Of a DNA stretch of 64,000 nucleotides, positions 1 to 64,000 are shown piece by piece. The DNA lies in NCBI RefSeq assembly GCF_000802385.1, contig NZ_JTDN01000002.1, forward strand, positions 62,001-126,000, in the 5' to 3' direction. A program made the translations under genes and the position numbers. Below the pieces are notes generated by a model. The model saw nothing but the letters and a program-made list of their open reading frames with translations, was not told where the DNA came from and searched no databases. Source of the DNA: Croceibacterium mercuriale. Its GTDB lineage: Bacteria > Pseudomonadota > Alphaproteobacteria > Sphingomonadales > Sphingomonadaceae. Every line of letters starts with the position of its first letter. Positions within the stretch are counted from its first letter, which is position 1.

Positions 1-777
1 CATGACGATCAGGCCCATGGAGGATACCACCACGATGTAGTGCGCCACCGCCGCCAGCGCGCCGCCGCCGCTGCGCAGGCCCACGCCGATCGCCAGCGCC
101 AGCACGCCGACCGGCGCCAGCCACAGCACCCAGCCGATGATCACCAGCATGGCATCGCCCAGCCCCGCGAACAGGTCGATCAGCGGAGTTCGCCGGGCGG
201 CCGGCAGACGCGTGATGGCAAAGGCCAGCGCCACGAAGAACACGATCAGCGGCAGCATGGCGGTATCCGCCGCCGCCGCGACGACGTTGGGGGTGACGAG
301 CGAGGTAAAGAAGTCGCCGATGCTCGGCACTTCCTGCGGCTGGGTCACGCCCCCCGCCAGCAGCGCGCCGCCGGCCGAGGCCGGGATCGGAAACGCCTGC
401 AGCAGCATCGGCGTCAGCAACGCCGCCATCAGCGTGCCGCCCGCCAGCACGCCCCAGAACGCCAGCAGCGTGCGCCGCGCGATCGGGCCGACCCGGGCCG
501 TGGCGACCATGCCGGTGATGCCGGTCACCAGCAGGCCGGCGACCAGCGGGATGATGGTCATCTGCAAGGCGCTGAGCCACAGGCTGCCGATCGGGCCCGC
601 AAAGGCCTGCAACGGCCCGGCTGCCGCACTGTCCGCCAGCACCCAGCCGAGCGCCCAGCCGCCGATCAGCGCGGCAAAGGTCCATCCTGCCGGGAGGCGC
701 AGGGTGGGCCCGGCCACGGAACTGGCGGCGTCGGGGTGGGTCGCGGGCGGGGTCTCGCGGGCATCTTCGGCGGGCAT
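1..777 (-). CDS. Dicarboxylate/amino acid:cation symporter (SDF/DAACS family), partial
   Basis: Secondary transporter of the inner membrane that co-imports dicarboxylates or acidic amino acids with Na+ or H+. The 259 codons present are the N-terminal part; the frame is still open at the window's left edge. Alternating hydrophobic stretches read as about five to six membrane helices. Family-like motifs are SLWLSALQMTIIPLVAGLL near residue 60, the P-N-V-V-A-A-A-D-T-A-M-L-P-L-I-V segment, and W-V-L-W-L-A-P-V-G-V-L-A-L. The ATG at 777 has AGGA eight bases upstream; an in-frame GTG lies two codons earlier. It is divergent from glmM. The substrate cannot be told because the C-terminal substrate-binding hairpins are missing. 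Confidence 0.85.
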   Translation of the reverse strand, partial: MPAEDARETPPATHPDAASSVAGPTLRLPAGWTFAALIGGWALGWVLADSAAAGPLQAFAGPIGSLWLSALQMTIIPLVAGLLVTGITGMVATARVGPIARRTLLAFWGVLAGGTLMAALLTPMLLQAFPIPASAGGALLAGGVTQPQEVPSIGDFFTSLVTPNVVAAAADTAMLPLIVFFVALAFAITRLPAARRTPLIDLFAGLGDAMLVIIGWVLWLAPVGVLALAIGVGLRSGGGALAAVAHYIVVVSSMGLIVM

Positions 778-861
778 TCCCACATCCTGTAGGCGTGACA
801 ATGGCGCGCGCAAGCGCCATGGCGGTGGATGGCAGACAACCCCTTTTTGGCATGGCAGGGC

Positions 862-2202
862 ATGGAACGCGCATATTTCGGCACAGACGGTATCCGTGGG
901 CGGGCGAACGGGCAATTACTGAACGCCGCCACCGCGATGAAGGTGGGGCAGGCCGCCGGCCGCCACTTCCTGCGCGGCAGCCACCGACACCGGGTGGTGA
1001 TCGGCAAGGATACCCGCCTGTCCGGCTACATGATGGAGACCGCGCTGGCCGCGGGCTTCACCAGCGTAGGCATGGACGTGATCATGACCGGCCCGCTGCC
1101 GACCCCGGCCGTGGCGCTGCTGGCGCGGGAAATGCGCGCCGATCTGGGCGTGATGATCTCCGCCAGCCACAACCCGTTTGCGGATAACGGCATCAAGCTG
1201 TTCGGGCCGGACGGCTTCAAGCTGTCCGATGCGGACGAAGCCGCGATCGAGGCCGCCATGGGCCAGGAACAGCCGCTGGCGACGGGCGACGCGATCGGCC
1301 GTGCCCGCCGGATCGAGGATGCGCGCGGCCGCTACATCCACGCGATCAAGCAGTCGCTGCCATCCGACGTTCGGCTGGACGGGCTGAAGATCGTGGTCGA
1401 TTGCGCACATGGCGCGGCCTACACCGTCGCACCCGAGGCGTTCTGGGAACTGGGTGCGGACGTGGTGGCAATGGGCGTCGCGCCCAACGGCCTCAACATC
1501 AATGACGGCGTCGGCTCCACCAGCCTGGACGCGATCCGCCAGCGGGTGATCGCCGAGCGGGCCGATATCGGCATCGCGCTGGACGGCGATGCCGACCGGC
1601 TGATCGTGATCGACGAGCGCGGCGTGGCGGTGGATGGTGACCAGATCATGGCGCTGATCGGCCTGCGCCTGCAGCAGGCCGGCAGCCTGCGCGGCGGCGG
1701 CGTCGTGGCCACGGTGATGAGCAACCTGGGTCTGGAACGGCTGCTGGCGCAGCACGATCTGGAGCTGATCCGCACCAAGGTGGGCGACCGCCACGTGCTG
1801 GAGGCGATGCGCAGCGGTGGCTACAATGTCGGTGGGGAGCAGTCCGGCCACATGATCCTGACCGACCATGCCACCACGGGCGATGGCTGCATTGCCGCGC
1901 TGCAGGTGCTGGGTGCGCTGGTCCAGACCGGGCAGAAGGCCAGCCGTCTGCTGCATCTGTTCGATCCCGTGCCGCAGCTGTTGAAGAACGTGACCTATGC
2001 CGCGGGCAACCCGCTGGCGGACCCGGCGGTGCAGGCCGCGATCCGCGCGGGCGAGGAGCAGCTGGCCGGACAGGGCCGCGTGCTGATCCGGAAGTCGGGT
2101 ACGGAGCCCAAGATCCGCGTCATGGCCGAAGGCGACGACGGCCGCGCGGTGGAGCAGGTGGTGGACGCGATCTGTGCCGCGGTGAAGGCCGCCGCCGCAT
2201 GA
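862..2202 (+). CDS. glmM: Phosphoglucosamine mutase
   Basis: Cytosolic enzyme that converts glucosamine-6-phosphate to glucosamine-1-phosphate, on the way to UDP-GlcNAc for peptidoglycan and LPS. The 446 residues match the usual length. The N-terminus reads [12 protein letters not shown], the catalytic phosphoserine loop is [10 protein letters not shown], the metal loop is ALDGDADR, and the phosphate-binding loop near the C-terminus is [12 protein letters not shown]. The start at 862 is chosen because family members begin just before YFGTDGIRG; an ATG at 829 would add 11 residues. It is the first gene of a tight co-directional run, with its stop overlapping the start of the DUF1272 gene. Confidence 0.97.
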
Positions 2203-2429
2203 GCCTGGAGATGCGTCCCGACTGCGAACGCTGCGGCGCGGACCTGCCGCCGCAGTCGCCCGGCGCCTTCATCTGTTCGCTGGAATGCACCTTCTGCGCG
2301 GAGTGCGCCGATGCACTGGACGAGCGCTGCCCCAATTGCGCGGGCGAGCTGGTTGACCGGCCGACCCGCGCCAAGCGCTGGCTGGATGCGCATCCGCCCT
2401 CCGCGCAGCGCCGCCACGATCCGGCATGA
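2199..2429 (+). CDS. DUF1272 small cysteine-rich protein
   Basis: A 76-residue protein with the DUF1272 layout: [16 protein letters not shown] at the start, then [14 protein letters not shown] and a C-P-N-C pair. Eight cysteines in CxxC-like pairs suggest binding of one or two zinc ions. The molecular function of the family is not known. The start overlaps the glmM stop (ATGA-type junction) and the stop overlaps the thiD start, so the three genes are probably translated from one message. The C-terminal 20 residues are basic and look disordered. Confidence 0.88.
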
Positions 2430-3199
2430 TGCCCCCGCGCATTCTCACCATCGCCGGGTCCGACAGTTCGGGCGGCGCAGGCATCCAGGCTGATCTCAAG
2501 ACGATCACGCTGCTGGGCGGCTATGTGATGAGCGCGATCACCGCACTGACGGCGCAGAACACGGTCGGTGTGCAGGGCGTGGAGGTGGTGCCTGCCCCCT
2601 TCGTGGCGGCGCAGATCGCCAGCTGCCTGGACGATATCGGCGCGGATGCCGTGAAGATCGGCATGCTGGGCAGCCCCGCCATCGCCCATGCGGTGGCCGA
2701 CCGGCTAGAAGGCAGCGGCCTACCCGTGGTGTTCGACCCGGTCATGGTGGCGACCACCGGCGCGGCACTGGCCGACCCGGCCACGGTCGAGGCGTTCGAG
2801 CGGCTGATGCTGCTGGCCACCGTGACCACGCCCAACGTGCCCGAACTCGCGGCCCTGGGCGGGGCGGCCGGGATGGCACGGCGCGGGATCGTCTATCTGG
2901 CAAAGGGCGGTGATGCGCCGGGTGCGATCGTGGAGGACCGTCTGGTCCGCCCGGGGCAGCCCGACCGCGTCTGGCAGGACACGCGGATCGAGACCCGCCA
3001 TACGCATGGCACAGGCTGCACGCTGGCCAGTGCCATCGCCACGCTGCTGGGACGCGGCCTGCCGCTGGAGGAGGCGATCGCCCAGGCGCGCATCTTCGTG
3101 CGCGACGGGCTGCTGGCTGCACCCGGGCTGGGTCGCGGCAACGGTCCGCTAGGGCTGTTCGCCGGCGCTAGACCTGCGGCAATCTTGCCTTTGGATTGA
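2426..3199 (+). CDS. thiD: Hydroxymethylpyrimidine/phosphomethylpyrimidine kinase
   Basis: Phosphorylates HMP and HMP-phosphate to give HMP-pyrophosphate for thiamine synthesis or salvage. The 257 residues show the ribokinase-fold signatures: LTIAGSDSSGGAGIQADLKT at the N-terminus (substrate and glycine-rich loop), VFDPVMVATTG in the middle, and RHTHGTGCTLASAIA, the anion hole with catalytic-loop aspartate replaced in register by the T-G-C-T segment as in ThiD. The ATG overlaps the DUF1272 stop. No thiamine riboswitch was seen, which fits the gene being internal to an operon. It converges with the CDF gene on the opposite strand and the two overlap by about 30 bp at their 3' ends. Confidence 0.96.
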   Translation: MMPPRILTIAGSDSSGGAGIQADLKTITLLGGYVMSAITALTAQNTVGVQGVEVVPAPFVAAQIASCLDDIGADAVKIGMLGSPAIAHAVADRLEGSGLPVVFDPVMVATTGAALADPATVEAFERLMLLATVTTPNVPELAALGGAAGMARRGIVYLAKGGDAPGAIVEDRLVRPGQPDRVWQDTRIETRHTHGTGCTLASAIATLLGRGLPLEEAIAQARIFVRDGLLAAPGLGRGNGPLGLFAGARPAAILPLD

Positions 3200-4178
3200 C
3201 CACCCGGTCGGCCGCGTGGCCAACCTGCAGACCATCGAAATCATGGTCGTGGTCCTCCGACATGCCGAAGGGATCGGCATGGATCACGAGGTCGGTACCG
3301 GGGAACGCCGTCAGGATGCGCCGCTCGGCCCCTTCCACGATCTCGTGCGCCTCGGCCAGCGACTGCGCAGGCTCCAGCTCCATGTGCATTTGCACGTGGA
3401 GCGTCGGACCCGCTCGGCGGGAGCGGAACTGATGGACGCCCAGCACCTGCGGGTCGTCCAGCGCCAGCTGCAGCAGCGCCTGGCGCTCGTCCTCCTCCAC
3501 CTCCCGATCGAGCAGCTCGTTCGCCGCGGCACGCAGCACCTCGACCGCGCCCTTCACCAGCCACAGCGCAACCAGCAGGGCGGCCACGGCATCCCAACGC
3601 GCATCGCCCGACCAGTGCGCCAGCGCCAGGCCGGCGATGGCCGCCGCGTTGGACACAAGATCGGCCAGGTAGTGAGCCCGGTCGCCCTTGATCGCGACGG
3701 ACTTGGTCCGGGCGATGACCTGGGCCTGTGCGCGGACCAGGGCCAGCGTCAGCATCATGGAAACGGCCATCACCCCGATGCCCAGCCCCTCCGCGGTGAT
3801 GCCGCGCGGGTCCATCAGCTGGTCCACCGCCTGCTGCCCGATCAGCGCGGCGGAGGCGAAGACAAGGCCGGCCTGCAGCAGGCTGGCGAAGGCTTCCGCC
3901 TTGCCGTGGCCGTACCGGTGTTCGGCATCGGCGGGCAGCACCGCCACCCGCACCGCCCAGAAGGTGACCAGCGCCGCCACGAAGTCCAGCGCCGAGTCGG
4001 CGGCGGAGGCGAGCAGCGCGATCGAGCCGCTGACCCACCAGGCACCCGCCTTCAGCAGCATCAGGCTGGCCCCGACGCCAACCGACAGCCAGGTGATGCG
4101 CGCAGTCAGCCGCGCCGATTCGGCGGGCGTCAAAGGCAGGCGTTCGCCGCCGGTCAGGTCTGTCGTGCTGGTGTTCAT
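3168..4178 (-). CDS. Cation diffusion facilitator family metal exporter (FieF-like)
   Basis: Inner-membrane proton-coupled exporter of divalent metals such as Zn2+ or Fe2+. The 336 residues carry about six membrane helices followed by a cytoplasmic domain. Metal-site motifs resemble FieF: SAADSALDF on helix 2, HRYGHGKAEAF in the first cytoplasmic loop, and DRAHYLADLVSNAA on helix 5. The C-terminal domain has H-rich segments (HVQMHMELE, EDHDHDFD) that may add metal sites. The start at 4178 gives MNTSTTDLTGG; the frame stays open further upstream but crosses the region of the next gene's 3' end. Metal specificity cannot be assigned from sequence alone. Confidence 0.93.
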   Translation of the reverse strand: MNTSTTDLTGGERLPLTPAESARLTARITWLSVGVGASLMLLKAGAWWVSGSIALLASAADSALDFVAALVTFWAVRVAVLPADAEHRYGHGKAEAFASLLQAGLVFASAALIGQQAVDQLMDPRGITAEGLGIGVMAVSMMLTLALVRAQAQVIARTKSVAIKGDRAHYLADLVSNAAAIAGLALAHWSGDARWDAVAALLVALWLVKGAVEVLRAAANELLDREVEEDERQALLQLALDDPQVLGVHQFRSRRAGPTLHVQMHMELEPAQSLAEAHEIVEGAERRILTAFPGTDLVIHADPFGMSEDHDHDFDGLQVGHAADRVVNPKARLPQV

Positions 4179-4279
4179 CGGGCTTGTCGCAGACCGGTGG
4201 CCATAGCGCCAAACACGTCCGCGGCCAAGCCGGACCCGGCCATACCAGGCCCGCCCGCCGGTCAGCCGGCCAGCGCCGA

Positions 4280-4699
4280 TCAGTCCGGGGCGTTGTCCGG
4301 GCGCCCTTCGACCAGTTCCACCGGCACGAAGTCGCCCAGCTGGCACCGGACACCGGGGACAAGGCCCGTCCCCCCGGCCCGGAGCACCTGGATCGTGTCG
4401 GTGCGGCACAGCTGGCCGATGCTGGTCTCGTAGGAAAAGCGCTCCTCGAAGGCCAGGCCGGGGCATGGCGCACGCAGGGTGGTGCGCCAGGTCTCGCCAC
4501 CCAGCGCGAGGAAGTCGATCACCTGCGATCCCTCCACCCGGGTGTTCTGGATCCGGCTGGTCGGCAGGCAACGCTGCGCCGGGCCGACCACGCGGGCGGC
4601 CGGTACCTGATCGGCATCGGCGATCGTGCCCGGTGCGCGATCCTTCGCCGCAGTGCAGGCCGACAGCAGGACCGGCAGGACAAGAGCGAACGCACGCAT
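4280..4699 (-). CDS. DUF6491-type lipoprotein
   Basis: A 139-residue exported lipoprotein: MRAFALVLPVLLSAC is a lipoprotein signal peptide with the lipobox LLSAC. The mature part contains RCLPTSRIQNTRV, C-P-G-L-A-F-E-E-R-F-S-Y-E-T-S and several paired cysteines, the pattern of the DUF6491 family of sphingomonad lipoproteins. Its function is unknown. The ATG at 4699 has GGAAGGA about eight bases upstream and is preferred over an ATG six codons earlier. It sits between nth and the CDF gene on the same strand. Confidence 0.8.
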   Translation of the reverse strand: MRAFALVLPVLLSACTAAKDRAPGTIADADQVPAARVVGPAQRCLPTSRIQNTRVEGSQVIDFLALGGETWRTTLRAPCPGLAFEERFSYETSIGQLCRTDTIQVLRAGGTGLVPGVRCQLGDFVPVELVEGRPDNAPD

Positions 4700-4728
4700 G
4701 GGCGATCCTTCCAGCAAAGGGCGCGTGC

Positions 4729-5409
4729 TCAGGCCGTCGGCGCCACTTTCCTGTCAACGGGTCGCCGTGCCGGCCGTTCCAGCACCTTGGGGCGGAACGC
4801 GCACAGGTCGACGACCGGGCAGCGCCAGCATTCGGGCGTCCGCGCCTTGCAGGTGTAGCGGCCATGCAGGATCAGCCAGTGATGCGCGTTGCGGCGGAAC
4901 GGCTGCGGCACCCGCCGGTGCAGCTTGGCCTCCACTGCCTCCGGGGTCTTGCCCCGTGCAAGACCGGTGCGGTTGCCGACGCGGAACACATGGGTGTCGA
5001 CGGCGAAGGTCTCCGCCCCGAAAGCACAGTTCAGCACCACATTGGCAGTCTTGCGGCCGACGCCCGCCAGCGCGGTCAGTGCGTCCAGCGTCTGCGGCAC
5101 CTCTCCACCGTGTCGTTCCACCAGTTGCTGCGACAGGATCATCACGTTGGCGGCCTTGGCATTGAACAGGCCGATCGTGCGGATATGCGCCTTCAGCCCG
5201 TCCTCGCCCAGCGCCAGCATGTCCTCGGGCGTGTGCACCTCCTCGAACAGGGCGCGGGTCGCCTTGTTCACCCCCGCATCGGTCGCCTGCGCGCTCAGCA
5301 CCACGGCAACCAGCAACTGGAAGGTGTTGCCGTATGCCAGCTCGGTCTGCGGATCCGGGTCGCCCTCCGCCAGGCGGCGGAAGAACTCGAAGATCTGCTC
5401 CCGCGTCAA
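4729..5409 (-). CDS. nth: Endonuclease III
   Basis: Bifunctional DNA glycosylase/AP lyase of base-excision repair that removes oxidised pyrimidines. The helix-hairpin-helix is LTALAGVGRKTANVV, whose lysine is the catalytic nucleophile, and the catalytic aspartate follows in VDTHVFRVGNR. The C-terminal [4Fe-4S] cluster has the standard C-x6-C-x2-C-x5-C spacing (CKARTPECWRCPVVDLC). Length, 226 residues, is usual, with a short basic tail after the cluster. The ATG overlaps the dapB stop by four bases, so the pair is translationally coupled. Confidence 0.97.
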   Translation of the reverse strand: MTREQIFEFFRRLAEGDPDPQTELAYGNTFQLLVAVVLSAQATDAGVNKATRALFEEVHTPEDMLALGEDGLKAHIRTIGLFNAKAANVMILSQQLVERHGGEVPQTLDALTALAGVGRKTANVVLNCAFGAETFAVDTHVFRVGNRTGLARGKTPEAVEAKLHRRVPQPFRRNAHHWLILHGRYTCKARTPECWRCPVVDLCAFRPKVLERPARRPVDRKVAPTA

Positions 5410-6134
5410 AGGCCCAGCACCTGCCCCATCGTGTAGCGGCCGGGGGCGCGGCCGATCAGCCAGGCAGCGGCACGGATCGCGCCATGGGCGAAGATCATGC
5501 GATCCTCCGCCATGTGGCTCAGCACGATCCGCTCCTGCTCGCCGGCCAGGATCACGCTGTGCTCGCCCGCGACGGTTCCGCCGCGCAAGCTGGCGAAGCC
5601 GATCGCGCCGGGCGCACGCACGCCGGTATGCCCGTCGCGTCCCCGCTCGCTATGTTCGGTCAAGGCAATGCCGCGCCCCGCGGCTGCCGCCTCCCCCAGC
5701 AGCAGCGCGGTACCGCTGGGGGCATCGACCTTCATGCGATGGTGCATCTCCAGCACTTCCAGGTCCCACTCCTGCCCCAGCCGCGCGGCAGCCTCCTCCA
5801 CCAGATGCGCCAGCAGCGTGATACCGAACGAGGTGTTGCCGGTCTGCAGGACGGGGATCGCGCCCGCCGCGCTGTCGATCATCGCGTGATGCACGGCATC
5901 CAGCCCGGTCGTCCCGATCAGGATCGGCACGCCGGCCCCGACAGCGGCATGAATGGTCCCCTCCAGCGCGGCGGGGGCGGAGAAGTCGACCAGCGCATCG
6001 CTGGCATCGGCCAGCCGCGCAGGATCATCGCCCCGGTCGGCACCGCCCGCCAGCTCGAACCCGGCCGCCGCGATTGCGCGCCGCAGCGCCTCGCCCATGC
6101 GTCCCTCGCTGCCGATGATGCCGATCCGCGCCAT
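5406..6134 (-). CDS. dapB: 4-hydroxy-tetrahydrodipicolinate reductase
   Basis: NAD(P)H-dependent reductase of the diaminopimelate/lysine pathway. The Rossmann motif is IGIIGSEGRMG at the N-terminus; LVDFSAP and IGTTGL follow, and the substrate-binding loop is EMHHRMKVDAPSGTALLLGE with the catalytic His/Lys. At 242 residues it is of normal size. It is the first gene of a dapB-nth pair. The start at 6134 is back to back with the sirtuin gene, so the two share a short divergent promoter region. Confidence 0.97.
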   Translation of the reverse strand: MARIGIIGSEGRMGEALRRAIAAAGFELAGGADRGDDPARLADASDALVDFSAPAALEGTIHAAVGAGVPILIGTTGLDAVHHAMIDSAAGAIPVLQTGNTSFGITLLAHLVEEAAARLGQEWDLEVLEMHHRMKVDAPSGTALLLGEAAAAGRGIALTEHSERGRDGHTGVRAPGAIGFASLRGGTVAGEHSVILAGEQERIVLSHMAEDRMIFAHGAIRAAAWLIGRAPGRYTMGQVLGL

Positions 6135-6169
6135 TGCCCTGTCTCCCTTCGGCGTGCTTCATGGGCGGC

Positions 6170-6871
6170 ATGACGTCTTCACGCAATATCGTGATCCTGA
6201 CCGGTGCGGGGATCAGCGCCGAGTCCGGCCTAGCCACCTTTCGCGCGGAGGACGGCCTGTGGGAGGAGCACCGGGTGGAGGATGTCGCCACGCCCGAAGC
6301 CTTCGCCCGCGATCCGGTGCTGGTGCAGCGGTTCTACGACATGCGCCGCAGCGCCGTGCTGGCGGCACAGCCAAATGCCGCGCACCGGGCGCTGGCACGG
6401 CTGGATCGGGAATGGCCGGGCGACCTGCTGATCGTCACGCAGAACATCGACGACCTGCACGAACGCGCCGGCGCGACCCGCGTGCTGCACATGCATGGCG
6501 AGGCGCTGAGCGCGTGGTGCATGGCCTGCGATGCGCGGCATCCCTGGCGCGAACCGCTGGGCGACAATCCGCCCTGCCCCGCCTGCGGTATGGCAGCCCT
6601 GCGGCCGGACATCGTCTGGTTCGGGGAGATGCCCTACCAGATGGAGCGGATCCTTGCGGCGGTGACCCGGGCGGACCTGTTCGTGTCCATCGGCACGTCG
6701 GGTGCGGTCTATCCCGCGGCCGGCTTCGTGCAGGCCGCGACGGAGGCCAGGGCCGGGACACTGGAGCTCAACCTCGACCGGTCGCTGGGATCGCGCCTGT
6801 TCGATGAAACGCGCCTCGGCCCCGCCAGCGCGCTGGTGCCGGCCTGGGTGGAAGAGCTGCTAGCCGACTGA
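6170..6871 (+). CDS. cobB: NAD-dependent protein deacylase (sirtuin, CobB type)
   Basis: Removes acyl groups from lysines using NAD+. The N-terminus reads NIVILTGAGISAESGLATFR; TQNIDDLHERAG and the catalytic histidine in HMHGE follow. A zinc site is formed by CMAC and CPAC. The Y-D-M-R-R segment supplies the tyrosine and arginine that mark class III sirtuins with desuccinylase/demalonylase activity, as known for E. coli CobB. Start choice is uncertain: ATG codons at 6161 and 6170 are both plausible, and 6170 places the Rossmann segment at the usual distance. The 3' end overlaps the convergent MoeB-like gene by 12 bp. Confidence 0.94.
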   Translation: MTSSRNIVILTGAGISAESGLATFRAEDGLWEEHRVEDVATPEAFARDPVLVQRFYDMRRSAVLAAQPNAAHRALARLDREWPGDLLIVTQNIDDLHERAGATRVLHMHGEALSAWCMACDARHPWREPLGDNPPCPACGMAALRPDIVWFGEMPYQMERILAAVTRADLFVSIGTSGAVYPAAGFVQAATEARAGTLELNLDRSLGSRLFDETRLGPASALVPAWVEELLAD

Positions 6872-7609
6872 TCCGCAAGCCGCGCAGGCCGGGTCGGCGG
6901 CGATGGTGATGTGACGCATGCCGGGGGCGAGGCCGTCCAGCAGATGCAGCCGGCCCCACTGCGGATCGCCCATCGTGCCCGTCAGGATGCGCACCGCCTG
7001 CATCGCGGCGAAGGTGCCGACCCAGCCGGCCATGGCGCCCAGCATGCCGTCGGCGGCGCAGGTATCGCAATCCTCCGCATCGAAGGCATCACCCACGAAG
7101 CAGCGGTAGCACGGTGCGCCAGCGAATGCCGCCACCTGCCCCTGGAACCGCCCCACGGCGGCCGACAGCAGCGGTACGCCGGCGGCCACGCAGGCATCGG
7201 ACACGGCCAGGCGCGTCGCGAAATTGTCGCACCCGTCCAGCACCAGGTCGGCGCCGGCCACCAGGCCTGCGGCATTGCCGGTGCTGATCCGCTCGTCGCT
7301 GAGCTGGATGTCGAGCGCGGCATCGAAATTGGTGGTCCACCGCTTGGCACCGACGACCTTCAGATGGCCGATGTCACGTTCGGTGTAGATCGTCTGACGC
7401 TGCAGGTTGCTGGCGTCGACGCGGTCGTCATCCACCAGCAGCAGATGGCCGATGCCTGCGCCCGCCAGATATTGCAGCGCCGGGCTGCCGATCCCGCCGA
7501 GCCCCACCAGCACGACCCGCGCATCCGCCAGCCGCTGCTGCCCCACTCCGCCGAGTTCGGGCAAGACGATATGACGCGCGAAGCGCTCCAGGCGGTCAGG
7601 GGCAAGCAT
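6860..7609 (-). CDS. moeB: HesA/MoeB/ThiF family adenylyltransferase
   Basis: E1-like enzyme that adenylates the C-terminal glycine of a sulfur-carrier protein (MoaD or ThiS). The ATP-binding loop is VVLVGLGGIGSPALQYLAGAG, followed by LLLVDDDRVDASNLQRQ with the nucleotide-contact Asp, Asn and Arg. Two Cys pairs, CYRC and CAAC, make the structural zinc site. At 249 residues it lacks the C-terminal rhodanese domain of MoeZ-type proteins. MoeB and ThiF cannot be separated reliably by sequence; the symbol is a best guess. The neighbours (sirtuin, dnaA) give no pathway clue. Confidence 0.88.
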   Translation of the reverse strand: MLAPDRLERFARHIVLPELGGVGQQRLADARVVLVGLGGIGSPALQYLAGAGIGHLLLVDDDRVDASNLQRQTIYTERDIGHLKVVGAKRWTTNFDAALDIQLSDERISTGNAAGLVAGADLVLDGCDNFATRLAVSDACVAAGVPLLSAAVGRFQGQVAAFAGAPCYRCFVGDAFDAEDCDTCAADGMLGAMAGWVGTFAAMQAVRILTGTMGDPQWGRLHLLDGLAPGMRHITIAADPACAACGSVG

Positions 7610-7632
7610 GCGGCTGCCTTAGCCGAACGCGC

Positions 7633-9111
7633 TCAATCTTCCAGCTGGCGCAGCAGGCTGCGCACATCGCCGTCCATCTCCGAATCGCGCTGCCGCAGAT
7701 CCTCGATCAGGCGCACGGCGTGAATCACGGTGGAATGGTCGCGCCCGCCGAACTTGCGGCCGATCTCAGGGTAGGAGCGCGGCGTCAGCACCTTGGCCAG
7801 GTACATCGCCACCTGCCGCGGCCGCACCACCGCCCGCGCACGCCGCTTGCTGGCCATCTCGCTGCGATCGATCCGGTAGAACGAGCACACCGTGCGCTGG
7901 ATCTCGTCGATGGTGATCCGCTTGCGGTTGGCGGACAGGATGTCGGTCAGCTGGTCCTCGGCCAGCAGCAGCGACACTTCCTGGCCGGTCAGCTGGGCAT
8001 AGGCGATCAGCTTGTGCAGTCCGCCCACCAGCTCGCGCACATTGCGGCTGATCGTGCGGGCGAGAAACTCGATCACGTCCTCCGGGACGGACAATGGCGC
8101 GAAGCGGGCCAGCTTGGAATGCAGGATCTGCCGGCGCAGCTCGATGTCGGCGGGCTGGATGTCGGCGACCAGGCCCATGGACAGGCGGCTCAGCAGGCGC
8201 GGCTCGACACCGTCGAGCGCCTGCGGCGCGCGGTCGGCGGCGAACACCAGGCGCTTGCCTTCGGCCAGCAGCGCATCGATCGTGTAGAGCAGTTCCTCCT
8301 GCGCGCTGGCCTTGCCGATGATGAACTGCAGATCGTCCACCAGCAGCAGGTCGAAACCGCGCAGCCGGCCCTTGAAGGCGATCATCTCGCCGCTCTTCAG
8401 CGCCTGCACGAAGTCGACCATGAACCGCTCGGCTGAGCAGTAGAAGATCCGGCCGCGCGGATGCGTCTGGGTGAACGCATGGCCGATCGCGTGCAGCAGG
8501 TGCGTCTTGCCCTGCCCGGTCGCGGCCTTGAGGTAGAGGGGGGAGAACTGCGGCTGCTCGGCCGCGGCCATCCGCTCCGCCGCATTGCGGGCCAGGATGT
8601 TGGCGGTGCCGGTGACGAAGGCGGCGAAGGTCAGCGTGGGATCGAGGCCGACGGGCGCCGACAGCGGCTCCGCGCCTGTATCCGCGGGACGCGGACCGTC
8701 ATTGGCGGCGCGGTGGCCCAGGCCGTCCTCGCCGGTGCGCAGGTCCAGGTCGACCGGCTTGCGGCGGCCGGGATGCACGGCGATGCGCACGGTCCGCACC
8801 TCTGCCCGGGCGATCTTCCATGCCAGCGCCAACCGGTCCTGCAGGCGGTCCTGCACCCAGTTGGCGGAAAACTCGGTCGGCAGGTACAGGTCCAGCGTGC
8901 CGGTGGCCTTGCACAGCGGGCCCAGCTCGATCGGGCGGATCCACTGGGTGAACAGCTGATGGCCCAGGTCCTTGCGCAGGCCGGACACGATGTCGGCCCA
9001 GTCGGCGGCCAGCGCCACCGCCTCGGCGTCCTGCACCGCATCCCGCTCGGCCGCTGTCAGATCGGCCCCGTCCCTTGCGAAACGGCCCGTCTGCGGTCCC
9101 ATCCTGATCAT
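7633..9111 (-). CDS. dnaA: Chromosomal replication initiator protein DnaA
   Basis: ATP-dependent initiator that opens oriC. Domain I is DWADIVSGLRKDLGHQLFTQW; domain II is a linker of about 60 residues; the AAA+ domain has Walker A AATGQGKTHLLHAIG, Walker B LLLVDDLQFIIGK and an arginine-finger region LLSRLSMGLVADI. Domain IV carries the DnaA-box recognition helix-turn-helix ending GGRDHSTVIHAV. The Walker A differs from the common GGVGLGKT form. The start at 9111 (MIRMGPQTG) is preferred; in-frame ATGs at 9141 and 9102 are alternatives. dnaN is not adjacent; rpsT lies upstream behind its own terminator. Confidence 0.96.
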   Translation of the reverse strand: MIRMGPQTGRFARDGADLTAAERDAVQDAEAVALAADWADIVSGLRKDLGHQLFTQWIRPIELGPLCKATGTLDLYLPTEFSANWVQDRLQDRLALAWKIARAEVRTVRIAVHPGRRKPVDLDLRTGEDGLGHRAANDGPRPADTGAEPLSAPVGLDPTLTFAAFVTGTANILARNAAERMAAAEQPQFSPLYLKAATGQGKTHLLHAIGHAFTQTHPRGRIFYCSAERFMVDFVQALKSGEMIAFKGRLRGFDLLLVDDLQFIIGKASAQEELLYTIDALLAEGKRLVFAADRAPQALDGVEPRLLSRLSMGLVADIQPADIELRRQILHSKLARFAPLSVPEDVIEFLARTISRNVRELVGGLHKLIAYAQLTGQEVSLLLAEDQLTDILSANRKRITIDEIQRTVCSFYRIDRSEMASKRRARAVVRPRQVAMYLAKVLTPRSYPEIGRKFGGRDHSTVIHAVRLIEDLRQRDSEMDGDVRSLLRQLED

Positions 9112-9141
9112 TGCTGCTACCGTTCCTTGTGTCACGCACAT

Positions 9142-9460
9142 CCCCGATCATGGCCCGGTCCCGCCCCGGGCAAAGCTCCGCCCCTCCCGCGAACCGCATG
9201 TGCAGCGACGGGGGACCGGAACAGTGATTCCCATGATCAGACCACAGCACCGCCGCGGCCTTGTGGCCCCGTTATGAAGCGGGCGCCGGAACGGGCAAGA
9301 GCGCCCGGTCAAATAAATGCAAAAATTGCCCATTGACCACCTGCTAACCCGCAGGCCTGCGTTCAATGTCTTGTTTTTCCACGGTTTTAAGTGTGACACT
9401 TACGCGAATCGCGGATTTGTGCGGAGTCGCGGGAGACCACCGATCGGCCCGGTCACGCGC
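9142..9460. other. dnaA upstream region without a gene
   Basis: About 320 bp between the rpsT terminator and dnaA with no convincing coding frame. It contains an A+T-rich stretch around 9310-9390, the 13-bp palindrome at 9389-9401 and two GANTC sites (9226-9230 and 9406-9410). No good match to the DnaA-box consensus TTWTNCACA was found by eye, so there is no support for an origin here; it is most simply the dnaA promoter and leader. Confidence 0.5.
9389..9401. promoter_or_regulatory. 13-bp palindrome upstream of dnaA
   Basis: AAGTGTGACACTT is a perfect odd palindrome (arms AAGTGT and ACACTT around a central G) in the A+T-richer part of the dnaA-rpsT gap, about 280 bp upstream of the dnaA start. 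It lies beyond the rpsT terminator. A GANTC site (GAATC, 9406-9410) is adjacent. It could be a regulator-binding site for dnaA; no cognate protein can be named from the sequence. Confidence 0.35.
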
Positions 9461-9493
9461 AAGAAAAAAGGCCGGTGGTTGCCCACCGACCTC
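9461..9493 (-). terminator. Rho-independent terminator of rpsT
   Basis: Read on the minus strand, the stem GGTCGGTGG / CCACCGGCC closes a GCAA loop and runs straight into TTTTTTCTT. It lies about 60 bp after the rpsT stop. This implies that rpsT is transcribed separately from dnaA, which needs its own promoter between here and 9111. Confidence 0.85.
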
Positions 9494-9554
9494 GTTCCAT
9501 TTCCGTTCCGTGACAGCGCCGATCGCGGTGACCGCGCAGCGCCGAATCACTGGC

Positions 9555-9815
9555 TCAGAGCGCAGCGACGCGCTTGCTGAGGCGGCTCATCTTGCGTGCC
9601 GCGGTGTTCTTGTGGACCACGCCACGCGCCACGCCACGTGCCAGTTCTGGCTGTGCTTCGTGCAGGGCGGTCTGGGCAGCGGCCCGGTCGCCGGTCGCCA
9701 GCGCCGTCTCGACCTTCTTCACGAAGCTGCGGATGCGGCTGACGCGTGCACCGTTGATTTCGGCACGGTTCTCGTTGCGACGGATGCGCTTGCGGGCTTG
9801 CGGCGTATTGGCCAT
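9555..9815 (-). CDS. rpsT: 30S ribosomal protein S20
   Basis: Primary-binding protein of the small ribosomal subunit that contacts 16S rRNA. The 86-residue product begins [15 protein letters not shown] and is strongly basic, with the helical S20 pattern [23 protein letters not shown] and the conserved [17 protein letters not shown] near the C-terminus. The start at 9815 is set by the family's MANT... N-terminus. A good terminator follows. Proximity to dnaA is common in sphingomonads. Confidence 0.98.
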
Positions 9816-9958
9816 GTTCGTCCTTGTGTTCCTGCCGGCGCGCGGGCGCGGGCCGGATAAGCATGGGTGTCGGTTACAGAATCGCTGCAAGCCAAGGCCC
9901 GCAGGAAAGCGGCGCGCTTAGCCGCGCACCGGGCAGAGGTCAAGATTGAGGCTCGAGA

Positions 9959-10903
9959 TCAGCGGTCCAGGCGATAGAAGTCGGAGATCTTGGCCCAGCC
10001 CTCTTCCGCCGTCTCGCACCAGGTGATCAGGTCGAGATCGCGGCGGGATATCACGCCCTCGCGCGCCAGTGCGTCGAAATCGATCACGCTGGTCCAGAAC
10101 TCCCGCCCGAACAGCAGCACGGGGATCGGCTTCATCTTGCCCGTCTGGATCAGGGTCAGCAGTTCGAAGAACTCGTCAAAGGTGCCGAACCCGCCGGGGA
10201 ACACAGCCACCGCCTTGGCACGGAGCAGGAAGTGCATCTTGCGCAGCGCGAAGTAGTGGAACTGGAAGGCCAGATAAGGCGTGACATAGGGGTTGGGCGC
10301 CTGCTCGTGCGGCAGCACGATGTTCAGGCCGATCGATTCGCCGCCCGCGTCGGATGCGCCCTTGTTCGCCGCCTCCATGATCGACGGCCCGCCGCCCGAG
10401 CAGACGACGAACTGCCGCCGGCCGTCCTCGATGATCGACAGCTCCGTCACCCGCCGCGCCAGGCGATAGGCTTCGGTGTAGAACTTGGCCTTGGCGGCCA
10501 GCCGTTCCACTACCTCGCGCTCGTCCACGGGCAGGTCCTTGGCGCCGGCCAAGGCGATCTCGGTCGCTTCCGGCGGCGGGATGCGGGCGGAGCCGTACAT
10601 CACCAGCGTCGACCCGACGCGCGCCTCGTCCAGCAGCATCTCGGTCTTCATCAGCTCCAGCTGGAAGCGGACCGGGCGCAGTTCGTCGCGCAGCAGGAAG
10701 TCGGTGTCGCGGAACGCGAGGCGATAGGCGGGGTGGGCTGTCTGCGGGGTATGCTGCGGCTGCTGGTCGGCGAAATCCGCCTCCTGCTCCGCACGGTAGA
10801 ACTTGCGGTCGCCCAGCGCGGCTTCATCCACCGCGCGCGTCGCAGGATTCTCGCCTGCATCCGGGCCGATTCCCGCACCTGTATCCGATTGGTCGCGTGC
10901 CAT
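9959..10903 (-). CDS. LOG family protein (TIGR00730-like nucleotide phosphoribohydrolase)
   Basis: Members of this family cleave the N-glycosidic bond of nucleoside monophosphates (LOG, PpnN); older annotations call them lysine decarboxylases. The signature P-G-G-F-G-T-F-D-E-F-F-E near residue 235 holds the catalytic Glu, and VVCSGGGPSIMEAANKGA forms the phosphate-binding loop. At 314 residues it is longer than plant LOG (about 215) because of an N-terminal extension of about 90 residues rich in charged residues, starting MARDQSDTGAG. It is monocistronic, followed on the same strand by rpsT 140 bp away. Confidence 0.88.
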   Translation of the reverse strand: MARDQSDTGAGIGPDAGENPATRAVDEAALGDRKFYRAEQEADFADQQPQHTPQTAHPAYRLAFRDTDFLLRDELRPVRFQLELMKTEMLLDEARVGSTLVMYGSARIPPPEATEIALAGAKDLPVDEREVVERLAAKAKFYTEAYRLARRVTELSIIEDGRRQFVVCSGGGPSIMEAANKGASDAGGESIGLNIVLPHEQAPNPYVTPYLAFQFHYFALRKMHFLLRAKAVAVFPGGFGTFDEFFELLTLIQTGKMKPIPVLLFGREFWTSVIDFDALAREGVISRRDLDLITWCETAEEGWAKISDFYRLDR

Positions 10904-10928
10904 GCCGATCCTCGTGCGACCTCGCCAG

Positions 10929-10947
10929 CCGGCCTGTTCTTGGCCGG
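10929..10947 (-). terminator. Hairpin downstream of tRNA-Gln
   Basis: CCGGCC and GGCCGG are separated by seven bases, forming a six-bp G+C stem about 40 bp after the tRNA-Gln 3' end and before the LOG gene. There is no U-tract, so termination here would be weak or Rho-assisted. Confidence 0.3.
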
Positions 10948-10984
10948 TGGGTCAGTGGGAACAGCGCTGGATGCGGTCAGGTAA

Positions 10985-11058
10985 TGGATGCCCCGCGAGG
11001 ATTCGAACCTCGATTAACGGAGTCAGAGTCCGTTGTCTTACCTTTAGACGACGGGGCA
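10985..11058 (-). tRNA. tRNA-Gln (anticodon CTG)
   Basis: A 74-nt cloverleaf on the minus strand. The acceptor arms TGCCCCG and CGGGGCA pair fully and the genomic 3' end is TCCA, so CCA is encoded. The anticodon stem ACGGA/TCCGT encloses the loop CTCTGAC, giving anticodon CTG for CAG codons. The T arm contains GGTTCGAATCC. The TG start of the acceptor stem is typical of tRNA-Gln. It lies between the LOG gene and the pectin locus. Confidence 0.95.
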
Positions 11059-11112
11059 ATGGAGGCGCCCCAATAACGGGGCGGGCGCGCAGGTCAAGCC
11101 GGGAATCGCAGC

Positions 11113-12423
11113 TTATCCCACGCGGCGTGGCGATCCGTTCAGCACCACATTGTCGAAAGTGACCGCTCCGTCGCTGTCGCCCACGGCAATCTCCGGCGTG
11201 TCGTTGCCCAGCTGGACCTCGATGTCCCGGAACACGATCCCGGACAGATCGGTCTGCGCCAGGTCGGGGCGGATCGCGCCGAACGCACCGAAGCGGCCGG
11301 TGATGCCCGACAGGACGACGTTGCGGACCGCCGATTGCGGCGGCGCCTGGCCCTGCAGGTCGGTGTACTGGCTCCACGGCACCAGCGAGATGATCTCGCC
11401 CTCCGCGTTGTCCAGCACGATGCCGCGCAGGTGGATGTTCTCGTACAGTTGCGGCGTATCCGGGCGCAGCTTCAGCCGCAGCAGCACCATGTCGCCGGTC
11501 ACCCGGCAGTCCTCCACCACCACGTCGCGCACGATGGTCGCCTCGCTGCCGCAGGCCAGCGCATGGTGGCCGCGGCGGAAGGTGCAGCCGCGCACCCGCA
11601 CGCGCTCGACCGGCGGGCTATCCTTGTCGGCCAGGGCATTCACCCCCTTGGAGCCCTTGCAGGCGATGCAGTCGTCGGTGACGGAGAAGTGGCAGCCTTC
11701 GACCGTCACATCCTGGCAGCTGTCGATATCGACGCCATCGCTGCTGGGGGCCTGCTTGTAGTCGTCCGGCACTTCGAAACTGGCGTTGCGCACGGTCACG
11801 CCGCGGCACTTGTATAGATGCAGGTTCCAGAACTGCGAATCGCGGAAGGTGACGCCTTCCACCAGCACATCCGTGCTTTCCTGGATCAGCGCCAGCCGCG
11901 CCCGGGGCACGCCCAGGTTTGGGAACTCCCACGGCACGGGCGCCGCGTTGCGCACTTCCCAGAACCGGTCCCAGATCGGCCGGCCGGCCCCGTCCAGCAC
12001 GCCGGGGCCGGTGATCCGCAGGCCGTTACATCCGGCCGCGTTGATCAGCGCAGGCGTGAAGCTTTCCTCGAAATGGCCTTCGATGCGGGTCCGTCGCGCC
12101 GGGAAATGCACCATGTCGGTGGAACAGCGCAGCACCGCGCCCTCCTCCAGATGGAGATGCACCCCGGGACGCAGATCCAGCGCCCCGCTGACGAAGATGC
12201 CGGCGGGCACCACGGCGGTCCCGCCGCCCGACGAAGCCAGCCGATCGATCACCTGCTGGATGGCGGCGGTGTTGACCGTGCTGCCATCGGCGACCGCGCC
12301 ACCGGCGGTGATCGGCAGCCGGGCGTTGCCGCCGCTTTCGGCGGCACGCGCCAGCCCCGGCCAGAGCGGCAACGATGCGATCGCCTGGGCAACGCGGCGG
12401 CGGTTCATCGGCAGGTCGGGCAT
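11113..12423 (-). CDS. Glycoside hydrolase family 28 (polygalacturonase-type)
   Basis: Hydrolyses alpha-1,4-galacturonan or rhamnogalacturonan chains, probably in the periplasm. An N-terminal twin-arginine-like signal (NRRRVAQAIASLPLWPGLARA) precedes a right-handed beta-helix. The four GH28 catalytic motifs are present in diverged form: SSDGVDI for NTDG, VTDDCIA for the DD pair, GHHALACGSE for GHG, and RLKLR for RIK. Length is 436 residues. The ATG at 12423 has AGGA about nine bases upstream. It is divergent from the GntR regulator, and a copy of the shared GTATGACAA motif lies between them. Exo/endo mode and exact substrate are not decided by sequence. Confidence 0.92.
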   Translation of the reverse strand: MPDLPMNRRRVAQAIASLPLWPGLARAAESGGNARLPITAGGAVADGSTVNTAAIQQVIDRLASSGGGTAVVPAGIFVSGALDLRPGVHLHLEEGAVLRCSTDMVHFPARRTRIEGHFEESFTPALINAAGCNGLRITGPGVLDGAGRPIWDRFWEVRNAAPVPWEFPNLGVPRARLALIQESTDVLVEGVTFRDSQFWNLHLYKCRGVTVRNASFEVPDDYKQAPSSDGVDIDSCQDVTVEGCHFSVTDDCIACKGSKGVNALADKDSPPVERVRVRGCTFRRGHHALACGSEATIVRDVVVEDCRVTGDMVLLRLKLRPDTPQLYENIHLRGIVLDNAEGEIISLVPWSQYTDLQGQAPPQSAVRNVVLSGITGRFGAFGAIRPDLAQTDLSGIVFRDIEVQLGNDTPEIAVGDSDGAVTFDNVVLNGSPRRVG

Positions 12424-12497
12424 CGGTCACATCCTCGCAGGGCATCGCTGGGCGCCGGCCAGGCAGCGCCCGTGCGCGTTCTATGGAGCACCCACTG

Positions 12498-12506
12498 GTA
12501 TGACAA
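12498..12506. promoter_or_regulatory. Putative pectin-regulon operator, site 1 (GTATGACAA)
   Basis: GTATGACAA lies in the divergent GH28/gntR promoter region, about 75 bp from the GH28 start and 84 bp from the regulator start. Identical or near-identical motifs occur in the promoter regions of the other pectin genes, so it is a candidate site for the GntR/FadR protein encoded next to it, acting on both GH28 and the regulator itself. Confidence 0.5.
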
Positions 12507-12590
12507 GCGCAAGAGGCATTGTTCGGACGGCGTGCGATGCGGTAGGGAACGTACCCGGCGCGGGGCGCGCCGCTGCACAAGGATCCCTCC

Positions 12591-13304
12591 ATGGCCAAGG
12601 CCGCTTCGCTTGCCGACACGCTCTACGACAAGCTGAAGACCGAGATCATCGACGGTACCATCCCGCCCGGATCGCGGCTGCCTTCGCAGAAGGACATCGC
12701 CACCACGCAGGAGGTCAGCCGTACGGTGGTGCGGGAAGCCGTCGCCCGGCTGGAGGCGCAGGGTTTTGCGGAGTCGCGGCAGGGATCGGGCGTCTATGTG
12801 GCGCCGGGTGCCCGCTACCGCGCCTTTCAGGTCACCCGCGAGGAGCTGGGCGAACTGAGCGATATCCTGAAGTTACTGGAAATGCGCCTGGCGATCGAGG
12901 CGGAGATGGCCGGCCTCGCCGCCGCCCGCAGGGACCAGCCGGACATCGACGCGATGCGCGCTGCGCTCCGCCAGATGGCGGAGGTCAGCCATGATCCCGC
13001 CGCCTCCGCCCTGGCTGACGCGCAGTTCCACCTGGCGATCGCGCGGGCGACCAAGAACGACTACTTCGCGCGCTTCATCGACTTCCTGGGCGTGCGCCTG
13101 GTTCCGCCGCGCAACCTGTACCTGCGTGACCAGCCGGGCGAGGCGCATGACGAATATGTGGCCAAGGTGCGCGCCGAGCATGATGCGATCCTGGCCGCGA
13201 TCGTGCGCATGGACATCACCGGCGCGCGCGAGGCGGCCCGCCATCACATGACCGAAAGCCTGTCGCGCCATTCGGAACTGAGCGGCGACCTGCCTGTCGG
13301 GTGA
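12591..13304 (+). CDS. GntR/FadR-family (FCD domain) transcriptional regulator
   Basis: Likely local repressor of pectin genes that responds to a uronate intermediate. Residues 1-70 form a winged helix-turn-helix: LADTLYDKLKTEIIDGTIPPG, then SRTVVREAVARLEAQG and the wing RQGSGVYV. Residues 95-230 are an all-helical FCD ligand-binding domain with D/H residues for a metal (DAQFHLAIARATKN, EHDAILAAI, EAARHHM). FadR-type regulators bind short imperfect palindromes. It is flanked by GH28 and kduI, with candidate operators on both sides (12498 and 13333). It resembles hexuronate regulators such as KdgR/ExuR analogues of this class, but the ligand is inferred. Confidence 0.93.
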   Translation: MAKAASLADTLYDKLKTEIIDGTIPPGSRLPSQKDIATTQEVSRTVVREAVARLEAQGFAESRQGSGVYVAPGARYRAFQVTREELGELSDILKLLEMRLAIEAEMAGLAAARRDQPDIDAMRAALRQMAEVSHDPAASALADAQFHLAIARATKNDYFARFIDFLGVRLVPPRNLYLRDQPGEAHDEYVAKVRAEHDAILAAIVRMDITGAREAARHHMTESLSRHSELSGDLPVG

Positions 13305-13332
13305 TCGTCCCGTTTGACAGCGCCATGAAGAT

Positions 13333-13341
13333 GTATGATAA
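13333..13341. promoter_or_regulatory. Putative pectin-regulon operator, site 2 (GTATGATAA)
   Basis: Part of GATGTATGATAACTT (13330-13343 region), about 115 bp upstream of the kduI TTG start and just after the regulator's stop. The 15-base context is the same as that at 19440 in front of the TonB receptor. TAT-G-ATA is a small palindrome with flanks that fit a FadR-type operator. Confidence 0.55.
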
Positions 13342-13455
13342 CTTTTACCGTCGGGGGAGAGGCACCTGATATTCCGCTCCGTAACTGCCGCTTCAGGCTG
13401 GCAGCGGGCCGGACATGAGCGCAGCGCCGGGGCCTTCCGGCAGGAGACAGCATCC

Positions 13456-14292
13456 TTGTTCGAGAAGACTTTCTACGCCACCCATCCCGAGATGATGGAC
13501 GGGGCGAGCCAGCAGGACCTGCGCGACCGTTACCTGGTGTCCGGCCTGTTCCGTGACCGCGAGATCGTGCTGACCTACTCCCATGGGGAGCGCTTCATCA
13601 TCGGTGGCGCGGTGCCCGGCACGGGCGTGCTGGACCTGCCGCGCCACAGCGAACCGCCCAGCGCTGCCGGCCATCCGCTGCTGGAGCGGCGGGAGCTGAG
13701 CGTGGTCAATATCGGCCGGGGCACGGGCGAGGTGATCGTGGATGGCACGGCGGTGACGCTGGACCGCTACGATGCGCTGTACGTGCCGATGGGGACGCAG
13801 GACGTCCGCTTCTCCGGCGAGGGCGCGCGCTTCTACCTGCTGAGCGTGCCGGCCCATGCCGCCTTCCCGCTGCGCCGCGTGACGCTGGACGATGCCGCCA
13901 CCATGCACCGCGGCAGCCTGGAAACGGCCAATGCGCGCACCATCCACCAGCTGATCCTGCCGCACACCGTGCAGAGTGCCTCCCTGTGCCTTGGCCTCAC
14001 CCGGCTGGAGCCGGGCAGCGTTTGGAACACCATGCCGCCGCACATCCATGAGCGCCGGTCGGAGATCTATCTCTATTTCGACCTGGAGGATGACGGGCGC
14101 GTGTTCCACTTCATGGGCCAGCCGGAAGACCTCCGCCACATCGTGATGGGGGACGAGGACGTGGTGATCAGCCCGCCCTGGTCCGTCCACATGGGCTCCG
14201 GCACGCGCAATTACAGCTTCGTATGGGCCATGGCCGGAGAGAACCTCGATTACGAGGACATGGACGTGCTGGACGTCTGCCAGCTGCGCTGA
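13456..14292 (+). CDS. kduI: 5-dehydro-4-deoxy-D-glucuronate isomerase
   Basis: Isomerises 4-deoxy-L-threo-5-hexosulose uronate, the product of unsaturated galacturonate, to 3-deoxy-D-glycero-2,5-hexodiulosonate in the cytosol. The 278 residues match KduI. The cupin zinc ligands lie in [15 protein letters not shown] (two His and a Glu) and [10 protein letters not shown] (the fourth His). The N-terminus [13 protein letters not shown] fits the family. The start is a TTG at 13456 with AGGAG nine bases upstream; no ATG is available in frame nearby. kduD and kdgK, the next two steps, are not in the window. Confidence 0.95.
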
Positions 14293-14297
14293 GACGG

Positions 14298-14325
14298 CCG
14301 GCGGCGCCCCGCAAGGCGCCGCCGG
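14298..14325. terminator. Bidirectional hairpin between kduI and the GH105 gene
   Basis: CCGGCGGCGCC and GGCGCCGCCGG form a perfect 11-bp stem with a six-base loop in the 41-bp gap between two convergent stops. There is no U-tract on either side. Its position suggests a shared terminator for both transcripts. Confidence 0.55.
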
Positions 14326-14333
14326 ACGGGGGA

Positions 14334-16559
14334 TCAGAAGGCGAAGCTCTCGCGCGCCACCATTGCTTCCCATGCGGCCTGGTCCGGCACGTCGCCGCCG
14401 CGGTTCCAGGCGGACCCCATGTAGTAGGTGAACGGCTTGCCCGGCTCGACCCGGACCAGCACGAGGTAGTTTTCCGCGTCCTGCGTGAAGCCGACCACCA
14501 TTGCCGGATCCACGGCGATGGCGATGCCCAGCGCGCCATGCTCGGCATCCTCCGTTTCCCAGAAGGTCATCCGGCCGGTCGCCTTGTCGGTGCGCAGCAC
14601 GCCCGTGCCATTGGCCTTGCCGATGCCGATCCCGACGACCAGCGTCTCATTGTCGCTGGAGCTGATTGTGGAGCGCATCCGGGTAAAGTGCGAGCCTAGC
14701 GGCAGCGTGAACTCGCGCGTTTCCGCCACGTTGCGGATCACGTCGACCGGCCATGGCTGGTAGGTCGCGGTGAACCGCGCCACGTCGCCGCCGGTCTCCA
14801 CGATGTCGTAGGTCGCGAAGTTGCGGCTGGTCCACAGCTTGTTGTCGTGCCAGATCCCCAGCCCGCCGGTCCCGCGCGAACGGCCGACATCGTAGAAGTC
14901 GAGCCCTTCCCCACGGTCGATGTGGTAATTGGGAAACTTCAGCTGCCGGTCCATAAAGGGGTAGCGGACCCGCTTGGCCCACGCATCGATGCCGGAGCCG
15001 GACGGCGCCTCCTTCACCTGCAGCGCCGGACCGTAGATGCGGTGCGCGACCAGGTCGTTCTCCCACAACAGGTCATCCAGACGGTCGGGTGCGAAGCGGG
15101 CCACGGCGCGCGGGCGCTGCTCTGCCTCCGGAGGCGGAGCGAGCGGCTCCACCGCTTGCGGACGGCCGGTCGCCACAGGGTCGTAGGCGAGCGCCTGCGT
15201 CGCCTGCATCTCGGCCTGACGCCGGGCGACTTCCGCATCGCCGACCACCGTGCGCGGTGCGGGCGGTGTCGGCATGGTCGCGGCGATCCATTCGGCGCTG
15301 TCGCGCGCCGGCTCCGGCCGGGGCAGCGGCTGCTGCCCGCCACCGGCCATGTCGGCCATCTCCAGCGCAGCCAGGATGTACGCGCCGTTGGCGTACGGCC
15401 CGGTATGTTCGGGCGCGGTATGGACCGGCTGGTCGCCGGTGCGTTGCGCCGAGCCCAGCTGCCCGTTCGGCAGGATGTTGCGGTTCAGCGCGGCGAACCC
15501 CCGCTGCACATGCGGCGTGACCGCCTTGCGGTCCAGCACGCCATGATTGACGCCCCACGCCAGCGCATAGGTGAACAGCGCGGAGCCGGAGGTTTCCGCC
15601 TCCGGATAGGCGTCCGGCGCCAGCAGGCTGGCCGGCCACAAGCCATCCGGTCGCTGCAGCTCGACCACCCGGCCGGCCAGCTGGCGGAACAGGTCGAGAT
15701 AGTAGTCGCGCCCGGCAAAATCTGCCGGCATCGCCTCGATGAAGCGGGCCAGCCCGCCCAGCACCCAGCCATTGCCGCGTGACCAGTAGATCGGCTGGCC
15801 GTTCGCTTCCGTACGACCGATGAATCGCTCGTCACGCAGGAACAGCCGGTCCTCCGGCACCCACAGGCGCGCGGCGGTGCGGCGCCATTCCTTGTCGGCG
15901 GCAAGCAGGTACTTCGGATTGCCGGTGATCGCCGACATGCGCGCCAGCACCGGCGGCGCCATGTACAGCGCGTCGCACCACCACCAGATTAGCGGGCCCG
16001 CGCCCTCGGCATTGTCCGCCCGGGCAAGGTGCGGCACCTGCCAGTCGAGCCGCTGCTGCAGTGGCAGCAACGTGCCTTCGATCCGACGGCGGGAATACAG
16101 TTCCTCGTACAAGTCACCCACGGCGATATCGTCGGCGTTCAGCATGGTCGGGCCGGACTTCGCGCCGCGCACCGCATAATTGTAGTGGTCCGCCACCATG
16201 GTCAGGAAGCGGAGCGTTTCCGGCCGGTCGGACACGCGGGCCAGCCGTGCGGCGCCGGTGTAGTAGATTGCCGCCACCCAGTTCGGCGCCATGCTGTCGA
16301 GCGCGCCGCCGGTCGACAGCGGGATGGGCTGGCGCGCCATATCGGCGATCTGCGCCGCATTGACATACTCGGCCGCGGCCAGCGCCTCCGCCCGCGTGGG
16401 CAGGCGGGCGCCGGTGGTGTCCAGCGCAGGACGGGGCAGCGGCTCCAGCCAGGCAGCCTCCACCCCGGGTAGCAGCGCCGCCTGCGCGCCTTGCGCCATG
16501 GCCCCGGCCAGCAGGATCGCACCCAGCATCCGGAACCTGCGTTGACGGCTCGCCCGCAT
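14334..16559 (-). CDS. GH105 unsaturated rhamnogalacturonyl hydrolase fused to DUF4861
   Basis: Predicted periplasmic enzyme that removes the unsaturated uronic acid left at oligosaccharide ends by pectate/rhamnogalacturonan lyases. After a signal peptide (MLGAILLAGAMAQGAQA), residues of about 55-400 form a six-hairpin GH88/GH105 barrel with VGDLYEELYSRR, LIWWWCDALYMAPP and YWSRGNGWVLGGLARF. A proline/alanine-rich linker follows, and from about residue 485 there is a DUF4861 domain (WENDLVAHRIYGPALQV, LPLGSHFTRMRS, PFTYYMGSAW) of unknown activity. GGAGG lies nine bases before the ATG at 16559, which is preferred over the ATG at 16565. The gene follows the TonB receptor by about 20 bp on the same strand, so they are probably co-transcribed. 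Confidence 0.9.
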   Translation of the reverse strand: MRASRQRRFRMLGAILLAGAMAQGAQAALLPGVEAAWLEPLPRPALDTTGARLPTRAEALAAAEYVNAAQIADMARQPIPLSTGGALDSMAPNWVAAIYYTGAARLARVSDRPETLRFLTMVADHYNYAVRGAKSGPTMLNADDIAVGDLYEELYSRRRIEGTLLPLQQRLDWQVPHLARADNAEGAGPLIWWWCDALYMAPPVLARMSAITGNPKYLLAADKEWRRTAARLWVPEDRLFLRDERFIGRTEANGQPIYWSRGNGWVLGGLARFIEAMPADFAGRDYYLDLFRQLAGRVVELQRPDGLWPASLLAPDAYPEAETSGSALFTYALAWGVNHGVLDRKAVTPHVQRGFAALNRNILPNGQLGSAQRTGDQPVHTAPEHTGPYANGAYILAALEMADMAGGGQQPLPRPEPARDSAEWIAATMPTPPAPRTVVGDAEVARRQAEMQATQALAYDPVATGRPQAVEPLAPPPEAEQRPRAVARFAPDRLDDLLWENDLVAHRIYGPALQVKEAPSGSGIDAWAKRVRYPFMDRQLKFPNYHIDRGEGLDFYDVGRSRGTGGLGIWHDNKLWTSRNFATYDIVETGGDVARFTATYQPWPVDVIRNVAETREFTLPLGSHFTRMRSTISSSDNETLVVGIGIGKANGTGVLRTDKATGRMTFWETEDAEHGALGIAIAVDPAMVVGFTQDAENYLVLVRVEPGKPFTYYMGSAWNRGGDVPDQAAWEAMVARESFAF

Positions 16560-16582
16560 CACCATGCCCTCCCTTGTTGTCG

Positions 16583-19390
16583 TCAGAACGATGCCCGCGC
16601 GCCGATCAGGAACTCACGCCCGAAATGCCGGTAGTTGGACACCCTGTTGGTCGCATCGACGTAGCGGTCGCTGTACTCGTCCGTCAAATTGATCGCCTCG
16701 ACCGACAGGCGCACGCCGTCCGTCACCTCGTAGGAGATGGAGGCGTCGATGTTCAGCGTGGCGTTCACGCCCTCCTCGCTGTTGCCGTTGCCGCCCGGGA
16801 AGCTGACGAGGTAATCGTCGCGATAGGCGGCGGAGGCACGGGCGCTGAACCTGTCATCCTCGTAATACAGCGTGGCGTTGTAGATGAGGTTGGACTGGCC
16901 CGTCAGCCGGTTGCGGCCCGAAGCGCCATAATTCACGTCGGAATCGATGAAGGTCACGTTGCCGATGAAGCCGGTGTTGTTCAGCACGCCCGGCAGGAAG
17001 GTGAACGGCTGCTGGTACTGCAGTTCGATCCCCTTCAGTGTGCCGCCCTCGCCATTGACGCGGCGGATCACCTCGAAGTCCTCGTCCGGCGAGGCGGGGG
17101 TGCCGGCCAGCAGGCTGTCGGGCAGACCCAGGCTGCGCCACGGCACCATCTCGGGATCGGCCGTGTTGATGAAGCTGTCGACCTTCTTGTAGAACACCGC
17201 CGCCGCCAGCAGAGCCTCCGGTGCGAAATACCATTCGACAGAAGCGTCGTAATTCGTTGCTTGGAACGGGGCCAGCAGCGGATTGCCGTAGGTAACGCGG
17301 CGCGTCGGGATGGACAGGGTGCCACCTGGCGTCAGGTCTCCCAGCGACGGGCGCGAGATCACCTTGGCCGCACCGAGCCGGACCACCAGGTCCTCTGCCG
17401 GTTCGACCGCCAGGTTGAAGGATGGCAGCCAGTTGCTGTAGCCGTTGTCCACATCCACATATTCCGGCTCCGCCACGCCGCCATCCGCACCCAGGAAGCC
17501 GGACGAGGTCGTCTGGGTGTGGGCGTAGCGCAGGCCCACATTGCCGCGCACCGTCAGCCCACCGACCAGCGTGTCGAAATCGACCTGGGCGAAGGCGCCC
17601 GTATCCTCTTCCTGCACCTCCCGCGTGCCGTTGAAGGCCGGGATCAGCGGGTCGTTGTAACGGGTCAGCACATCGTTGATCGCGAAGATGTCGGGCACGA
17701 TGTAGTTCAGATCGGTCCCCGCCGGGATGTCGAGGCCGCCGGCAATAGTCTCGATCTTGCCGAGGTTCGTGACGTCGGTGGCCCGGTCGGCGCCGGTCAG
17801 GGCGGAGACCGCCTGCTGGAAGCCGAACGTGTCGAAGCCGTAGGTCCGGTACTCGGCGCCCGCCTTGATCGTCAGATCGTCGGTCAGGTCATATTCCAGC
17901 CGGCCGGCGGCGGTCTTCAGCCGGTAATCCGCACCGCCGGTGCTGCGTCGCCACTCGGTCAGTGTGAAGTTGCGGCCATCGGTCACGTCGAAGCCATAGG
18001 AGATCTGCGGCAGGCGGTCGTTGCCGCGGAAATCGTAGGTGAAGCCGTCCACGTTCAACGCGTCGAACATGTAGGACACCGACAGCGGGGTACGCAGCTT
18101 GGAGTGGGATGAACCCAGCTTCAGGAAACCGCGGAAACGGTCGGTGAAGGCATGGCGCGCGTTCAGCGACACCTGCAGGAAACGGCTCTCGTCGCGGCTG
18201 AAGCCATTCTCGCTGCGGACGTCGACATTGTCGAACACGCCATAGGACAGCGTGTTCTTCTCCCGGTCGATCTCGTACTCGCGCAGCACCGTCTCGCGCA
18301 CGCCGCCGGCCGCGCGGCTGAAGCTGATCGCTTCAATGTTGGGGCTCTCCGCCTCCTGGTTGAAGCGGGAATACAGCCCGTCGAGGATGATCTCGGTATC
18401 CTCCGTCGGCTTCCATTGCAGCGATCCGGTCAGGCCCAGCCGGTCTTCCGAGAACGAGCCGATCGTGTAGCGCGGGATACGCGGATAGAAGGCGGACAGC
18501 ACTTCGGACCGCTGCTCGGCCGTGGTGCAGGTCACGCAACCGGCGAAGTTGTTGCCCGCACCATAGGCCTGCGCCGGATTGCCGCTCTGCCAGCGGGTGG
18601 TGTTGAAGCTCTCGCTGGTCGGGCGCCGCTCGCTATAGGCGACGGAGACCAGCGCACCAAAGGTCTCGTCATCATTGGCCCAGCTGAGCAGGCCGGCAAG
18701 CCGCGGGAGGGTCTTTTCGGACAGATCGTTATAGGACGCCTGCCCCGCCACCGCGCCATGGATGCCGGCACCGAAGTCCAGCGCGCGGCCGGTCTGCAGG
18801 TCGACCGTCGCACCGAGCGATCCTTCCTCGATCTCCGCCGACTGCGTCTTGCGCACGGTAATGGAGTTGAACAGTTCGGACGCGAAGATCGAGAAGTCGA
18901 AGCCGCGGCTGCGATTGCCGCCCGCGGCCGCCTGTGCCTCCAGCCCGTTGATCCGCACGCGGGTGAAATCGGCACCTAGCCCACGCACGCTGATCGTGCG
19001 GCCCTGCCCGCCGTCACGCTCGATCGTCACGCCCGGCAGGCGCTGGATCGATTCCGCCAGGTTCAGGTCGGGGAAATCGGCCATGTCCTCGGCCAGGATG
19101 GTATCGACCGCACCGGCCTCGTTGCGCTTGATGTTCAGCGCGCGATCCAGGCTGCCACGGAAGCCGGTCACGACGATCTCGCCATCGGTGGTCGCGGCAT
19201 CGGCATCATCCGCACCCTGCACCTCGCCCGAGAACGGGTCGGTGACCGTGTCCGCAGTCGCAGCCGGCTCGGCACTGGTACCGCCGGGCAGTGGCGCGAC
19301 CTGCGCCAGCGCCGGCATGGCACCGATCATCATCGCGAACGCAGAGGTACGCAGGCCCAGACGGGCCCGTGTGGTGAGAACTTCAGGCAT
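16583..19390 (-). CDS. TonB-dependent receptor (pectin-oligosaccharide uptake)
   Basis: Outer-membrane receptor that imports ligands using TonB energy; here probably oligogalacturonides or rhamnogalacturonides. Signal peptide MPEVLTTRARLGLRTSAFAM...ALAQ is followed by a TonB-box-like EIVVTGFRGSLDRAL, a plug with LAESIQRLPGVTIERDGGQG and ISVRGLGADFTRVRING, and a long beta-barrel ending in aromatic Phe (FLIGARASF). This is the Xanthomonas/Caulobacter receptor type (TIGR01782-like). The start at 19390 is chosen because the earlier in-frame start at 19480 would put an operator inside the coding region. GH105-DUF4861 follows in the same transcript. Ligand is inferred from context. Confidence 0.93.
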   Translation of the reverse strand: MPEVLTTRARLGLRTSAFAMMIGAMPALAQVAPLPGGTSAEPAATADTVTDPFSGEVQGADDADAATTDGEIVVTGFRGSLDRALNIKRNEAGAVDTILAEDMADFPDLNLAESIQRLPGVTIERDGGQGRTISVRGLGADFTRVRINGLEAQAAAGGNRSRGFDFSIFASELFNSITVRKTQSAEIEEGSLGATVDLQTGRALDFGAGIHGAVAGQASYNDLSEKTLPRLAGLLSWANDDETFGALVSVAYSERRPTSESFNTTRWQSGNPAQAYGAGNNFAGCVTCTTAEQRSEVLSAFYPRIPRYTIGSFSEDRLGLTGSLQWKPTEDTEIILDGLYSRFNQEAESPNIEAISFSRAAGGVRETVLREYEIDREKNTLSYGVFDNVDVRSENGFSRDESRFLQVSLNARHAFTDRFRGFLKLGSSHSKLRTPLSVSYMFDALNVDGFTYDFRGNDRLPQISYGFDVTDGRNFTLTEWRRSTGGADYRLKTAAGRLEYDLTDDLTIKAGAEYRTYGFDTFGFQQAVSALTGADRATDVTNLGKIETIAGGLDIPAGTDLNYIVPDIFAINDVLTRYNDPLIPAFNGTREVQEEDTGAFAQVDFDTLVGGLTVRGNVGLRYAHTQTTSSGFLGADGGVAEPEYVDVDNGYSNWLPSFNLAVEPAEDLVVRLGAAKVISRPSLGDLTPGGTLSIPTRRVTYGNPLLAPFQATNYDASVEWYFAPEALLAAAVFYKKVDSFINTADPEMVPWRSLGLPDSLLAGTPASPDEDFEVIRRVNGEGGTLKGIELQYQQPFTFLPGVLNNTGFIGNVTFIDSDVNYGASGRNRLTGQSNLIYNATLYYEDDRFSARASAAYRDDYLVSFPGGNGNSEEGVNATLNIDASISYEVTDGVRLSVEAINLTDEYSDRYVDATNRVSNYRHFGREFLIGARASF

Positions 19391-19439
19391 CAAATCGCTA
19401 CTCCGAACGCCAGCCTGCCGGGCTGGTCTTGCCGGAGAT

Positions 19440-19448
19440 GTATGATAA
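19440..19448. promoter_or_regulatory. Putative pectin-regulon operator, site 3 (GTATGATAA)
   Basis: GTATGATAA, in the context GATGTATGATAACTT, lies 50 bp upstream of the TonB receptor start. The 15-base context equals that in front of kduI. A second, weaker copy is 100 bp further upstream at 19547. Confidence 0.55.
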
Positions 19449-19546
19449 CTTGACACCGGTGGCAAGGCAGTTCGCCACAAAAAATGCCGGTTACGCAGAT
19501 CGTTAGCAGGCGACTGACCCGCAACAGGGACGAATGGTGCCCGCTT

Positions 19547-19555
19547 GTATGACAG
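19547..19555. promoter_or_regulatory. Putative pectin-regulon operator, site 4 (GTATGACAG)
   Basis: GTATGACAG lies 157 bp upstream of the TonB receptor start and just beyond the PL22 stop. It differs from site 1 at the last base only. Two sites spaced by about 107 bp could allow looping or cooperative binding. Confidence 0.4.
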
Positions 19556-19570
19556 AGCAGCTGCCGACCG

Positions 19571-20938
19571 TCAGGCTGCGCGAGCCAGATCCACCACATA
19601 GACGTGGTTGCTGCCGTGCATGTTCGAACAGAAGATGATGGAGCGACCATCCGGCGTGAAGGTCAGGTTCGGCTCCAGCCGGTAATCATGCGCGCGCATG
19701 TCCACCAGCCGGGTGGGGCGCATCACCTGTGCGGTGACCAATTCCGCCTTGTCGCTTTCCGTATCCGCATCCGGCACCGTCTCGGGCCGCAGCAGCGCCA
19801 GCCATTTGCCGTCTTCCGCATGCGCCACCATGTCGGCGTCGCCGCCATCGCTGGCGAACAGCGTGCCGTCGGGTGACTGGTTGAAGTGCACGCCCCAATC
19901 ATTGCGCTCGACCCGGCGCCAGATGCGTTGCCCGGTTTCCAGGTTGACGGAGGCGACCCAAAACACCTGGCCACGCGGGGTCTGCAGGTCGTAGAATACC
20001 TCCTTCCCGTCAGGCCCGAACCATTCATGGCCGAAAATCTCGAAATTCATCGTCCGCTCGTGCGTGCGGCGCAGGTCGGTGCCGTCGGTCTTCATCGTCC
20101 ACATCCGGTCGACCCGGTGCCACGGCCCTTCATGGCAGAAGATGATCCGCCGCGGATCGGTCGGTGAAAACTGCGTGTGGCCGATCCATTCGGTGGTGCT
20201 GTGCAGCACCCGCCGCTCGCCGGTGCGGATGTCCAGCGTGAAGATCTCCATCGGATAGCGTGCGGCCCACCGCTCCAGCATGCGCACGCCTTTCGCCCGT
20301 GCGAAGTTGAGCGGCTTGCCGTCCGGGCCGACCGCTGCATATTCCGCCTGGTCGAAGCGCCGGTTGCGCGGATCGGCGACGCCGGGCTGCAACGGCTGCG
20401 AGCCATAGGCGACGAAGCCCAGCATCAGCGTGTCATCTGCATTGGCGGCATTGATCTGGCCATTGTCGATCCGCCCGATCCGGCGGGCCTCGCCGCCATC
20501 GGCGGAGATGGCATAGATCGTGCGCGGACGATCCATCGGCTGCGCCTCGCCCGGCTCGCTGACGCTGTAATAGACGTCGCGATTGGTGCGGGCGGTGAAC
20601 ATCAGGTCGGCATGCGGGTCCGCCACCAACACGCGCAGCGCGCCTGTCGCCGGGGAGACCACCGAGATCCCCTCAGGCGTGCTCATCACCATCAGGTCGC
20701 CTTCGGGCGTGAAGCTGTTCTTGTAGAAGTACAGCTTGCCGCCGCCCCCGTCGGGGCTCAGCCGGCGGATGCGGTAGCCGGTCGCCGGGTCGATCCAGTC
20801 ACGCGGCGCCAGGCCGCCGGCTACGGGCGGCGGCGCCTCGGCCTGGGCCATCGCCGCGCCCGCGCGCAGGGCGCCTGCCGCCACCGTGCCGGCCGCAAGG
20901 CCCTTCAGCAGGCCGCGCCGTGTCTGGCCGTCAATCAT
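19571..20938 (-). CDS. ogl: Oligogalacturonate lyase (PL22), Tat-exported
   Basis: Beta-propeller lyase that cleaves digalacturonate and short oligomers to the unsaturated monomer. The N-terminus TRRGLLKGLAAGTVAAGALR...AMA is a twin-arginine signal, so the enzyme should act in the periplasm, whereas the classical enterobacterial Ogl is cytosolic. Propeller repeats start TGYRIRRLSPDGGGGKLYFYKNSFTPEG; FCHEGPWHRVDRMW and FGHEWFGPDGKEVFYD carry His residues that match the Mn2+ site of the family. Length is 455 residues. It follows the six-hairpin gene by 12 bp and is probably its operon partner. Confidence 0.92.
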   Translation of the reverse strand: MIDGQTRRGLLKGLAAGTVAAGALRAGAAMAQAEAPPPVAGGLAPRDWIDPATGYRIRRLSPDGGGGKLYFYKNSFTPEGDLMVMSTPEGISVVSPATGALRVLVADPHADLMFTARTNRDVYYSVSEPGEAQPMDRPRTIYAISADGGEARRIGRIDNGQINAANADDTLMLGFVAYGSQPLQPGVADPRNRRFDQAEYAAVGPDGKPLNFARAKGVRMLERWAARYPMEIFTLDIRTGERRVLHSTTEWIGHTQFSPTDPRRIIFCHEGPWHRVDRMWTMKTDGTDLRRTHERTMNFEIFGHEWFGPDGKEVFYDLQTPRGQVFWVASVNLETGQRIWRRVERNDWGVHFNQSPDGTLFASDGGDADMVAHAEDGKWLALLRPETVPDADTESDKAELVTAQVMRPTRLVDMRAHDYRLEPNLTFTPDGRSIIFCSNMHGSNHVYVVDLARAA

Positions 20939-20950
20939 GCGTCTTCTCCA

Positions 20951-23230
20951 TCATGGTGCGGGGGCGATGCCTTCGGCCCGCACGGTCCAGCCGTCTGCGG
21001 GGAAGCCGGGGGCATGCCCCTCGGCGCCGTCCCACCCGGCGGCCATCAATCCCACCGCCCACAGCAGCGCGCCGTTGGACGGGAAGTAGGTTTCCGCGGC
21101 GCGGCGATAGCCGGCACCGTCCGAATTGGTGGCCATTGCCACTCCGCCGGCCCCGCCGGACACCGGCACCAGATCCTCCGCATGTGCATCCAGATGCACC
21201 CGCGGCGTCATGCCGGTCACGCCCCACTGGTTGTTCTTTCGCTCCGCAAACAGCCAGTCGACCGCCTCCTCCGGCCGGCCCAGCCGCGCGGCCGCCATGG
21301 CCAGCATCGGAAAGTCCCAGCCCCAGGTCTGCCGCAGATCCCAGTGCGCGCTGATGGCGGACAGGGTGCGACGCATGGCGTCCTGGTCGACCTGCTCCCC
21401 GGGAATGAAGCCATAGGCCATCATGAAGGACGGGTGGTCACGGTTTTTGCACTGCGCGGCATCGGCCGCGCCGCTGCACGCGGCCGATGCCGCGATCTGC
21501 CAGAAGTCGGGCTCACTCTCCGCCGGCAGGTACAGCCCGTCCTTCATCGGCAGCGGCGCCAGCCGGCGCAGTGCCTCGGTCCATTCAGGCTTGGGCGGCA
21601 GGCCCTGCCGTGTCCGCCAGTCCTGCGCCACCGTCAGCGCCCAGCGGAAATAGGCCAGTTCGAACGTCGGATTGACCGTGGTCAGCGGATCGTAGTTCTC
21701 CTGCGCCGGGATCAGCGGCGGGCCGAGATTGCGTCGTCCGTCCTTCTCCAGCGGCCAGGACGCCAGCAGGTCCGCGCTCGCCTCCACAACTTCGCCATAC
21801 TGCCCCAGTACCCCGGCCTCCTCGCCGGGTCCGGTCCGCGCGCGGCGCACCAGCTCGGCCAGCAGGATCGGGTGCGGCTGCTGCCACATCAGGAACGGGG
21901 ACACCAGGCTGGGGCTGTTGCGCCCTTCCGGGCCGACCATCTTGGGCCACCAGGCGCCGGCTACCCCGTGCCGCGCGGCTTCCTCCCGGGCGCGCGGCAG
22001 ATGCGCGACATACCAGGGCAGGCTGCGCTCCAGCATGTCGGCATGGCCCCACATGGCCTGCCACGCGGCGTGCCATGGATGCATCTCCAGGTGGAACTTG
22101 CCGAACCAGCTGTTGGAGAACAGCCCCTCCTCCTGCGGCGGCAGGGTGCCGGCACCATTGATGGCGGACAGGTACTGCGACAGCACCACCCGCCGCTCCA
22201 GCTCCGCCGCACGCGGATCGGTGCTGCCGGTGAAGTCCACCGCACCGCCACCGGTCCAGAAGCTGCGCCAGTGCCCGGCCACCGCGTCGGTGCCGTGCGC
22301 GAAGGACGGCAAGGGTGCGGCCTCGGCCGTCTGGTCGAACGCCACCTGCAGGCGCAGCACCGTGCCCGTGCCGGTCGCCAGCACGCCGGCATCCCCGTCC
22401 ATCGCCAGCGCCCCGTCACTTTCCACGGCGGACCAGTAGCGGGTGGCATCGAGGTCGCGCCGAAGATGCACGCGCTGCGGGGTCACGCTGACCAGTTCCG
22501 TCGTGCCGCCACCGTCCCAGCGCGCCGGGTCGGGATTGATCTGCGGGTCCACCCCCGGGTAGTGCACCGACAACGCCAGCCGGCCAGCCTCGACCAGCGG
22601 CGAGGTCACCTCCACCGCGATCACGTCCCGGCTCGGCAGCACGCGGGTCACCACCGTGACCGGCTGCCCGGCATAGGCGAAGCGGCTGGTCAGCGTGCCG
22701 GTCCACAGGTCCAGCTGCTGGTGCGTCCCGCTCACCTGGGCGAAGTCCGGTGCGGCGCCGTCCACCACCATGGCGATGCGCCCCAGCGCGATCCGGTGCG
22801 GATTGGCCCGCAGCCAGTTCAGCGCGGGATTGGTTTCCGCATCGGCCCAGCTGCGCATCCAGGCATAGGGCTGCTCGCCCCGCCCCGGCACGGGCACCTG
22901 CACCAGCCCGGCCTTCTCCTCGGCCGCGCCTTCGGGGAAGCTGTGCCAGCCCCATTGCGCCATGGTCAGCAGCGGCACCAGTTCCGAGTAGCGCTCGGGA
23001 AAGGTCTGCAGGCCGGTGATGTCGGCGGTGAAGCCCAGCTCGCCATTGCCCAGCATGACCGGCGCATGCGGGTCGATTTCGGTCAGCACCACGTCGTGCC
23101 GCTGCACCAGCGCCTGCCGGTCGATCGGCTGTGCGATGGCCGGCACGGCCAGCAGCAGCACGGCAGGCCACGCCACCAGCCTGGCCATGCGGTGCCACAT
23201 CGTGCGCGGGCTCGCTTCTGTTTCCGGCAT
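20951..23230 (-). CDS. Six-hairpin glycosidase-like periplasmic protein, specificity unknown
   Basis: A 759-residue exported protein. Signal peptide: LVAWPAVLLLAVPAIAQ. Residues of about 35-280 look like a beta-sandwich (APVMLGNGELGFTADITGLQTF; repeated short strands), and residues of about 330-740 are helical with an (alpha/alpha)6-barrel look (FSNSWFGKFHLEMHPWHAAWQ, GVAGAWWPKMVGPEGRNSP, WGWDFPMLAMAAARLG). This layout resembles GH65/GH95-type enzymes, but I cannot place it in a named family. An AAGGGA motif five bases before the ATG at 23230 decides the start. It precedes PL22 by 12 bp and shares a divergent, operator-bearing promoter with the PL10 gene, so a role in pectin side-chain or oligomer breakdown is likely. 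Confidence 0.8.
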   Translation of the reverse strand: MPETEASPRTMWHRMARLVAWPAVLLLAVPAIAQPIDRQALVQRHDVVLTEIDPHAPVMLGNGELGFTADITGLQTFPERYSELVPLLTMAQWGWHSFPEGAAEEKAGLVQVPVPGRGEQPYAWMRSWADAETNPALNWLRANPHRIALGRIAMVVDGAAPDFAQVSGTHQQLDLWTGTLTSRFAYAGQPVTVVTRVLPSRDVIAVEVTSPLVEAGRLALSVHYPGVDPQINPDPARWDGGGTTELVSVTPQRVHLRRDLDATRYWSAVESDGALAMDGDAGVLATGTGTVLRLQVAFDQTAEAAPLPSFAHGTDAVAGHWRSFWTGGGAVDFTGSTDPRAAELERRVVLSQYLSAINGAGTLPPQEEGLFSNSWFGKFHLEMHPWHAAWQAMWGHADMLERSLPWYVAHLPRAREEAARHGVAGAWWPKMVGPEGRNSPSLVSPFLMWQQPHPILLAELVRRARTGPGEEAGVLGQYGEVVEASADLLASWPLEKDGRRNLGPPLIPAQENYDPLTTVNPTFELAYFRWALTVAQDWRTRQGLPPKPEWTEALRRLAPLPMKDGLYLPAESEPDFWQIAASAACSGAADAAQCKNRDHPSFMMAYGFIPGEQVDQDAMRRTLSAISAHWDLRQTWGWDFPMLAMAAARLGRPEEAVDWLFAERKNNQWGVTGMTPRVHLDAHAEDLVPVSGGAGGVAMATNSDGAGYRRAAETYFPSNGALLWAVGLMAAGWDGAEGHAPGFPADGWTVRAEGIAPAP

Positions 23231-23298
23231 CCTGGTCCCTTGTTCCTGCACGGTCGCTTGCCGCATCCTGAATACGGCAGACACTATTGCATCAAGTT

Positions 23299-23307
23299 AT
23301 ATGACAT
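23299..23307. promoter_or_regulatory. Putative pectin-regulon operator, site 5 (ATATGACAT)
   Basis: Lies within AAGTTATATGACATGTAA (23294-23311), between the divergent six-hairpin and PL10 genes. Read on the minus strand it is ATGTCATATAACTT, which matches ATGTATGATAACTT of sites 2 and 3 at 11 of 14 positions with the same arms. It could control both divergent transcripts. Confidence 0.5.
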
Positions 23308-23423
23308 GTAAGACCCTGATTGACACCGGTGGTCTTTGTTTCGGGTCCGCACCGCCGGGATCCGATCGGACAAGTAGCGGGACAACCGCTCGCACGCCGG
23401 ACGGCCATGTGGAGAAGACCGCC

Positions 23424-24713
23424 TTGAAGACACGCACCCTGCTCGCCCTGTGCCTGGCCGCTTCCGCCCTGACGGGGGGCGCGGCGCATGGCAAGGTCAT
23501 CGCCATCAACACGCCGGCGCTGTCGCTGACGCTGGACCGGATCGGCACCCTGCCCGACGATCAGCAGCCCGTATGGCGCGATTACGTCCTGCGCTCGCAG
23601 TTGCAGATGCAGGTCGACCGGCAATCGCTGGTGAATGAACTGGAGCCCGGGCAGGAACCGCCCCCGCCGCCGCAGGCGGTCGGCCCATCTGCCTACAACA
23701 TGCCGATCGATCGCCCGGCCGAATGGTACGGCACTGCGGAAGCGCGGCAGGTCGCCGACACCATCGTCAGCTTCCAGACGCCGGCCGGCGGATGGAGCAA
23801 GAACCAGAACCGCGCCGGCCCGCCGCGCCTGCCGGGCCAGCGCTATGCCAATGATGCGGAGACCATGACGCAGGACCCGGGCAATTTCGACGCCCCGCAT
23901 GACCGGTTCTGGACCTTTGTCGGCTCGCTGGACAACGAGGCCACGACCACGGAGATGCGCTTCCTGCAGCAGGTCGCCGCCGCGCTGCCCGGGGACGAGG
24001 GCGACAAATACCGCGAAAGCTTCGTGCGGGGCGTGCAGTATCTGCTGGCCGCGCAGTACCCGAACGGGGGCTGGCCGCAGAACTGGCCGCTGGAAGGCGG
24101 CTTCCACGACGGCATCACCTTCAACGACAATGCCGTGGCCAGGGCGGCAACCTTGCTGGGCGAGGTGGCCACGCAGCCACAATACGCCTTCGTGCCGCAA
24201 TATCTGCGTGCCCGGTCGGCAACGGCCACCGCCAAGGGGATCGAGGTGATCCTGGCGGCGCAGGTGCGGCGCGACGGCGCCTTGCTGGGCTGGCCGCAGC
24301 AGGTCGACCCGCTGACGCTGGAGCCGATCTCCGCCCGCAATTACGAACCCCGCTCCATTGCCAGCGGCGAGACTACGGACATTCTGGAATTCCTGATGAG
24401 CCGGCCCGATCCAAGCCCGGAAATGCGTGCCGCGATCGAAGGGGGCGTCGCCTGGCTGCGATCGGCGGCGGTGCGCGATTATGCGTGGGAGCGTGTCGGC
24501 AATGAAGGACGGAAGCTGTTCCCCCGCGCAGGTGCCGGGCCGCTCTGGTCGCGCAATTACGACGTCAACAACGGGCAGCCTATCTTCGGTGACAAGGACC
24601 GCACCATCCACGACGATGTGAACAACATCTCCGAAGGGCGCCGCAATGGCTACAGCTGGTGGGTCACGCAGCCGCAGCGCGCGCTCGACGCTTACGAGAA
24701 CTGGGGCAAGTAG
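23424..24713 (+). CDS. pelA: Pectate lyase, PL10 family
   Basis: Cleaves polygalacturonate by beta-elimination, giving 4,5-unsaturated oligomers. Signal peptide: LKTRTLLALCLAASALTGGAAHG. The (alpha/alpha)-toroid catalytic part has the PL10 signatures SFQTPAGGWSKNQNR, YPNGGWPQNWPL, GITFNDNAVARAATLL and PQQVDPLTLEPISARNYEPRS with the catalytic arginine. Mature length is about 400 residues. The start is taken as TTG at 23424 because GGAG lies nine bases before it; a GTG at 23409 is in frame but lacks a good ribosome site. It is divergent from the six-hairpin/PL22 operon and converges with the helicase gene, with only 3 bp between the stops. Confidence 0.92.
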   Translation: MKTRTLLALCLAASALTGGAAHGKVIAINTPALSLTLDRIGTLPDDQQPVWRDYVLRSQLQMQVDRQSLVNELEPGQEPPPPPQAVGPSAYNMPIDRPAEWYGTAEARQVADTIVSFQTPAGGWSKNQNRAGPPRLPGQRYANDAETMTQDPGNFDAPHDRFWTFVGSLDNEATTTEMRFLQQVAAALPGDEGDKYRESFVRGVQYLLAAQYPNGGWPQNWPLEGGFHDGITFNDNAVARAATLLGEVATQPQYAFVPQYLRARSATATAKGIEVILAAQVRRDGALLGWPQQVDPLTLEPISARNYEPRSIASGETTDILEFLMSRPDPSPEMRAAIEGGVAWLRSAAVRDYAWERVGNEGRKLFPRAGAGPLWSRNYDVNNGQPIFGDKDRTIHDDVNNISEGRRNGYSWWVTQPQRALDAYENWGK

Positions 24714-24716
24714 CCG

Positions 24717-26141
24717 TCAGGCCAGCGCATCGTGCAGCGGCGGCGCCAGGTACAGGCGCCGCCGTGCACGGGTGCAGGCGACATAGAGCAGGTTGATCTG
24801 CTGGTCGGTATCGACCGTCTTCTTCGCATCACCCCGCCGGCGCGCGGCAAGGTCCGCCGGCGGGTCGAAGTCGTCCAGCACGACAACATTGTCCCACTCG
24901 CGCCCCTTGGCCTTGTGGGCGGTGGAAACGACGATCTGGGCATCCGCCTCGGCATCACGGTGCAGGCCGTTCAGCCGCTCCAGCAGGGTCGCCAGCCTAG
25001 GGCCATGCTGGTCGACGATGTCGCGCACCCGGCGCATCTCGCCATCGCCATGATCGGCGGCATATTCCAAGTTCCGCCAGCTGGAGAAGCGGGCGATCGA
25101 TTCGTCCGCAACCCTGTGCCGCTGCCCCTGCGCCAGCGCGTGGGCGGAGGTCAGCTGCCGGTGCAAGTCGCGGATGCCGCCCACCAGGTGGAACGGCCGG
25201 TCGATCCCGGCCAGGCTCTGGAACAGGCGGGCATTGGTGCGCGCCAGGATCGCGGTGCCCGGCTGCATCGCCACCCGCCCGCCATAGCGGGTGATGGTGG
25301 TGGTGATCGCCGGGTTGCCGGTCAGCCGGTGCCGCGGCGGCTTCGAACTGTGCCGCAGAATGGCGTTGGCCACCTGCGCGATCGCCTGCCCGAAGCGCCA
25401 GCTCTGCGTCAGCGTCAGTTCCTCCGCATCGAAGGCGTCCATCGCGTCGACCGCACCGCGGAAGCGGTAGATCGACTGGTACGGATCGCCGACCACGATC
25501 GTGGGCAGGCCGGCCTTGCGCGCGATGGAGATCAGCACCGGGTTCAGATCCTGCGCCTCGTCCAGCAGCAGGTAGTCGAACCCCGCGATGCGCTGCTTCA
25601 TCTCGAACTGCTTCAGGTACGTGTCGTGCGTGATCGGCAGGTCATGGTCCGCGAACTTCAGCAGCTTCAGCGTGATCGCCCCCGCAATCTCGCGCACGGC
25701 CCGGTTCTGGGTCTTGTCCGCCAGATCGCAATGGCGATGGCTGATGCGGGTGCCCTCGTCGATCAGGAACCGGTCGATCGTACCCAGGATCAGGCTGCGC
25801 AGCCTGGCCTGCGGCACGCCCGGCACCGGCCGGATCAGCGCCTCGAACGGGTCCAGGTGCCTGTCGAGATAGCGGTTCACCAGCTCCGGCTTGCCCCGGC
25901 TGAACCCGAGCTGGCGGAATGCGAAGGAGTGGGCGGTGCGCGCCTCGATATTGCGCGGGAACCTGGCTGCCGCCTCTCGCGCGATAGCGCTGTTGAAGGC
26001 CAGGTACAGGCCCCGGCCCGGCCAGCGCGCGGCATATTGCACCAGGGTCGATGTCTTGCCGCAGCCGGCGCCGGCCAGCACCTTGATCGTGCCGGTAGGC
26101 GGCCGGTCAAGAATGGCCTGCTGTTCGTCGGTCGGCGTCAT
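24717..26141 (-). CDS. UvrD/Rep-type (FBH1-like) DNA helicase
   Basis: Superfamily 1A helicase of 474 residues, shorter than UvrD (about 720). Motif I is KVLAGAGCGKTSTLVQYA, motif II YLLLDEAQDLNP, motif III VVGDPYQSIYRFRGAVDAMD, motif IV region LTQSWRFGQAIA, motif V VVSTAHKAKGREWDNVVVLDDF, and motif VI NLLYVACTRARRRLYL. All helicase motifs are intact, but the 1B/2B accessory subdomains are small, as in FBH1-like proteins. The start at 26141 has AAGG about six bases upstream; an ATG at 26162 would fall almost on the tRNA. Role in repair or recombination is inferred. Confidence 0.88.
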   Translation of the reverse strand: MTPTDEQQAILDRPPTGTIKVLAGAGCGKTSTLVQYAARWPGRGLYLAFNSAIAREAAARFPRNIEARTAHSFAFRQLGFSRGKPELVNRYLDRHLDPFEALIRPVPGVPQARLRSLILGTIDRFLIDEGTRISHRHCDLADKTQNRAVREIAGAITLKLLKFADHDLPITHDTYLKQFEMKQRIAGFDYLLLDEAQDLNPVLISIARKAGLPTIVVGDPYQSIYRFRGAVDAMDAFDAEELTLTQSWRFGQAIAQVANAILRHSSKPPRHRLTGNPAITTTITRYGGRVAMQPGTAILARTNARLFQSLAGIDRPFHLVGGIRDLHRQLTSAHALAQGQRHRVADESIARFSSWRNLEYAADHGDGEMRRVRDIVDQHGPRLATLLERLNGLHRDAEADAQIVVSTAHKAKGREWDNVVVLDDFDPPADLAARRRGDAKKTVDTDQQINLLYVACTRARRRLYLAPPLHDALA

Positions 26142-26168
26142 CGTGGCCTTGCGCCCCAGCATCCGGAA

Positions 26169-26244
26169 TGGTGAGCCCTGCTGGGTTCGAACCAGCGACC
26201 TACTGATTAAAAGTCAGTTGCTCTACCGACTGAGCTAAGGGCCC
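26169..26244 (-). tRNA. tRNA-Lys (anticodon TTT)
   Basis: A 76-nt cloverleaf on the minus strand. Acceptor GGGCCCT pairs with AGGGCTC (one G-T pair), discriminator A, and CCA encoded. The D arm is GCTCAGTCGGTAGAGC. Anticodon stem ACTGA/TCAGT encloses CTTTTAA, giving anticodon TTT. The T arm is CTGGTTCGAACCCAG. It stands between folK and the helicase gene, in the same direction as both. Confidence 0.97.
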
Positions 26245-26265
26245 GCTCCGCTTGGGCGGCTGCGG

Positions 26266-26757
26266 TCACCTAGGCAGGGGGCGGGGGCGGGTCAAGCGGG
26301 CGTGCAGGTGGCGCAGGGTCAGACCGCTGGCCGGATCGCGCCAGCCGGCCGCGATCGCCAGCGCCGGTGCCAGCACAAAGGCACGCGTCCGGAACAGCGG
26401 GTGCGGGATCGTGAGGCCGGGCGTGCTCCAGGTCCCGCCACTCCACAGCACGATGTCCAGGTCCAGCACGCGGGCGCCCCACTCCCGGCCCCGGCGCACC
26501 CGGCCGAAATCCTGCTCCATCGCCTGCAGCACCATCAGCAGCGCCGGCGGAATGCGTTCTGTTTCCAGCACCAGCGCCGCATTGGCATAGTGCCGCTGCG
26601 ACGGACCGACCGGCGCGCTGTCGATCACGGCGGAGCGGGCGATCACCGTGCCCAGCGCCGCAACTTCCTCCATCGCCGCAGCCAGCACGGCACGCGGGCT
26701 GCCCAGCTGCGCATGGCGCTGGTTGGAACCGAGCGCGAGAAGATAGGTGTGGGTCAG
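26266..26757 (-). CDS. folK: 6-hydroxymethyl-7,8-dihydropterin pyrophosphokinase
   Basis: Transfers pyrophosphate from ATP to 6-hydroxymethyl-dihydropterin in folate synthesis. The 163-residue product has the HPPK signatures: TYLLALGSN at the start, PVGPSQRHYANAAL, then RVRRGREWGARVLDLDIVLW and TIPHPLFRTRAFVL. No ATG, GTG or TTG is available at the right place. The only suitable codon is CTG at 26757, which overlaps the aguB stop as CTGA and has GGAGG four bases upstream, the same arrangement as a usual ATGA junction. A non-canonical CTG start is therefore proposed. Confidence 0.9.
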   Translation of the reverse strand: MTHTYLLALGSNQRHAQLGSPRAVLAAAMEEVAALGTVIARSAVIDSAPVGPSQRHYANAALVLETERIPPALLMVLQAMEQDFGRVRRGREWGARVLDLDIVLWSGGTWSTPGLTIPHPLFRTRAFVLAPALAIAAGWRDPASGLTLRHLHARLTRPRPLPR

Positions 26758-27605
26758 AGGTCCTCCGCGATCCGGCCGTACAGCTGCGGCCTCCGGTCGC
26801 GGAAGAAGCCCATGCCGGCCCGGTGCTTCGCCGCCCGGGCAAGGTCCAGCTCCGCCACCAGCACGCCGGTCTCCTCCCGCTCGTAGGAGGCGACCAGATC
26901 GCCCCACTCGTCGGTGATGAAGGAATGGCCGTAGAAGGTCTGCCCGGCTTCGCAGCCGATGCGGTTGGCGGCGATCACCGGCATGCAGTTGCTGACCGCG
27001 TGGCCGACCATCGCCCGGCGCCACATGCGGCTGGTGTCGAAGCTGGCATCATAGGGCTCGCTGCCGATCGCGGTGGGGTAGAACAGCAGTTCCGCGCCCA
27101 TCAGCGCCATGCAGCGGGCGGTCTCCGGGTACCACTGGTCCCAGCAGATGCCGACGCCGATGCGGGTGCCGAAGACATCCCACACCCTGAAGCCGGTATT
27201 GCCGGGACGGAAGTAGTACTTCTCCTCGTAGCCCGGCCCGTCGGGGATGTGGCTCTTGCGGTAGGTGCCCATGATCTGCCCCTCCGCATCGATCATGGCC
27301 ATGGTGTTGTAATAGTGATGCCCGTCTCGCTCGAAGAAGCTGGTCGGGATCGCCACCTTCAGCTTCGCGGCCAGCTGCTGCATCGCCTGCACGCTGGGAT
27401 GTTCCGCCGTCGGGCGCGCCATGGCGAAGAAGCGCTCGTCCTCCTCCCGGCAGAAATAGCCGCCGGCGAACAGTTCGGGCGGCAGCACCACCTGCGCGCC
27501 GGCCGCCGCGGCCTGCTCCACCAGGGCGGAGACGGCGGCGATATTGTCCTCTTCGGCTTCCAGGTCGAGCTGCAGCTGCAGGGCGGCGACGGTGATGCTG
27601 GTCAT
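26754..27605 (-). CDS. aguB: N-carbamoylputrescine amidase (nitrilase superfamily)
   Basis: Hydrolyses N-carbamoylputrescine to putrescine, CO2 and ammonia in polyamine synthesis from agmatine. The nitrilase-fold triad is visible: Glu in LPPELFAGGYFC, Lys in YRKSHIPDGPGYEEK and Cys in GVGICWDQWYPE. Length (283 residues) and the GPGYEEKYYFRPGNTGF segment fit AguB well. The start at 27605 (MTSITVAALQLQ) is preferred over an ATG 12 codons earlier. No agmatine deiminase (AguA) is adjacent. It overlaps folK at its 3' end. Confidence 0.92.
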   Translation of the reverse strand: MTSITVAALQLQLDLEAEEDNIAAVSALVEQAAAAGAQVVLPPELFAGGYFCREEDERFFAMARPTAEHPSVQAMQQLAAKLKVAIPTSFFERDGHHYYNTMAMIDAEGQIMGTYRKSHIPDGPGYEEKYYFRPGNTGFRVWDVFGTRIGVGICWDQWYPETARCMALMGAELLFYPTAIGSEPYDASFDTSRMWRRAMVGHAVSNCMPVIAANRIGCEAGQTFYGHSFITDEWGDLVASYEREETGVLVAELDLARAAKHRAGMGFFRDRRPQLYGRIAEDL

Positions 27606-27642
27606 GGGCGCGCAGGTAGTCGCGGCGGCAGGTCCGGGCAAG

Positions 27643-28119
27643 TCAGCCGCTGTGATCGGCGATGATCCGCCAGCCTTCGGCGTAGCGTTCCCATACCAGG
27701 CTGGTCACCCCGCTGACCGGCTGTGCACCCGGCACCGCCACCGTGTAGCGGGCGATGTAGAGCGCATGGGACGGGCCGAGCGGGCGGAAGTCCAGCCGTT
27801 CGAACGACAGCGTGCCGCGCTTCGCCGCATCGTCGAAGTCGTAGGCCTGCCGGTACATCGCCTCCATCGCCGGCACGCCGCGCAGCAGCCCCTTGTCGGT
27901 CACGAAGCTGGTCTGGCGCGAGGGCGAGTAGACGGACAGGAACAGCGCCATGTCGCCGCTGTTCCAGCCTGCCGCCGTACGGTCCATCTCCGTCTCGATC
28001 GCATCCAGCACGGTCGCGTCGGCCAGCTGTGCCGGGGCGGTGTTGGTGGTGTTGCCGACCACGCAGCCGGTCAGCAGCAGCGCGGCGGCAAGGGCTGGCA
28101 GCACGGCGCGCATCGCCAT
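27643..28119 (-). CDS. NTF2/SnoaL-like (DUF4440-type) lipoprotein
   Basis: A 158-residue predicted lipoprotein: MAMRAVLPALAAALLLTGC ends in the lipobox LLTGC. The mature part fits an NTF2-like fold with ATVLDAIETEMDRTAAGWNSGDMALFLSVYS and WERYAEGWRIIADHS at the end, the pattern of DUF4440/SnoaL-like domains that act as small-molecule binding or ketosteroid-isomerase-like modules. Its ATG overlaps the methyltransferase stop (TGATG), so the two exported proteins are translated together. Function unknown. Confidence 0.78.
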   Translation of the reverse strand: MAMRAVLPALAAALLLTGCVVGNTTNTAPAQLADATVLDAIETEMDRTAAGWNSGDMALFLSVYSPSRQTSFVTDKGLLRGVPAMEAMYRQAYDFDDAAKRGTLSFERLDFRPLGPSHALYIARYTVAVPGAQPVSGVTSLVWERYAEGWRIIADHSG

Positions 28120-28946
28120 CAGGCCCGCTTGCGGAACAGCATGGTCATGCGGTCGCTTTCGCCGATCGCATCCAGCTCGGCCCGCCGTGCCGCATCCTCG
28201 CCCGCGCCGCGGTAGCCGGGCGGCAGCGTCCACACGCCGCCATCCCAGTTGGCGGGGTCGTTCGGGTTGGCATTGACCTCGCTCTGGCCGACCAGGTCGA
28301 AGCCGTAGGTGTCCATCAGCGCGATCACGTCCTTCTCCCGCAGGTAGCCCATGGACCCTTGCGTATATTCGGCGGGTGCATCGGCCTTGGCCCGGTGCTG
28401 CTCGATACCGATCATGCCGTCGGGCTTCAGCAGCCGGCGGGCGGTGCTCAGCAGCTGGTGCGTCCAGTCGTTGCGGCGGATGTTGTGCAGTTCGCGGAAG
28501 ATCAGCACCCGGTCCACCGTGCCGTCCAGCTCGGCCGGGATGGTGTCGAGGTTGGCGCCGACGACGCGGGCGCCGGCCGCTTGGCCCATCCAGCCGGCGG
28601 CGTCCTGCGGCAGCTTCGTGGCGGTGTCGCGCATCGTCGCCATGTAGCCGGTCGCGTCGGCGGGGACGCGGGGATTGAGGCCGATATAGGTACCCTGCGG
28701 CCCCAGATACGGGATCAGCACGCGGGAGAACCAGCCGGTGGCGGGCATGAAGTCGACCACGCTCATGCCCGGCGCGACCTGGAAGAAGGCCAGCGTCTCG
28801 GCCGGGTGGCGCCACGTGTCGCGCGCGGTATCGTCGGCCCGGCGGGGATCGGCCAGCACCTGTTCCATCGCCGGTGCAACTTGCGCGGCGGCGGGCAGCG
28901 CCGGCAGCATCAGGCCGGCAAGTGCGGCAAGCATCAGGTTCTTCAT
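28119..28946 (-). CDS. Class I SAM-dependent methyltransferase with signal peptide
   Basis: A 275-residue methyltransferase-like protein that carries a clear N-terminal signal peptide (MKNLMLAALAGLMLPALPAAAQ). Residues of about 45-220 form the Rossmann fold: motif I is VVDFMPATGWFSRVLIPYLG, followed by YIGLNPRVP, and ELHNIRRNDWTHQLLSTARRLLKPDGMIGIEQHRA. The motif-I glycines are partly replaced (M-P-A-T-G). It resembles the COG4798 group of predicted methyltransferases. S-adenosylmethionine is not known to be available in the periplasm, so the activity or location is puzzling. It is the first gene of a pair with the NTF2-like lipoprotein. Confidence 0.82.
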   Translation of the reverse strand: MKNLMLAALAGLMLPALPAAAQVAPAMEQVLADPRRADDTARDTWRHPAETLAFFQVAPGMSVVDFMPATGWFSRVLIPYLGPQGTYIGLNPRVPADATGYMATMRDTATKLPQDAAGWMGQAAGARVVGANLDTIPAELDGTVDRVLIFRELHNIRRNDWTHQLLSTARRLLKPDGMIGIEQHRAKADAPAEYTQGSMGYLREKDVIALMDTYGFDLVGQSEVNANPNDPANWDGGVWTLPPGYRGAGEDAARRAELDAIGESDRMTMLFRKRA

Positions 28947-29051
28947 GTAGCGGCTCCCCAAAGGCGTTGCCGGCGAAACTACGCGTCGCCGGGCGGATGA
29001 CAAGCGGCTTGGCACCCCCCATCTGCCCGGGAGATGCAAGGAGACGAGACA

Positions 29052-29588
29052 ATGAGCGAGACAGCGATCGTGGCGGGCGGCTGCTTCTGGTGCACGGAGG
29101 CGGTGTTCCGCGACGTGATCGGGGTCAGCGAAGTGGAAAGCGGCTATATCGGCGGCACCGTGCCCGACCCCACCTACAAGGCGGTATGCAGCGGCACGAC
29201 TGGCCATGCGGAGGCGATCCGGGTGACCTACGACCCGGACGTGCTGTCCTATGCGCAGCTGCTGGACATGTTCATGGAAACGCATGATCCGTCGCAGCTG
29301 AACCGGCAGGGCGGCGATGTCGGCACCCAGTATCGCAGCGCGATCTTCCCGCTGGACGATGCCCAGCGCGCCGAGGCGGAGGCCGCGATCGGGCGCTGGA
29401 ATGCCGGGCACGGCACCATGGCGGTGACCACGCTGGAAGGCCCGGCGGAATGGTACCCGGCGGAGGATTACCACCAGGAGTACTGGGACGGCGAAGGCCA
29501 GCGCAATCCGTATTGCCAGGCGGTGATCCCCCCCAAGCTGGCCAAGCTGCGCAAGAGCTTCGCCAACCGGGTCAAGGCGGACGCCTGA
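29052..29588 (+). CDS. msrA: Peptide-methionine (S)-S-oxide reductase
   Basis: Repairs oxidised methionine (S-sulfoxide) in proteins. The active-site motif GGCFWCTEAVF is at residues 9-19, with GHAEAIRVTYDP, THDPSQLNRQGGDVGTQYRSAI and AEDYHQEYW following as in all MsrA proteins. At 178 residues it has no signal peptide and no fused MsrB domain, so it is cytosolic. The ATG at 29052 has AAGGAGA about eight bases before it. It is monocistronic. Confidence 0.97.
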   Translation: MSETAIVAGGCFWCTEAVFRDVIGVSEVESGYIGGTVPDPTYKAVCSGTTGHAEAIRVTYDPDVLSYAQLLDMFMETHDPSQLNRQGGDVGTQYRSAIFPLDDAQRAEAEAAIGRWNAGHGTMAVTTLEGPAEWYPAEDYHQEYWDGEGQRNPYCQAVIPPKLAKLRKSFANRVKADA

Positions 29589-29607
29589 CCCGGCCCTGCG
29601 GCCGGGT
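29588..29607 (+). terminator. Hairpin just after msrA
   Basis: ACCCGGCC and GGCCGGGT form a perfect eight-bp stem with a CTGC loop, overlapping the last base of the msrA stop and followed by GGGGGG rather than Ts. Likely a transcript end or 3' stabiliser. Confidence 0.45.
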
Positions 29608-29988
29608 GGGGGGTTACGGCGGTGACGCTGTAGCCCGCCACCTTGGCCGGCATGGCCGTCACCCTGCCGGCACCGGACGTGACCTTGCCCACGGTGGGTG
29701 TCACCTTGCGGGCCGACCCTGTCGCGCCCGGACAGCGCCGATGTCGCCATGGCGGCGAATGCCGTCGCCATCAGCGCCCGATCCGTCACCGTGCGCGACG
29801 GTCCCGTGACCATGGGCCGGCCGCCTGTCGCGGCGGTCAGGGTGCGTGTCGCGGCGGACAGGGCGTGGCATCCGGGCATCGGATGGTGATAGGCCGGGCG
29901 GCATGCTGTAGGAAAATGGTTCAATGCCCGCCCCCTTCGTATCGTCCCCGAGATTGCCAGTGTCACGCGGGGGCCATATCGGCCGGGC
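29608..29988. other. Intergenic region without a convincing gene
   Basis: About 380 bp between msrA and the ArsC-like gene. Frames are open on both strands, but they lack good ribosome sites, run across msrA or have arginine/histidine-rich composition of antisense type. The region contains several imperfect copies of short GTCACC/GGTGAC words (for instance GTGACCTTGCCCACGGTGGG beside GTGTCACCTTGCGG) and two CTGTCGCGGCGG-like repeats near 29830-29860. It may hold a small RNA or leader; nothing specific can be assigned. Confidence 0.35.
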
Positions 29989-29998
29989 AGGAGGGCGA

Positions 29999-30358
29999 AT
30001 GATGGTTCTGTACGGCATTCCCAATTGCGACACGGTCAAGCGCGCCCGGGCCTGGCTGGACGGGCGCGGAATCGCCTACACCTTTCACGACTACAAGCGC
30101 GAAGGCGCCTCGCCGGCGCTGCTGACGGACCTGGCATCGCATGTCGGCTGGGATGCGCTGCTGAACCGGCGCGGCACCACCTTCCGCAAGCTGGACGAGG
30201 CTGCGCGTGCCGATCTGTCCGACGGCAAGGTGCTGGGCCTGATGACGGAGCAGCCTTCGCTGATCCGCCGGCCGGTGGTGATGCATGGCGGCAAGGTGCT
30301 GGTCGGCTTCGATCCCGCCGAATGGGAGCGGGCCTTTTCTGACACCGGTGACAGATGA
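29999..30358 (+). CDS. ArsC/Spx/MgsR family thioredoxin-fold protein
   Basis: A 119-residue protein of the ArsC-like (YffB/Spx) group. The N-terminus is [20 protein letters not shown] with a single catalytic-type cysteine (no CxxC), and [11 protein letters not shown] and [19 protein letters not shown] follow as in the family. Members may use glutathione or thiol chemistry, but most are of unknown role; it is not evidence for arsenate resistance by itself. AGGAGG precedes two consecutive ATGs (29999, 30002). The stop overlaps the start of the phosphodiesterase gene (ATGA). Confidence 0.9.
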
Positions 30359-31401
30359 GGATATTGGCAATGGTCCTGGCTGCAAGTCCCCTTCTGCCCG
30401 GCGCCGCGCAGGCACAAGGCATGGCAGCAACACCGCTGGTCATCGCCCATCGCGGCGCCAGCGGCGAACGGCCGGAGCACACGCTGGCCGCCTATGACCG
30501 CGCGATCGATGCCGGCGCCGACTTCATCGAACCCGACCTGGTGGTCACGCGCGACGGCGTGCTGGTCGCCCGGCACGAGAACGAGATCGGCGGCACGACC
30601 GACGTGGCCGAGCGGGCGGAGTTCGCGGATCGCCGCACCACCAAGGTGATCGACGGCGCGGCGCTGACCGGCTGGTTCGTCGAGGATTTCACCCTCGCGG
30701 AGCTGCGCACCCTGCGCGCGCGCGAGCGGATCCCGCAGCTGCGCCCGGCCAATGTGCGGTTCGACGGGCTGTACCAGGTGCCCACCTTGGCCGAGATCAT
30801 CGCCCTCGTCCGCGCGCGCGAGGCGGAGACCGGGCGCACGATCGGCCTGGTGCCGGAGATCAAGCATCCGACCTTCCTGCTGACGCAGGGGCATGACATC
30901 GCGGCGCTGGCTGCGGCGGAGCTGGCCGCCGCCGGCTATGTCGATGCCGAAGACGCCGCGCTGATCCAGTGTTTCGAGGTCGGCCCGATCGCGCGGCTGG
31001 ACGGATTGACCGGTCTGCGACTGGTGCAGCTGGTCAGCGCCGAGGGCGCACCCGCCGACCGGCCCGACCTGCCCTATGCCGCGATGCTGACGGCGGGCGG
31101 ACTGACCGAGATGGCGCGCCATGCCGACGTGCTGGGCGGCGAGCTGTCGCTGCTGCTGCAACCCGACGGCACCCCTGCCCCGCTGGTAGCCGCCGCCCAT
31201 GCGGCGGGCCTGGCGGTACATGGCTGGACCCTGCGGCGGGAGAACCAGTTCCTGCCGCCCGCCTTGCGCCGGGGCGACGATCCGGCGGCGCCGGGTGATC
31301 TTGCCGCGCGGTGGGCGATGCTGGCGAAGGCGGGCGTGGATGCGGTGTTCACCGACAATCCGGCGGACGCGGTGCAGGCGCGGGCGGCAGGAGGCGGGTA
31401 G
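30355..31401 (+). CDS. glpQ: Glycerophosphodiester phosphodiesterase, periplasmic
   Basis: Hydrolyses glycerophosphodiesters to glycerol-3-phosphate and an alcohol. Signal peptide [21 protein letters not shown] is followed by a TIM barrel with [20 protein letters not shown] (catalytic His/Arg and first metal Glu), [19 protein letters not shown] (metal Glu/Asp and second catalytic His) and a C-terminal [13 protein letters not shown]. Length of 348 residues fits periplasmic GlpQ. It is translationally coupled to the ArsC-like gene upstream. Confidence 0.95.
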
Positions 31402-31485
31402 CGGCCTGGTCTGCCCGCGGAACAGCCTTTTACGTGAGGGGCCGACCAGCCCATAAGGTGCCGTCGTCACCAGGGGGTCGAAGCC

Positions 31486-32568
31486 ATGTCCATCGTTGAT
31501 CGCTTCCGGCTCACGGTGCCGTTGATCCAGGCGCCCATGGCCGGCGTGTCGACTCCAGCGCTGGCGGCGGCGGTCTCGGATGCGGGGGCCCTGGGGTCGA
31601 TCGGGGTCGGGGCCACGGATGCGGCCGGTGCGCGCGCCATGATCGAGGAGGTGCGCAGACGGACAAGCCGACCGTTCAATGTGAACCTGTTCGTCCATGC
31701 AACGCCCACGGCGGATGCCGCCCGCGAAGCCGCCTGGCTGGAACAGCTCGCGCCCGTATTCGCCAGCTTCGGCGCGGAGCCGCCGGCGGTGCTGCGGACC
31801 ATCTACCGCAGCTTTGCCGACGATCCCGCCATGTTGCAGATGCTGCTTGATCTGGCGCCGCCGGTCGTCAGCTTCCACTTCGGCCTGCCTTCGGGCGATG
31901 TCCTGTCGGCGCTGCGTTCGCGCGGGATCTACCTGATGGCCACCGCCACCAGCCTGGAAGAAGCCGCCGCCATCAAGCAGGCGGGGATCGACGCGATCGT
32001 GGCGCAGGGGATCGAGGCCGGCGGACATCGCGGGGTGTTCGATCCCCATGCGCCGGACGATGCCCTGACCACGCAGGTGCTGACCCGATTGCTGGTACGG
32101 GACACCGGCATGCCGGTCATCGCTGCCGGCGGCATGATGGACGGGGCCGGCATCGCGGCCGCGCTGGACCTGGGCGCAGTTGCGGCCCAGCTCGGGACGG
32201 CGTTCGTGCCCTGCCCGGAATCAGCCGCGGACGGATCCTATCGGGCCGCACTCACCGGGCCGGGTGGTCGCCACACGGTGCTGACCGCGGCCATTTCGGG
32301 GCGACCGGCACGTGCCCTCGCCAACCGGTTCACGGCGCTGGACCGGAAGATCCGGGACCATCGGCCGCCCGACTACCCCATCGCCTATGACGCAGGAAAG
32401 GCGCTGCATGCTGCGGCCAGGGCACAGGGCGAGCATGGGTACGGGGCACAATGGGCCGGTCAGGGTGCGCCGCTGGCGCGGCCGATGCCGGCTGCGGAGC
32501 TGGTGCGGACGCTGCGGGAAGAACTCGAACAGTGCCGGCGGGCGCCCGGGTCTGTGGCTGACGCCTGA
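31486..32568 (+). CDS. Nitronate monooxygenase (class I type)
   Basis: FMN-dependent TIM-barrel enzyme that oxidises toxic alkyl nitronates such as propionate 3-nitronate. The N-terminus reads PLIQAPMAGVSTPALAAAVSDAGALGSIG, the catalytic His lies in GIEAGGHRGVF, and FMN phosphate-binding segments are AAGGMMDGAGIAAALDLGA and QLGTAFVPCPES. The 360 residues match class I. It stands alone between glpQ and the convergent nadA. Related enzymes include enoyl-ACP reductase FabK, but the GGHRG motif favours nitronate monooxygenase. Confidence 0.92.
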   Translation: MSIVDRFRLTVPLIQAPMAGVSTPALAAAVSDAGALGSIGVGATDAAGARAMIEEVRRRTSRPFNVNLFVHATPTADAAREAAWLEQLAPVFASFGAEPPAVLRTIYRSFADDPAMLQMLLDLAPPVVSFHFGLPSGDVLSALRSRGIYLMATATSLEEAAAIKQAGIDAIVAQGIEAGGHRGVFDPHAPDDALTTQVLTRLLVRDTGMPVIAAGGMMDGAGIAAALDLGAVAAQLGTAFVPCPESAADGSYRAALTGPGGRHTVLTAAISGRPARALANRFTALDRKIRDHRPPDYPIAYDAGKALHAAARAQGEHGYGAQWAGQGAPLARPMPAAELVRTLREELEQCRRAPGSVADA

Positions 32569-32610
32569 CCGAGGGCAGGCAGCTCGCCACGACGGGGTTC
32601 GGAACGCAGC

Positions 32611-32629
32611 GGCCGGCGCCGCGCCGGCC
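32611..32629. terminator. G+C hairpin between convergent genes
   Basis: GGCCGGCGC and GCGCCGGCC lie back to back around one base, three bases before the nadA stop on the facing strand and 42 bp after the nitronate monooxygenase stop. The inner pairs cannot all form, but a strong stem is possible. No U-tract. Confidence 0.4.
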
Positions 32630-32631
32630 GG

Positions 32632-33633
32632 TTACGGCAGCGGCACGCCCATGCGGCCCAGATCACCCAGGCCGATCGTGCCGCTGGCCATGTCGAGCAT
32701 GCGGTCGAGGCTGCGCTTCGCCTTGATCCGCAGGCCTTCCTCGATCTCCACCCGCGGCGTCAGGTCGCGCAGGCAGAGGTAGAGCTTCTCCAGATTGTTG
32801 AGCGCCATGTAGGGGCAGATGTTGCAGTTGCAGTTGCCGTCCGCCCCCGGCGCGCCGATGAAGGTCTTGTGCGGCAGCGCCTTCTGCATCTGGTGGATGA
32901 TGTGCGGCTCCGTCGCCACGATCAGCGTGTCGCCGGCGAAGGTCTTGGCATATTGCAGGATCGCACTGGTCGAACCCACGATGTCGGCATGGTCGACGAT
33001 GTGCGGCGGACATTCCGGGTGTGCCGCGACGGGCGCGTCCGGGTGCTGCTCCTTCAGCTTCAGCAGCTCCCGCTCGCTGAAGGCCTCGTGCACGATGCAC
33101 ACACCCGGCCACAGCAGCATCTCGCGGTCGAACTTGCGGTTGAGGTATCCGCCCAGGTGCCGGTCGGGCCCGAAGATCACCGGCTGGTCACGCGGGATCT
33201 GCGACAGGATCGTCTCCGCACTGGAAGAGGTGACGATGATGTCGGACAGCGCCTTCACCTCTGTCGAGCAGTTGATGTAGGTCAGCGCGATGTGGTCCGG
33301 ATGCTGCGCGCGGAAGGCGGCGAACTTTTCCGGCGGACAGGAATCCTCCAGGCTGCAGCCGGCTTCCATGTCGGGCAGTACCACGATCTTGTCGGGGGAT
33401 AGGATCTTGGCGGTTTCCGCCATGAACTTGACCCCGCAGAATGCGATCACCTCGGCATCGGTGTCCGCCGCCTTGCGGCTCAGCTCCAGCGAATCGCCGA
33501 CGAAATCGGCCAGGTCCTGCAGCTCCGGCTTCTGGTAGTAATGCGCCAGGATCACGGCGTTGCGCTCCTTGCGCAGGCGGTCGATCTCGGCGCGCAAATC
33601 GGTGCCGGTGGGCATGGGGGTCAGGAGGCTCAT
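32632..33633 (-). CDS. nadA: Quinolinate synthase A
   Basis: [4Fe-4S] enzyme that condenses iminoaspartate with dihydroxyacetone phosphate to quinolinate in NAD synthesis. The three cluster cysteines are in DMEAGCSLEDSC, AAHPECPPH and NCNCNICPYM. ILAHYYQKPELQDLADFVGDSL near the N-terminus and NCSTEVKALSD are typical. At 333 residues it has the usual length. nadB and nadC are not adjacent, unlike in many proteobacteria. Confidence 0.97.
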   Translation of the reverse strand: MSLLTPMPTGTDLRAEIDRLRKERNAVILAHYYQKPELQDLADFVGDSLELSRKAADTDAEVIAFCGVKFMAETAKILSPDKIVVLPDMEAGCSLEDSCPPEKFAAFRAQHPDHIALTYINCSTEVKALSDIIVTSSSAETILSQIPRDQPVIFGPDRHLGGYLNRKFDREMLLWPGVCIVHEAFSERELLKLKEQHPDAPVAAHPECPPHIVDHADIVGSTSAILQYAKTFAGDTLIVATEPHIIHQMQKALPHKTFIGAPGADGNCNCNICPYMALNNLEKLYLCLRDLTPRVEIEEGLRIKAKRSLDRMLDMASGTIGLGDLGRMGVPLP

Positions 33634-33684
33634 GCCCGGCAGATAGGGTGCGCGGGCACGGGCGGCAATGCGGCTTGGCCGTGC

Positions 33685-34476
33685 TCAGGGCGCGACGGGG
33701 AACGGCGGCGGCGGATAGTCGTCCGCGGCCATCGCCGCGCCGGGCGTGCCGGCGGTCACCTGCGCGTGCAGGCCGGCGGCCCATGCGCTGCGGCCGATCG
33801 TCACGACACCCAGCTGCATCAGCATCAGCGCCACCAGGCCGACCAGCCATGCGGGATGCACCCGCCCCCGCCTGATCCGGTCGCGCGCCGCGCCGATCAG
33901 GGGAAAGGCGATCATCGCCACGAAGATCGCCCAGACCATCGAATACATGAACAGGGGTGCGGGCAGCAGGCGACCGAAGGCAGGCCCCATGATCGCGGCC
34001 ATGGCGCACAGGATCAGCCGGGGATGCCACAGCCGGTCGCGCCGCCGCACGAAGCCGGCGATCAGCAGGCCGGCGAACACCAGCACGCTCAGCGGGTTGA
34101 GCACCAGGAACTGCGCCGGCGTGAAGAAGAACGGCACGAAGCCACGCTGCACCGAGAAGATCGTCGTCGTCGTGCCGACCACCACCATCACCAGCGCCCA
34201 GCCCACCGCCAGCCAGCCGAGCGGCCGGTGCAGCGTCACGCGCCCGCTCGCCGCCAGCCAGGCCTGCGTCACGAACAGCACCACCCAGCCCATGAACAGC
34301 ACCGCATGGGCATGGATGTATAGCGGTGCGCGGAAGCTGGACATGCCCATCGCCGCGAAGAACGAGAAGGCGGTGACGTTGATCGCGGCCATGGCGATGG
34401 CCATGCCCAGGAAGAAGGATGTATCTGTCGCCCAGGCAGGGCGCCGGTGCACGGGATCGGATGACAGGGTAGCCAT
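33685..34476 (-). CDS. Multi-pass membrane protein of unknown function
   Basis: A 263-residue hydrophobic protein with about seven predicted helices. Histidines cluster in helices in Y-I-H-A-H-A-V-L-F-M-G-W and L-H-R-P-L-G-W, which recalls small membrane proteins that bind haem or quinone, but no named family is recognised. The C-terminus is proline-rich (DDYPPPPFPVAP). The start at 34476 gives MATLSSDPVHRRPAW; the frame continues for 19 codons upstream. Neighbours on the same strand are nadA and a DUF4230 gene, with no tight coupling. Confidence 0.75.
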   Translation of the reverse strand: MATLSSDPVHRRPAWATDTSFFLGMAIAMAAINVTAFSFFAAMGMSSFRAPLYIHAHAVLFMGWVVLFVTQAWLAASGRVTLHRPLGWLAVGWALVMVVVGTTTTIFSVQRGFVPFFFTPAQFLVLNPLSVLVFAGLLIAGFVRRRDRLWHPRLILCAMAAIMGPAFGRLLPAPLFMYSMVWAIFVAMIAFPLIGAARDRIRRGRVHPAWLVGLVALMLMQLGVVTIGRSAWAAGLHAQVTAGTPGAAMAADDYPPPPFPVAP

Positions 34477-34589
34477 GGTCGCATCCTTGCCAGAGAGTGA
34501 CAGTGTGCGACCGGTGCGCGTCCATCCCCCCACAGGCAGCGCGCTTCCGGCAGGTATGCTACAGCATTGTTCGCAGTCTCACCAGTGGC

Positions 34590-35315
34590 TCAGTTGGCGG
34601 GCGCGGGGGCTGCCGGAGCCGGGGCTGGTGCCGGGGCTTCGCCGTCGAACCGGACGTTCACCGTGACATTGCCGAAGCCGGCGACCTGCAGCGGGATGGC
34701 CAGGTTCTGGCGGATGGCATCCTTGGCGGCACCGCGGGCCAGGGTCAGCAGCACCGGATTGGCCGCCTGCTCCACCGCCTGCCGTTCGGCGAGGGCGGTG
34801 TTCTTGCGGGTGAGTTCATCCTGCGCGGTGCGGGTGATCCACAGCCCTTCGCGCAGATATTGCGCGCGGCCCTCGTCAAGGTTGGGCCGGCCGATGGTCA
34901 GCGCGGGCAGCTGCACGTCCAGCGTGTCGCTGGCGTCGTTCCAGCTCATGCGCTTGCGGTCCATGGCGGACAGGTCCAGCGTGTAGTCGACCCGTGCCGG
35001 GATCACCGCCACTTGCCGGCTGCGCAGCGCGCCGAACAGGCGGCTGTCCTCGCTCGCCACCACGGGCGAGAGTTGGGCGGAGAACACGGTCAGCCGGTTC
35101 TGCTTCTCAAACGCGACCAGGCTGGTGGCCAGGGGATCGCCATTGTCCTGCGGCCCGAAGGCGCGCCAGCCCAGCCACACTGCCAGCGCCAGCACCATGA
35201 TGAACAGCAGCCACGGCAGGGCCTGCACTCGCGCCAGCGAGTGCTGCCGCTGAACAGGCGGGTGAAGGTCCGCGCCTGAGCGCGTGGCGGTATCCGTTAG
35301 GGGGCGATGATCCAT
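34590..35315 (-). CDS. DUF4230 membrane-anchored protein
   Basis: A 241-residue protein with one membrane helix (LPWLLFIMVLALAVWLGW) near residue 40 and a periplasmic DUF4230 domain (LSPVVASEDSRLFGALRSRQVAVIPARVDYTLDLS). The C-terminus is a low-complexity Ala/Pro tail. Function unknown for the family. Its start overlaps the end of the metallo-beta-lactamase gene by about 19 bp, so both are likely in one transcript. Confidence 0.82.
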   Translation of the reverse strand: MDHRPLTDTATRSGADLHPPVQRQHSLARVQALPWLLFIMVLALAVWLGWRAFGPQDNGDPLATSLVAFEKQNRLTVFSAQLSPVVASEDSRLFGALRSRQVAVIPARVDYTLDLSAMDRKRMSWNDASDTLDVQLPALTIGRPNLDEGRAQYLREGLWITRTAQDELTRKNTALAERQAVEQAANPVLLTLARGAAKDAIRQNLAIPLQVAGFGNVTVNVRFDGEAPAPAPAPAAPAPAN

Positions 35316-36169
35316 GATGGTCCTGAACGGCCCACCAGCCCGCGCCGTTCCAGATCGACGAGATGCGCCCACACCGATTGCTGCGCGGCCCCGATCAGGG
35401 CGGGCGCGAGGCCGCGATACATCTGTTCCACCAGCGCCGGCAGCTCGGCCGTATCCTCCGCCAGCAGCCGCAGGATCTGCGCCTCCCGCTGCCGGCGATG
35501 GCCGATCATGCCGCGCACCAGCTGGCGCGGCCGGGTCACCGCCGGGCCGTGGGCGGGATAGTAGATGCGATCCTCCCGATCGTGCAGACGTTCCAGGCTG
35601 GCGAGGTAATCGGCCATGTCACCGTCGGGCGGGGCGACGACGCTGGTGGCCCAGCCCATCACATGGTCGCCGGTGAACAGGATGCCCGTGCCCTCCAGCG
35701 CGAAGCACAAATGGTTTGAGGCATGGCCGGGCGTGGCGATCGCCGTCAGCGTCCAGCCTGGGCCGGCCAGCGCCTCCCCGTCCGCCAGCACGCGATCGGG
35801 CGTGTAGTCGAGGTCGAACGGCGCATCCGTCACCGCGTCCCCGCCGCTGGTACGCAGGGGCGCGCAGCCGATCACCGGCGCACCCGTTGCAGCGGCGAGC
35901 GGCGCGGCGGCCGGCGAATGGTCGCGGTGCGTGTGGGTGCAGAGGATCGCCACCACCGGGGCCGGGCCGATGGCGCGCAGCAGCGCATCAAGATGGGCCG
36001 CATCGTCGGGTCCCGGATCGATCACCGCCAGTCCGCGCCCGTCACCCACCAGGAAGGTCTGCGTGCCGGTATAGGTCCAGGCGGAACCGTTGGGGGCCAG
36101 CACGCGGCGCACCAGCGGCTCCACCTGCTCGACCAGGCCGACGGGCCAGGGCTTCGGGAGCAGCGCCAT
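35297..36169 (-). CDS. Metallo-beta-lactamase-fold hydrolase (LACTB2-like)
   Basis: A 290-residue protein with the MBL zinc motif THTHRDHSPAA (HxHxDH), further ligands in TPGHASNHLCF and FTGDHVMGW, and YYPAHGP. The C-terminal part, EAQILRLLAE...LVDLERRGLVGRSG, is the winged-helix domain found in LACTB2-type MBL proteins, which include endoribonucleases and thioesterases. Which activity applies is not clear. Its ATG overlaps the DUF465 stop by one base. Confidence 0.87.
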   Translation of the reverse strand: MALLPKPWPVGLVEQVEPLVRRVLAPNGSAWTYTGTQTFLVGDGRGLAVIDPGPDDAAHLDALLRAIGPAPVVAILCTHTHRDHSPAAAPLAAATGAPVIGCAPLRTSGGDAVTDAPFDLDYTPDRVLADGEALAGPGWTLTAIATPGHASNHLCFALEGTGILFTGDHVMGWATSVVAPPDGDMADYLASLERLHDREDRIYYPAHGPAVTRPRQLVRGMIGHRRQREAQILRLLAEDTAELPALVEQMYRGLAPALIGAAQQSVWAHLVDLERRGLVGRSGPSWIIAP

Positions 36170-36363
36170 CAGGCGATGATGTCGGGGATCAGGTAATCGT
36201 CGATGATCGCGATCTGGTCGCGCAGCTTCAGCTTCTTGCGCTTAAGCCGGGCGATCTGCAGCTGATCGCCGCCGGTGCTGCTCAGCGCGTCGATCGCCGC
36301 ATCCAGGTCGCGATGCTCGATCTTCAGCGCCACCAGCCTGCGCTGCAATTCCTCCTCGTTCAC
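36169..36363 (-). CDS. DUF465 (YdcH/SlyX-like) small coiled-coil protein
   Basis: A 64-residue helical protein: NEEELQRRLVALKIEHRDLDAAI, then LQIARLKRKKLKLRDQIAIIDDYLIPDIIA, matching the DUF465 pattern L-x6-H-x2-L-(D/E) and LK-K-x-K-L-x-L-(K/R)D. A GTG start at 36363 is chosen because AAGGGA lies seven bases upstream; earlier ATGs at 36393 and 36426 lack such a site. Function unknown. A second DUF465 gene is divergent, about 190 bp away. Confidence 0.85.
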   Translation of the reverse strand: MNEEELQRRLVALKIEHRDLDAAIDALSSTGGDQLQIARLKRKKLKLRDQIAIIDDYLIPDIIA

Positions 36364-36554
36364 CGCAGTCCCTTCATCGCGCCCGCGCGGCATGGTCCGT
36401 CCCGACCCACGGCCATTCTGCCGCACAGCCGGTTTGCCGCCCTACGATTATTGTGTTTTGATGACAATCGCGCGGCTGGGATGTTGCAGTCCTGAGTCGC
36501 GCCGCCATCGGGGCCCCCTGCCCATGGCGTTCAACAGCGAAAGGAGAACCCTTG

Positions 36555-36710
36555 ATGGAATCTTCGCACGTCATCGCACTACAGGCCAAGCATGACGGGT
36601 TGGAGCAGCAGCTCCATGCCGAGATGAACCGCCCCGAACCCGACAGCGCGATGATCCAGACGCTGAAGCGGCAGAAGCTGAAGATCAAGGAAGCCATCGC
36701 GCATTCATGA
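36555..36710 (+). CDS. Second DUF465 small protein
   Basis: A 51-residue protein, MESSHVIALQAKHDGLEQQL at the start and MIQTLKRQKLKIKEAIAHS at the end, with the DUF465 H-x2-L-E and LK-x-x-K-L-K-I-K-E pattern. AAGGAG lies eight bases before the ATG at 36555, a strong ribosome site. It is divergent from the other DUF465 gene; the product is shorter and lacks the DDYLIPD tail. Such proteins are often paired in alphaproteobacteria; the role is not known. Confidence 0.88.
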   Translation: MESSHVIALQAKHDGLEQQLHAEMNRPEPDSAMIQTLKRQKLKIKEAIAHS

Positions 36711-36922
36711 TCGTACCCCCGCCGAACTGAAAGGCACGCTGCCTTCCGCGACGGCGCAGGCGCCCGGTCGACCGAACCGGCCCGGCACCATCGCGGAGGG
36801 CCACTCCCCGCCGGGCTGCCCGGCCCGAACTTAGCCAGCAAAGTAGTGGCGTAAACTTTCCTGGCTCTGCCGGGGCCCCGCAACATTCCCAAAGCGTGCG
36901 GGATCGTTTAGGCCGATCCACG

Positions 36923-39196
36923 ATGACAGCTACAGCCGCCGCCCGCACGATCCTGACCCGGCTGCACGAGCTGATGGCGTCGCGCCTGCACGCCCAGGGC
37001 AAGCTGAACCAGGTGGTCGACATCATCGGCGACTCGCTGGATAGCGAAGTCTGCTCGATCTACCTGCTGCGCGAAGGCATGCTGGAGCTGTTCGCCACCC
37101 GCGGCCTGAACCAGAGCGCGGTGCATGTGACCCGGCTGGGCATCGGCGAGGGGCTGACGGGCACCATCGCCCAGAACACGCAGACGCTGAACCTGGCGGA
37201 GGCCGCCACCCACCCCGAATTCCAGTATGTGCCGGAAACGGGCGAGGAGAAGTTCCACTCCTTCGCCGGCGTGCCGATCGTGCGGCGCGAACGGGCGATC
37301 GGCGTGCTGACGGTGCAGCATGTGGAGCCGCGCCGCTATGTCGAGGTGGAGATCGAGGCGCTGCAGACCGTCGCCATGGTGCTGGCGGAACTGATCACCA
37401 ATGCCGGTCTGGTGGACGAGGAAAGCCTGGGCGGGCGATCGGCGGCGCAGGTCGGCCAGGAAGTGCTGACCGGGCTGCAGCTGGTAAAGGGGCTGGGCTG
37501 CGGCCAGGCGGTATTCCATCAGCCGCGCATCGTGATCGAACAGACGGTGGCCGACGACACGGAGGCCGAACGGCACCGCGTCTACCAGGCGTTCGACAAG
37601 ATGCGCGAGCAGATCGACCAGATGGCCACCCATGCCGAGTTCGGCGTGGGAGAGGAGCACTGGCATGTCCTCGAAACCTACAAGATGTTCGCCTATGACG
37701 AAGGCTGGAGCCGACGCATCAACGAGGCGATCGACAACGGCCTGACGGCGGAGGCCGCGATCGAGCGGGTGCAGCAGCGCACCCGGCAGCGCATGCGCGA
37801 GATCCGCGATCCCCTGCTGGCCGAACGGATGCACGATCTGGAGGATCTGGCGAACCGGCTGCTGCGCATCGTGTCCGGCCAGCTGGGCACCGCGGCGCGC
37901 ACGGGCCTGCGGCAGGACACGATCCTGATCGCCAAGAACCTGGGCCCGGCGGAGCTGCTGGAATATGACAAGCGTCGCCTGAAGGGCGTGGTGCTGGAGG
38001 AAGGATCGCTGACCGCCCACGTGGTGATCGTGGCGCGCGCCATGGGCGTGCCGGTGATCGGCCGTGTGCGCAATGCCCGCGCGCTGATGCGCGATGGCGA
38101 CCAGCTGCTGCTGGATGGCGACAGCGCGCAGGTGATCATCCGCCCCGGACCCGCCGCGCTGGAAGGGTTCGAGGCGCGCCTCGCCCGCAGCCGGGAAAAG
38201 CAGGCCGCCTATGCCGCCCAGCGGGACGTCGAACCGATCAGCCGGGATGGCCAGCGGATCGAGGTGATGATGAATGCCGGCCTAGTGGACGACACCCCCA
38301 TGCTGGGCCTGACGGGCGCCGACGGCATCGGCCTGTTCCGCACCGAGTTCCAGTTCATGGTGGCCGACACCCTGCCCTCGCGCGAGCGGCAGACGCGGCT
38401 GTATCGCGACGTGCTGGAAGGCGCAGGACACCGCCCGGTGATCTTCCGCACGGTGGATATCGGCGGCGACAAGGTGCTGCCCTATCTGCGCGACGCGGAA
38501 CGCGGCGCGGCGGAGGAGAACCCGGCGATGGGCTGGCGCGCGCTGCGCCTGGCGCTGGAACGCAACGGGCTGCTGAAGGTGCAGGCCCGCGCCCTGCTGG
38601 AAGCCGCCGCCGGGCGATCCTTGCAGGTCATGTTCCCGATGGTTTCGGAACCGTGGGAGTTCGACGCGGCAAAGGCGGTGTTCGAACAGCAGATCGCGCA
38701 TTTCAGGCGCCATCGCCACCGCCTGCCAGACGAGATCCTGTATGGCGTGATGCTGGAAGTGCCCTCGCTGGCCGAAACGCTGGACACGCTGCTGCCACGC
38801 CTCAGCTTCGTGTCGATCGGCACCAACGACCTGACGCAGTTCCTGTTCGCCGCCGACCGGGCCGATCCGCGCCTTGCCGAACGGTATGACTGGCTGAGCC
38901 CCGCCATCCTGCGTTTCCTGCAGCGTGTCGTGGGCACCGTGCGCGGCAGCCCGGTGCGGCTGGGCGTATGCGGCGAGATGGGCGGCCGCCGGCTGGAGGC
39001 GCTGGCCCTGCTGGCACTCGGCATCAGGCGCCTGTCGATAACGCCGGCCGCGGTTGGCCCGATCAAGGAGCTGGTCCGCCGGATCGATCTGGCCGAAGCG
39101 GGCGAGGCCATGCAGGGCTGGCTGGCCGCACCGCCCGCCGACCTGCGCGGCGTGATGGCCCGGTGGGCCGAGGAACGCGGCATCGAGGTCGATTGA
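36923..39196 (+). CDS. ptsP: Phosphoenolpyruvate-protein phosphotransferase EI-Ntr
   Basis: First kinase of the nitrogen PTS: autophosphorylates from PEP and passes phosphate to NPr. Residues 1-165 form a GAF domain (VCSIYLLREGMLELFATRGL, HSFAGVPIVRRERAIGVLTVQH). The PEP-utiliser N-terminal domain and swivelling domain follow, with the phospho-His in GSLTAHVVIVARAMGVPVIG. The C-terminal TIM barrel has GIGLFRTEFQFM, RTVDIGGDKVLPYL, EVPSLAETLDTLLPR and SIGTNDLTQFLFAADR with the catalytic Cys in RLGVCGEMGG. Length of 757 residues is usual. The ATG at 36923 is chosen over one 9 codons earlier. NPr and EIIA-Ntr genes are not in the window. Confidence 0.96.
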   Translation: MTATAAARTILTRLHELMASRLHAQGKLNQVVDIIGDSLDSEVCSIYLLREGMLELFATRGLNQSAVHVTRLGIGEGLTGTIAQNTQTLNLAEAATHPEFQYVPETGEEKFHSFAGVPIVRRERAIGVLTVQHVEPRRYVEVEIEALQTVAMVLAELITNAGLVDEESLGGRSAAQVGQEVLTGLQLVKGLGCGQAVFHQPRIVIEQTVADDTEAERHRVYQAFDKMREQIDQMATHAEFGVGEEHWHVLETYKMFAYDEGWSRRINEAIDNGLTAEAAIERVQQRTRQRMREIRDPLLAERMHDLEDLANRLLRIVSGQLGTAARTGLRQDTILIAKNLGPAELLEYDKRRLKGVVLEEGSLTAHVVIVARAMGVPVIGRVRNARALMRDGDQLLLDGDSAQVIIRPGPAALEGFEARLARSREKQAAYAAQRDVEPISRDGQRIEVMMNAGLVDDTPMLGLTGADGIGLFRTEFQFMVADTLPSRERQTRLYRDVLEGAGHRPVIFRTVDIGGDKVLPYLRDAERGAAEENPAMGWRALRLALERNGLLKVQARALLEAAAGRSLQVMFPMVSEPWEFDAAKAVFEQQIAHFRRHRHRLPDEILYGVMLEVPSLAETLDTLLPRLSFVSIGTNDLTQFLFAADRADPRLAERYDWLSPAILRFLQRVVGTVRGSPVRLGVCGEMGGRRLEALALLALGIRRLSITPAAVGPIKELVRRIDLAEAGEAMQGWLAAPPADLRGVMARWAEERGIEVD

Positions 39197-39326
39197 CGAC
39201 AGGCATTAACACGGGCAGCGCCGCCTTGCGGCTTGACTTGCACCGGCTGTTTTCGTCACTTGCCGGCGCAGGCAGCAACCGGACGGACCATAACCGTCCG
39301 CATCCAGGATCGGGAATGATGTGGCG

Positions 39327-40226
39327 ATGAACGAACAGCCGGAAGGCACCGCAACCGGCGGCGTCGGGCCCGAGCTGCGCGCGGGACGCGAGGCGCGCGG
39401 GCTGTCGCTGGAACAGGTGGCCACCGAAACCCGCATCCCGCAGCGGCATCTGGTCACGATCGAAAGCGGCGCCTTCAACACCCTGCCGGGCAGGACCTAT
39501 GCCACCGGCTTCGCGCGCTCCTATGCCAAGCTGCTGGGCCTGGACCCGGACATCATCGCGGATCGCGTGCGAGCCGAGATGATCGAGGCGCGCGAACAGG
39601 ACGGCGCACCGTCCTTCGAACCCGGCGATCCGGCGCGCGTGCCCAGCCGCGGGCTGGCCTGGCTGGCGCTGGCGGCGGTGGTGCTGCTGCTGCTGGGCGG
39701 GTTCTTCTTCATGCGCACCCTGTTCGCCCCGGCGGCCGAGCTGCCCAGCCTGGTGGAACAGCAGCAGCGGGAAGACGCCGCCCGCCAGGCTGCGCTGGCC
39801 CGGCAGCAGGCAACCGCGCCCGGTGGCCAGCCGGCCGCCGCCGCGCCGGCCGGCCCGGTCGTGTTCACCGCCCTGGAAGCGGGCGTGTGGGTCAAGTTCT
39901 ACGATGCCGGGGGGCGCCAGCTGATGCAGAAGCAGATGGCGCTGAACGAACAATACCAGGTACCGGCCGATGCGCAGGGGCCGCTGCTGTGGACCGGGCG
40001 GCCGGATGCGCTGCGCATCACCATCGGCGGGCGCGAAGTGCCCCGGCTGGCGGAGACGCAGGGCATCATGCGCGATGTGCCGATCACGGCGCAGGCGCTG
40101 CTCGCGCGCGGACAGCCTGCGGCAACGGCCACGCCCGGCGCCGCCGTGGCGCCGGCAGCAGGCGCCAGCCCGCCGGCCGGCTTCGTACCGTCCGCGGTCT
40201 CGTCGCGGCCAGCGGCAGCACAGTAA
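39327..40226 (+). CDS. RodZ-like helix-turn-helix/DUF4115 membrane protein
   Basis: A 299-residue bitopic protein. Residues 15-75 are a Cro/C1-type helix-turn-helix (LRAGREARGLSLEQVATETRI, RTYATGFARSYAKLLGLD), residues of about 112-132 a membrane helix (LAWLALAAVVLLLLGGFFFM), then an Ala/Gln-rich linker, and a DUF4115 domain (TALEAGVWVKFYDAGGRQLM, GPLLWTGRPDALRITIGG). This is the RodZ layout, linking MreB to the cell wall. ATG at 39327 is preferred to a GTG at 39321. It lies between ptsP and cpoB on the same strand. Confidence 0.9.
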   Translation: MNEQPEGTATGGVGPELRAGREARGLSLEQVATETRIPQRHLVTIESGAFNTLPGRTYATGFARSYAKLLGLDPDIIADRVRAEMIEAREQDGAPSFEPGDPARVPSRGLAWLALAAVVLLLLGGFFFMRTLFAPAAELPSLVEQQQREDAARQAALARQQATAPGGQPAAAAPAGPVVFTALEAGVWVKFYDAGGRQLMQKQMALNEQYQVPADAQGPLLWTGRPDALRITIGGREVPRLAETQGIMRDVPITAQALLARGQPAATATPGAAVAPAAGASPPAGFVPSAVSSRPAAAQ

Positions 40227-40301
40227 GGCGGCGACCGTTCAGCCGCCATTCGGCGGGGACGGCTATCAGCCGGGACACGATTGCAAGGGAAGGAATACAT
40301 C

Positions 40302-41255
40302 TTGGCGATGAACAGCCGCACACGGGCAGCGATCGTGCTGGCCCTGCTCGGCACGGCGCTGGTGCCTGCGGGCGCACAGGCGCAGGACGGCACCGACGCA
40401 CGCCTGCGGCGGCTCGAAAGCGAGCTGCGCGCGGTGCAGCGCGCCGTGTTCCCCGGTGGCGACGGACGCTACTTCACGCCGGAGGTCGATACGTCCACGC
40501 CGGCGCCGGGTGCCACGCCCGCCCCGGCCGGACCGGCGCCGACCGCCGTGACCGACATCCTGGTCCGGCTGGACGCGATGGAAACGCAGATGGCCCGCGT
40601 CACCGCCCGCAGCGAGGAAACCGCCTACCAGTTGCAGCAGCTGGAACAGCGGCTGCAGGCGATGGAGGCTGCCCCCGCCGCCACCGTGCCCGCCCCCGCC
40701 ATCGGCGTGATCCCGGCGCCCGGTGCAACCCCGCCCGCCAGCACCCCGACGCCGCCGCCCAGCGCCGCCGCCGCGCCGGCCTCGTCCGGCCAGACGCGGG
40801 CCGCCGCGCCCAGCCCGGAACGGGTGGCGGCGGTGCAGGCCATCGCCAAGCCGCAGACCGACGATGCCGGGGATGACGAATACAGCTACGGCTTCCGCCT
40901 GTGGCAGGCCGGCTTCTACCCGGAGGCGCAGCAGCAGCTGGCACTGTTCCTGCAGCGCTACCCCAGCCATGCCCGCACCAACTGGGGCCGCAACCTGCTG
41001 GGCCGCGCCTATCTCGACAATGGCCAGCCGCGTGAGGCGGCGACGCACTTCTTCGAGAACTACCAGGCGAACAAGCAGGCCGACCGGGCACCCGACAGCC
41101 TGCTCTATCTCGCCGAATCGATGATCGCGATCAACGACACCAACCGCGCCTGCATCGCGCTGGCGGAGTTCGGCGACGGCTATCCCGCCCTCGCCACCGG
41201 ACGCTTGAAGGAGCAGTATGACCGCAACCGCAGCCGGGTCCGCTGCAGCAGCTGA
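40302..41255 (+). CDS. cpoB: CpoB/YbgF-type periplasmic TPR protein
   Basis: Periplasmic coordinator of the Tol system and peptidoglycan synthesis during constriction. Signal peptide: MNSRTRAAIVLALLGTALVPAGAQAQ. An N-terminal coiled coil (ARLRRLESELRAVQRAVF; ETAYQLQQLEQRLQAME) mediates trimerisation, a long Pro/Ala linker follows, and the C-terminal part has TPR repeats (YSYGFRLWQAGFYPEAQQQL, WGRNLLGRAYLDNGQPREA). A TTG at 40302, seven bases after GGAAGGA, is taken as start; the ATG at 40308 is the alternative. tolB/pal are not adjacent. The 3' end overlaps tilS by 38 bp. Confidence 0.88.
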   Translation: MAMNSRTRAAIVLALLGTALVPAGAQAQDGTDARLRRLESELRAVQRAVFPGGDGRYFTPEVDTSTPAPGATPAPAGPAPTAVTDILVRLDAMETQMARVTARSEETAYQLQQLEQRLQAMEAAPAATVPAPAIGVIPAPGATPPASTPTPPPSAAAAPASSGQTRAAAPSPERVAAVQAIAKPQTDDAGDDEYSYGFRLWQAGFYPEAQQQLALFLQRYPSHARTNWGRNLLGRAYLDNGQPREAATHFFENYQANKQADRAPDSLLYLAESMIAINDTNRACIALAEFGDGYPALATGRLKEQYDRNRSRVRCSS

Positions 41256-42192
41256 GGCCGGTCTGGCGGCACGCCTTGCCGCCAGTCTCGCCCGGCTGCA
41301 TCCTGCTTCCGCCGGGCCAATCGGCCTGGCGGTCAGCGGCGGTGCGGACTCGCTGGCGCTGCTGCTGCTGATGCAGGCGGTGCGGCCCGGCAGCTTTGCC
41401 GTTGCCACTGTGGATCACGGATTGCGGGCCGAGGCCGCCGCCGAGTGCGCGGCGGTGGAGGAGATTTGCAGCGCCCGTGCGATCCCGTGCGCTGTCCTGC
41501 GCGTGACCCCCGCCCCCGGCAATGTGCAGGCCGCGGCGCGTGCGGCGCGCTACGCCGCGCTGGCCGGCTGGGCGGCCCGACATGCCCTCGCCGCGATTGC
41601 CACCGCACATCACGCGGACGACCAGGCAGAGACGCTGCTGATGCGGCTGAACCGGGGGAGCGGCCTGCCCGGCCTCGCCGGCGTGCGGGCAGCGGGGCTG
41701 GTGCCCGGCTCCACCCTGCCCCTGTTGCGGCCACTGCTCGGCTTCCGGCGGCGGGAGCTGGCAGAGGTGGTGGCACGGCACGACCTGCGCCCGGCAGACG
41801 ATCCCAGCAATGCCGACCCGCGGTTCGACCGCGTGCGTGTCCGTCAGGCAATCGCGGCGATGGAGTGGCTCGACCCGGTCGCCGTCGCTGCCAGTGCAGG
41901 CCATCTCGGGGAAGCGGCGGCCGCGCTCGACTGGGCTGCCGCGCGGGAATGGGACGAACGCATCGAGCAGCTGGACGGAGCGCTCCGCTACCGCCCGCTG
42001 GCACCGCGCGCGATCCGCCTGGCGGTGGCCACCCGGGTCATCACCAGCCTGGGACAGACCCCGCGTGGTGGTGATGTGGCCCGCCTGCTGGATCGGCTGG
42101 AGGCAGGCGGCAGCGGCAATGTCGCCGGCGTGCTCGCCCGCAGCACCACCGACGGCTGGCTGTTCAGTACCGAGCCGCCCCGCGCCGGCTAG
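41218..42192 (+). CDS. tilS: tRNA(Ile)-lysidine synthetase
   Basis: Modifies C34 of tRNA-Ile(CAU) to lysidine with ATP and lysine, an essential step. The PP-loop is AVSGGADSLALLLL near residue 40; VDHGLRAEA and ATAHHADDQAETLLMRLNRGSG are typical of TilS. At 324 residues it is of the short alphaproteobacterial kind lacking the full C-terminal domains of E. coli TilS (432). GAAGGAG is placed before the ATG at 41218, inside the end of cpoB; the two genes are thus coupled. Confidence 0.95.
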   Translation: MTATAAGSAAAAEAGLAARLAASLARLHPASAGPIGLAVSGGADSLALLLLMQAVRPGSFAVATVDHGLRAEAAAECAAVEEICSARAIPCAVLRVTPAPGNVQAAARAARYAALAGWAARHALAAIATAHHADDQAETLLMRLNRGSGLPGLAGVRAAGLVPGSTLPLLRPLLGFRRRELAEVVARHDLRPADDPSNADPRFDRVRVRQAIAAMEWLDPVAVAASAGHLGEAAAALDWAAAREWDERIEQLDGALRYRPLAPRAIRLAVATRVITSLGQTPRGGDVARLLDRLEAGGSGNVAGVLARSTTDGWLFSTEPPRAG

Positions 42193-42203
42193 CGCCGCCC
42201 CGG

Positions 42204-44996
42204 TCAGCCATGCGCCCCGAAATGGTTGGCGATGGCGGTGCCGATCCGCAGCGAGAGGGCATAGGCCCGGTCGATCGGCTCGATGAAGTCGCGCCCGATG
42301 GAGGCGTAGCCGGCATCGTCGCCCTCCGGATAGTCGGCCGGTTCCGCCAGGTTGAAGTCGGACGGCTTGGGAAAGCTGGTGGGGAAGGCACGCCGCAGCT
42401 GCGCCAGCGCCTCGTCCACCCGCAGGGTGAACACCATCTCCAGCACGTCCTCCCGGCTGACATCGTTGGCCCGGCTGAAGGCGGGGATGGACATCACCCG
42501 CAGGAACATGTGCTGGAACAGCGCCAGCCGCAGCGCCTGCAGCGCGCCGATCGCGCGGCGCGTGGCCTCCCGCTCCGCGCCGGTGTCGGCGGCTTCTGCC
42601 ACCGGGGGCAGGGCGAGCTCCAGCTGGTGCAGCTTGACCGCATCGACCCGCAGGCGGCTGGCGAGGCGGCGGAACGTGCCCACCCGGTCATCCTTCACCA
42701 GATATTCGGCCAGCGCGGCGCATGGCCCCGTCAGGTGATCTTCCAGCCCGCGATAGGGCCGGCTGGCCCAGTAGGCGGAGTTGAACAGCTCGCCATAGGC
42801 GGCCACCGTCTTGATGCTGGCGAGCGCGTTGGCGCTGCGCACCAGCCGCAGGATCTGCGCCGCGCGGGCACTGCCGGCCAGCATCTCCGTCAGATCGGGA
42901 TCGCTGCCGTCCGCCGCACTGCCGATGCCGGCGATCACGTTCACCGGATAGCCCAGCTGCTGCAGGATGGCATTGTGGGGGATCGCGCGGATCTGCCGCA
43001 GCGACATCTCGCGATCGGCGTTGATGTCGCTCTGCCGCCGGCTGACCCGGCTGCCGGTGGGGTTCAGCAGGCCCAGGCCGAAGGCGGTGACCGCGCGGGC
43101 GTAGGTCCGGCTTTCCAGATGTTCGTGCTGGTGGTCGCGCACCGCGCGGTAGAAATCGAGCGACAGGTCGGTGCGGCGGTAGAACGGGTCGTCCTCCGCC
43201 GCTTCCTCGTCGCCCTCGGCCGGGCGCAACTCGGCCAGGCGGGTCAGCGTGGCCAGCGCCAGTTCGGGCGTGGCGAAGAACAGGTAGCCGTCACCGCCCT
43301 GGAAGCTGACCTCCGGCTCCAGCCGGATGCCGGCGGCGGCGAACCGCCCGCGCGCCCAGTGGCTCAGCGGCCAGCTGACCCGGTCCGCCAGCGAAACGGG
43401 ATGCGCGCCGCGGCCCATGCTCTCGCCATGGGTGTCGAACACCAGCGCGGCGACATCTTCCATGCCGTTGGCGGCCATCGCCGCCGCCAGCCGCCCCTGC
43501 AGCCGCTCGATCGCGAGGCTGGCCGGCACCTGGCCCACGAACCGGCCGGCGTCGGAGAAGCCGGTCTGGATCGCCACCCGCCCACGCTGGCGAGCATAGG
43601 CGCAGTACTCCTCCTCCTGCAGCAGCGCGTCCAGCAGCCGGCCGCCATGTTCGAGCGCGGTCTCGGTCTCGAACAGGGGGGAGACATCGACCTTGTCGGC
43701 GATGCCGAACAGCTTGGCAAAATACAGCGCGGCCAGCACGGTCGCCGGCTCCTCGCATTCGGCCACGAGCATACGGATGGGCGCGTCGGCATCGATGTGG
43801 TGCAGGATCTGCACCATGGCCAGGAACTGGCGGATCGCGGTACTGCTCTCGATCGCGAGCGCGGCGAAATTGGCGCGCAACGGCTCCACCGCGGCAATGG
43901 CGCGGCGCAGGTGCACGATCGCGCCCTTGCTGGACAGGTCGAGCAGCCCGTCCGGGTCAAGCCGGCGGCGCAGGCCGTTGTGCAGCTGCTTGGCATTCAC
44001 CCGGAAATGGATCCAGCCCATGCCCAGCCCGTCCGCCCGCATCGCGGCGGCCAGCACCTTCAGCTGCACCGAACGCGCGCCGCCCACCGCGGCCGCCTCG
44101 CTCTCCAGCCGGTCTATGCAGGGCTGCAGCGACAGCAGCTTGCGCGGATCGTGCGCGGTCAGGCGGTTGGCGGCCAGCGACAGGGCCGCCGGATCGGTCA
44201 GGTCGCCCGCGAAGTCGGCTGCGCGGGCTCCGGCGTAGTCTGCCGCCGGTGCCAGCTCCATCAGCAGCGGATGGCCCGCGTCGATCGCGGCCAGCTGGTC
44301 GCGGTAGCGCGCCAGGCGCGCCGCCTTTTCCGCCAGGCGGAAGCCGATGGAGGCCGACCAGGTGATGTCCGTGCGGCCATCCATGTCGTATCCGACCCAG
44401 CTGGCGAAGCGGAACGGCAACGGCTTGAAGTCCTGCCAACGGTCCGGCCAGCAGGCCTGCGCATGGGTCAGCAGGCGGGCGGTGATCGTGTCGCGCGCAT
44501 CCTGCCCGTGGGCCATGGCGGCCATCACCTGGTCGTGCTCGATTCCCAGCGTCACCGGCTTCCGCGTGGAGGGGGCGACGCAGCTGTCGTCCCCGATCGC
44601 GCCATCTTGGCTGGCGGCGGCGGCCACGGCCTGCGCCTGGGCCGGGGTCAGCAGGAAGGTGGGATGCGCGGTGAACACGGCGTGCAGCTGCGGCTGCTCC
44701 CATTGCGCGCAGAAGGCTGCGAAGTCGTCCTGCTCCAGACTGTCGGCCAGTGCCTTGTCGTTGGTGGCCGGTGACACTGGCGCGACCAGCTGGCGCAGCC
44801 GTTCCGCCCGGCGGAGCAGCGCGGCGCATTCCAGTTCGCCGACCAGCGCGTCGCAATCATCCAGCGACAACCCGTCGCCTTCCAGCAACCGTGACAGGTC
44901 CAGCGACAGCTGGAACACCGGATTGAACAGGGGCGTTTCCGCCGTGCGCCCGTGCAGTTCCTGCAATCGTGCGGTCAGCGCGCCAACTGTCTTCAT
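42204..44996 (-). CDS. ppc: Phosphoenolpyruvate carboxylase homologue, diverged active site
   Basis: A 930-residue homologue of PEP carboxylase, the anaplerotic enzyme that forms oxaloacetate. Recognisable segments: VFTAHPTFLL (His111, equal to E. coli H138), SPLFETETALEHGG, SLRQIRAIPHNAI and the final glycine. But other catalytic motifs are altered: GYSDSAKDAG becomes GFSDAGRFVG, and HGRGGSIGRGGAP becomes HGESMGRGAHP, losing the first arginine. The LDIRQ(E/N)S motif is replaced by LAIESS. Comparison is from memory of the E. coli sequence. It is the last gene of zwf-edd-glk-eda, 25 bp after eda, consistent with feeding PEP into the TCA cycle; but the reaction should be tested. Confidence 0.8.
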   Translation of the reverse strand: MKTVGALTARLQELHGRTAETPLFNPVFQLSLDLSRLLEGDGLSLDDCDALVGELECAALLRRAERLRQLVAPVSPATNDKALADSLEQDDFAAFCAQWEQPQLHAVFTAHPTFLLTPAQAQAVAAAASQDGAIGDDSCVAPSTRKPVTLGIEHDQVMAAMAHGQDARDTITARLLTHAQACWPDRWQDFKPLPFRFASWVGYDMDGRTDITWSASIGFRLAEKAARLARYRDQLAAIDAGHPLLMELAPAADYAGARAADFAGDLTDPAALSLAANRLTAHDPRKLLSLQPCIDRLESEAAAVGGARSVQLKVLAAAMRADGLGMGWIHFRVNAKQLHNGLRRRLDPDGLLDLSSKGAIVHLRRAIAAVEPLRANFAALAIESSTAIRQFLAMVQILHHIDADAPIRMLVAECEEPATVLAALYFAKLFGIADKVDVSPLFETETALEHGGRLLDALLQEEEYCAYARQRGRVAIQTGFSDAGRFVGQVPASLAIERLQGRLAAAMAANGMEDVAALVFDTHGESMGRGAHPVSLADRVSWPLSHWARGRFAAAGIRLEPEVSFQGGDGYLFFATPELALATLTRLAELRPAEGDEEAAEDDPFYRRTDLSLDFYRAVRDHQHEHLESRTYARAVTAFGLGLLNPTGSRVSRRQSDINADREMSLRQIRAIPHNAILQQLGYPVNVIAGIGSAADGSDPDLTEMLAGSARAAQILRLVRSANALASIKTVAAYGELFNSAYWASRPYRGLEDHLTGPCAALAEYLVKDDRVGTFRRLASRLRVDAVKLHQLELALPPVAEAADTGAEREATRRAIGALQALRLALFQHMFLRVMSIPAFSRANDVSREDVLEMVFTLRVDEALAQLRRAFPTSFPKPSDFNLAEPADYPEGDDAGYASIGRDFIEPIDRAYALSLRIGTAIANHFGAHG

Positions 44997-45021
44997 CCGA
45001 TGTTCCTTTCGTCAGTCACCC

Positions 45022-45633
45022 TCAGCGGGGCAGGGCCGCGGCGTCCTTCGCCAGCTGCTCGATCTGTTCGGGGGTGCCGCCGCGCGGGGCGACCCAGCTG
45101 CCGCCGACGCACAGCACCGGATCCAGCGCCAGCCATTCGGGCGCGTTGTCCAGCGTGATGCCGCCGGTGGGGCAGAACCGCACCTGGCCGAACGGAGCCG
45201 CCAGCGCCTTCAGCGCGGGGATGCCGCCGGCCGCCATGGCGGGGAAGAACTTGAACTCGCTGAGCCCCAGATCCAGCCCGCGCATGATGTCGCCGGCATT
45301 GGCGATGCCGGGCAGGAACGGCACGCCGCTGCGGATCGCCGCCTTGCCCAGCGGCTTGGTCAGACCGGGGCTGACGATGAATTCCGCGCCCGCGCCGATC
45401 GCCTCGTCCAGCTGCTTCTCGTTGGTCACGGTGCCCGCGCCGACGATCGCGCCCGGCACCTTCTTCATGGCGCGGATCGCATCCAGCGCGGCCGGGGTGC
45501 GCAACGTCACCTCCAGTACGGTCAACCCGCCGGCCACCAGCGCCCGGGCCAGCGGCTCGGCCTCGGCCACATCGTCGATCACCAGCACCGGGATCACCGG
45601 GGCGGTGCGCATCACCTGTTCGATCGGGGTCAT
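45022..45633 (-). CDS. eda: KDPG aldolase (2-dehydro-3-deoxy-phosphogluconate aldolase)
   Basis: Splits KDPG into pyruvate and glyceraldehyde-3-phosphate, the last step of the Entner-Doudoroff route and of hexuronate catabolism. The TIM barrel has VIPVLVIDDVAEAEPLARAL, LEVTLRTPAALDAI with the catalytic Glu, VGAGTVTNEKQL, and the Schiff-base lysine in LSEFKFFPAMAAGG. The 203 residues are normal. The ATG overlaps the glk stop by four bases. It also provides the final step for the pectin locus at 11-25 kb. Confidence 0.96.
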   Translation of the reverse strand: MTPIEQVMRTAPVIPVLVIDDVAEAEPLARALVAGGLTVLEVTLRTPAALDAIRAMKKVPGAIVGAGTVTNEKQLDEAIGAGAEFIVSPGLTKPLGKAAIRSGVPFLPGIANAGDIMRGLDLGLSEFKFFPAMAAGGIPALKALAAPFGQVRFCPTGGITLDNAPEWLALDPVLCVGGSWVAPRGGTPEQIEQLAKDAAALPR

Positions 45634-46622
45634 GCCTGTTGCTGCTCCTGCTGTGGGTACTGGGACTGGAATGCGGCCACGGCGCCGAACAGGCCGGGCT
45701 GCGGATGGACAATCAGCCTGACCGGGATGCCGGCCATCATCTGTTCGTAACGTCCCTTGAAACGGAACCGTTCGGCAAAGCCGCTGGTCGGCAGCAGCTG
45801 GCGCAGCCGCAAGCCCAGGCCGCCGGCGATCACCACCGCGCTGCTGCCATGGGCCAGCGCGAAATCGCCCGCCACGCTGCCCAGCGACAGGCAGAACCGG
45901 TCCAGCGCCGCCACCGCCAGGCTGTCGCTGCGCTCCAGCGCGCGGGTCCAGATGGTGCGGTCGTCCAGATCCTGCGGATCGCGCCGCTCCAGCGTGGCGA
46001 GCGTCTGGTAGATCTCGCAGATGCCCGGCCCGGCCACGACGCGCTCCACCGACACACGCCGGTGGCGGGCCCGCAGCCGTTGCAGGATCAGGTCGTCGAT
46101 ATGGTCCATCGGCGCAAAGTCGATATGGCCGCCCTCGGTCGACTGCACATGGTAACCGCCGCCTGGCAGCCGCAGGAAATGCGCCACCCCCAGCCCGGTG
46201 CCCGGACCAATCACGCTGACCGTGCCGCTCGTGGGCAGATCCGCCTCCGGCCCGCAGACCGTGACGAACTGGTCCGCATCGGCCCGCGCCACCGCATGGG
46301 CAACCGCACCGAAATCGTTGATCACGGTGACCCGGTCGATGCCCAGCTGTTCGTCCAGCGCGCCCGTATGCAGCACCCAGCTGTTGTTGGTCATGCGCAC
46401 GGTGCCGCCATTGACCGGGCCGGCGATGGCGATGGCAGCGGCGCGCGGCGCCTGCCGGCCGATCCGCCGCTCGAACTCCTCCCACGCGGTCTGCAGGCTG
46501 GCGAAGTCGCTGGTGCCCAGCGTCACCGGTTCGTCCAGCACGATGCGGCCATCCGCCTGCAGCCGGGCCAGCGCGAAGCGCGCATTGGTGCCGCCGATAT
46601 CGACTGCGACAAGCTCCGTCAT
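45630..46622 (-). CDS. glk: Glucokinase
   Basis: Phosphorylates glucose with ATP, feeding zwf. The N-terminal phosphate loop is LVAVDIGGTNARFALARL; NNSWVLHTG, TVINDFGAVAHAVA (catalytic Asp) and SVIGPGTGLGVAHFL (adenosine loop) follow, as in bacterial group B glucokinases. At 330 residues the length is usual; the C-terminus ends in a Gln-rich tail. It lies between edd (4 bp gap) and eda (4 bp overlap), so it is translated within the operon. Confidence 0.96.
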   Translation of the reverse strand: MTELVAVDIGGTNARFALARLQADGRIVLDEPVTLGTSDFASLQTAWEEFERRIGRQAPRAAAIAIAGPVNGGTVRMTNNSWVLHTGALDEQLGIDRVTVINDFGAVAHAVARADADQFVTVCGPEADLPTSGTVSVIGPGTGLGVAHFLRLPGGGYHVQSTEGGHIDFAPMDHIDDLILQRLRARHRRVSVERVVAGPGICEIYQTLATLERRDPQDLDDRTIWTRALERSDSLAVAALDRFCLSLGSVAGDFALAHGSSAVVIAGGLGLRLRQLLPTSGFAERFRFKGRYEQMMAGIPVRLIVHPQPGLFGAVAAFQSQYPQQEQQQA

Positions 46623-46626
46623 CTGC

Positions 46627-48441
46627 CTACAGCCCGGCCATCGCCAGCATGGCGGTACCGCCCTTCTCCGCCTCGTCCGCCCCGTGGCGGAACATGGCGA
46701 ACAGCTCGCGCCCGGTGCCGCTCTCGGACGGGGGCGTGGGCGCATCCTCGCGCAGCGACAGGTCGGCCGTGGTGCCGAGCGTGCCATCCTCCGCCGACAG
46801 CCGCACGATGTCGCCGTCGCGCAGGCGCGCCAGCGGGCCACCACCCAGCGCCTCCGGGCTGACATGGATCGCCGCGGGTACCTTGCCGCTGGCGCCGCTC
46901 ATCCGCCCGTCGGTGACCAGCGCCACGTTGAAGCCCCGATCCTGCAGCACCCCCAGCACCGGGGTCAGCTTGTGCAGTTCGGGCATGCCGTTGGCGCGCG
47001 GGCCCTGGAAACGGACCACGACCACCACGTCGCGCTCCAGCTCCCCGGCAGCGAAGGCATCCGCCACGGCCTTCTGGGTGTGGAACACGCGACACGGCGC
47101 CTCCACCGTCCAGCGGGACGGATCGACCGCGCTGGTCTTGAAGCAGCCGCGGCCCAGATTGCCCTGCACCAGCACCATGCCGCCTTCCGGCTGGAACGGC
47201 GCGCTGTGCGGGCGCAGGACCTCCTCGTCGCCGGACGGGCCGGGATCGCGCCAGGCCAGCGTCTCGTCGTCGAGCCATGGCTCCTGGGCGAAGGCGCCCA
47301 GATCGTCGCCGAATGTCGTCATGATGTCGCGGTGGAGCAGGCCCGCATCGAGCAACTCCCGCACCACGAAGCCCAGCCCGCCGGCGTTCTGGAACTGGTT
47401 CACGTCCTTTGCGCCATTGGGATAGGCGCGCACCAGCAGGGGCACGGCCCGGCTCAGCTCGGCCATGTCGTCCCAGTCGATCAGGACGCCGGCAGCGCGG
47501 GCGAAGGCGGGAATGTGCAGCGCGTGATTGGTCGAACCCCCGGTGGCCAGCAGGCCGACCACGGCATTCACCACCGAACGTTCGTCCACGCATTCGGCCA
47601 GCGGGCGATAATCGCCGCCATCGCGGCCGATCTCGGCCAGCCGCTGGGTGGAGGCGCGCACCAGCGCCTGGCGCAGCGGCGTGCCCGGATTGATGTAGGC
47701 CGCGCCGGGCATCTGCAGGCCCATCATCTCCAGCATCATCAGGTTGGAATTGGCGGTGCCGTAGAAGGTGCACACGCCCGGCGAATGATAGCTCCTGGAC
47801 TCGCTCTCCAGCAGCTCCGCGCGCGTCGCCTTGCCCTCGGCGTAAAGCTGGCGGATCCGCTGCTTTTCCTTGTTGGCGATCCCCGTCGGCATGGCCCCGG
47901 CCGAGATGAACAGCTGCGGCAGCCAGCCGAAGCGCAGGCCGCCCATCAGGAGGCCGGGCACGATCTTGTCGCACATGCCCAGATGCGCCACGCTGTCATA
48001 CATCGCATGGCTGAGGCTGACGGCGGTGGACAGCGCGATCACGTCGCGGCTGAACAGCGACAGTTCCATGCCGTCCGTACCCTGCGTCACGCCGTCGCAC
48101 ATGGCGGGGGTCGCGCCGGCGACCTGGCAGGTGGCGCCCACCTCCCGCGCCCAGATCTTCATCTGCGGCGGATAGGCGGCGTAGGGCTGATGCGAGGAAA
48201 TGGTGTCGTTGTAGGCGGTGATGATGCCGATGTTCGGCCCGCGCATGGTGGCGATGCTCGCCTTGTCCTCCCCCGCGGCGGCGAAGCCGTGGGCGAGGTT
48301 GGAACAGGGCAGCGCCACATTGCGGTCGCGGTGCCTGTCCCCCTCCTCGCGCATCAGCGCCAGATAGGCGGCACGGCTGGCCCGGGACCGTTCGATCACG
48401 CGGTCGGTCACGCGCTGGATTGCGGGATGCAGGTTACTCAT
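46627..48441 (-). CDS. edd: Phosphogluconate dehydratase
   Basis: [Fe-S] dehydratase that converts 6-phosphogluconate to KDPG. Residues 1-604 match Edd; NIGIITAYNDTISSHQPY, CQVAGATPAMCDGVTQGTDGMELSL, VAHLGMCDKIVPGLLMG and CTFYGTANSNLMMLEMMGL carry the cluster cysteines, and LVTDGRMSGASGKVPAAIHVSPEA is the C-terminal signature. Its ATG lies inside the zwf end (8 bp overlap). Confidence 0.97.
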   Translation of the reverse strand: MSNLHPAIQRVTDRVIERSRASRAAYLALMREEGDRHRDRNVALPCSNLAHGFAAAGEDKASIATMRGPNIGIITAYNDTISSHQPYAAYPPQMKIWAREVGATCQVAGATPAMCDGVTQGTDGMELSLFSRDVIALSTAVSLSHAMYDSVAHLGMCDKIVPGLLMGGLRFGWLPQLFISAGAMPTGIANKEKQRIRQLYAEGKATRAELLESESRSYHSPGVCTFYGTANSNLMMLEMMGLQMPGAAYINPGTPLRQALVRASTQRLAEIGRDGGDYRPLAECVDERSVVNAVVGLLATGGSTNHALHIPAFARAAGVLIDWDDMAELSRAVPLLVRAYPNGAKDVNQFQNAGGLGFVVRELLDAGLLHRDIMTTFGDDLGAFAQEPWLDDETLAWRDPGPSGDEEVLRPHSAPFQPEGGMVLVQGNLGRGCFKTSAVDPSRWTVEAPCRVFHTQKAVADAFAAGELERDVVVVVRFQGPRANGMPELHKLTPVLGVLQDRGFNVALVTDGRMSGASGKVPAAIHVSPEALGGGPLARLRDGDIVRLSAEDGTLGTTADLSLREDAPTPPSESGTGRELFAMFRHGADEAEKGGTAMLAMAGL

Positions 48442-49867
48442 GCCAGCTCACTCCATCGCGTTCGGCCAGGGCGATCGCCGCGCTCGGCCCCCAGTTTCCC
48501 GCGCTGTAGGTCTTGGGGGTCAAGCCCTCTTCATGCCAGCGGCTGCGGATGCGGTCGATCCAGGCCCATTGCGCCTCCACCTCGTCCCTCCGCACGAACA
48601 GGGTCTGGTCGCCATGGATCAGGTCCAGCAGCAGCCGTTCGTACGCCATGCGCCGTTCCAGCCCGCTCAGCGCGTCGGGCATGGAGATGTCCAGCGGGAT
48701 CTCGCGCAGTGCCATGCCCTGCCCCAGGCCCGGCACCTTGGCCATCAGCGTCAGGGTGACGTCCTCTTCAGGCTGGATGCCGATGACCAGCCGGTTGGCC
48801 TTCAGCTTGGCGCCGGCGAAGATGGAGTGCGGCACGGGGCGGAACTGGATCACGATCTCCGTCACCCGCTCCGGCATGCGCTTGCCCGTGCGCAGGTAGA
48901 ACGGCACGCCCTTCCAGCGCCAGTTGTCCACATGGGCCTTGATCGCGACAAAGGTCTCGGTGTCGCTGTCCTTGCCCAGTTCCTCGTCATATCCGGGCAC
49001 GATCTTGCCGCTGGACGCGCCGCCGCGATACTGCCCCGTCACGCTCTCGCCCGCGGCGACCGGCCGCAGCGCGCGCAGCACCTTGACCTTCTCGTCCCGC
49101 ACGGCGCCGGCATCGAAGGTCACGGGCAGCTCCATCGCCACCAGCGCCAGCAATTGCAGCATGTGGTTCTGCACCATGTCGCGCAGCGCGCCGGTCTGGT
49201 CGTAGAACTCCGCCCGGCTCTCCAGCCCCACCGTCTCGCCGACGGTGATCTGCACATGTTCGATGTGCTGGGCGTTCCACAACGGTTCGAACATGATGTT
49301 GCCGAAGCGCAACGCGATCAGGTTCTGGACGGTTTCCTTGCCCAGATAATGATCGATGCGGAACACGCGTTCTTCGGGGAAGGCGGCGGCCACGGCATCG
49401 TTGATGTCGCGGCTGCTGGCCAGATCATGGCCCAGCGGCTTTTCCAGCCCGATCCGCGCGCCGTTACCGTTGAGCCCGCAATCGGCCAGGCCCTTGATCG
49501 TCGCTTCGAACAGGCTGGGTGCGGTGGACAGGAAGATCGCGACATCGCCGTTACCGTCCTGCCGGACCTTGTCGGCCAGTGCATGGTACCCTTCCGGCGT
49601 GGTCGCATCCAGCGCCTGGTAGGTCAGCCGGCCGAGGAAGGCTTCCACATCGCCGCGTCGCGGTTCGGGCAGGAACTTCCCGATCGCTTCGCGCGCCAGG
49701 TTGCGGAACGCGGCATCATCCATCTCGGACCGCGCAGTACACACGATCCGCAACTGTTCGTGCAGCAGCCCGTCCGCATCCAGCGCGCAGAGCGATGGCA
49801 GCAGCATGCGCTGCGCAAGGTCGCCGGTGGCGCCAAACAGCACAAGTGTTTCGGCAGCCGCCTTCAT
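48434..49867 (-). CDS. zwf: Glucose-6-phosphate 1-dehydrogenase
   Basis: Oxidises glucose-6-phosphate with NAD(P)+ and commits it to the Entner-Doudoroff route. N-terminal coenzyme fold: LVLFGATGDLAQRMLLPSL; substrate motif FRIDHYLGKETVQNL with the catalytic region; FYLRTGKRMPERVTEI and the C-terminal YSAGNWGPS. The start at 49867 (MKAAAETLVLFGATGDL) is where the family begins; the frame extends 34 codons upstream without a reason to use them. It is the first gene of zwf-edd-glk-eda-ppc, with a 20-bp palindrome about 100 bp upstream. Confidence 0.97.
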   Translation of the reverse strand: MKAAAETLVLFGATGDLAQRMLLPSLCALDADGLLHEQLRIVCTARSEMDDAAFRNLAREAIGKFLPEPRRGDVEAFLGRLTYQALDATTPEGYHALADKVRQDGNGDVAIFLSTAPSLFEATIKGLADCGLNGNGARIGLEKPLGHDLASSRDINDAVAAAFPEERVFRIDHYLGKETVQNLIALRFGNIMFEPLWNAQHIEHVQITVGETVGLESRAEFYDQTGALRDMVQNHMLQLLALVAMELPVTFDAGAVRDEKVKVLRALRPVAAGESVTGQYRGGASSGKIVPGYDEELGKDSDTETFVAIKAHVDNWRWKGVPFYLRTGKRMPERVTEIVIQFRPVPHSIFAGAKLKANRLVIGIQPEEDVTLTLMAKVPGLGQGMALREIPLDISMPDALSGLERRMAYERLLLDLIHGDQTLFVRRDEVEAQWAWIDRIRSRWHEEGLTPKTYSAGNWGPSAAIALAERDGVSWHE

Positions 49868-49969
49868 CGCGATATTGCCCCGATGGCTGTTCTGGCGTGC
49901 ATCCGCGTCTCCCGTGCTGGCGGTTGCGCTACAGCCCCGTGCTGCGATGCGCAATGCCGCACCGATCAT

Positions 49970-49989
49970 CTATGCAATCGATTGCATAG
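49970..49989. promoter_or_regulatory. Perfect 20-bp palindrome upstream of zwf (LacI-type operator)
   Basis: CTATGCAATCGATTGCATAG is fully symmetrical around a central CG. The form with a CG centre and TGCAA..TTGCA arms is typical of LacI/GalR-family operators. It lies 103 bp upstream of the zwf start and 33 bp before the end of the upstream transglutaminase gene, so it is well placed to control the whole Entner-Doudoroff operon. No LacI-family gene is in the window. Confidence 0.7.
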
Positions 49990-50021
49990 TCCCGCAACCC
50001 GGCTGTGGACGCAACAATCCG

Positions 50022-50822
50022 TCAGTCGGGTGCGGTCACCGCTACGGTCTTGTCCTCGAACTGGGCGGCGCCGAATGTCGTCATGAAGCTGACATCGGCC
50101 GCGTCACGGCCCACGCCGATCTTCACGGTCTGCGCCGGATCGGCCATCGCGGTCGCATCCAGGATGTGCCACGCGCCGCCACCCGGGATGCTGGGATCGG
50201 CCAGGAACACCTCGGCCACGGCATGGAAGTCCTGCGGCGTCACGCCGGGGGCATAGCAGCTGACGAACCGCGCCGGCACCGCGCTGGCGCGGGCCAGCGT
50301 GATCATCACATGGGCATAGTCGCGACAGATGCCGCGGCGCTCCACGAAGGAATCCATGGCGGTGGTGGTCGCATCGCTGCTGCCCGGCACGTAGGAGAAG
50401 TTCTGCGCCACCCAGTCGCGCATCGCCACCATGCGCGGACCACCGGTCAGATGGCCGAACTCCGCCTCCACGAAAGGCTGGAAACGGTCAGCAGGGCAAT
50501 ACCGGCTGTCGAACAGATATTGCACCGCTTCGCCCGGCAGATCGTGCGGCTCCAGCCGCTCCAGTTCCGACAGGTCGGCCAGCATGCGGTTGACCTGGAC
50601 GCGGGCACGATAGTCGACCTCGTACAGCCCTTCGCTACGCAGCCAGATCCGCTGGCCGATATTGTCCTGCGCCGGAATGCGGGCGAGATGAATCGCCTCG
50701 CTCATCTGGCAGTCGCAGGACAGGATTGTCTGTTCGGGGATGGCGGCGGCCTCGAACTGCAGCAGCACATCGCAAGGATCGTGCAGGCTGAAGCTGAACC
50801 GGGCGGAGATGTCGATGGGCAT
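50022..50822 (-). CDS. Transglutaminase-like cysteine peptidase family protein
   Basis: A 266-residue cytosolic-looking protein with a transglutaminase-core domain in the C-terminal half. The triad is visible: Cys in RRGICRDYAHVMI, His in DFHAVAEVFL and Asp in AWHILDATAM. The N-terminal half (residues 1-110) is a beta-rich domain of the kind often called transglut_N. No signal peptide is present. Related proteins are found next to ATP-grasp/alpha-E genes in a peptide-ligation-like group, but those partners are not here. The start at 50822 gives MPIDISARFSF. Confidence 0.85.
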   Translation of the reverse strand: MPIDISARFSFSLHDPCDVLLQFEAAAIPEQTILSCDCQMSEAIHLARIPAQDNIGQRIWLRSEGLYEVDYRARVQVNRMLADLSELERLEPHDLPGEAVQYLFDSRYCPADRFQPFVEAEFGHLTGGPRMVAMRDWVAQNFSYVPGSSDATTTAMDSFVERRGICRDYAHVMITLARASAVPARFVSCYAPGVTPQDFHAVAEVFLADPSIPGGGAWHILDATAMADPAQTVKIGVGRDAADVSFMTTFGAAQFEDKTVAVTAPD

Positions 50823-50887
50823 GATGCCTGGCCAACGCCCGTCCGCCATGGCGGTTTCGCGCCGGCGAAAAGTACCGCGGGCAAGCG

Positions 50888-51313
50888 TCAGTCAGGTTGG
50901 CCCGTCATGCACAGGCCGGCCGCGACACCGGCCAGCTGCTGCAGGACGCCCAGTTCCTCGCCGGAAAGCGGCCGTTGCGCGCCGTCCATGGCCGCCAGGG
51001 TGCCGATGCGGCGCCCGGCCCGGTCGCGCAAAGGCAGGCCGGCAAAGAACTGCATGCCGCAGGCCCGCGCGGCAAGCGGGTCGGCGAGGCCGCCCGGATC
51101 GCGCATGGTCGCGGGAACCGGCATGTCGATCCCGCCGCGCAGGGCCCAGGCGCCGTCCGCATCCGGCAGGCTGACCAGCGCCAGCTCGCAATCGAGATAA
51201 TGTTGCAGGAAGCGGGTCAGATCGCCCAGCGATTGCAGATTGTCCAGGCCCAATACCGCCACGCTGGCGAAGGCCCCTGTCGCGCTGAAATCCTGATGTG
51301 CGATGTGACCCAT
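50888..51313 (-). CDS. GAF domain protein
   Basis: A 141-residue stand-alone GAF domain: LTRFLQHYLDCELALVSLP, CGMQFFAGLPLRDRAGRRIGTLAAMD, EELGVLQQLAGVAAGL. There is no output domain. Such proteins may bind a small ligand or act as methionine-(R)-sulfoxide reductase (fRMsr), but the three cysteines conserved in fRMsr are not all evident here. It sits between the transglutaminase-like gene and gcrA on the same strand with gaps of 65-145 bp. Confidence 0.8.
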   Translation of the reverse strand: MGHIAHQDFSATGAFASVAVLGLDNLQSLGDLTRFLQHYLDCELALVSLPDADGAWALRGGIDMPVPATMRDPGGLADPLAARACGMQFFAGLPLRDRAGRRIGTLAAMDGAQRPLSGEELGVLQQLAGVAAGLCMTGQPD

Positions 51314-51420
51314 GCTGGTGCCCCTGTCCCCGTTGGCACCATTCTAGGTAAGCGCGATCTTGCGCACCATTCAGGGAAGCCCCCTAGCCTGCACGCCGCG
51401 CTGATACGCAGAAACCGCTA

Positions 51421-51452
51421 CCGCCCCGGGGCAGCCGGAGCCGCCCCGGGGC
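51421..51452 (-). terminator. Tandem palindromes after gcrA
   Basis: CCGCCCCGGGGC occurs twice, at 51421-51432 and 51441-51452. Each copy is a near-palindrome, and the two can also pair with each other around an eight-base loop. They lie just beyond the gcrA stop, so a gcrA transcript terminator is likely, though no U-tract follows. Confidence 0.5.
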
Positions 51453-51457
51453 GCGGG

Positions 51458-52201
51458 TCAGCGGACGCGCGGACCGCCGAAGGGCAGCGGCGGGGGTGGA
51501 CGGCGCGCACCACGGGGCAGCTGTGCCTGATAGGCCCGGCCGCAATGTTGCACGCAATAGGGGAAACCGGGGTTCACCTTGTCGCCGCAGAAGTGGAAGT
51601 CGGCCTCGCCCGGATGACCCATCGGCCAGCGGCACACGCGATCGTTCAGGTCCAGCAGGCTGGTCTTGTCGGCGATGTCCGCGCTCGGCTTGGCCGGCAC
51701 CAGCCGCCGCGGCGGGGCAGGCGGAATGGGTGCCTGCTGATCACCCGGCCCCTGCCGCAGGAAACCACCCGGCCCGACCGATACGATGCGTGGCGTGGGT
51801 GCCGCGGGCGTGACGGGGGCGGCGTCGACCTCCTCCTCGTCATCATCCTCGACAGCTTGCGGCCGGGCAGAGGGCGTGGGCACCGGCGCAGAGGCGCGCG
51901 GCGCGGCGACGGGGGCCGCCTGCGGCTGGACTGCGCGATCCGCCGCGACCTCCCGGGCCTTGGCCGCAGGGGCCTCCGCTTCGGTGGTCACCGCCTCGGC
52001 AGGCTTGGCCTCGACCGCCTTTTCGCCAGTCTTCTCGTTCGCCTTCACGGGCGAAGGGCGTGACTTCAGTCCCAGGCGATGCGCCTTGCCGATCACCGCA
52101 TTGCGCGACACGCCGCCCAGCTCGTCCGCGATCTGGCTGGCGGTGGACCCGCCTTCCCACATGCGGGTCAGGGTACTGATGCGTTCTTCGGTCCAGCTCA
52201 T
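51458..52201 (-). CDS. gcrA: GcrA cell cycle regulator
   Basis: Alphaproteobacterial transcription factor that acts with sigma-70 at promoters containing GANTC methylation sites. N-terminal DNA-binding part: MSWTEERISTLTRMWEGGSTA followed by RNAVIGKAHRLGL, the defining GcrA sequence. The middle (residues 50-165) is a long acidic/Ala-Pro linker with an ED-rich run, longer than in Caulobacter (GcrA 173 residues; here 247). The C-terminal part has CRWPMGHPG, FHFCGDKV and YCVQHCGRAYQ, the conserved sigma-contact domain with Cys pairs. Start MSWTEERI fixes 52201. It is divergent from the ABC permease. Confidence 0.95.
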   Translation of the reverse strand: MSWTEERISTLTRMWEGGSTASQIADELGGVSRNAVIGKAHRLGLKSRPSPVKANEKTGEKAVEAKPAEAVTTEAEAPAAKAREVAADRAVQPQAAPVAAPRASAPVPTPSARPQAVEDDDEEEVDAAPVTPAAPTPRIVSVGPGGFLRQGPGDQQAPIPPAPPRRLVPAKPSADIADKTSLLDLNDRVCRWPMGHPGEADFHFCGDKVNPGFPYCVQHCGRAYQAQLPRGARRPPPPLPFGGPRVR

Positions 52202-52315
52202 CGTCAATCCGCCGTCTGTAATCGTGTGTCGTCAGGGCAGGACACAGCCTGCCACGATCCCCGTTGCTCCACCGGTGCTTGCCATGCGCCGCCGGGGCCG
52301 ATAGGCGCCGGGCCC

Positions 52316-53212
52316 ATGGCCGATACCATCCGGAACGCCGCCCAGGGGGAACGGAAGCCCGACCCCGCCACCGCAGCCGCCCTGCCGGCAGGAAACTTCC
52401 CGCCGATGGGACAGCCCCGGATCACCGGTATCAACCGGATCGGGCTGTGGGCACTCTATATGAAGGAGGTGCGCCGGTTTCTCAAGGTGCAGACACAGAC
52501 TGTCTGGGCACCGGCCGTCACCACCCTGCTGTTCCTGATCGTGTTCACCGTCGCCATGGGCCGGGGCGACCGGCTGGTGCTGGGCGTGCCCTTTGCCAGT
52601 TTCGTGGCGCCGGGCCTGATCATGATGGGCATGATGCAGAACGCCTTTGCCAATTCGGGCTTTTCCCTGCTGGCGGGCAAGCTGCAGGGCACGATCATCG
52701 ACATGCTGATGCCCCCGCTCAGCGAGGCGGAGCTGATGATCGGGATCATCGCCGCCGCGCTGACCCGCGCGGTGATGGTCGGCTGCGCCCTGGCGCTGGC
52801 GATGGCGCTGTGGCCGGGCGTGTCGCTGTCCGCCGCGCACCCTTGGGCGATCGTGTGGTTCGGCCTGATGGGCTCGACCATGCTGGCGCTGGGCGGCCTG
52901 CTGACCAGCATGTGGGCGGAAAAGTTCGACCACAACGCCGCGGTGACCAACTTCGTGGTCGCGCCGCTGACGCTGCTGTCCGGCACCTTCTACGTGGTGC
53001 ATGACCTGGCGCCGGCGTTCCAGACGATCAGCCGGCTCAACCCGTTCTTCTACATGATCAGCGGTTTCCGCTTCGGCTTCCTGGGCATCAGCGACATCGG
53101 CGACACCAATGGCGCGGTGATGGGCGCGGCGATCGGCGTGGGCGTGCTCAACATCGTGCTGGGGGCGATCGCCTATGCCCTGCTGCGCAGCGGGTGGAAG
53201 CTGAAGAGCTAA
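52316..53212 (+). CDS. ABC-2 type transporter permease
   Basis: A 298-residue inner-membrane permease with a cytosolic N-terminal segment of about 45 residues and six membrane helices: TLLFLIVFTVAMG, VAPGLIMMGMMQNAFANSGFSLL, LTRAVMVGCALALAMALW and AVTNFVVAPLTLLSGTFYVV. The GKLQGTIIDMLMPPLSEAE loop is typical of the ABC-2/YadH group. Substrate unknown. No ATPase gene is adjacent, so the partner must be elsewhere. The ATG at 52316 starts MADTIRNAAQGERK. Its stop overlaps that of yjbQ, which converges. Confidence 0.9.
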   Translation: MADTIRNAAQGERKPDPATAAALPAGNFPPMGQPRITGINRIGLWALYMKEVRRFLKVQTQTVWAPAVTTLLFLIVFTVAMGRGDRLVLGVPFASFVAPGLIMMGMMQNAFANSGFSLLAGKLQGTIIDMLMPPLSEAELMIGIIAAALTRAVMVGCALALAMALWPGVSLSAAHPWAIVWFGLMGSTMLALGGLLTSMWAEKFDHNAAVTNFVVAPLTLLSGTFYVVHDLAPAFQTISRLNPFFYMISGFRFGFLGISDIGDTNGAVMGAAIGVGVLNIVLGAIAYALLRSGWKLKS

Positions 53213-53628
53213 CCCTCGCCGACCACATGCGCCACCACCTGCCGGCGGTGCGGCGCATGGCGATGCTCCGCCAGGTACAGCCCCTGCCAAGTGCCCAGCA
53301 GCATGCGCCCGTCCGCAACCGGGATCGTCAGCGACGGCCCGGTCAGCAGGCTGCGCAGATGGGCGGGCATGTCGTCCGGTCCTTCCTCGTCATGCTCGTA
53401 GCCGCTGCCCTCCGGCGCCAGCCGGGCCAGCCAGCGCGCAAGGTCGCGTCGCACTGCGGGGGAGGCGTTCTCCGTAATCAGCAATCCGGCGCTGGTATGC
53501 CGGCATAGCAGGCTGACGAGGCCGGTGGCGATGCCGGTGCCGGCCAGCCAGCGGGCGACCTGTGGCGTCAGATCGGTGAAGCCGGTGCCGTTCGTCGGGA
53601 TCGTGAAGGTGGTCTGCGCCTGCTGCAT
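53209..53628 (-). CDS. yjbQ: YjbQ-family protein (UPF0047, secondary thiamine-phosphate synthase-like)
   Basis: A 139-residue trimeric-fold protein: LLCRHTSAGLLITENASPAVRRDL, GYEHDEEGPDDMPAHLRSLLTG and LLGTWQGLYLAEHR are the UPF0047 signatures, with conserved His, Asp and Glu around a metal site. Members can partially replace thiamine-phosphate synthase when overproduced; the native function is unclear. The start at 53628 gives MQQAQTTFTI. It converges with the permease gene, with a four-base overlap of the stops. Confidence 0.92.
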   Translation of the reverse strand: MQQAQTTFTIPTNGTGFTDLTPQVARWLAGTGIATGLVSLLCRHTSAGLLITENASPAVRRDLARWLARLAPEGSGYEHDEEGPDDMPAHLRSLLTGPSLTIPVADGRMLLGTWQGLYLAEHRHAPHRRQVVAHVVGEG

Positions 53629-53706
53629 GGGACCGCCATAAGGCACCGGCAATCTGCTGCACAGGCGCGGCATGCCCGCCTGCCCCGCTCGCGCGTTATC
53701 CGGCGC

Positions 53707-55023
53707 ATGAGCGAAATGCGCTGGCTATGGTCCCGGCTGACCGGCAATTACTGGTTCTTCCCCACGCTGTTCGCCGTTGGCGCAACAGCGCTGGCGTTCG
53801 GCATGCTGGCGCTGGATCAGGCCGGCTTTGCGGAGTTGCTGAACGGCCAGGACCTGATCGTGCCCGCGCGCCCGGACAGCGCGAGCACCATGCTGTCGCT
53901 GATCGCCAGCTCGATGATCGGAGTGGCAGCAACGGTGTTTTCCATCACCATCGCCGCGGTCGCCTATGCCAGCGGCAGCTATGGCCCGCGTCTGCTGACC
54001 AATTTTATGCAGGACCGCGGCAACCAGTTGAGCCTGGCGACCTTCATCGGCACCTTTGTGTACGCGCTGGTCGTGCTGCGATCCGTTCGGGCAGCGGACG
54101 AGGCGACCACCAGCGCACAGAATGCCGCGGCCACCGCCCTGCCCGGCTTCGTGCCGCAGCTGTCGCTGCTGGTCGCGTTCGGCCTGATGGCGCTGTCCGT
54201 CGGCGTGCTGGTCTATTTCCTGAACCACATCCCCGATTCGATCCGGATCAACACGGTGCTGCGCGGCATCGGGCAGGCGCTGCTGGACGAGATTGCCGAG
54301 CTGCACCCGCGCCTTGGCGGCGGGGAGGAAGGGCGGGACACCCGATCCGGCGCACCGGTGCGTGCCCGGCGCGCCGGGTACATCCAGTTCATCGACTTCG
54401 ACGATCTGGCACAGGCCGCCCGCAAGCATGGCAGCTGTCTGGCCATGGAGGTCAGGACCGGCGACTTCATCCACGCGGGCATGGTGCTGGCGCGGGTGGT
54501 CGACGGCCCGGGGGATGACGCGATCGCCGATGCCGTGCGCCACTCCCTGACCATCGGTTCCGCCCGCACCCCGGCGCAGGATCCGCAGTTCCTGCTGGAC
54601 GAGCTGGTGGAGATCGGCCTGCGGGCGCTCTCGCCGGGGATCAACGACCCCTTCACCGCCATCACCGCGCTGCACTGGGTCGGCGCGGCCACGGCCGACC
54701 TGGCGCAGCGTGACCTGCGCAAGGTGGTGGCGGAGGAGGCGCCCGAAGACCGCAGCGTCATACCCCTGGCGGACGATTTCGCGCATTATCTGGCGCGCGG
54801 CTTCGGCGTGATGCGCTCCGCGGTGGCGACCAGCCGGCCCGCCGCGCTGGTGATGCTCGATTCGCTGCGCAATGCCGCCGGCGCCATCGATGATGAAGGA
54901 CGAACCGGGTTGCTACAGCGCGAGGGCGACCGGCTGCTGGAGCAGGCGCGGCTGGAGCTGGAAGGGCCGGACCTGCAGGAGGTTGAGGCACGCCACGCCT
55001 TGTTCGCCCTCGCGCTTCGCTGA
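53707..55023 (+). CDS. DUF2254 membrane protein
   Basis: A 438-residue inner-membrane protein of the DUF2254 family. Four hydrophobic segments lie in the N-terminal half: WFFPTLFAVGATALAFGMLA, GVAATVFSITIAAVAYASGSYGPRLL, LATFIGTFVYALVVLRSV and LSLLVAFGLMALSVGVLVYF. The soluble C-terminal half has YIQFIDFDDLAQAARKHG and ALSPGINDPFTAITALHW, which are family signatures. Function unknown. The stop is three bases before the CitE-like gene, so the pair may be an operon. Confidence 0.92.
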   Translation: MSEMRWLWSRLTGNYWFFPTLFAVGATALAFGMLALDQAGFAELLNGQDLIVPARPDSASTMLSLIASSMIGVAATVFSITIAAVAYASGSYGPRLLTNFMQDRGNQLSLATFIGTFVYALVVLRSVRAADEATTSAQNAAATALPGFVPQLSLLVAFGLMALSVGVLVYFLNHIPDSIRINTVLRGIGQALLDEIAELHPRLGGGEEGRDTRSGAPVRARRAGYIQFIDFDDLAQAARKHGSCLAMEVRTGDFIHAGMVLARVVDGPGDDAIADAVRHSLTIGSARTPAQDPQFLLDELVEIGLRALSPGINDPFTAITALHWVGAATADLAQRDLRKVVAEEAPEDRSVIPLADDFAHYLARGFGVMRSAVATSRPAALVMLDSLRNAAGAIDDEGRTGLLQREGDRLLEQARLELEGPDLQEVEARHALFALALR

Positions 55024-55026
55024 TAG

Positions 55027-55905
55027 ATGCCGGCGATGACACACGTACAGACCGGTCCGACGACGACACGATCATGGCTGTTCGCCCCGGGCGACAGCGA
55101 GCGCAAGCTGGCCAAGGTCGCGACATGCGGCGCGGACGTGGTGATCGTCGACCTGGAAGATGCCGTGGCCCCGCCGAACAAGGCGCGGGCGCGGGGCCTG
55201 GCTTCGGAATGGCTGGCGGACCATCCGAACGCCTGGGTCCGCATCAATCCCCTTTCCTCCGACCTGTGGCAGGATGACCTTGCCGCAGTGCTGCCCGCCC
55301 GGCCCGCCGGCATCATGCTGCCCAAGGCGGCCGGGCCGGTGGAGGTGGCGCAGCTTGCCGCCGCGATCACCGATGGCGCGGGCACCGACGCCGCGATCGG
55401 CATCCTGCCCCTGGTCAGCGAGACGGCCGCTGCGGCGCTGACCATCCCCCTCTATGCCGCTGCCACCCCGCCCCGCCTGGCCGGGCTGACCTGGGGGGCG
55501 GAGGATCTGTCGACCGTGCTGGGCGCCACGCGCAAGCGTGACGAGCGCGGGTTCTGGACCGATGCTTTCCGCCTGATCCGTGCGCAGGTGCTGCTGACCG
55601 CCCATGCGGCAGGCGTGGCACCGGTGGACACGCTGTTCGCGGATTTCCGCGATCTTGCCGGCCTCGCCCGCGTGGCCGCCGCGTCCTACGCCGACGGGTT
55701 CGCCGGGATGCTGGCGATCCACCCCGATCAGGTGGCGATCATCAATGCCGCCTTCACTCCCACCGCCGGGCAGCTGGCCGAAGCCCGCGCAATCATCGCC
55801 GCATTCGCGGCTGACCCCGGCGCGGGCGCGGTGCAGCTTGACGGGCGGATGCTCGACCAGCCGCATCTGGTCCTCGCCCGACGCCTGTTGGCACGTGCCG
55901 AATGA
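55027..55905 (+). CDS. HpcH/HpaI aldolase/citrate lyase (CitE-like) family protein
   Basis: A 292-residue TIM-barrel CoA-ester lyase of the CitE-like group, which cleaves or hydrolyses malyl-CoA, citramalyl-CoA or related esters. Landmarks: WLFAPGDSERKLAK (substrate Arg), VIVDLEDAVAPPNKARA (metal Glu/Asp), GIMLPKAAGPVEVAQL, and LAGLTWGAEDLSTVLGA. Without the citrate-lyase alpha/gamma subunits it is not a citrate lyase. Two ATGs (55027, 55036) are possible. It follows DUF2254 by three bases. The true substrate cannot be assigned. Confidence 0.88.
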   Translation: MPAMTHVQTGPTTTRSWLFAPGDSERKLAKVATCGADVVIVDLEDAVAPPNKARARGLASEWLADHPNAWVRINPLSSDLWQDDLAAVLPARPAGIMLPKAAGPVEVAQLAAAITDGAGTDAAIGILPLVSETAAAALTIPLYAAATPPRLAGLTWGAEDLSTVLGATRKRDERGFWTDAFRLIRAQVLLTAHAAGVAPVDTLFADFRDLAGLARVAAASYADGFAGMLAIHPDQVAIINAAFTPTAGQLAEARAIIAAFAADPGAGAVQLDGRMLDQPHLVLARRLLARAE

Positions 55906-55924
55906 ACAGGCGGCATCTTTACTC

Positions 55925-55933
55925 GTATGACAA
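55925..55933. promoter_or_regulatory. Putative pectin-regulon operator, site 6 (GTATGACAA), remote
   Basis: GTATGACAA is identical to the site in the GH28/gntR promoter 43 kb away. It lies 63 bp upstream of the second TonB receptor start, at a distance similar to that seen for sites 1 and 3. It suggests that the TonB/GH43 operon is in the same regulon. Confidence 0.5.
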
Positions 55934-55955
55934 GTCCTGATACATAGTGCGACAA

Positions 55956-55975
55956 CGTTCCAAATAATGGGAACG
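55956..55975. promoter_or_regulatory. Inverted repeat CGTTCC-N8-GGAACG upstream of the second TonB receptor
   Basis: Perfect six-base arms CGTTCC and GGAACG with an A+T-rich eight-base spacer (AAATAATG), 21 bp before the receptor start. It overlaps the expected promoter or early leader. It is not a copy of the GTATGAYAA motif, so it may be a second operator or a hairpin. Confidence 0.4.
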
Positions 55976-55996
55976 CACATGTGGGGAGGCTTTTTC

Positions 55997-58900
55997 ATGC
56001 ATCATGCCAGTCGTTTTGCGTCCGCAGCCGTGTCGCTGCTGGCGATTGCCGCCGCTTCGCTGTGTGCGGCACCTGCTTTGGCGCAAGACGCTGCCGCGGC
56101 CGGCCGTGCCGCTGACGAGCAGGCAGAGCCGACCACTCCGCCGGGCGGTGGCGAGGAAATCGTCGTTACCGGATTTCGCGCTTCGCTCACCAGCGCGCTG
56201 GCGCTGAAGCGCAACGAGACCGCGGCGATCGACAGCATCGTGGCCGAGGATATCGGCAAGTTCCCTGACAGCAACCTGGCCGAATCCATGCAGCGGATCC
56301 CCGGCGTGGCGCTGGCCCGCGGCGACGGCGGCGAAGGTCGCAACATCTCCGTCCGCGGCCTGGGTGCGCAGTTTACCCGCGTGCGGATCAACGGGATGGA
56401 AGGCACTAGCCAGACCGGCAGCTCCGACATCTTCGGTGCCGGCAACACCGGCCGCAGCTTCGACTTCAACACCTTCCCGACCGAGATCTTCAGCCGGCTG
56501 ACCGTGCGCAAGACGCCGTCTGCCGACGTGGAGGAAGGCTCCCTGGGCGCTACGGTCGATCTGACGGCCCCGCGGCCGTTCGACAATACCGAGGACTTCG
56601 TGTTCTCCGCCACTGCCCGCGGCGTGTACAACGAGGTCGCCGACCAGGTCGACCCGCGCGCATCCATGCTGGTGTCGCGCAAGTTCGGCGATTTCGGCGT
56701 GCTGTTCTCCGCCGCGTACCAGCGCCGCAACCTGCGCGAAGTCGGCTATGCCGCGGTCGACCTGCTGCCGTCCAACGTGAACGGCTTCGACCCGGACGGG
56801 ACCGGCCCTATCGGCGTGCAGCCCTTCTGCACCCCGATCGGCTTCCCTGTCCTCAGCCCCAACACCCCCGCCCGCGGCTCCGACGCGGCGAATTGCAGCA
56901 CCGGCAATCCGCGCACCGGATCGCTGGCCGCGTACAACACCATCATCAATCTGCGCCGGCCGGACGCCCCGAATGTTCCCGGCAGCGGCGCGTACTTCCC
57001 GCGCATCCCGCGCTATGTGAACTCGGAACAGGACCAGCAGCGCATCGCCGGTACCCTGACGCTGCAGTACCAGCCCAGTTCCGATACGGACATCTCGCTG
57101 GACCTGCTGCTGTCCGAGTTCGAGGTGGAGCGGCGCGACAACTACATCGCCGGCCTGTCCTTTGCCCGGTCCATCAGCAACAATGGCCAGCCGATGGTGT
57201 CGGTCCGCGATGTCGAGTTCGACGAGAACGGATCGCTGGTCTACGGCCTGTTCGACGGCGTGGACGTCCGTTCCGAAGGGTTGGTGGACAAGTTCACCAC
57301 CACCTTCCAGCAGGCGAACCTCAACATTCGCCAGCGGCTGGGCGACACGCTGGAGTTGACCGGCCTGTTCGGCATCAGCGAAAGCCGGCTGGATGGCCCG
57401 AGCCGGCTGCAGACCTTCATCGACGTGATCGATTCGGACAATTTCTCCATCGATTTCCGCGATGACGACGTGATCCCGACCCTCGGCTTCGGCTTCGACG
57501 TGTCGAACCCGGCCAATTTCACCTACGCACCGACCCGGTCGGACGGCACCGTGCTGGGCGGCTTCAGCCTGCAGGGCCGCCCGCTGCGCAATACGATCGA
57601 CAACAAGACAGCCGAACTGAACCTGGACTGGGAGGCGAGCGATGCAGTCTCCTTCAAGGTCGGCGGGCAGTACCGGGAGAGCGAGTTCCGTGGCCGGTTC
57701 TACTCGCCCTACCTGTCCGACGTGACCGTGCGCCCGCTGCCCGGCGGCGTGAACCTGGCTGACCTGACGCGCCAGATCGAAGGTGTCGGCAAGTTGTGGG
57801 GCAATGGTGCGCCCGACAGCTGGACGGCGATCGATCCGGACCGCTTCTCCGAAGTGTTCGGGGTGGAAGGGGTGCGCCTGTGCGGTGTCGAATGCGGCGC
57901 CGGCGACACGCGCATCCGCGAGGAGGTTATCAGCGGTTACGCCATGGCCACCTTCGATGCGACCGACCTGCTGGGCATCGGCCTGCGCGGCGACATCGGC
58001 GTCCGCTATGTACGCACCGACCAGACCTCGTCCGGCTACATCCCGATCCCGCCCCCGGCCGGCACCACCAGCCCGACCAACGTCATCGGCCAGCTGGCCC
58101 AGGCCGAGCGGGACTATGACGACTGGCTGCCGTCCGCCAACCTGGTGTTCGAGCCGACCGACGGCCTGCTGCTGCGCCTGTCCGCCGCCAAGGTGATGTC
58201 GCGCCCCGAACTGCAGCAACTGGCGCCCACCAGCGGCGTCAATCCGGTCACCCGTGTCGGCAATGTGAACAATCCGTTCCTGGAGCCGATCCGCGCCAAC
58301 ACCTTCGATGCGGCGGTGGAATGGTACTGGGCCCCGGGTGCGCTGCTGTCGGCCGCGTTCTTCTACAAGGACATCGGCAGCTTCATCCAGACCATCAACA
58401 GCCAGATCCCGTTCAGCGATCTGGGCCTGCCCGATGCGCTGCTGGCAAACAGCGGCACCGTACCGAGCGAGCTGTTCAACGTGTCCCGCCCGACCAACAC
58501 CGATGGCGGCCCGCTGAAGGGTGTCGAGGTCAACGCGCAGGTGCCGTTCAGCGCCTTCGCCACCGGCTTCCTGGAGAGTGTCGGCGTGCTGGCCAACTAC
58601 ACCCACGTCACGTCGGAGATCGAATACTGCCTCGCCAGCCAGGGCGGCAATTGCATCAACAGCACGACCAACGATCTGATCGGCCTGTCGCGCAACACCG
58701 CATCCGGCACGCTGTATTACGATGATGGCACGTTCAGCATCCGCAGCACCGCCAACTGGCGCGACAGCTTCGTGCGCGGCATTCCGGCATCGCAGGGCAG
58801 CGATCTGCAGGGCAATTCGCCCACCCTGTTCGTCGATGCCAGCGCGTCCTACGCCATCAACGAGAATGTCGGCCTGATCCTGGAGGCGCAGAACCTCACG

Positions 58901-59002
58901 GACGAGCAGAACCGGCTGTATATCGACAGCGTGCGCGAAGACACGCTGTTCCAGCTGCGCTTCGGCCGGACCTTCACCGCCGGCGTGAACGTCAAGTTCT
59001 GA
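55997..59002 (+). CDS. TonB-dependent receptor (second, with GH43 partner)
   Basis: A 1001-residue outer-membrane receptor. Signal peptide: MHHASRFASAAVSLLAIAAA...ALAQ. The TonB-box region is EIVVTGFRASLTSALALKR; the plug has LAESMQRIPGVALARGDGGEG and ISVRGLGAQFTRVRINGME; the barrel ends RTFTAGVNVKF with a terminal Phe. It is of the same Xanthomonas/Caulobacter type as the receptor at 16.6-19.4 kb but diverged throughout the barrel. GGAGG seven bases before 55997 decides the start over earlier ATGs. The stop overlaps the GH43 gene start (TGATG). Ligand is inferred to be a plant polysaccharide oligomer. Confidence 0.93.
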   Translation: MHHASRFASAAVSLLAIAAASLCAAPALAQDAAAAGRAADEQAEPTTPPGGGEEIVVTGFRASLTSALALKRNETAAIDSIVAEDIGKFPDSNLAESMQRIPGVALARGDGGEGRNISVRGLGAQFTRVRINGMEGTSQTGSSDIFGAGNTGRSFDFNTFPTEIFSRLTVRKTPSADVEEGSLGATVDLTAPRPFDNTEDFVFSATARGVYNEVADQVDPRASMLVSRKFGDFGVLFSAAYQRRNLREVGYAAVDLLPSNVNGFDPDGTGPIGVQPFCTPIGFPVLSPNTPARGSDAANCSTGNPRTGSLAAYNTIINLRRPDAPNVPGSGAYFPRIPRYVNSEQDQQRIAGTLTLQYQPSSDTDISLDLLLSEFEVERRDNYIAGLSFARSISNNGQPMVSVRDVEFDENGSLVYGLFDGVDVRSEGLVDKFTTTFQQANLNIRQRLGDTLELTGLFGISESRLDGPSRLQTFIDVIDSDNFSIDFRDDDVIPTLGFGFDVSNPANFTYAPTRSDGTVLGGFSLQGRPLRNTIDNKTAELNLDWEASDAVSFKVGGQYRESEFRGRFYSPYLSDVTVRPLPGGVNLADLTRQIEGVGKLWGNGAPDSWTAIDPDRFSEVFGVEGVRLCGVECGAGDTRIREEVISGYAMATFDATDLLGIGLRGDIGVRYVRTDQTSSGYIPIPPPAGTTSPTNVIGQLAQAERDYDDWLPSANLVFEPTDGLLLRLSAAKVMSRPELQQLAPTSGVNPVTRVGNVNNPFLEPIRANTFDAAVEWYWAPGALLSAAFFYKDIGSFIQTINSQIPFSDLGLPDALLANSGTVPSELFNVSRPTNTDGGPLKGVEVNAQVPFSAFATGFLESVGVLANYTHVTSEIEYCLASQGGNCINSTTNDLIGLSRNTASGTLYYDDGTFSIRSTANWRDSFVRGIPASQGSDLQGNSPTLFVDASASYAINENVGLILEAQNLTDEQNRLYIDSVREDTLFQLRFGRTFTAGVNVKF

Positions 59003-60120
59003 TGCGACAGCCCCGACCGGTGCCGCGCCTCCACAAGGCCGTGCACCGGTCGGCCATCGCCGTCCTGCTGGCCCTGCTGCTGCCGGGCTGCCTGCACACG
59101 CCACCTGCAGCGCCGGTGGCGGCGGCGCCCTCGGCCGAGATGGTCGCCTACCTGTTCGTCTACTTCACCGGCAGCGGGCTGGAGAAGGAGGCGATCCACT
59201 TTGCCGTCAGCGAAGGCAATGATGCGCTGCACTGGCGCCCGCTGAACGACGGGCGGCCGGTGCTGCAATCGACCAAGGGCACGCTGGGCCTGCGCGATCC
59301 GTTCATTCTCCGCTCCGCGCAAGGGGATCGCTTCTTCCTGTTGGCGACCGACCTGTCGGCCGCGCGCACCGGCTGGGACGATGCGACCAGCCGCGGCAGC
59401 CACCACCTGGAAATCTGGGAATCGACCGACCTTGTCCACTGGGGCGAGCAGCGGCATGTGCAGGTCAACCTGCCGCAGGCCGGCATGACCTGGGCGCCGG
59501 AGGCGACCTGGGATCCGGCGAGAGGTGTCTACGTCGTCTATTGGGCATCGACCCTGTTCACCGACGATGCCCGCACGCAGGGCGACGGCCATGGCGCGCA
59601 GATGCTGTTCGCCAGCACGCGCGATTTTCACACCTTCAGTCCGCCGCAGCCATGGTTCAAGGCGGCCGACCGGCCCGAACTGACGCCGGACAAGGGTCTG
59701 ATCGATGCCACCGTGCTGCACGAAGGAAACACCTTCTTCCGCTTCACCAAGGCGACCGAAGCGAGCGGCTGCCCGTCGGGCGACATCATCCTCGACCGCT
59801 CGACCGATCTCGGCGCCGGTGGCAATCGCTGGCTGCTGGCGGATCGCTGCATCGGGCAGGATGCCGGTACGACGGAGGTCGAAGGTCCGGCCATCCTGCG
59901 TACCAATCCCGGGGACCGGAGCGGATATCGTTACATCCTGTTTGTCGACCGGTTTCGCGATATCGGGCTGGTGCCGCTGGCCACGCAATCGCTGGAGGGC
60001 GACATCCGCTGGACCACGCCGGCCAGCTTCGCGCTGCCGGCAGGCGCCCGGCACGGTACCGTGCTGCCGATCAGCGCGGCGGAGCGCGATGCACTGCTGG
60101 CGCGCTGGGGCGCGAAGTAG
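59002..60120 (+). CDS. GH43-like glycosidase lipoprotein
   Basis: A 372-residue lipoprotein (lipobox LLPGC at about residue 30) with a five-bladed beta-propeller of GH43 type, the family of arabinanases, arabinofuranosidases and xylosidases. Candidate catalytic residues: Asp in LGLRDPFILRSA, Asp/Glu in TWAPEATWDPARGVYVV, and Glu in TEVEGPAILRTNPG. Its placement directly behind the TonB receptor suggests action on oligomers held at the cell surface or in the periplasm. The subfamily and substrate are not assignable. It may instead be a GH43-like protein of subfamily with DUF-type label. Confidence 0.82.
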   Translation: MRQPRPVPRLHKAVHRSAIAVLLALLLPGCLHTPPAAPVAAAPSAEMVAYLFVYFTGSGLEKEAIHFAVSEGNDALHWRPLNDGRPVLQSTKGTLGLRDPFILRSAQGDRFFLLATDLSAARTGWDDATSRGSHHLEIWESTDLVHWGEQRHVQVNLPQAGMTWAPEATWDPARGVYVVYWASTLFTDDARTQGDGHGAQMLFASTRDFHTFSPPQPWFKAADRPELTPDKGLIDATVLHEGNTFFRFTKATEASGCPSGDIILDRSTDLGAGGNRWLLADRCIGQDAGTTEVEGPAILRTNPGDRSGYRYILFVDRFRDIGLVPLATQSLEGDIRWTTPASFALPAGARHGTVLPISAAERDALLARWGAK

Positions 60121-60131
60121 CGCCAGCGCGC

Positions 60132-60443
60132 TCAGTCCGTTGCGGCGCCGCTGCTGGCGGTAGTGGGCACGGCGGAAGGCCCGGCGCTCGGCATCGCGCC
60201 TGGCGCGGCACTGGCCTGGACGGCCGGCCTTCCCGCGGGAGCACGGGCGCTGGTGTCAGGCTCCGGCGGGGCGAGGGGCGGCTGCGAGGTGACGGTCGCC
60301 AGCGGCAGCATCGCATCGCTGGCGGTGCCTTCCAGCACCTCTCCGCCGCCGGCCACCGGCTCGTCCGCGGCCTCGTTGCCGCCACAGGCCGCCAGCAGCG
60401 CCATGGCGCCGGCCACCAGACCTGTCTTCAACCTGCCGTGCAT
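60132..60443 (-). CDS. Small Ala/Pro-rich lipoprotein
   Basis: A 103-residue predicted lipoprotein. [21 protein letters not shown] carries the lipobox LAAC; the rest is Ala/Pro/Ser-rich with no recognisable domain ([17 protein letters not shown]). The start at 60443 lies inside the end of lipB (16-bp overlap). It could be an over-call in G+C-rich DNA, but the signal sequence is good. Function unknown. Confidence 0.65.
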
Positions 60444-61120
60444 GTCGCCTCCTTGCCTTCCAGCCGTTCCAGGAACTCGCCGGCGCGGGCCTGCAAGGCC
60501 GCATCCCACTCCGCTCCCGATACCCGCACGCCCAGCCGGGCCAGGCTGGTCACGCCATATTCGGCAATGCCGCAAGGCACGATGCCGCCGAAATGCGAGA
60601 GGTCGGGATCCAGATTGACCGCAAAGCCGTGCATGCTGACCCAGCGCCGCACCCGCACGCCGATCGCGCCGATCTTCGCCTCGCGCCCGTCCACGTCGCG
60701 GGTCCAGATGCCGACCCGCTCCGGCACGGCCCAGGCTTCCACGCCCAGGTCGCCCAGGGTGGTGATCACCCAGCGTTCCAGCCCGTGGACGAAGCAGCGC
60801 ACGTCACGGCCCCGCTGTCCCAGGTCGAGCAGCAGGTAGCAGATGCGCATGCCCGGTCCGTGATAGGTGTAGCGCCCTCCGCGCCCTGTCTGTACCACGT
60901 CGAAGCGCGGATCGATAAGGTCCGCAGCATCGGCGCTGGTGCCGGCAGTATAGACTGGCGGATGTTCCAGCAGCCAGATCAGTTCGTCCGCGGTGCCATC
61001 ATGCACGGCGGCGTTGCGCGCCTCCTGCGCCGCCAGCGCCTCGCGATACGGCACGGGGGTGGAGGATCGCCGCCATTCGATCGCCCGCCCGGGCCAGTCA
61101 TGTTGCACAGCTTGCGTCAC
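60428..61120 (-). CDS. lipB: Octanoyl-[ACP]:protein N-octanoyltransferase
   Basis: Transfers octanoate from ACP to lipoyl domains as the first step of lipoate assembly. Motifs: [15 protein letters not shown] (family has RGGxxTYHGPGQ, here M for Q), the catalytic Lys in [19 protein letters not shown], and the catalytic Cys in [16 protein letters not shown]. About 230 residues. A GTG at 61120 is taken as start; a TTG at 61156 would add 12 residues. It is divergent from the membrane protein gene at 61193 and lipA is not adjacent. Confidence 0.94.
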
Positions 61121-61192
61121 GGGCGATTGCCTGCCCTGTCCCTTCGCGCTTATCAAGGCCGCTGCATGGGGCCACGGCCGGAAGGATCACGC

Positions 61193-62002
61193 ATGAAGTT
61201 CGACATGAGCGCTGCCTGGAGCGAGGCGGTGGCGATGGTGACCGCCAATCGGGAGGTGCTGCTGGTGGTGGCTGGCATCTTCTTCTTCCTGCCGTCGGTG
61301 CTGCAGGGCTTCGTCATGCCGCCGCTGCAGGATGTGCTGACGGCAACCGACCCAGAGGCGATGCAGCGGCAGATCGCGGAAATCTACCTCGATTACACCT
61401 GGCTGATCGCTCTGGTCGCCATTGCCCAGATCGCGGGCACGCTGGCCCTGCTGGTGCTGCTGCGCGATCAGCGCCGGCCAACCGTGGGGGAGGCCATCCG
61501 TCGCGGCTTCGGCGGATTGCTGCCGATCGTGGGCGCGTACCTGCTGGTGGCCCTTGCCGTCATCCTGGCCTTCGTGGTGGCGACCGTGGCCACCCTGGCG
61601 ACGCCGATCATCGGCGCCGTGGCGTGGCTGATCGTCGGGGTCGGCTTGGTCTACACGATGATCCGCCTGTCGCTGCTGCAGCCGGTCGTCGCGATCGAGC
61701 AGGTGCGCAATCCGCTGACCGCGCTGCGCCGCAGCTGGGCGGAAACGCGCGGCAATGTGGGGCGGCTGCTGCTGTTCTTCGTGCTCCTGACGATCGCCTA
61801 TATCGTTGTGGCGCTGGTGGTCGGCCTGGTGGTCGGCGCGCTGGGCATGATGCTGGGTCAGGCAGGCACACTGATCGTGGGCGGGGTCGTTACCGGCCTG
61901 CTGGCGGCGATTGCGACCACCGTCTTCACCGCCGTGCAGGCGGCCATCCACCGCCAGCTGGCCGAGCCGGGGGTGACGGCCACGGCACCACCCCAGCTGT
62001 AA
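61193..62002 (+). CDS. Six-helix membrane protein (YciC/GDPD-membrane-domain-like)
   Basis: A 269-residue integral membrane protein beginning MKFDMSAAWSEAVAMVTANREVLLVVAGIFFFLPS. It has about six hydrophobic helices, including a long TM-rich region ALAVILAFVVATVATLATPIIGAVAWLI and the cytosolic motif NPLTALRRSWAETRGNVGRLLLFF, which is seen in glycerophosphoryl diester phosphodiesterase membrane-domain and YciC-like proteins. AAGGA six bases before 61193 supports the start. Function unknown. Confidence 0.82.
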   Translation: MKFDMSAAWSEAVAMVTANREVLLVVAGIFFFLPSVLQGFVMPPLQDVLTATDPEAMQRQIAEIYLDYTWLIALVAIAQIAGTLALLVLLRDQRRPTVGEAIRRGFGGLLPIVGAYLLVALAVILAFVVATVATLATPIIGAVAWLIVGVGLVYTMIRLSLLQPVVAIEQVRNPLTALRRSWAETRGNVGRLLLFFVLLTIAYIVVALVVGLVVGALGMMLGQAGTLIVGGVVTGLLAAIATTVFTAVQAAIHRQLAEPGVTATAPPQL

Positions 62003-62008
62003 GCCGTA

Positions 62009-62680
62009 TCAGGCGGCGGCGGTGGCCCGGGCCGCTTCCGTCGCCGCGTCCACCTCGTCCTGCCAGCCCCAGGCCAGCAGGCAGGGCGGCACGTTGCGCC
62101 ACACGAAATGTGTCTCCACCCGCGGAAAATGCTGCGCGGTGAAGTCGCGCGCGGTGGTGCTGAACTGATAGGTCAGGAAGGCACCGCCCGGCCGCACCAC
62201 ACGGTGCGTCGCCGCCGCGATCGCCGGCGCCACGCCCTCCGGCAGAGTGGAAAACGGCAGTCCAGACAGGACGAAATCGGCACCATCGTGGCCGATGCTG
62301 GCCACATGCGCCTCCACATCAGCCGCAGAGCCGAGCACGGCATGGAAGCGGCTGTCACGATAGTTCTGGCGCAGATAGTCGATGAACAGCGGGTTGGTGT
62401 CGATCACCAGCAGCTCGCCCCCACGCGGCAGGCGGTCAAGCACCGGCCCGCAGAAGGTCCCGACACCCGGCCCGTATTCGACGAACAGCTTGCACCGGTC
62501 CCAGTCGACCGGCGACAGCATGCGGTTGATCGTCCACCGGCTGGACGGAATGATCGAGCCGACCATACGCGGATGTTCCAGGAAGCCGCGAAAGAACACC
62601 CCCGCGGGTCCCAGCGCCTGCCCCATGCGCCGCACAAGCCTGGAGCGGTTACGCTCCCCGGCCAATTCACTGCCATTCAT
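62009..62680 (-). CDS. Class I SAM methyltransferase, PmtA-like (phospholipid N-methyltransferase type)
   Basis: A 223-residue methyltransferase. The N-terminal segment GPAGVFFRGFLEHPRMVGSIIPSS is the signature of PmtA/COG3963 phospholipid N-methyltransferases, which methylate phosphatidylethanolamine toward phosphatidylcholine. Motif I is FVEYGPGVGTFCGPVLDRLP; later motifs are LVIDTNPLFIDYLRQ and VLSGLPFSTLP. Related proteins include rRNA adenine dimethylase-like enzymes, so the substrate is probable, not certain. It is monocistronic, with an inverted repeat 74 bp upstream. Confidence 0.85.
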   Translation of the reverse strand: MNGSELAGERNRSRLVRRMGQALGPAGVFFRGFLEHPRMVGSIIPSSRWTINRMLSPVDWDRCKLFVEYGPGVGTFCGPVLDRLPRGGELLVIDTNPLFIDYLRQNYRDSRFHAVLGSAADVEAHVASIGHDGADFVLSGLPFSTLPEGVAPAIAAATHRVVRPGGAFLTYQFSTTARDFTAQHFPRVETHFVWRNVPPCLLAWGWQDEVDAATEAARATAAA

Positions 62681-62753
62681 CGCGTGGGGGCCACTCCGTT
62701 GGTTGGTCCGTATCGCCGCCGCCGACAGGCTGGCGGATCAGGCAAGGGGACTG

Positions 62754-62774
62754 GCAAATGTGTCTACCATTTGC
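62754..62774. promoter_or_regulatory. Inverted repeat GCAAATG-N7-CATTTGC
   Basis: Perfect seven-base arms with a seven-base spacer, between the [2Fe-2S] gene stop and the PmtA-like gene start, both on the minus strand. It could be an operator for the methyltransferase gene or a weak hairpin ending the upstream transcript; no U-tract follows. Confidence 0.4.
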
Positions 62775-62823
62775 AAGCGTGACGGTTCGGTTACGCAATC
62801 GCGGATCATCCGTTCCCACCTTC

Positions 62824-63366
62824 TCAGTGCCTTGGCTGACTGAGGGCAGGCACGGCGCGGACCGCATCGGCCGGTTCGATGCCGGGCGGAGGGACACCCT
62901 CCACCCGCTCTGCTCGCCGCCCGACACGGGCTGCCTGCTGCACGGCGGCGATCAGGCGCGGATAGACACCGCAGCGGCACAGATTGGGGATCGCCGTGCC
63001 GATCTCGGCCGGCGAAGGATCCGGATTGCGCGCCAGCAGCGCTGCGGCGGCGAGGGCAATGCCGGGGGTGCAGAAGCCACACTGGATCGCGCCCTGTGCC
63101 GCCAGCGCCTGTTGCACGGGATGGCTGCGGTCGTGTGACAGGCCCTCGATCGTGACGACCTCACGCCCCTCGGCATCGGCCAGGCTGACGAGGCAGGATC
63201 GAAGCGCGGCGCCATCCACCAGCACGGTGCACGCGCCACAATCGCCGACGCCGCAGCCATATTTGGTGCCCGTCAGGTTCGCCGCATCCCGCAATGCCCA
63301 TAGCAGCGGAGCAGCGGGATCCATGGCGAAGCGCAGCGGCCGGCCGTTGACGACAAGGTCGGTCAT
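62824..63366 (-). CDS. (2Fe-2S)-binding subunit of a xanthine-dehydrogenase-family oxidoreductase (IorA-like)
   Basis: A 180-residue small subunit of molybdenum hydroxylases, such as isoquinoline 1-oxidoreductase or aldehyde dehydrogenase. The first cluster is GTKYGCGVGDCGACTVLVDG plus a downstream Cys in LRSCLVSL; the second is GAIQCGFCTPGIALAA with the final NLCRCGVYPRL pair. The start at 63366 gives MTDLVVNGRPLRF. The large molybdopterin subunit expected beside it is absent from both sides within the window, so this subunit is an orphan here. Confidence 0.9.
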   Translation of the reverse strand: MTDLVVNGRPLRFAMDPAAPLLWALRDAANLTGTKYGCGVGDCGACTVLVDGAALRSCLVSLADAEGREVVTIEGLSHDRSHPVQQALAAQGAIQCGFCTPGIALAAAALLARNPDPSPAEIGTAIPNLCRCGVYPRLIAAVQQAARVGRRAERVEGVPPPGIEPADAVRAVPALSQPRH

Positions 63367-63438
63367 GCACGCTGCCCTAGTGCCGGGCGACCATGATGAC
63401 AATTGCCACCATGGTCACGGGCCCGGCAAGCGGACGGA

Positions 63439-64000
63439 TCAGCCCAGCGGGCGAGCGGAGCCGAAGAACAGGGCCTGGCTGATCGCCGCGCGGACCGTAT
63501 CTTCGTGGAACGGCTTGGTGATGAGATAGGTCGGCTCGGTTCGGTCGCCGGTCAGCAGCCGTTCCGGATAGGCGGTGATGAAGATCACCGGTACGCTGAC
63601 GGATTGCAGGATATCGTCCACCGCATCTAGGCCGGAAGACCCGTCGGCCAGCTGGATGTCCGCGAGAACGAGGCCCGGCGTCTTTTCGGCAACGACTTCC
63701 TGCGCCTGTGTGCGGGTAGCGGCCGTGCCGCAGATGTCGTGACCCAGCGACCGGACCAGATCCTCCAGCTGCATGGAGATCAGCGGCTCGTCCTCGATGA
63801 TCAGGACGCTGGTGGTGGATTCGCGTTCGATCTCCTCGACCGCGTCGGCCACCAGGCGGCTCACATCATCAGCCGACACGCCCATGATCTCGGCCGCTTC
63901 GGCCGCGGAGAAATCCTCCACGGTGGTCAGCAGCAGCGCCTGCCGGTTGATCGGCGTGATCTTCTTAAGCTGATCTTGCGCGGCACGTTCATGCAGGCCG
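63439..64000 (-). CDS. phyR: Response regulator PhyR (general stress response), partial
   Basis: Anti-anti-sigma regulator that binds NepR when phosphorylated and frees the EcfG sigma factor. The frame runs off the right edge. The C-terminal receiver domain is TTSVLIIEDEPLISMQLEDL, LVLADIQLADGSSG (phospho-Asp), VIFITAYPER (Thr) and LITKPFHEDTVRAAISQAL (Lys). Upstream is the end of the sigma-like domain (KKITPINRQALLLTTVEDF, then FSAAEAAEIMGVSADDVSRL, sigma-4-like), which together define PhyR. NepR and EcfG usually lie nearby and would be beyond the window. Confidence 0.95.
   Translation of the reverse strand, partial: GLHERAAQDQLKKITPINRQALLLTTVEDFSAAEAAEIMGVSADDVSRLVADAVEEIERESTTSVLIIEDEPLISMQLEDLVRSLGHDICGTAATRTQAQEVVAEKTPGLVLADIQLADGSSGLDAVDDILQSVSVPVIFITAYPERLLTGDRTEPTYLITKPFHEDTVRAAISQALFFGSARPLG

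Follow-up and report, generated by a model that had tools for sequence, protein, structure and literature searches.

In E. coli, hexuronate genes are controlled by the FadR-type regulators ExuR and UxuR, a likeness to the regulator considered here, and in Caulobacter, itself an alphaproteobacterium, hexuronate control by the LacI-family protein HumR extends to TonB receptors. The use of galactarate, glucarate and hexuronates is governed by GntR regulators of the GguR type, GguR being the name given for Halomonas (PMC5507952, excerpt). The best-matching protein of known structure, DhdR of Achromobacter, represses D-2-hydroxyglutarate dehydrogenase from a footprinted operator, GTTATCAGATAAC (PMC8651671, excerpt), and the published consensus for FadR-type operators is TKGT-N3-ACMA (PMC4494728, excerpt). 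TonB receptors are found grouped with pectin-degrading genes in the carbohydrate-utilisation loci of Xanthomonas, Caulobacter and sphingomonads, for which the excerpted account gives no FadR-type operator at the receptors (PMC1790865, excerpt). No description of a FadR-type pectin regulon in sphingomonads was found in the open-access literature searched, and a search with the motif letters returned nothing on the subject of pectin operators, as judged by title and abstract.

The stretch of Croceibacterium mercuriale DNA analysed here (64 kb, hereafter the window) carries a pectin locus, a TonB receptor/GH43 operon and six copies of a short motif (Table 1). The protein encoded beside site 1 is a FadR-type regulator, as the preliminary description had stated, with GntR (71.0 bits, cut-off 27) and FCD (85.0 bits, cut-off 24.3) domains. 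Like the GguR-type regulators, it is an FCD-type GntR protein on sugar-acid genes, and its identity to homologues from beta-, gamma- and non-sphingomonad alphaproteobacteria, which we infer to be GguR, is 35–42%. Some of these homologues adjoin glucarate dehydratase and KdgD genes in the loci inspected (9 of 80, mostly by eye), whereas the window regulator has KduI, GH28, GH88, PL10 and TonB receptor genes as neighbours, and the GudD and KdgD genes of GguR are absent beside it. The genes around the sites were confirmed as GH28, GntR-FCD, GH88-DUF4861, kduI, PL22, PL10, the TonB receptors and GH43, but the "six-hairpin" label first given to the 759–777-aa gene was not confirmed: this gene had no Pfam family over cut-off, its sequence matched nothing in the PDB at E ≤ 0.01, and its model, built from three sequences, reached a pLDDT of only 44. 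In-frame identity of TonB receptor 1 to its homologues is 84–85%, and the 61% homologues of TonB receptor 2 in genomes G197 and G310 adjoin GH28/GH88-like genes and TTGTATGACAA sites.

Table 1. Motif sites, second-operator cores and genes of the two loci, in window coordinates.
Feature	Coordinates	Strand	Remarks
GH28 (polygalacturonase/rhamnogalacturonidase-type)	11113..12423	-	
Site 1, GTATGACAA	12498..12506	+	between divergent GH28 and gntR genes
FadR-type GntR-FCD regulator, 237 aa	12591..13304	+	likely binder of the sites
Site 2, GTATGATAA	13333..13341	+	between gntR and kduI
kduI, 5-dehydro-4-deoxy-D-glucuronate isomerase	13456..14292	+	over NCBIfam equivalog cut-off
GH88 domain + DUF4861 domain	14334..16565	-	Pfam
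TonB-dependent receptor 1	16583..19390	-	in-frame ATG at 19390
Site 3, GTATGATAA	19440..19448	+	upstream of TonB receptor 1
LacI-like palindrome core TGACACCGGTG	19451..19461	+	2 bp beyond site 3
Site 4, GTATGACAG, weak	19547..19555	+	upstream of TonB receptor 1
PL22 oligogalacturonate lyase	19571..20938	-	
Gene without assigned family, 759 aa (777 aa by longest frame)	20951..23230	-	
Site 5, ATATGACAT, two mismatches	23299..23307	+	between divergent 759–777-aa gene and PL10
LacI-like palindrome core TGACACCGGTG	23321..23331	+	13 bp beyond site 5
PL10 pectate lyase	23409..24713	+	
Site 6, GTATGACAA	55925..55933	+	upstream of TonB receptor 2
TonB-dependent receptor 2	55967..59002	+	
GH43	59002..60120	+	

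The motif is real, its scope is wider than first noted, and the finding is of a familiar kind. A pattern search of the window finds GTATGAYAA exactly at sites 1, 2, 3 and 6, with one mismatch at site 4 and with two at site 5, which is therefore missing from the list of ten matches with at most one mismatch (shuffle mean 4.13, with none of 100 shuffles reaching ten). All six positions lie outside called genes, and the letters said to be shared are indeed common to sites 2 and 3 (GATGTATGATAACTT) and to sites 1 and 6 (GTATGACAA). The six sites are also the top six of the window by a 21-column weight matrix built from ten sites of the C. mercuriale genome, five of which are window sites (site 5 was left out), and six window positions score above 15, against a mean of 0.20 and a maximum of 1 in 20 shuffles. 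With a matrix built only from the five non-window sites, sites 2, 3, 1 and 6 take ranks 1–4 in the window, site 5 ranks 7th and site 4 12th; site 4 is weak by itself because of this rank and because 20 window positions score better once its own training input is withheld. In the 3.48-Mb genome, where counts come from pattern searches (matrix scans cover the window and selected loci), GTATGAYAA occurs exactly 16 times and its reversed control seven times, so that some of the 16 copies are background; the six coding copies and one copy on contig C6 look like it. Ten of the 16 are intergenic by the gene calls of this analysis, and nine of these adjoin genes for pectin or arabinan use or for TonB receptors, not only in the window but also at four loci beyond it, which supports the proposal that a single operator motif joins the pectin locus and the TonB/GH43 operon and leaves only one intergenic exact copy outside such contexts. 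The form WTGTATGAYA yields 11 matches in the genome and one for its control. The first reading had missed these further loci, as well as the palindrome and the second operator described below.

Within the genus, G000, G001 and G002 carry the regulator together with PL10, and G003 and G004 have neither. Sites 1, 2 and 5 are kept in G002, the last identically, within stretches of 85, 93 and 84% identity, respectively, and the TGTATGACA core of site 4 is found again there; site 3 is kept in both G001 and G002. Loss of the motif in syntenic relatives was hence not seen for sites 1, 2, 3 and 5, but only site 3 stands out as a sharp footprint, because the DNA around sites 1, 2 and 5 is 84–93% identical throughout. 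For one site in G002 (L145), no neighbouring genes were called.

In other genera, the site takes the form of a palindrome, AGTTGT-ATG-ACAACT, near orthologues of the window regulator. The intergenic DNA of 16 regulator loci outside the genus holds 44 matrix matches above 15, some of them both strands of one palindrome, against a mean of 1.10 after shuffling of the same DNA. Such matches occur at 14 of the 16 loci, with none in the intergenic DNA of the other two, and they lie within 350 bp of the regulator in 12 and upstream of it in eight. Two right-arm columns to which the matrix gives nearly no weight (0.04 and 0.29 bits) read C in 31 and T in 31 of the 44 matches, and the site is therefore palindromic. 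Judged by its letters, this is the type of palindrome that FadR-type GntR proteins bind: the other-genera consensus TTGT-ATG-ACAA agrees with the TKGT-N3-ACMA form, from which several C. mercuriale sites depart (ATGT, CTGT, ATAA). The motif also co-occurs with the regulator. TTGTATGACAA, the TTG core of which was picked after the rows had been seen, is present in eight of 14 regulator-bearing genomes (one of which, G198, has a regulator match of only 42%) and in none of 18 genomes without it, these being hand-chosen rather than random relatives with no match at E ≤ 1e-30. Other counts weigh against such a link. The looser TNGTATGACAA gives 27 matches in the 14 bearing genomes (reversed control 5) and 18 in the 18 lacking ones (reversed control 11). 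One of the 22 TTG copies (G407) is coding, and two (G084) lie in a region with a different FCD gene and non-sugar genes. A match above 15 lies within 400 bp upstream at 24 of 80 named homologue loci (only 3 of the 9 from sphingomonads and 21 of the 71 others).

From the computed motif, palindrome, gene contexts and co-occurrence, we infer that the sites are most likely operators of the regulator encoded at 12591–13304, which would repress a dispersed pectin/hexuronate regulon until a sugar acid releases it. In this model, the sphingomonad protein, a relative of the regulators of GguR type that act on sugar-acid genes, would bind the imperfect palindrome AGTTGT-ATG-ACAACT as a dimer near the starts of its own gene, kduI, GH28 and the PL10 lyases, and also near those of several TonB-receptor genes and further pectin/arabinan operons elsewhere in the genome, repressing these targets, its own gene included. 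A pectin-derived sugar acid, galacturonate or a keto-deoxy acid, would then enter the FCD pocket and release the regulator. Residues D143, H147, H197 and H219 are invariant in 15 aligned proteins drawn from 20 matches, and Asp/His/His/His are the metal-site residues of many FCD domains. The regulator model (pLDDT 83.9, pTM 0.62) retrieves GntR/FCD-type proteins as its best 50 PDB matches, with full-length TM scores of 0.39–0.60. DhdR is the best match by sequence (E 7e-24, about 33% identity) and by fold, although full-length TM scores against it reach only 0.44–0.56, compared with 0.81–0.83 for the effector domain alone; it differs in effector and target genes, and its operator, as given in the excerpted report, has a GTTATCA half in common with the reverse complement of TGTATGATAAC. 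Orthology with ExuR or UxuR was rejected, the scores being 90.2 and 92.8 against NCBIfam cut-offs of 396 and 442.

Reading of some or all sites by another FCD regulator, such as that encoded at C1:1545568 near the arabinan locus, or by several overlapping FCD paralogues, is the best-surviving alternative and an unlikely one. The genome holds ten FCD genes, the arabinan-locus site at C1:1537636 lies about 8 kb from the gene at C1:1545568, another with a score of 16.5 is found about 2 kb past the same gene, and the different FCD gene in G084 has a TTGTATGACAA core near it. However, the upstream stretches scanned for the other nine FCD genes, the ninth with an uncertain start, contain nothing that scores above 13, and it is near orthologues of the window regulator that the sites are met again. 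Far less credible is the reading of the motif as the sigma-70 -10 element of AT-rich promoters, in which TATGAT would stand for the similar TATAAT and which finds support at kduI, where TTGACA lies upstream of a GATAAC within the site at a spacing of 17 bp: it is rejected on orientation and context, as sites with a single downstream gene fall three on the gene strand (kduI, TonB receptor 2, PL11) and three opposite (TonB receptors 1, 4 and 5), the palindrome reaches past the core, and nine of the ten intergenic copies belong to genes of a single class. Matches arising by chance in AT-rich spacers, which the reversed-control count, the weakness of sites 4 and 5 when kept out of training, and a WTGTATGAYA match in a non-sugar spacer (L213, 13.3) with a score close to that in the PL11 spacer (L214, 13.2) might suggest, are equally improbable and rejected for the whole set on the gene contexts, the footprint at site 3 and the excess of matches over shuffled DNA in other genera, but may account for site 4 alone.

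Besides the proposed operators of the FadR-type regulator, a LacI-like palindrome, TGACACCGGTG, adjoins sites 3 and 5 and would place a LacI-type operator next to the site both upstream of TonB receptor 1 and in the PL10 promoter. Its likely owner is the LacI-family gene at C2:497928, beside kduD; in comparison with HumR of Caulobacter, C. mercuriale carries a LacI gene of its own, together with a TTGTGCCAACGTTGGCACAA palindrome at the uxa locus. The adjoining FadR-type and LacI-type sites suggest dual control. A possible, more tentative extension is that these are composite operators, in which the two repressors, encoded beside kduI and kduD, would occupy neighbouring sites in front of TonB receptor 1 and PL10, so that the outer-membrane gate would open only with two breakdown signals, while other pectin operons (and pckA) would obey either.

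These observations turn a pectin gene cluster into a testable genome-wide regulon and provide, in the operator, a searchable tag for sphingomonads. They suggest pectin or arabinan substrates for several TonB receptors, including one encoded 43 kb away. The adjoining LacI-type sites hint at two-signal control of an outer-membrane receptor.

The preliminary description linked the pectin locus to a TonB receptor/GH43 operon through six GTATGAYAA-like sites in non-coding DNA. The motif and its non-coding position held: four of the sites are exact, two are variants, and 6/6 lie outside called genes (see table). The window, at ~69% G+C on average, contains 10 matches to GTATGAYAA with at most one mismatch against 4.13 expected, a count equalled in 0/100 shuffles. 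Under a 21-column weight matrix built from ten sites of the genome, the six sites take the top six window positions, and six positions exceed a score of 15 (shuffled sequence averages 0.20), five of the six sites having been in the training set; a matrix from five sites outside the window ranks sites 2, 3, 1 and 6 first to fourth, with site 5 only seventh and site 4 only twelfth. In the pectin locus, the sites neighbor genes for GH28, the GntR-FCD regulator, KduI, GH88-DUF4861, a TonB receptor, PL22, a 759-777-aa protein and PL10, and site 6 neighbors a TonB receptor and GH43 (56-60 kb). The 759-777-aa gene is conserved, with relatives at 69-88% in the genome G418 and the congener G002; it has no Pfam family above cut-off and no PDB sequence match.

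Locations of the features discussed (G000, the window's own genome; G001 and G002, congeners; G084, another family genome; C, contig; L, locus)
Feature	Location	Strand	Remark
Site 1	window 12498		exact
Site 2	window 13333		exact
Site 3	window 19440		exact
Site 4	window 19547		1 mismatch
Site 5	window 23299		2 mismatches
Site 6	window 55925		exact
Regulator	window 12591-13304	+	237 aa
759-777-aa gene	window 20951-23284	-	
Receptor 2	window 55967-59002	+	
dnaA	window 7633-9141	-	~2-3 kb from pectin locus
TGACACCGGTG	window 19451-19461		2 bp past site 3
TGACACCGGTG	window 23321-23331		13 bp past site 5
TGACACCGGTG	G000 C2:686331		upstream of a TonB receptor
TGACACCGGTG	G000 C2:686183		just within called start of that receptor
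LacI-family gene	G000 C2:497928 (L189)		
TTGTGCCAACGTTGGCACAA	G000 C2, L019 3676-3695		uxaC/uxaA boundary
TGACACCGGTGGTCA	G000 C1:1464329 (L309)		pckA/response-regulator spacer
TGACACCGGTGGTCA	G002 L314		same spacer
CTTGTATGATAAATCATT	G001 L150, 6117		same spacer
TTGTATGACAA	G084 L181 5834		
TTGTATGACAA	G084 L181 12490		

Across the 3.48-Mb genome (10 contigs; the window is C2:62001-126000), GTATGAYAA occurs 16 times against 7 for the reversed control, with 10 copies intergenic and 6 coding by our gene calls. The proposed sugar-gene context is supported genome-wide, pectin, arabinan or TonB genes flanking 9/10 intergenic copies: four in the window, two on C1 with a PL10 lyase on one side and a TonB receptor on the other, and one each between a TonB receptor and GH43/GH51 genes, between an MFS gene, itself preceded by genes of UxaA and UxaB type, and a TonB receptor accompanied by BT_3657-like arabinosidase and GH127 genes, and between a GH2-like/pectinesterase/PL10 run and GH3/GH95. 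The neighbors of the tenth, on C6, have no Pfam match. The variant WTGTATGAYA has 11 matches against 1 for its control, including six of the copies already listed and site 4. The other four comprise a coding match (window 47993), a match preceding the gene of a PL11 rhamnogalacturonan lyase, which scores 13.2, one from a non-sugar spacer, at 13.3, and one on C4, at 10.9; these four are therefore weak.

Within the genus, the regulator (closest named record, Croceibacterium ferulae, 97% identity) and PL10 lyases are both present in G001 and G002, and neither was found in G003 (77% complete) or G004. Intergenic exact copies adjoin sugar or TonB genes in 9/10 cases in G000, 8/11 in G002 and 3/4 in G001, and in 0/3 in G003 and G004 jointly (neighbors scanned for two of the three). 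The expected conservation of sites in relatives stood in part: sites 1, 2 and 5 are present in G002, but this is weak evidence because whole stretches there are 84-93% identical. At site 3, a TGTATGAYAAC-N-TGACACCGGTG-N-CAAG block is invariant in a three-species alignment averaging 56%.

Regulator matches (E<=1e-30) occur in 17/397 family genomes and 8/96 genera. At 16 regulator loci outside the genus, 44 matrix matches above 15 fall in intergenic DNA, where shuffles give 1.10; some of the 44 are the two strands of a single palindrome. A match is present at 14/16 loci, no more than 350 bp from the regulator at 12/16 and upstream of it at 8/16. The consensus of these sites is AGTTGTATGACAACT, whose right arm the matrix hardly weights, and the palindrome is imperfect in G000 itself (positions 2 to 6 from the center paired in 4-11 of 11 sites). 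Receptor 2, 43 kb from the pectin locus, has 61% homologues in two other genomes (G197, G310) that adjoin GH28/GH88-like genes and TTGTATGACAA sites. Among 32 family genomes, TTGTATGACAA, a core chosen once the rows had been seen, has 22 copies in the 14 bearing the regulator (at least one in 8/14) and 0 in the 18 lacking it; the looser TNGTATGACAA has 27 versus 18 (reversed controls, 5 versus 11). One of the 22 copies is coding (G407), and two fall in a region of G084 with another FCD regulator, FAD-monooxygenase and FAA-hydrolase genes, where the core would belong to a different regulon. A match above 15 lies within 400 bp upstream at 24 of the 80 named homologue loci covered (sphingomonads 3/9, others 21/71).

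A second, LacI-like palindrome, TGACACCGGTG, adjoins FadR-type sites in the window and lies ~115 bp from another at L020. Its copies number 9 in G000, 4 in G001 and 9 in G002 (controls 0, 1 and 0); G003 has none and G004 one (controls 0 and 1). Those in G000 include three coding copies and one between pckA and a response-regulator gene; this spacer carries TGACACCGGTGGTCA in G000 and G002, and a FadR-type site, CTTGTATGATAAATCATT, instead in G001, which may connect pectin control with gluconeogenesis. The LacI-family protein of L189 is a plausible candidate owner of TGACACCGGTG, because the variant TTGACACCGGTTTCC lies on either side of its gene and kduD is next (287.9 bits over a 193-aa portion; the cut-off of 338.85 is for the whole protein). 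The uxa locus has its own, different LacI gene, adjoining uxaC, and a different, perfect palindrome at the uxaC/uxaA boundary, where no FadR-type site was found.

The regulator combines GntR and FCD domains, and D143, H147, H197 and H219 are kept across 15 aligned proteins. Its model (pLDDT 83.9) best matches DNA-bound DhdR, with low full-length TM-scores (0.44-0.56) and 0.81-0.83 for the effector domain alone. DhdR is described as a repressor with the footprinted site GTTATCAGATAAC (PMC8651671), and TKGT-N3-ACMA is given as the FadR-type consensus (PMC4494728). GguR-type sugar-acid regulators are the nearest kind; homologues at 35-42% have, in the loci examined, nearby genes for glucarate dehydratase (821.4 bits, cut-off 828.7), KdgD (above its cut-off) and uronate-dehydrogenase-like proteins (judged by eye). 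NCBIfam cut-offs rule out ExuR or UxuR. Sites occur on either strand, 54-139 bp ahead of the start codon used in 12/14 gene-site pairs and 13 and 177 bp in the others, all with the uncertainty of the called starts; promoter-like matches in these regions are weak (8-10/12 positions). None of G000's nine other FCD genes is preceded by a site scoring more than 13 within the upstream DNA scanned. The likeliest reading is that the regulator would bind the sites, repress its target genes when bound and be released by a pectin-derived sugar acid, working like a FadR-type catabolic repressor. We found no FadR-type pectin regulon of sphingomonads in the open-access papers searched; the new part would be a regulon that extends to dispersed TonB receptors and pectinases.
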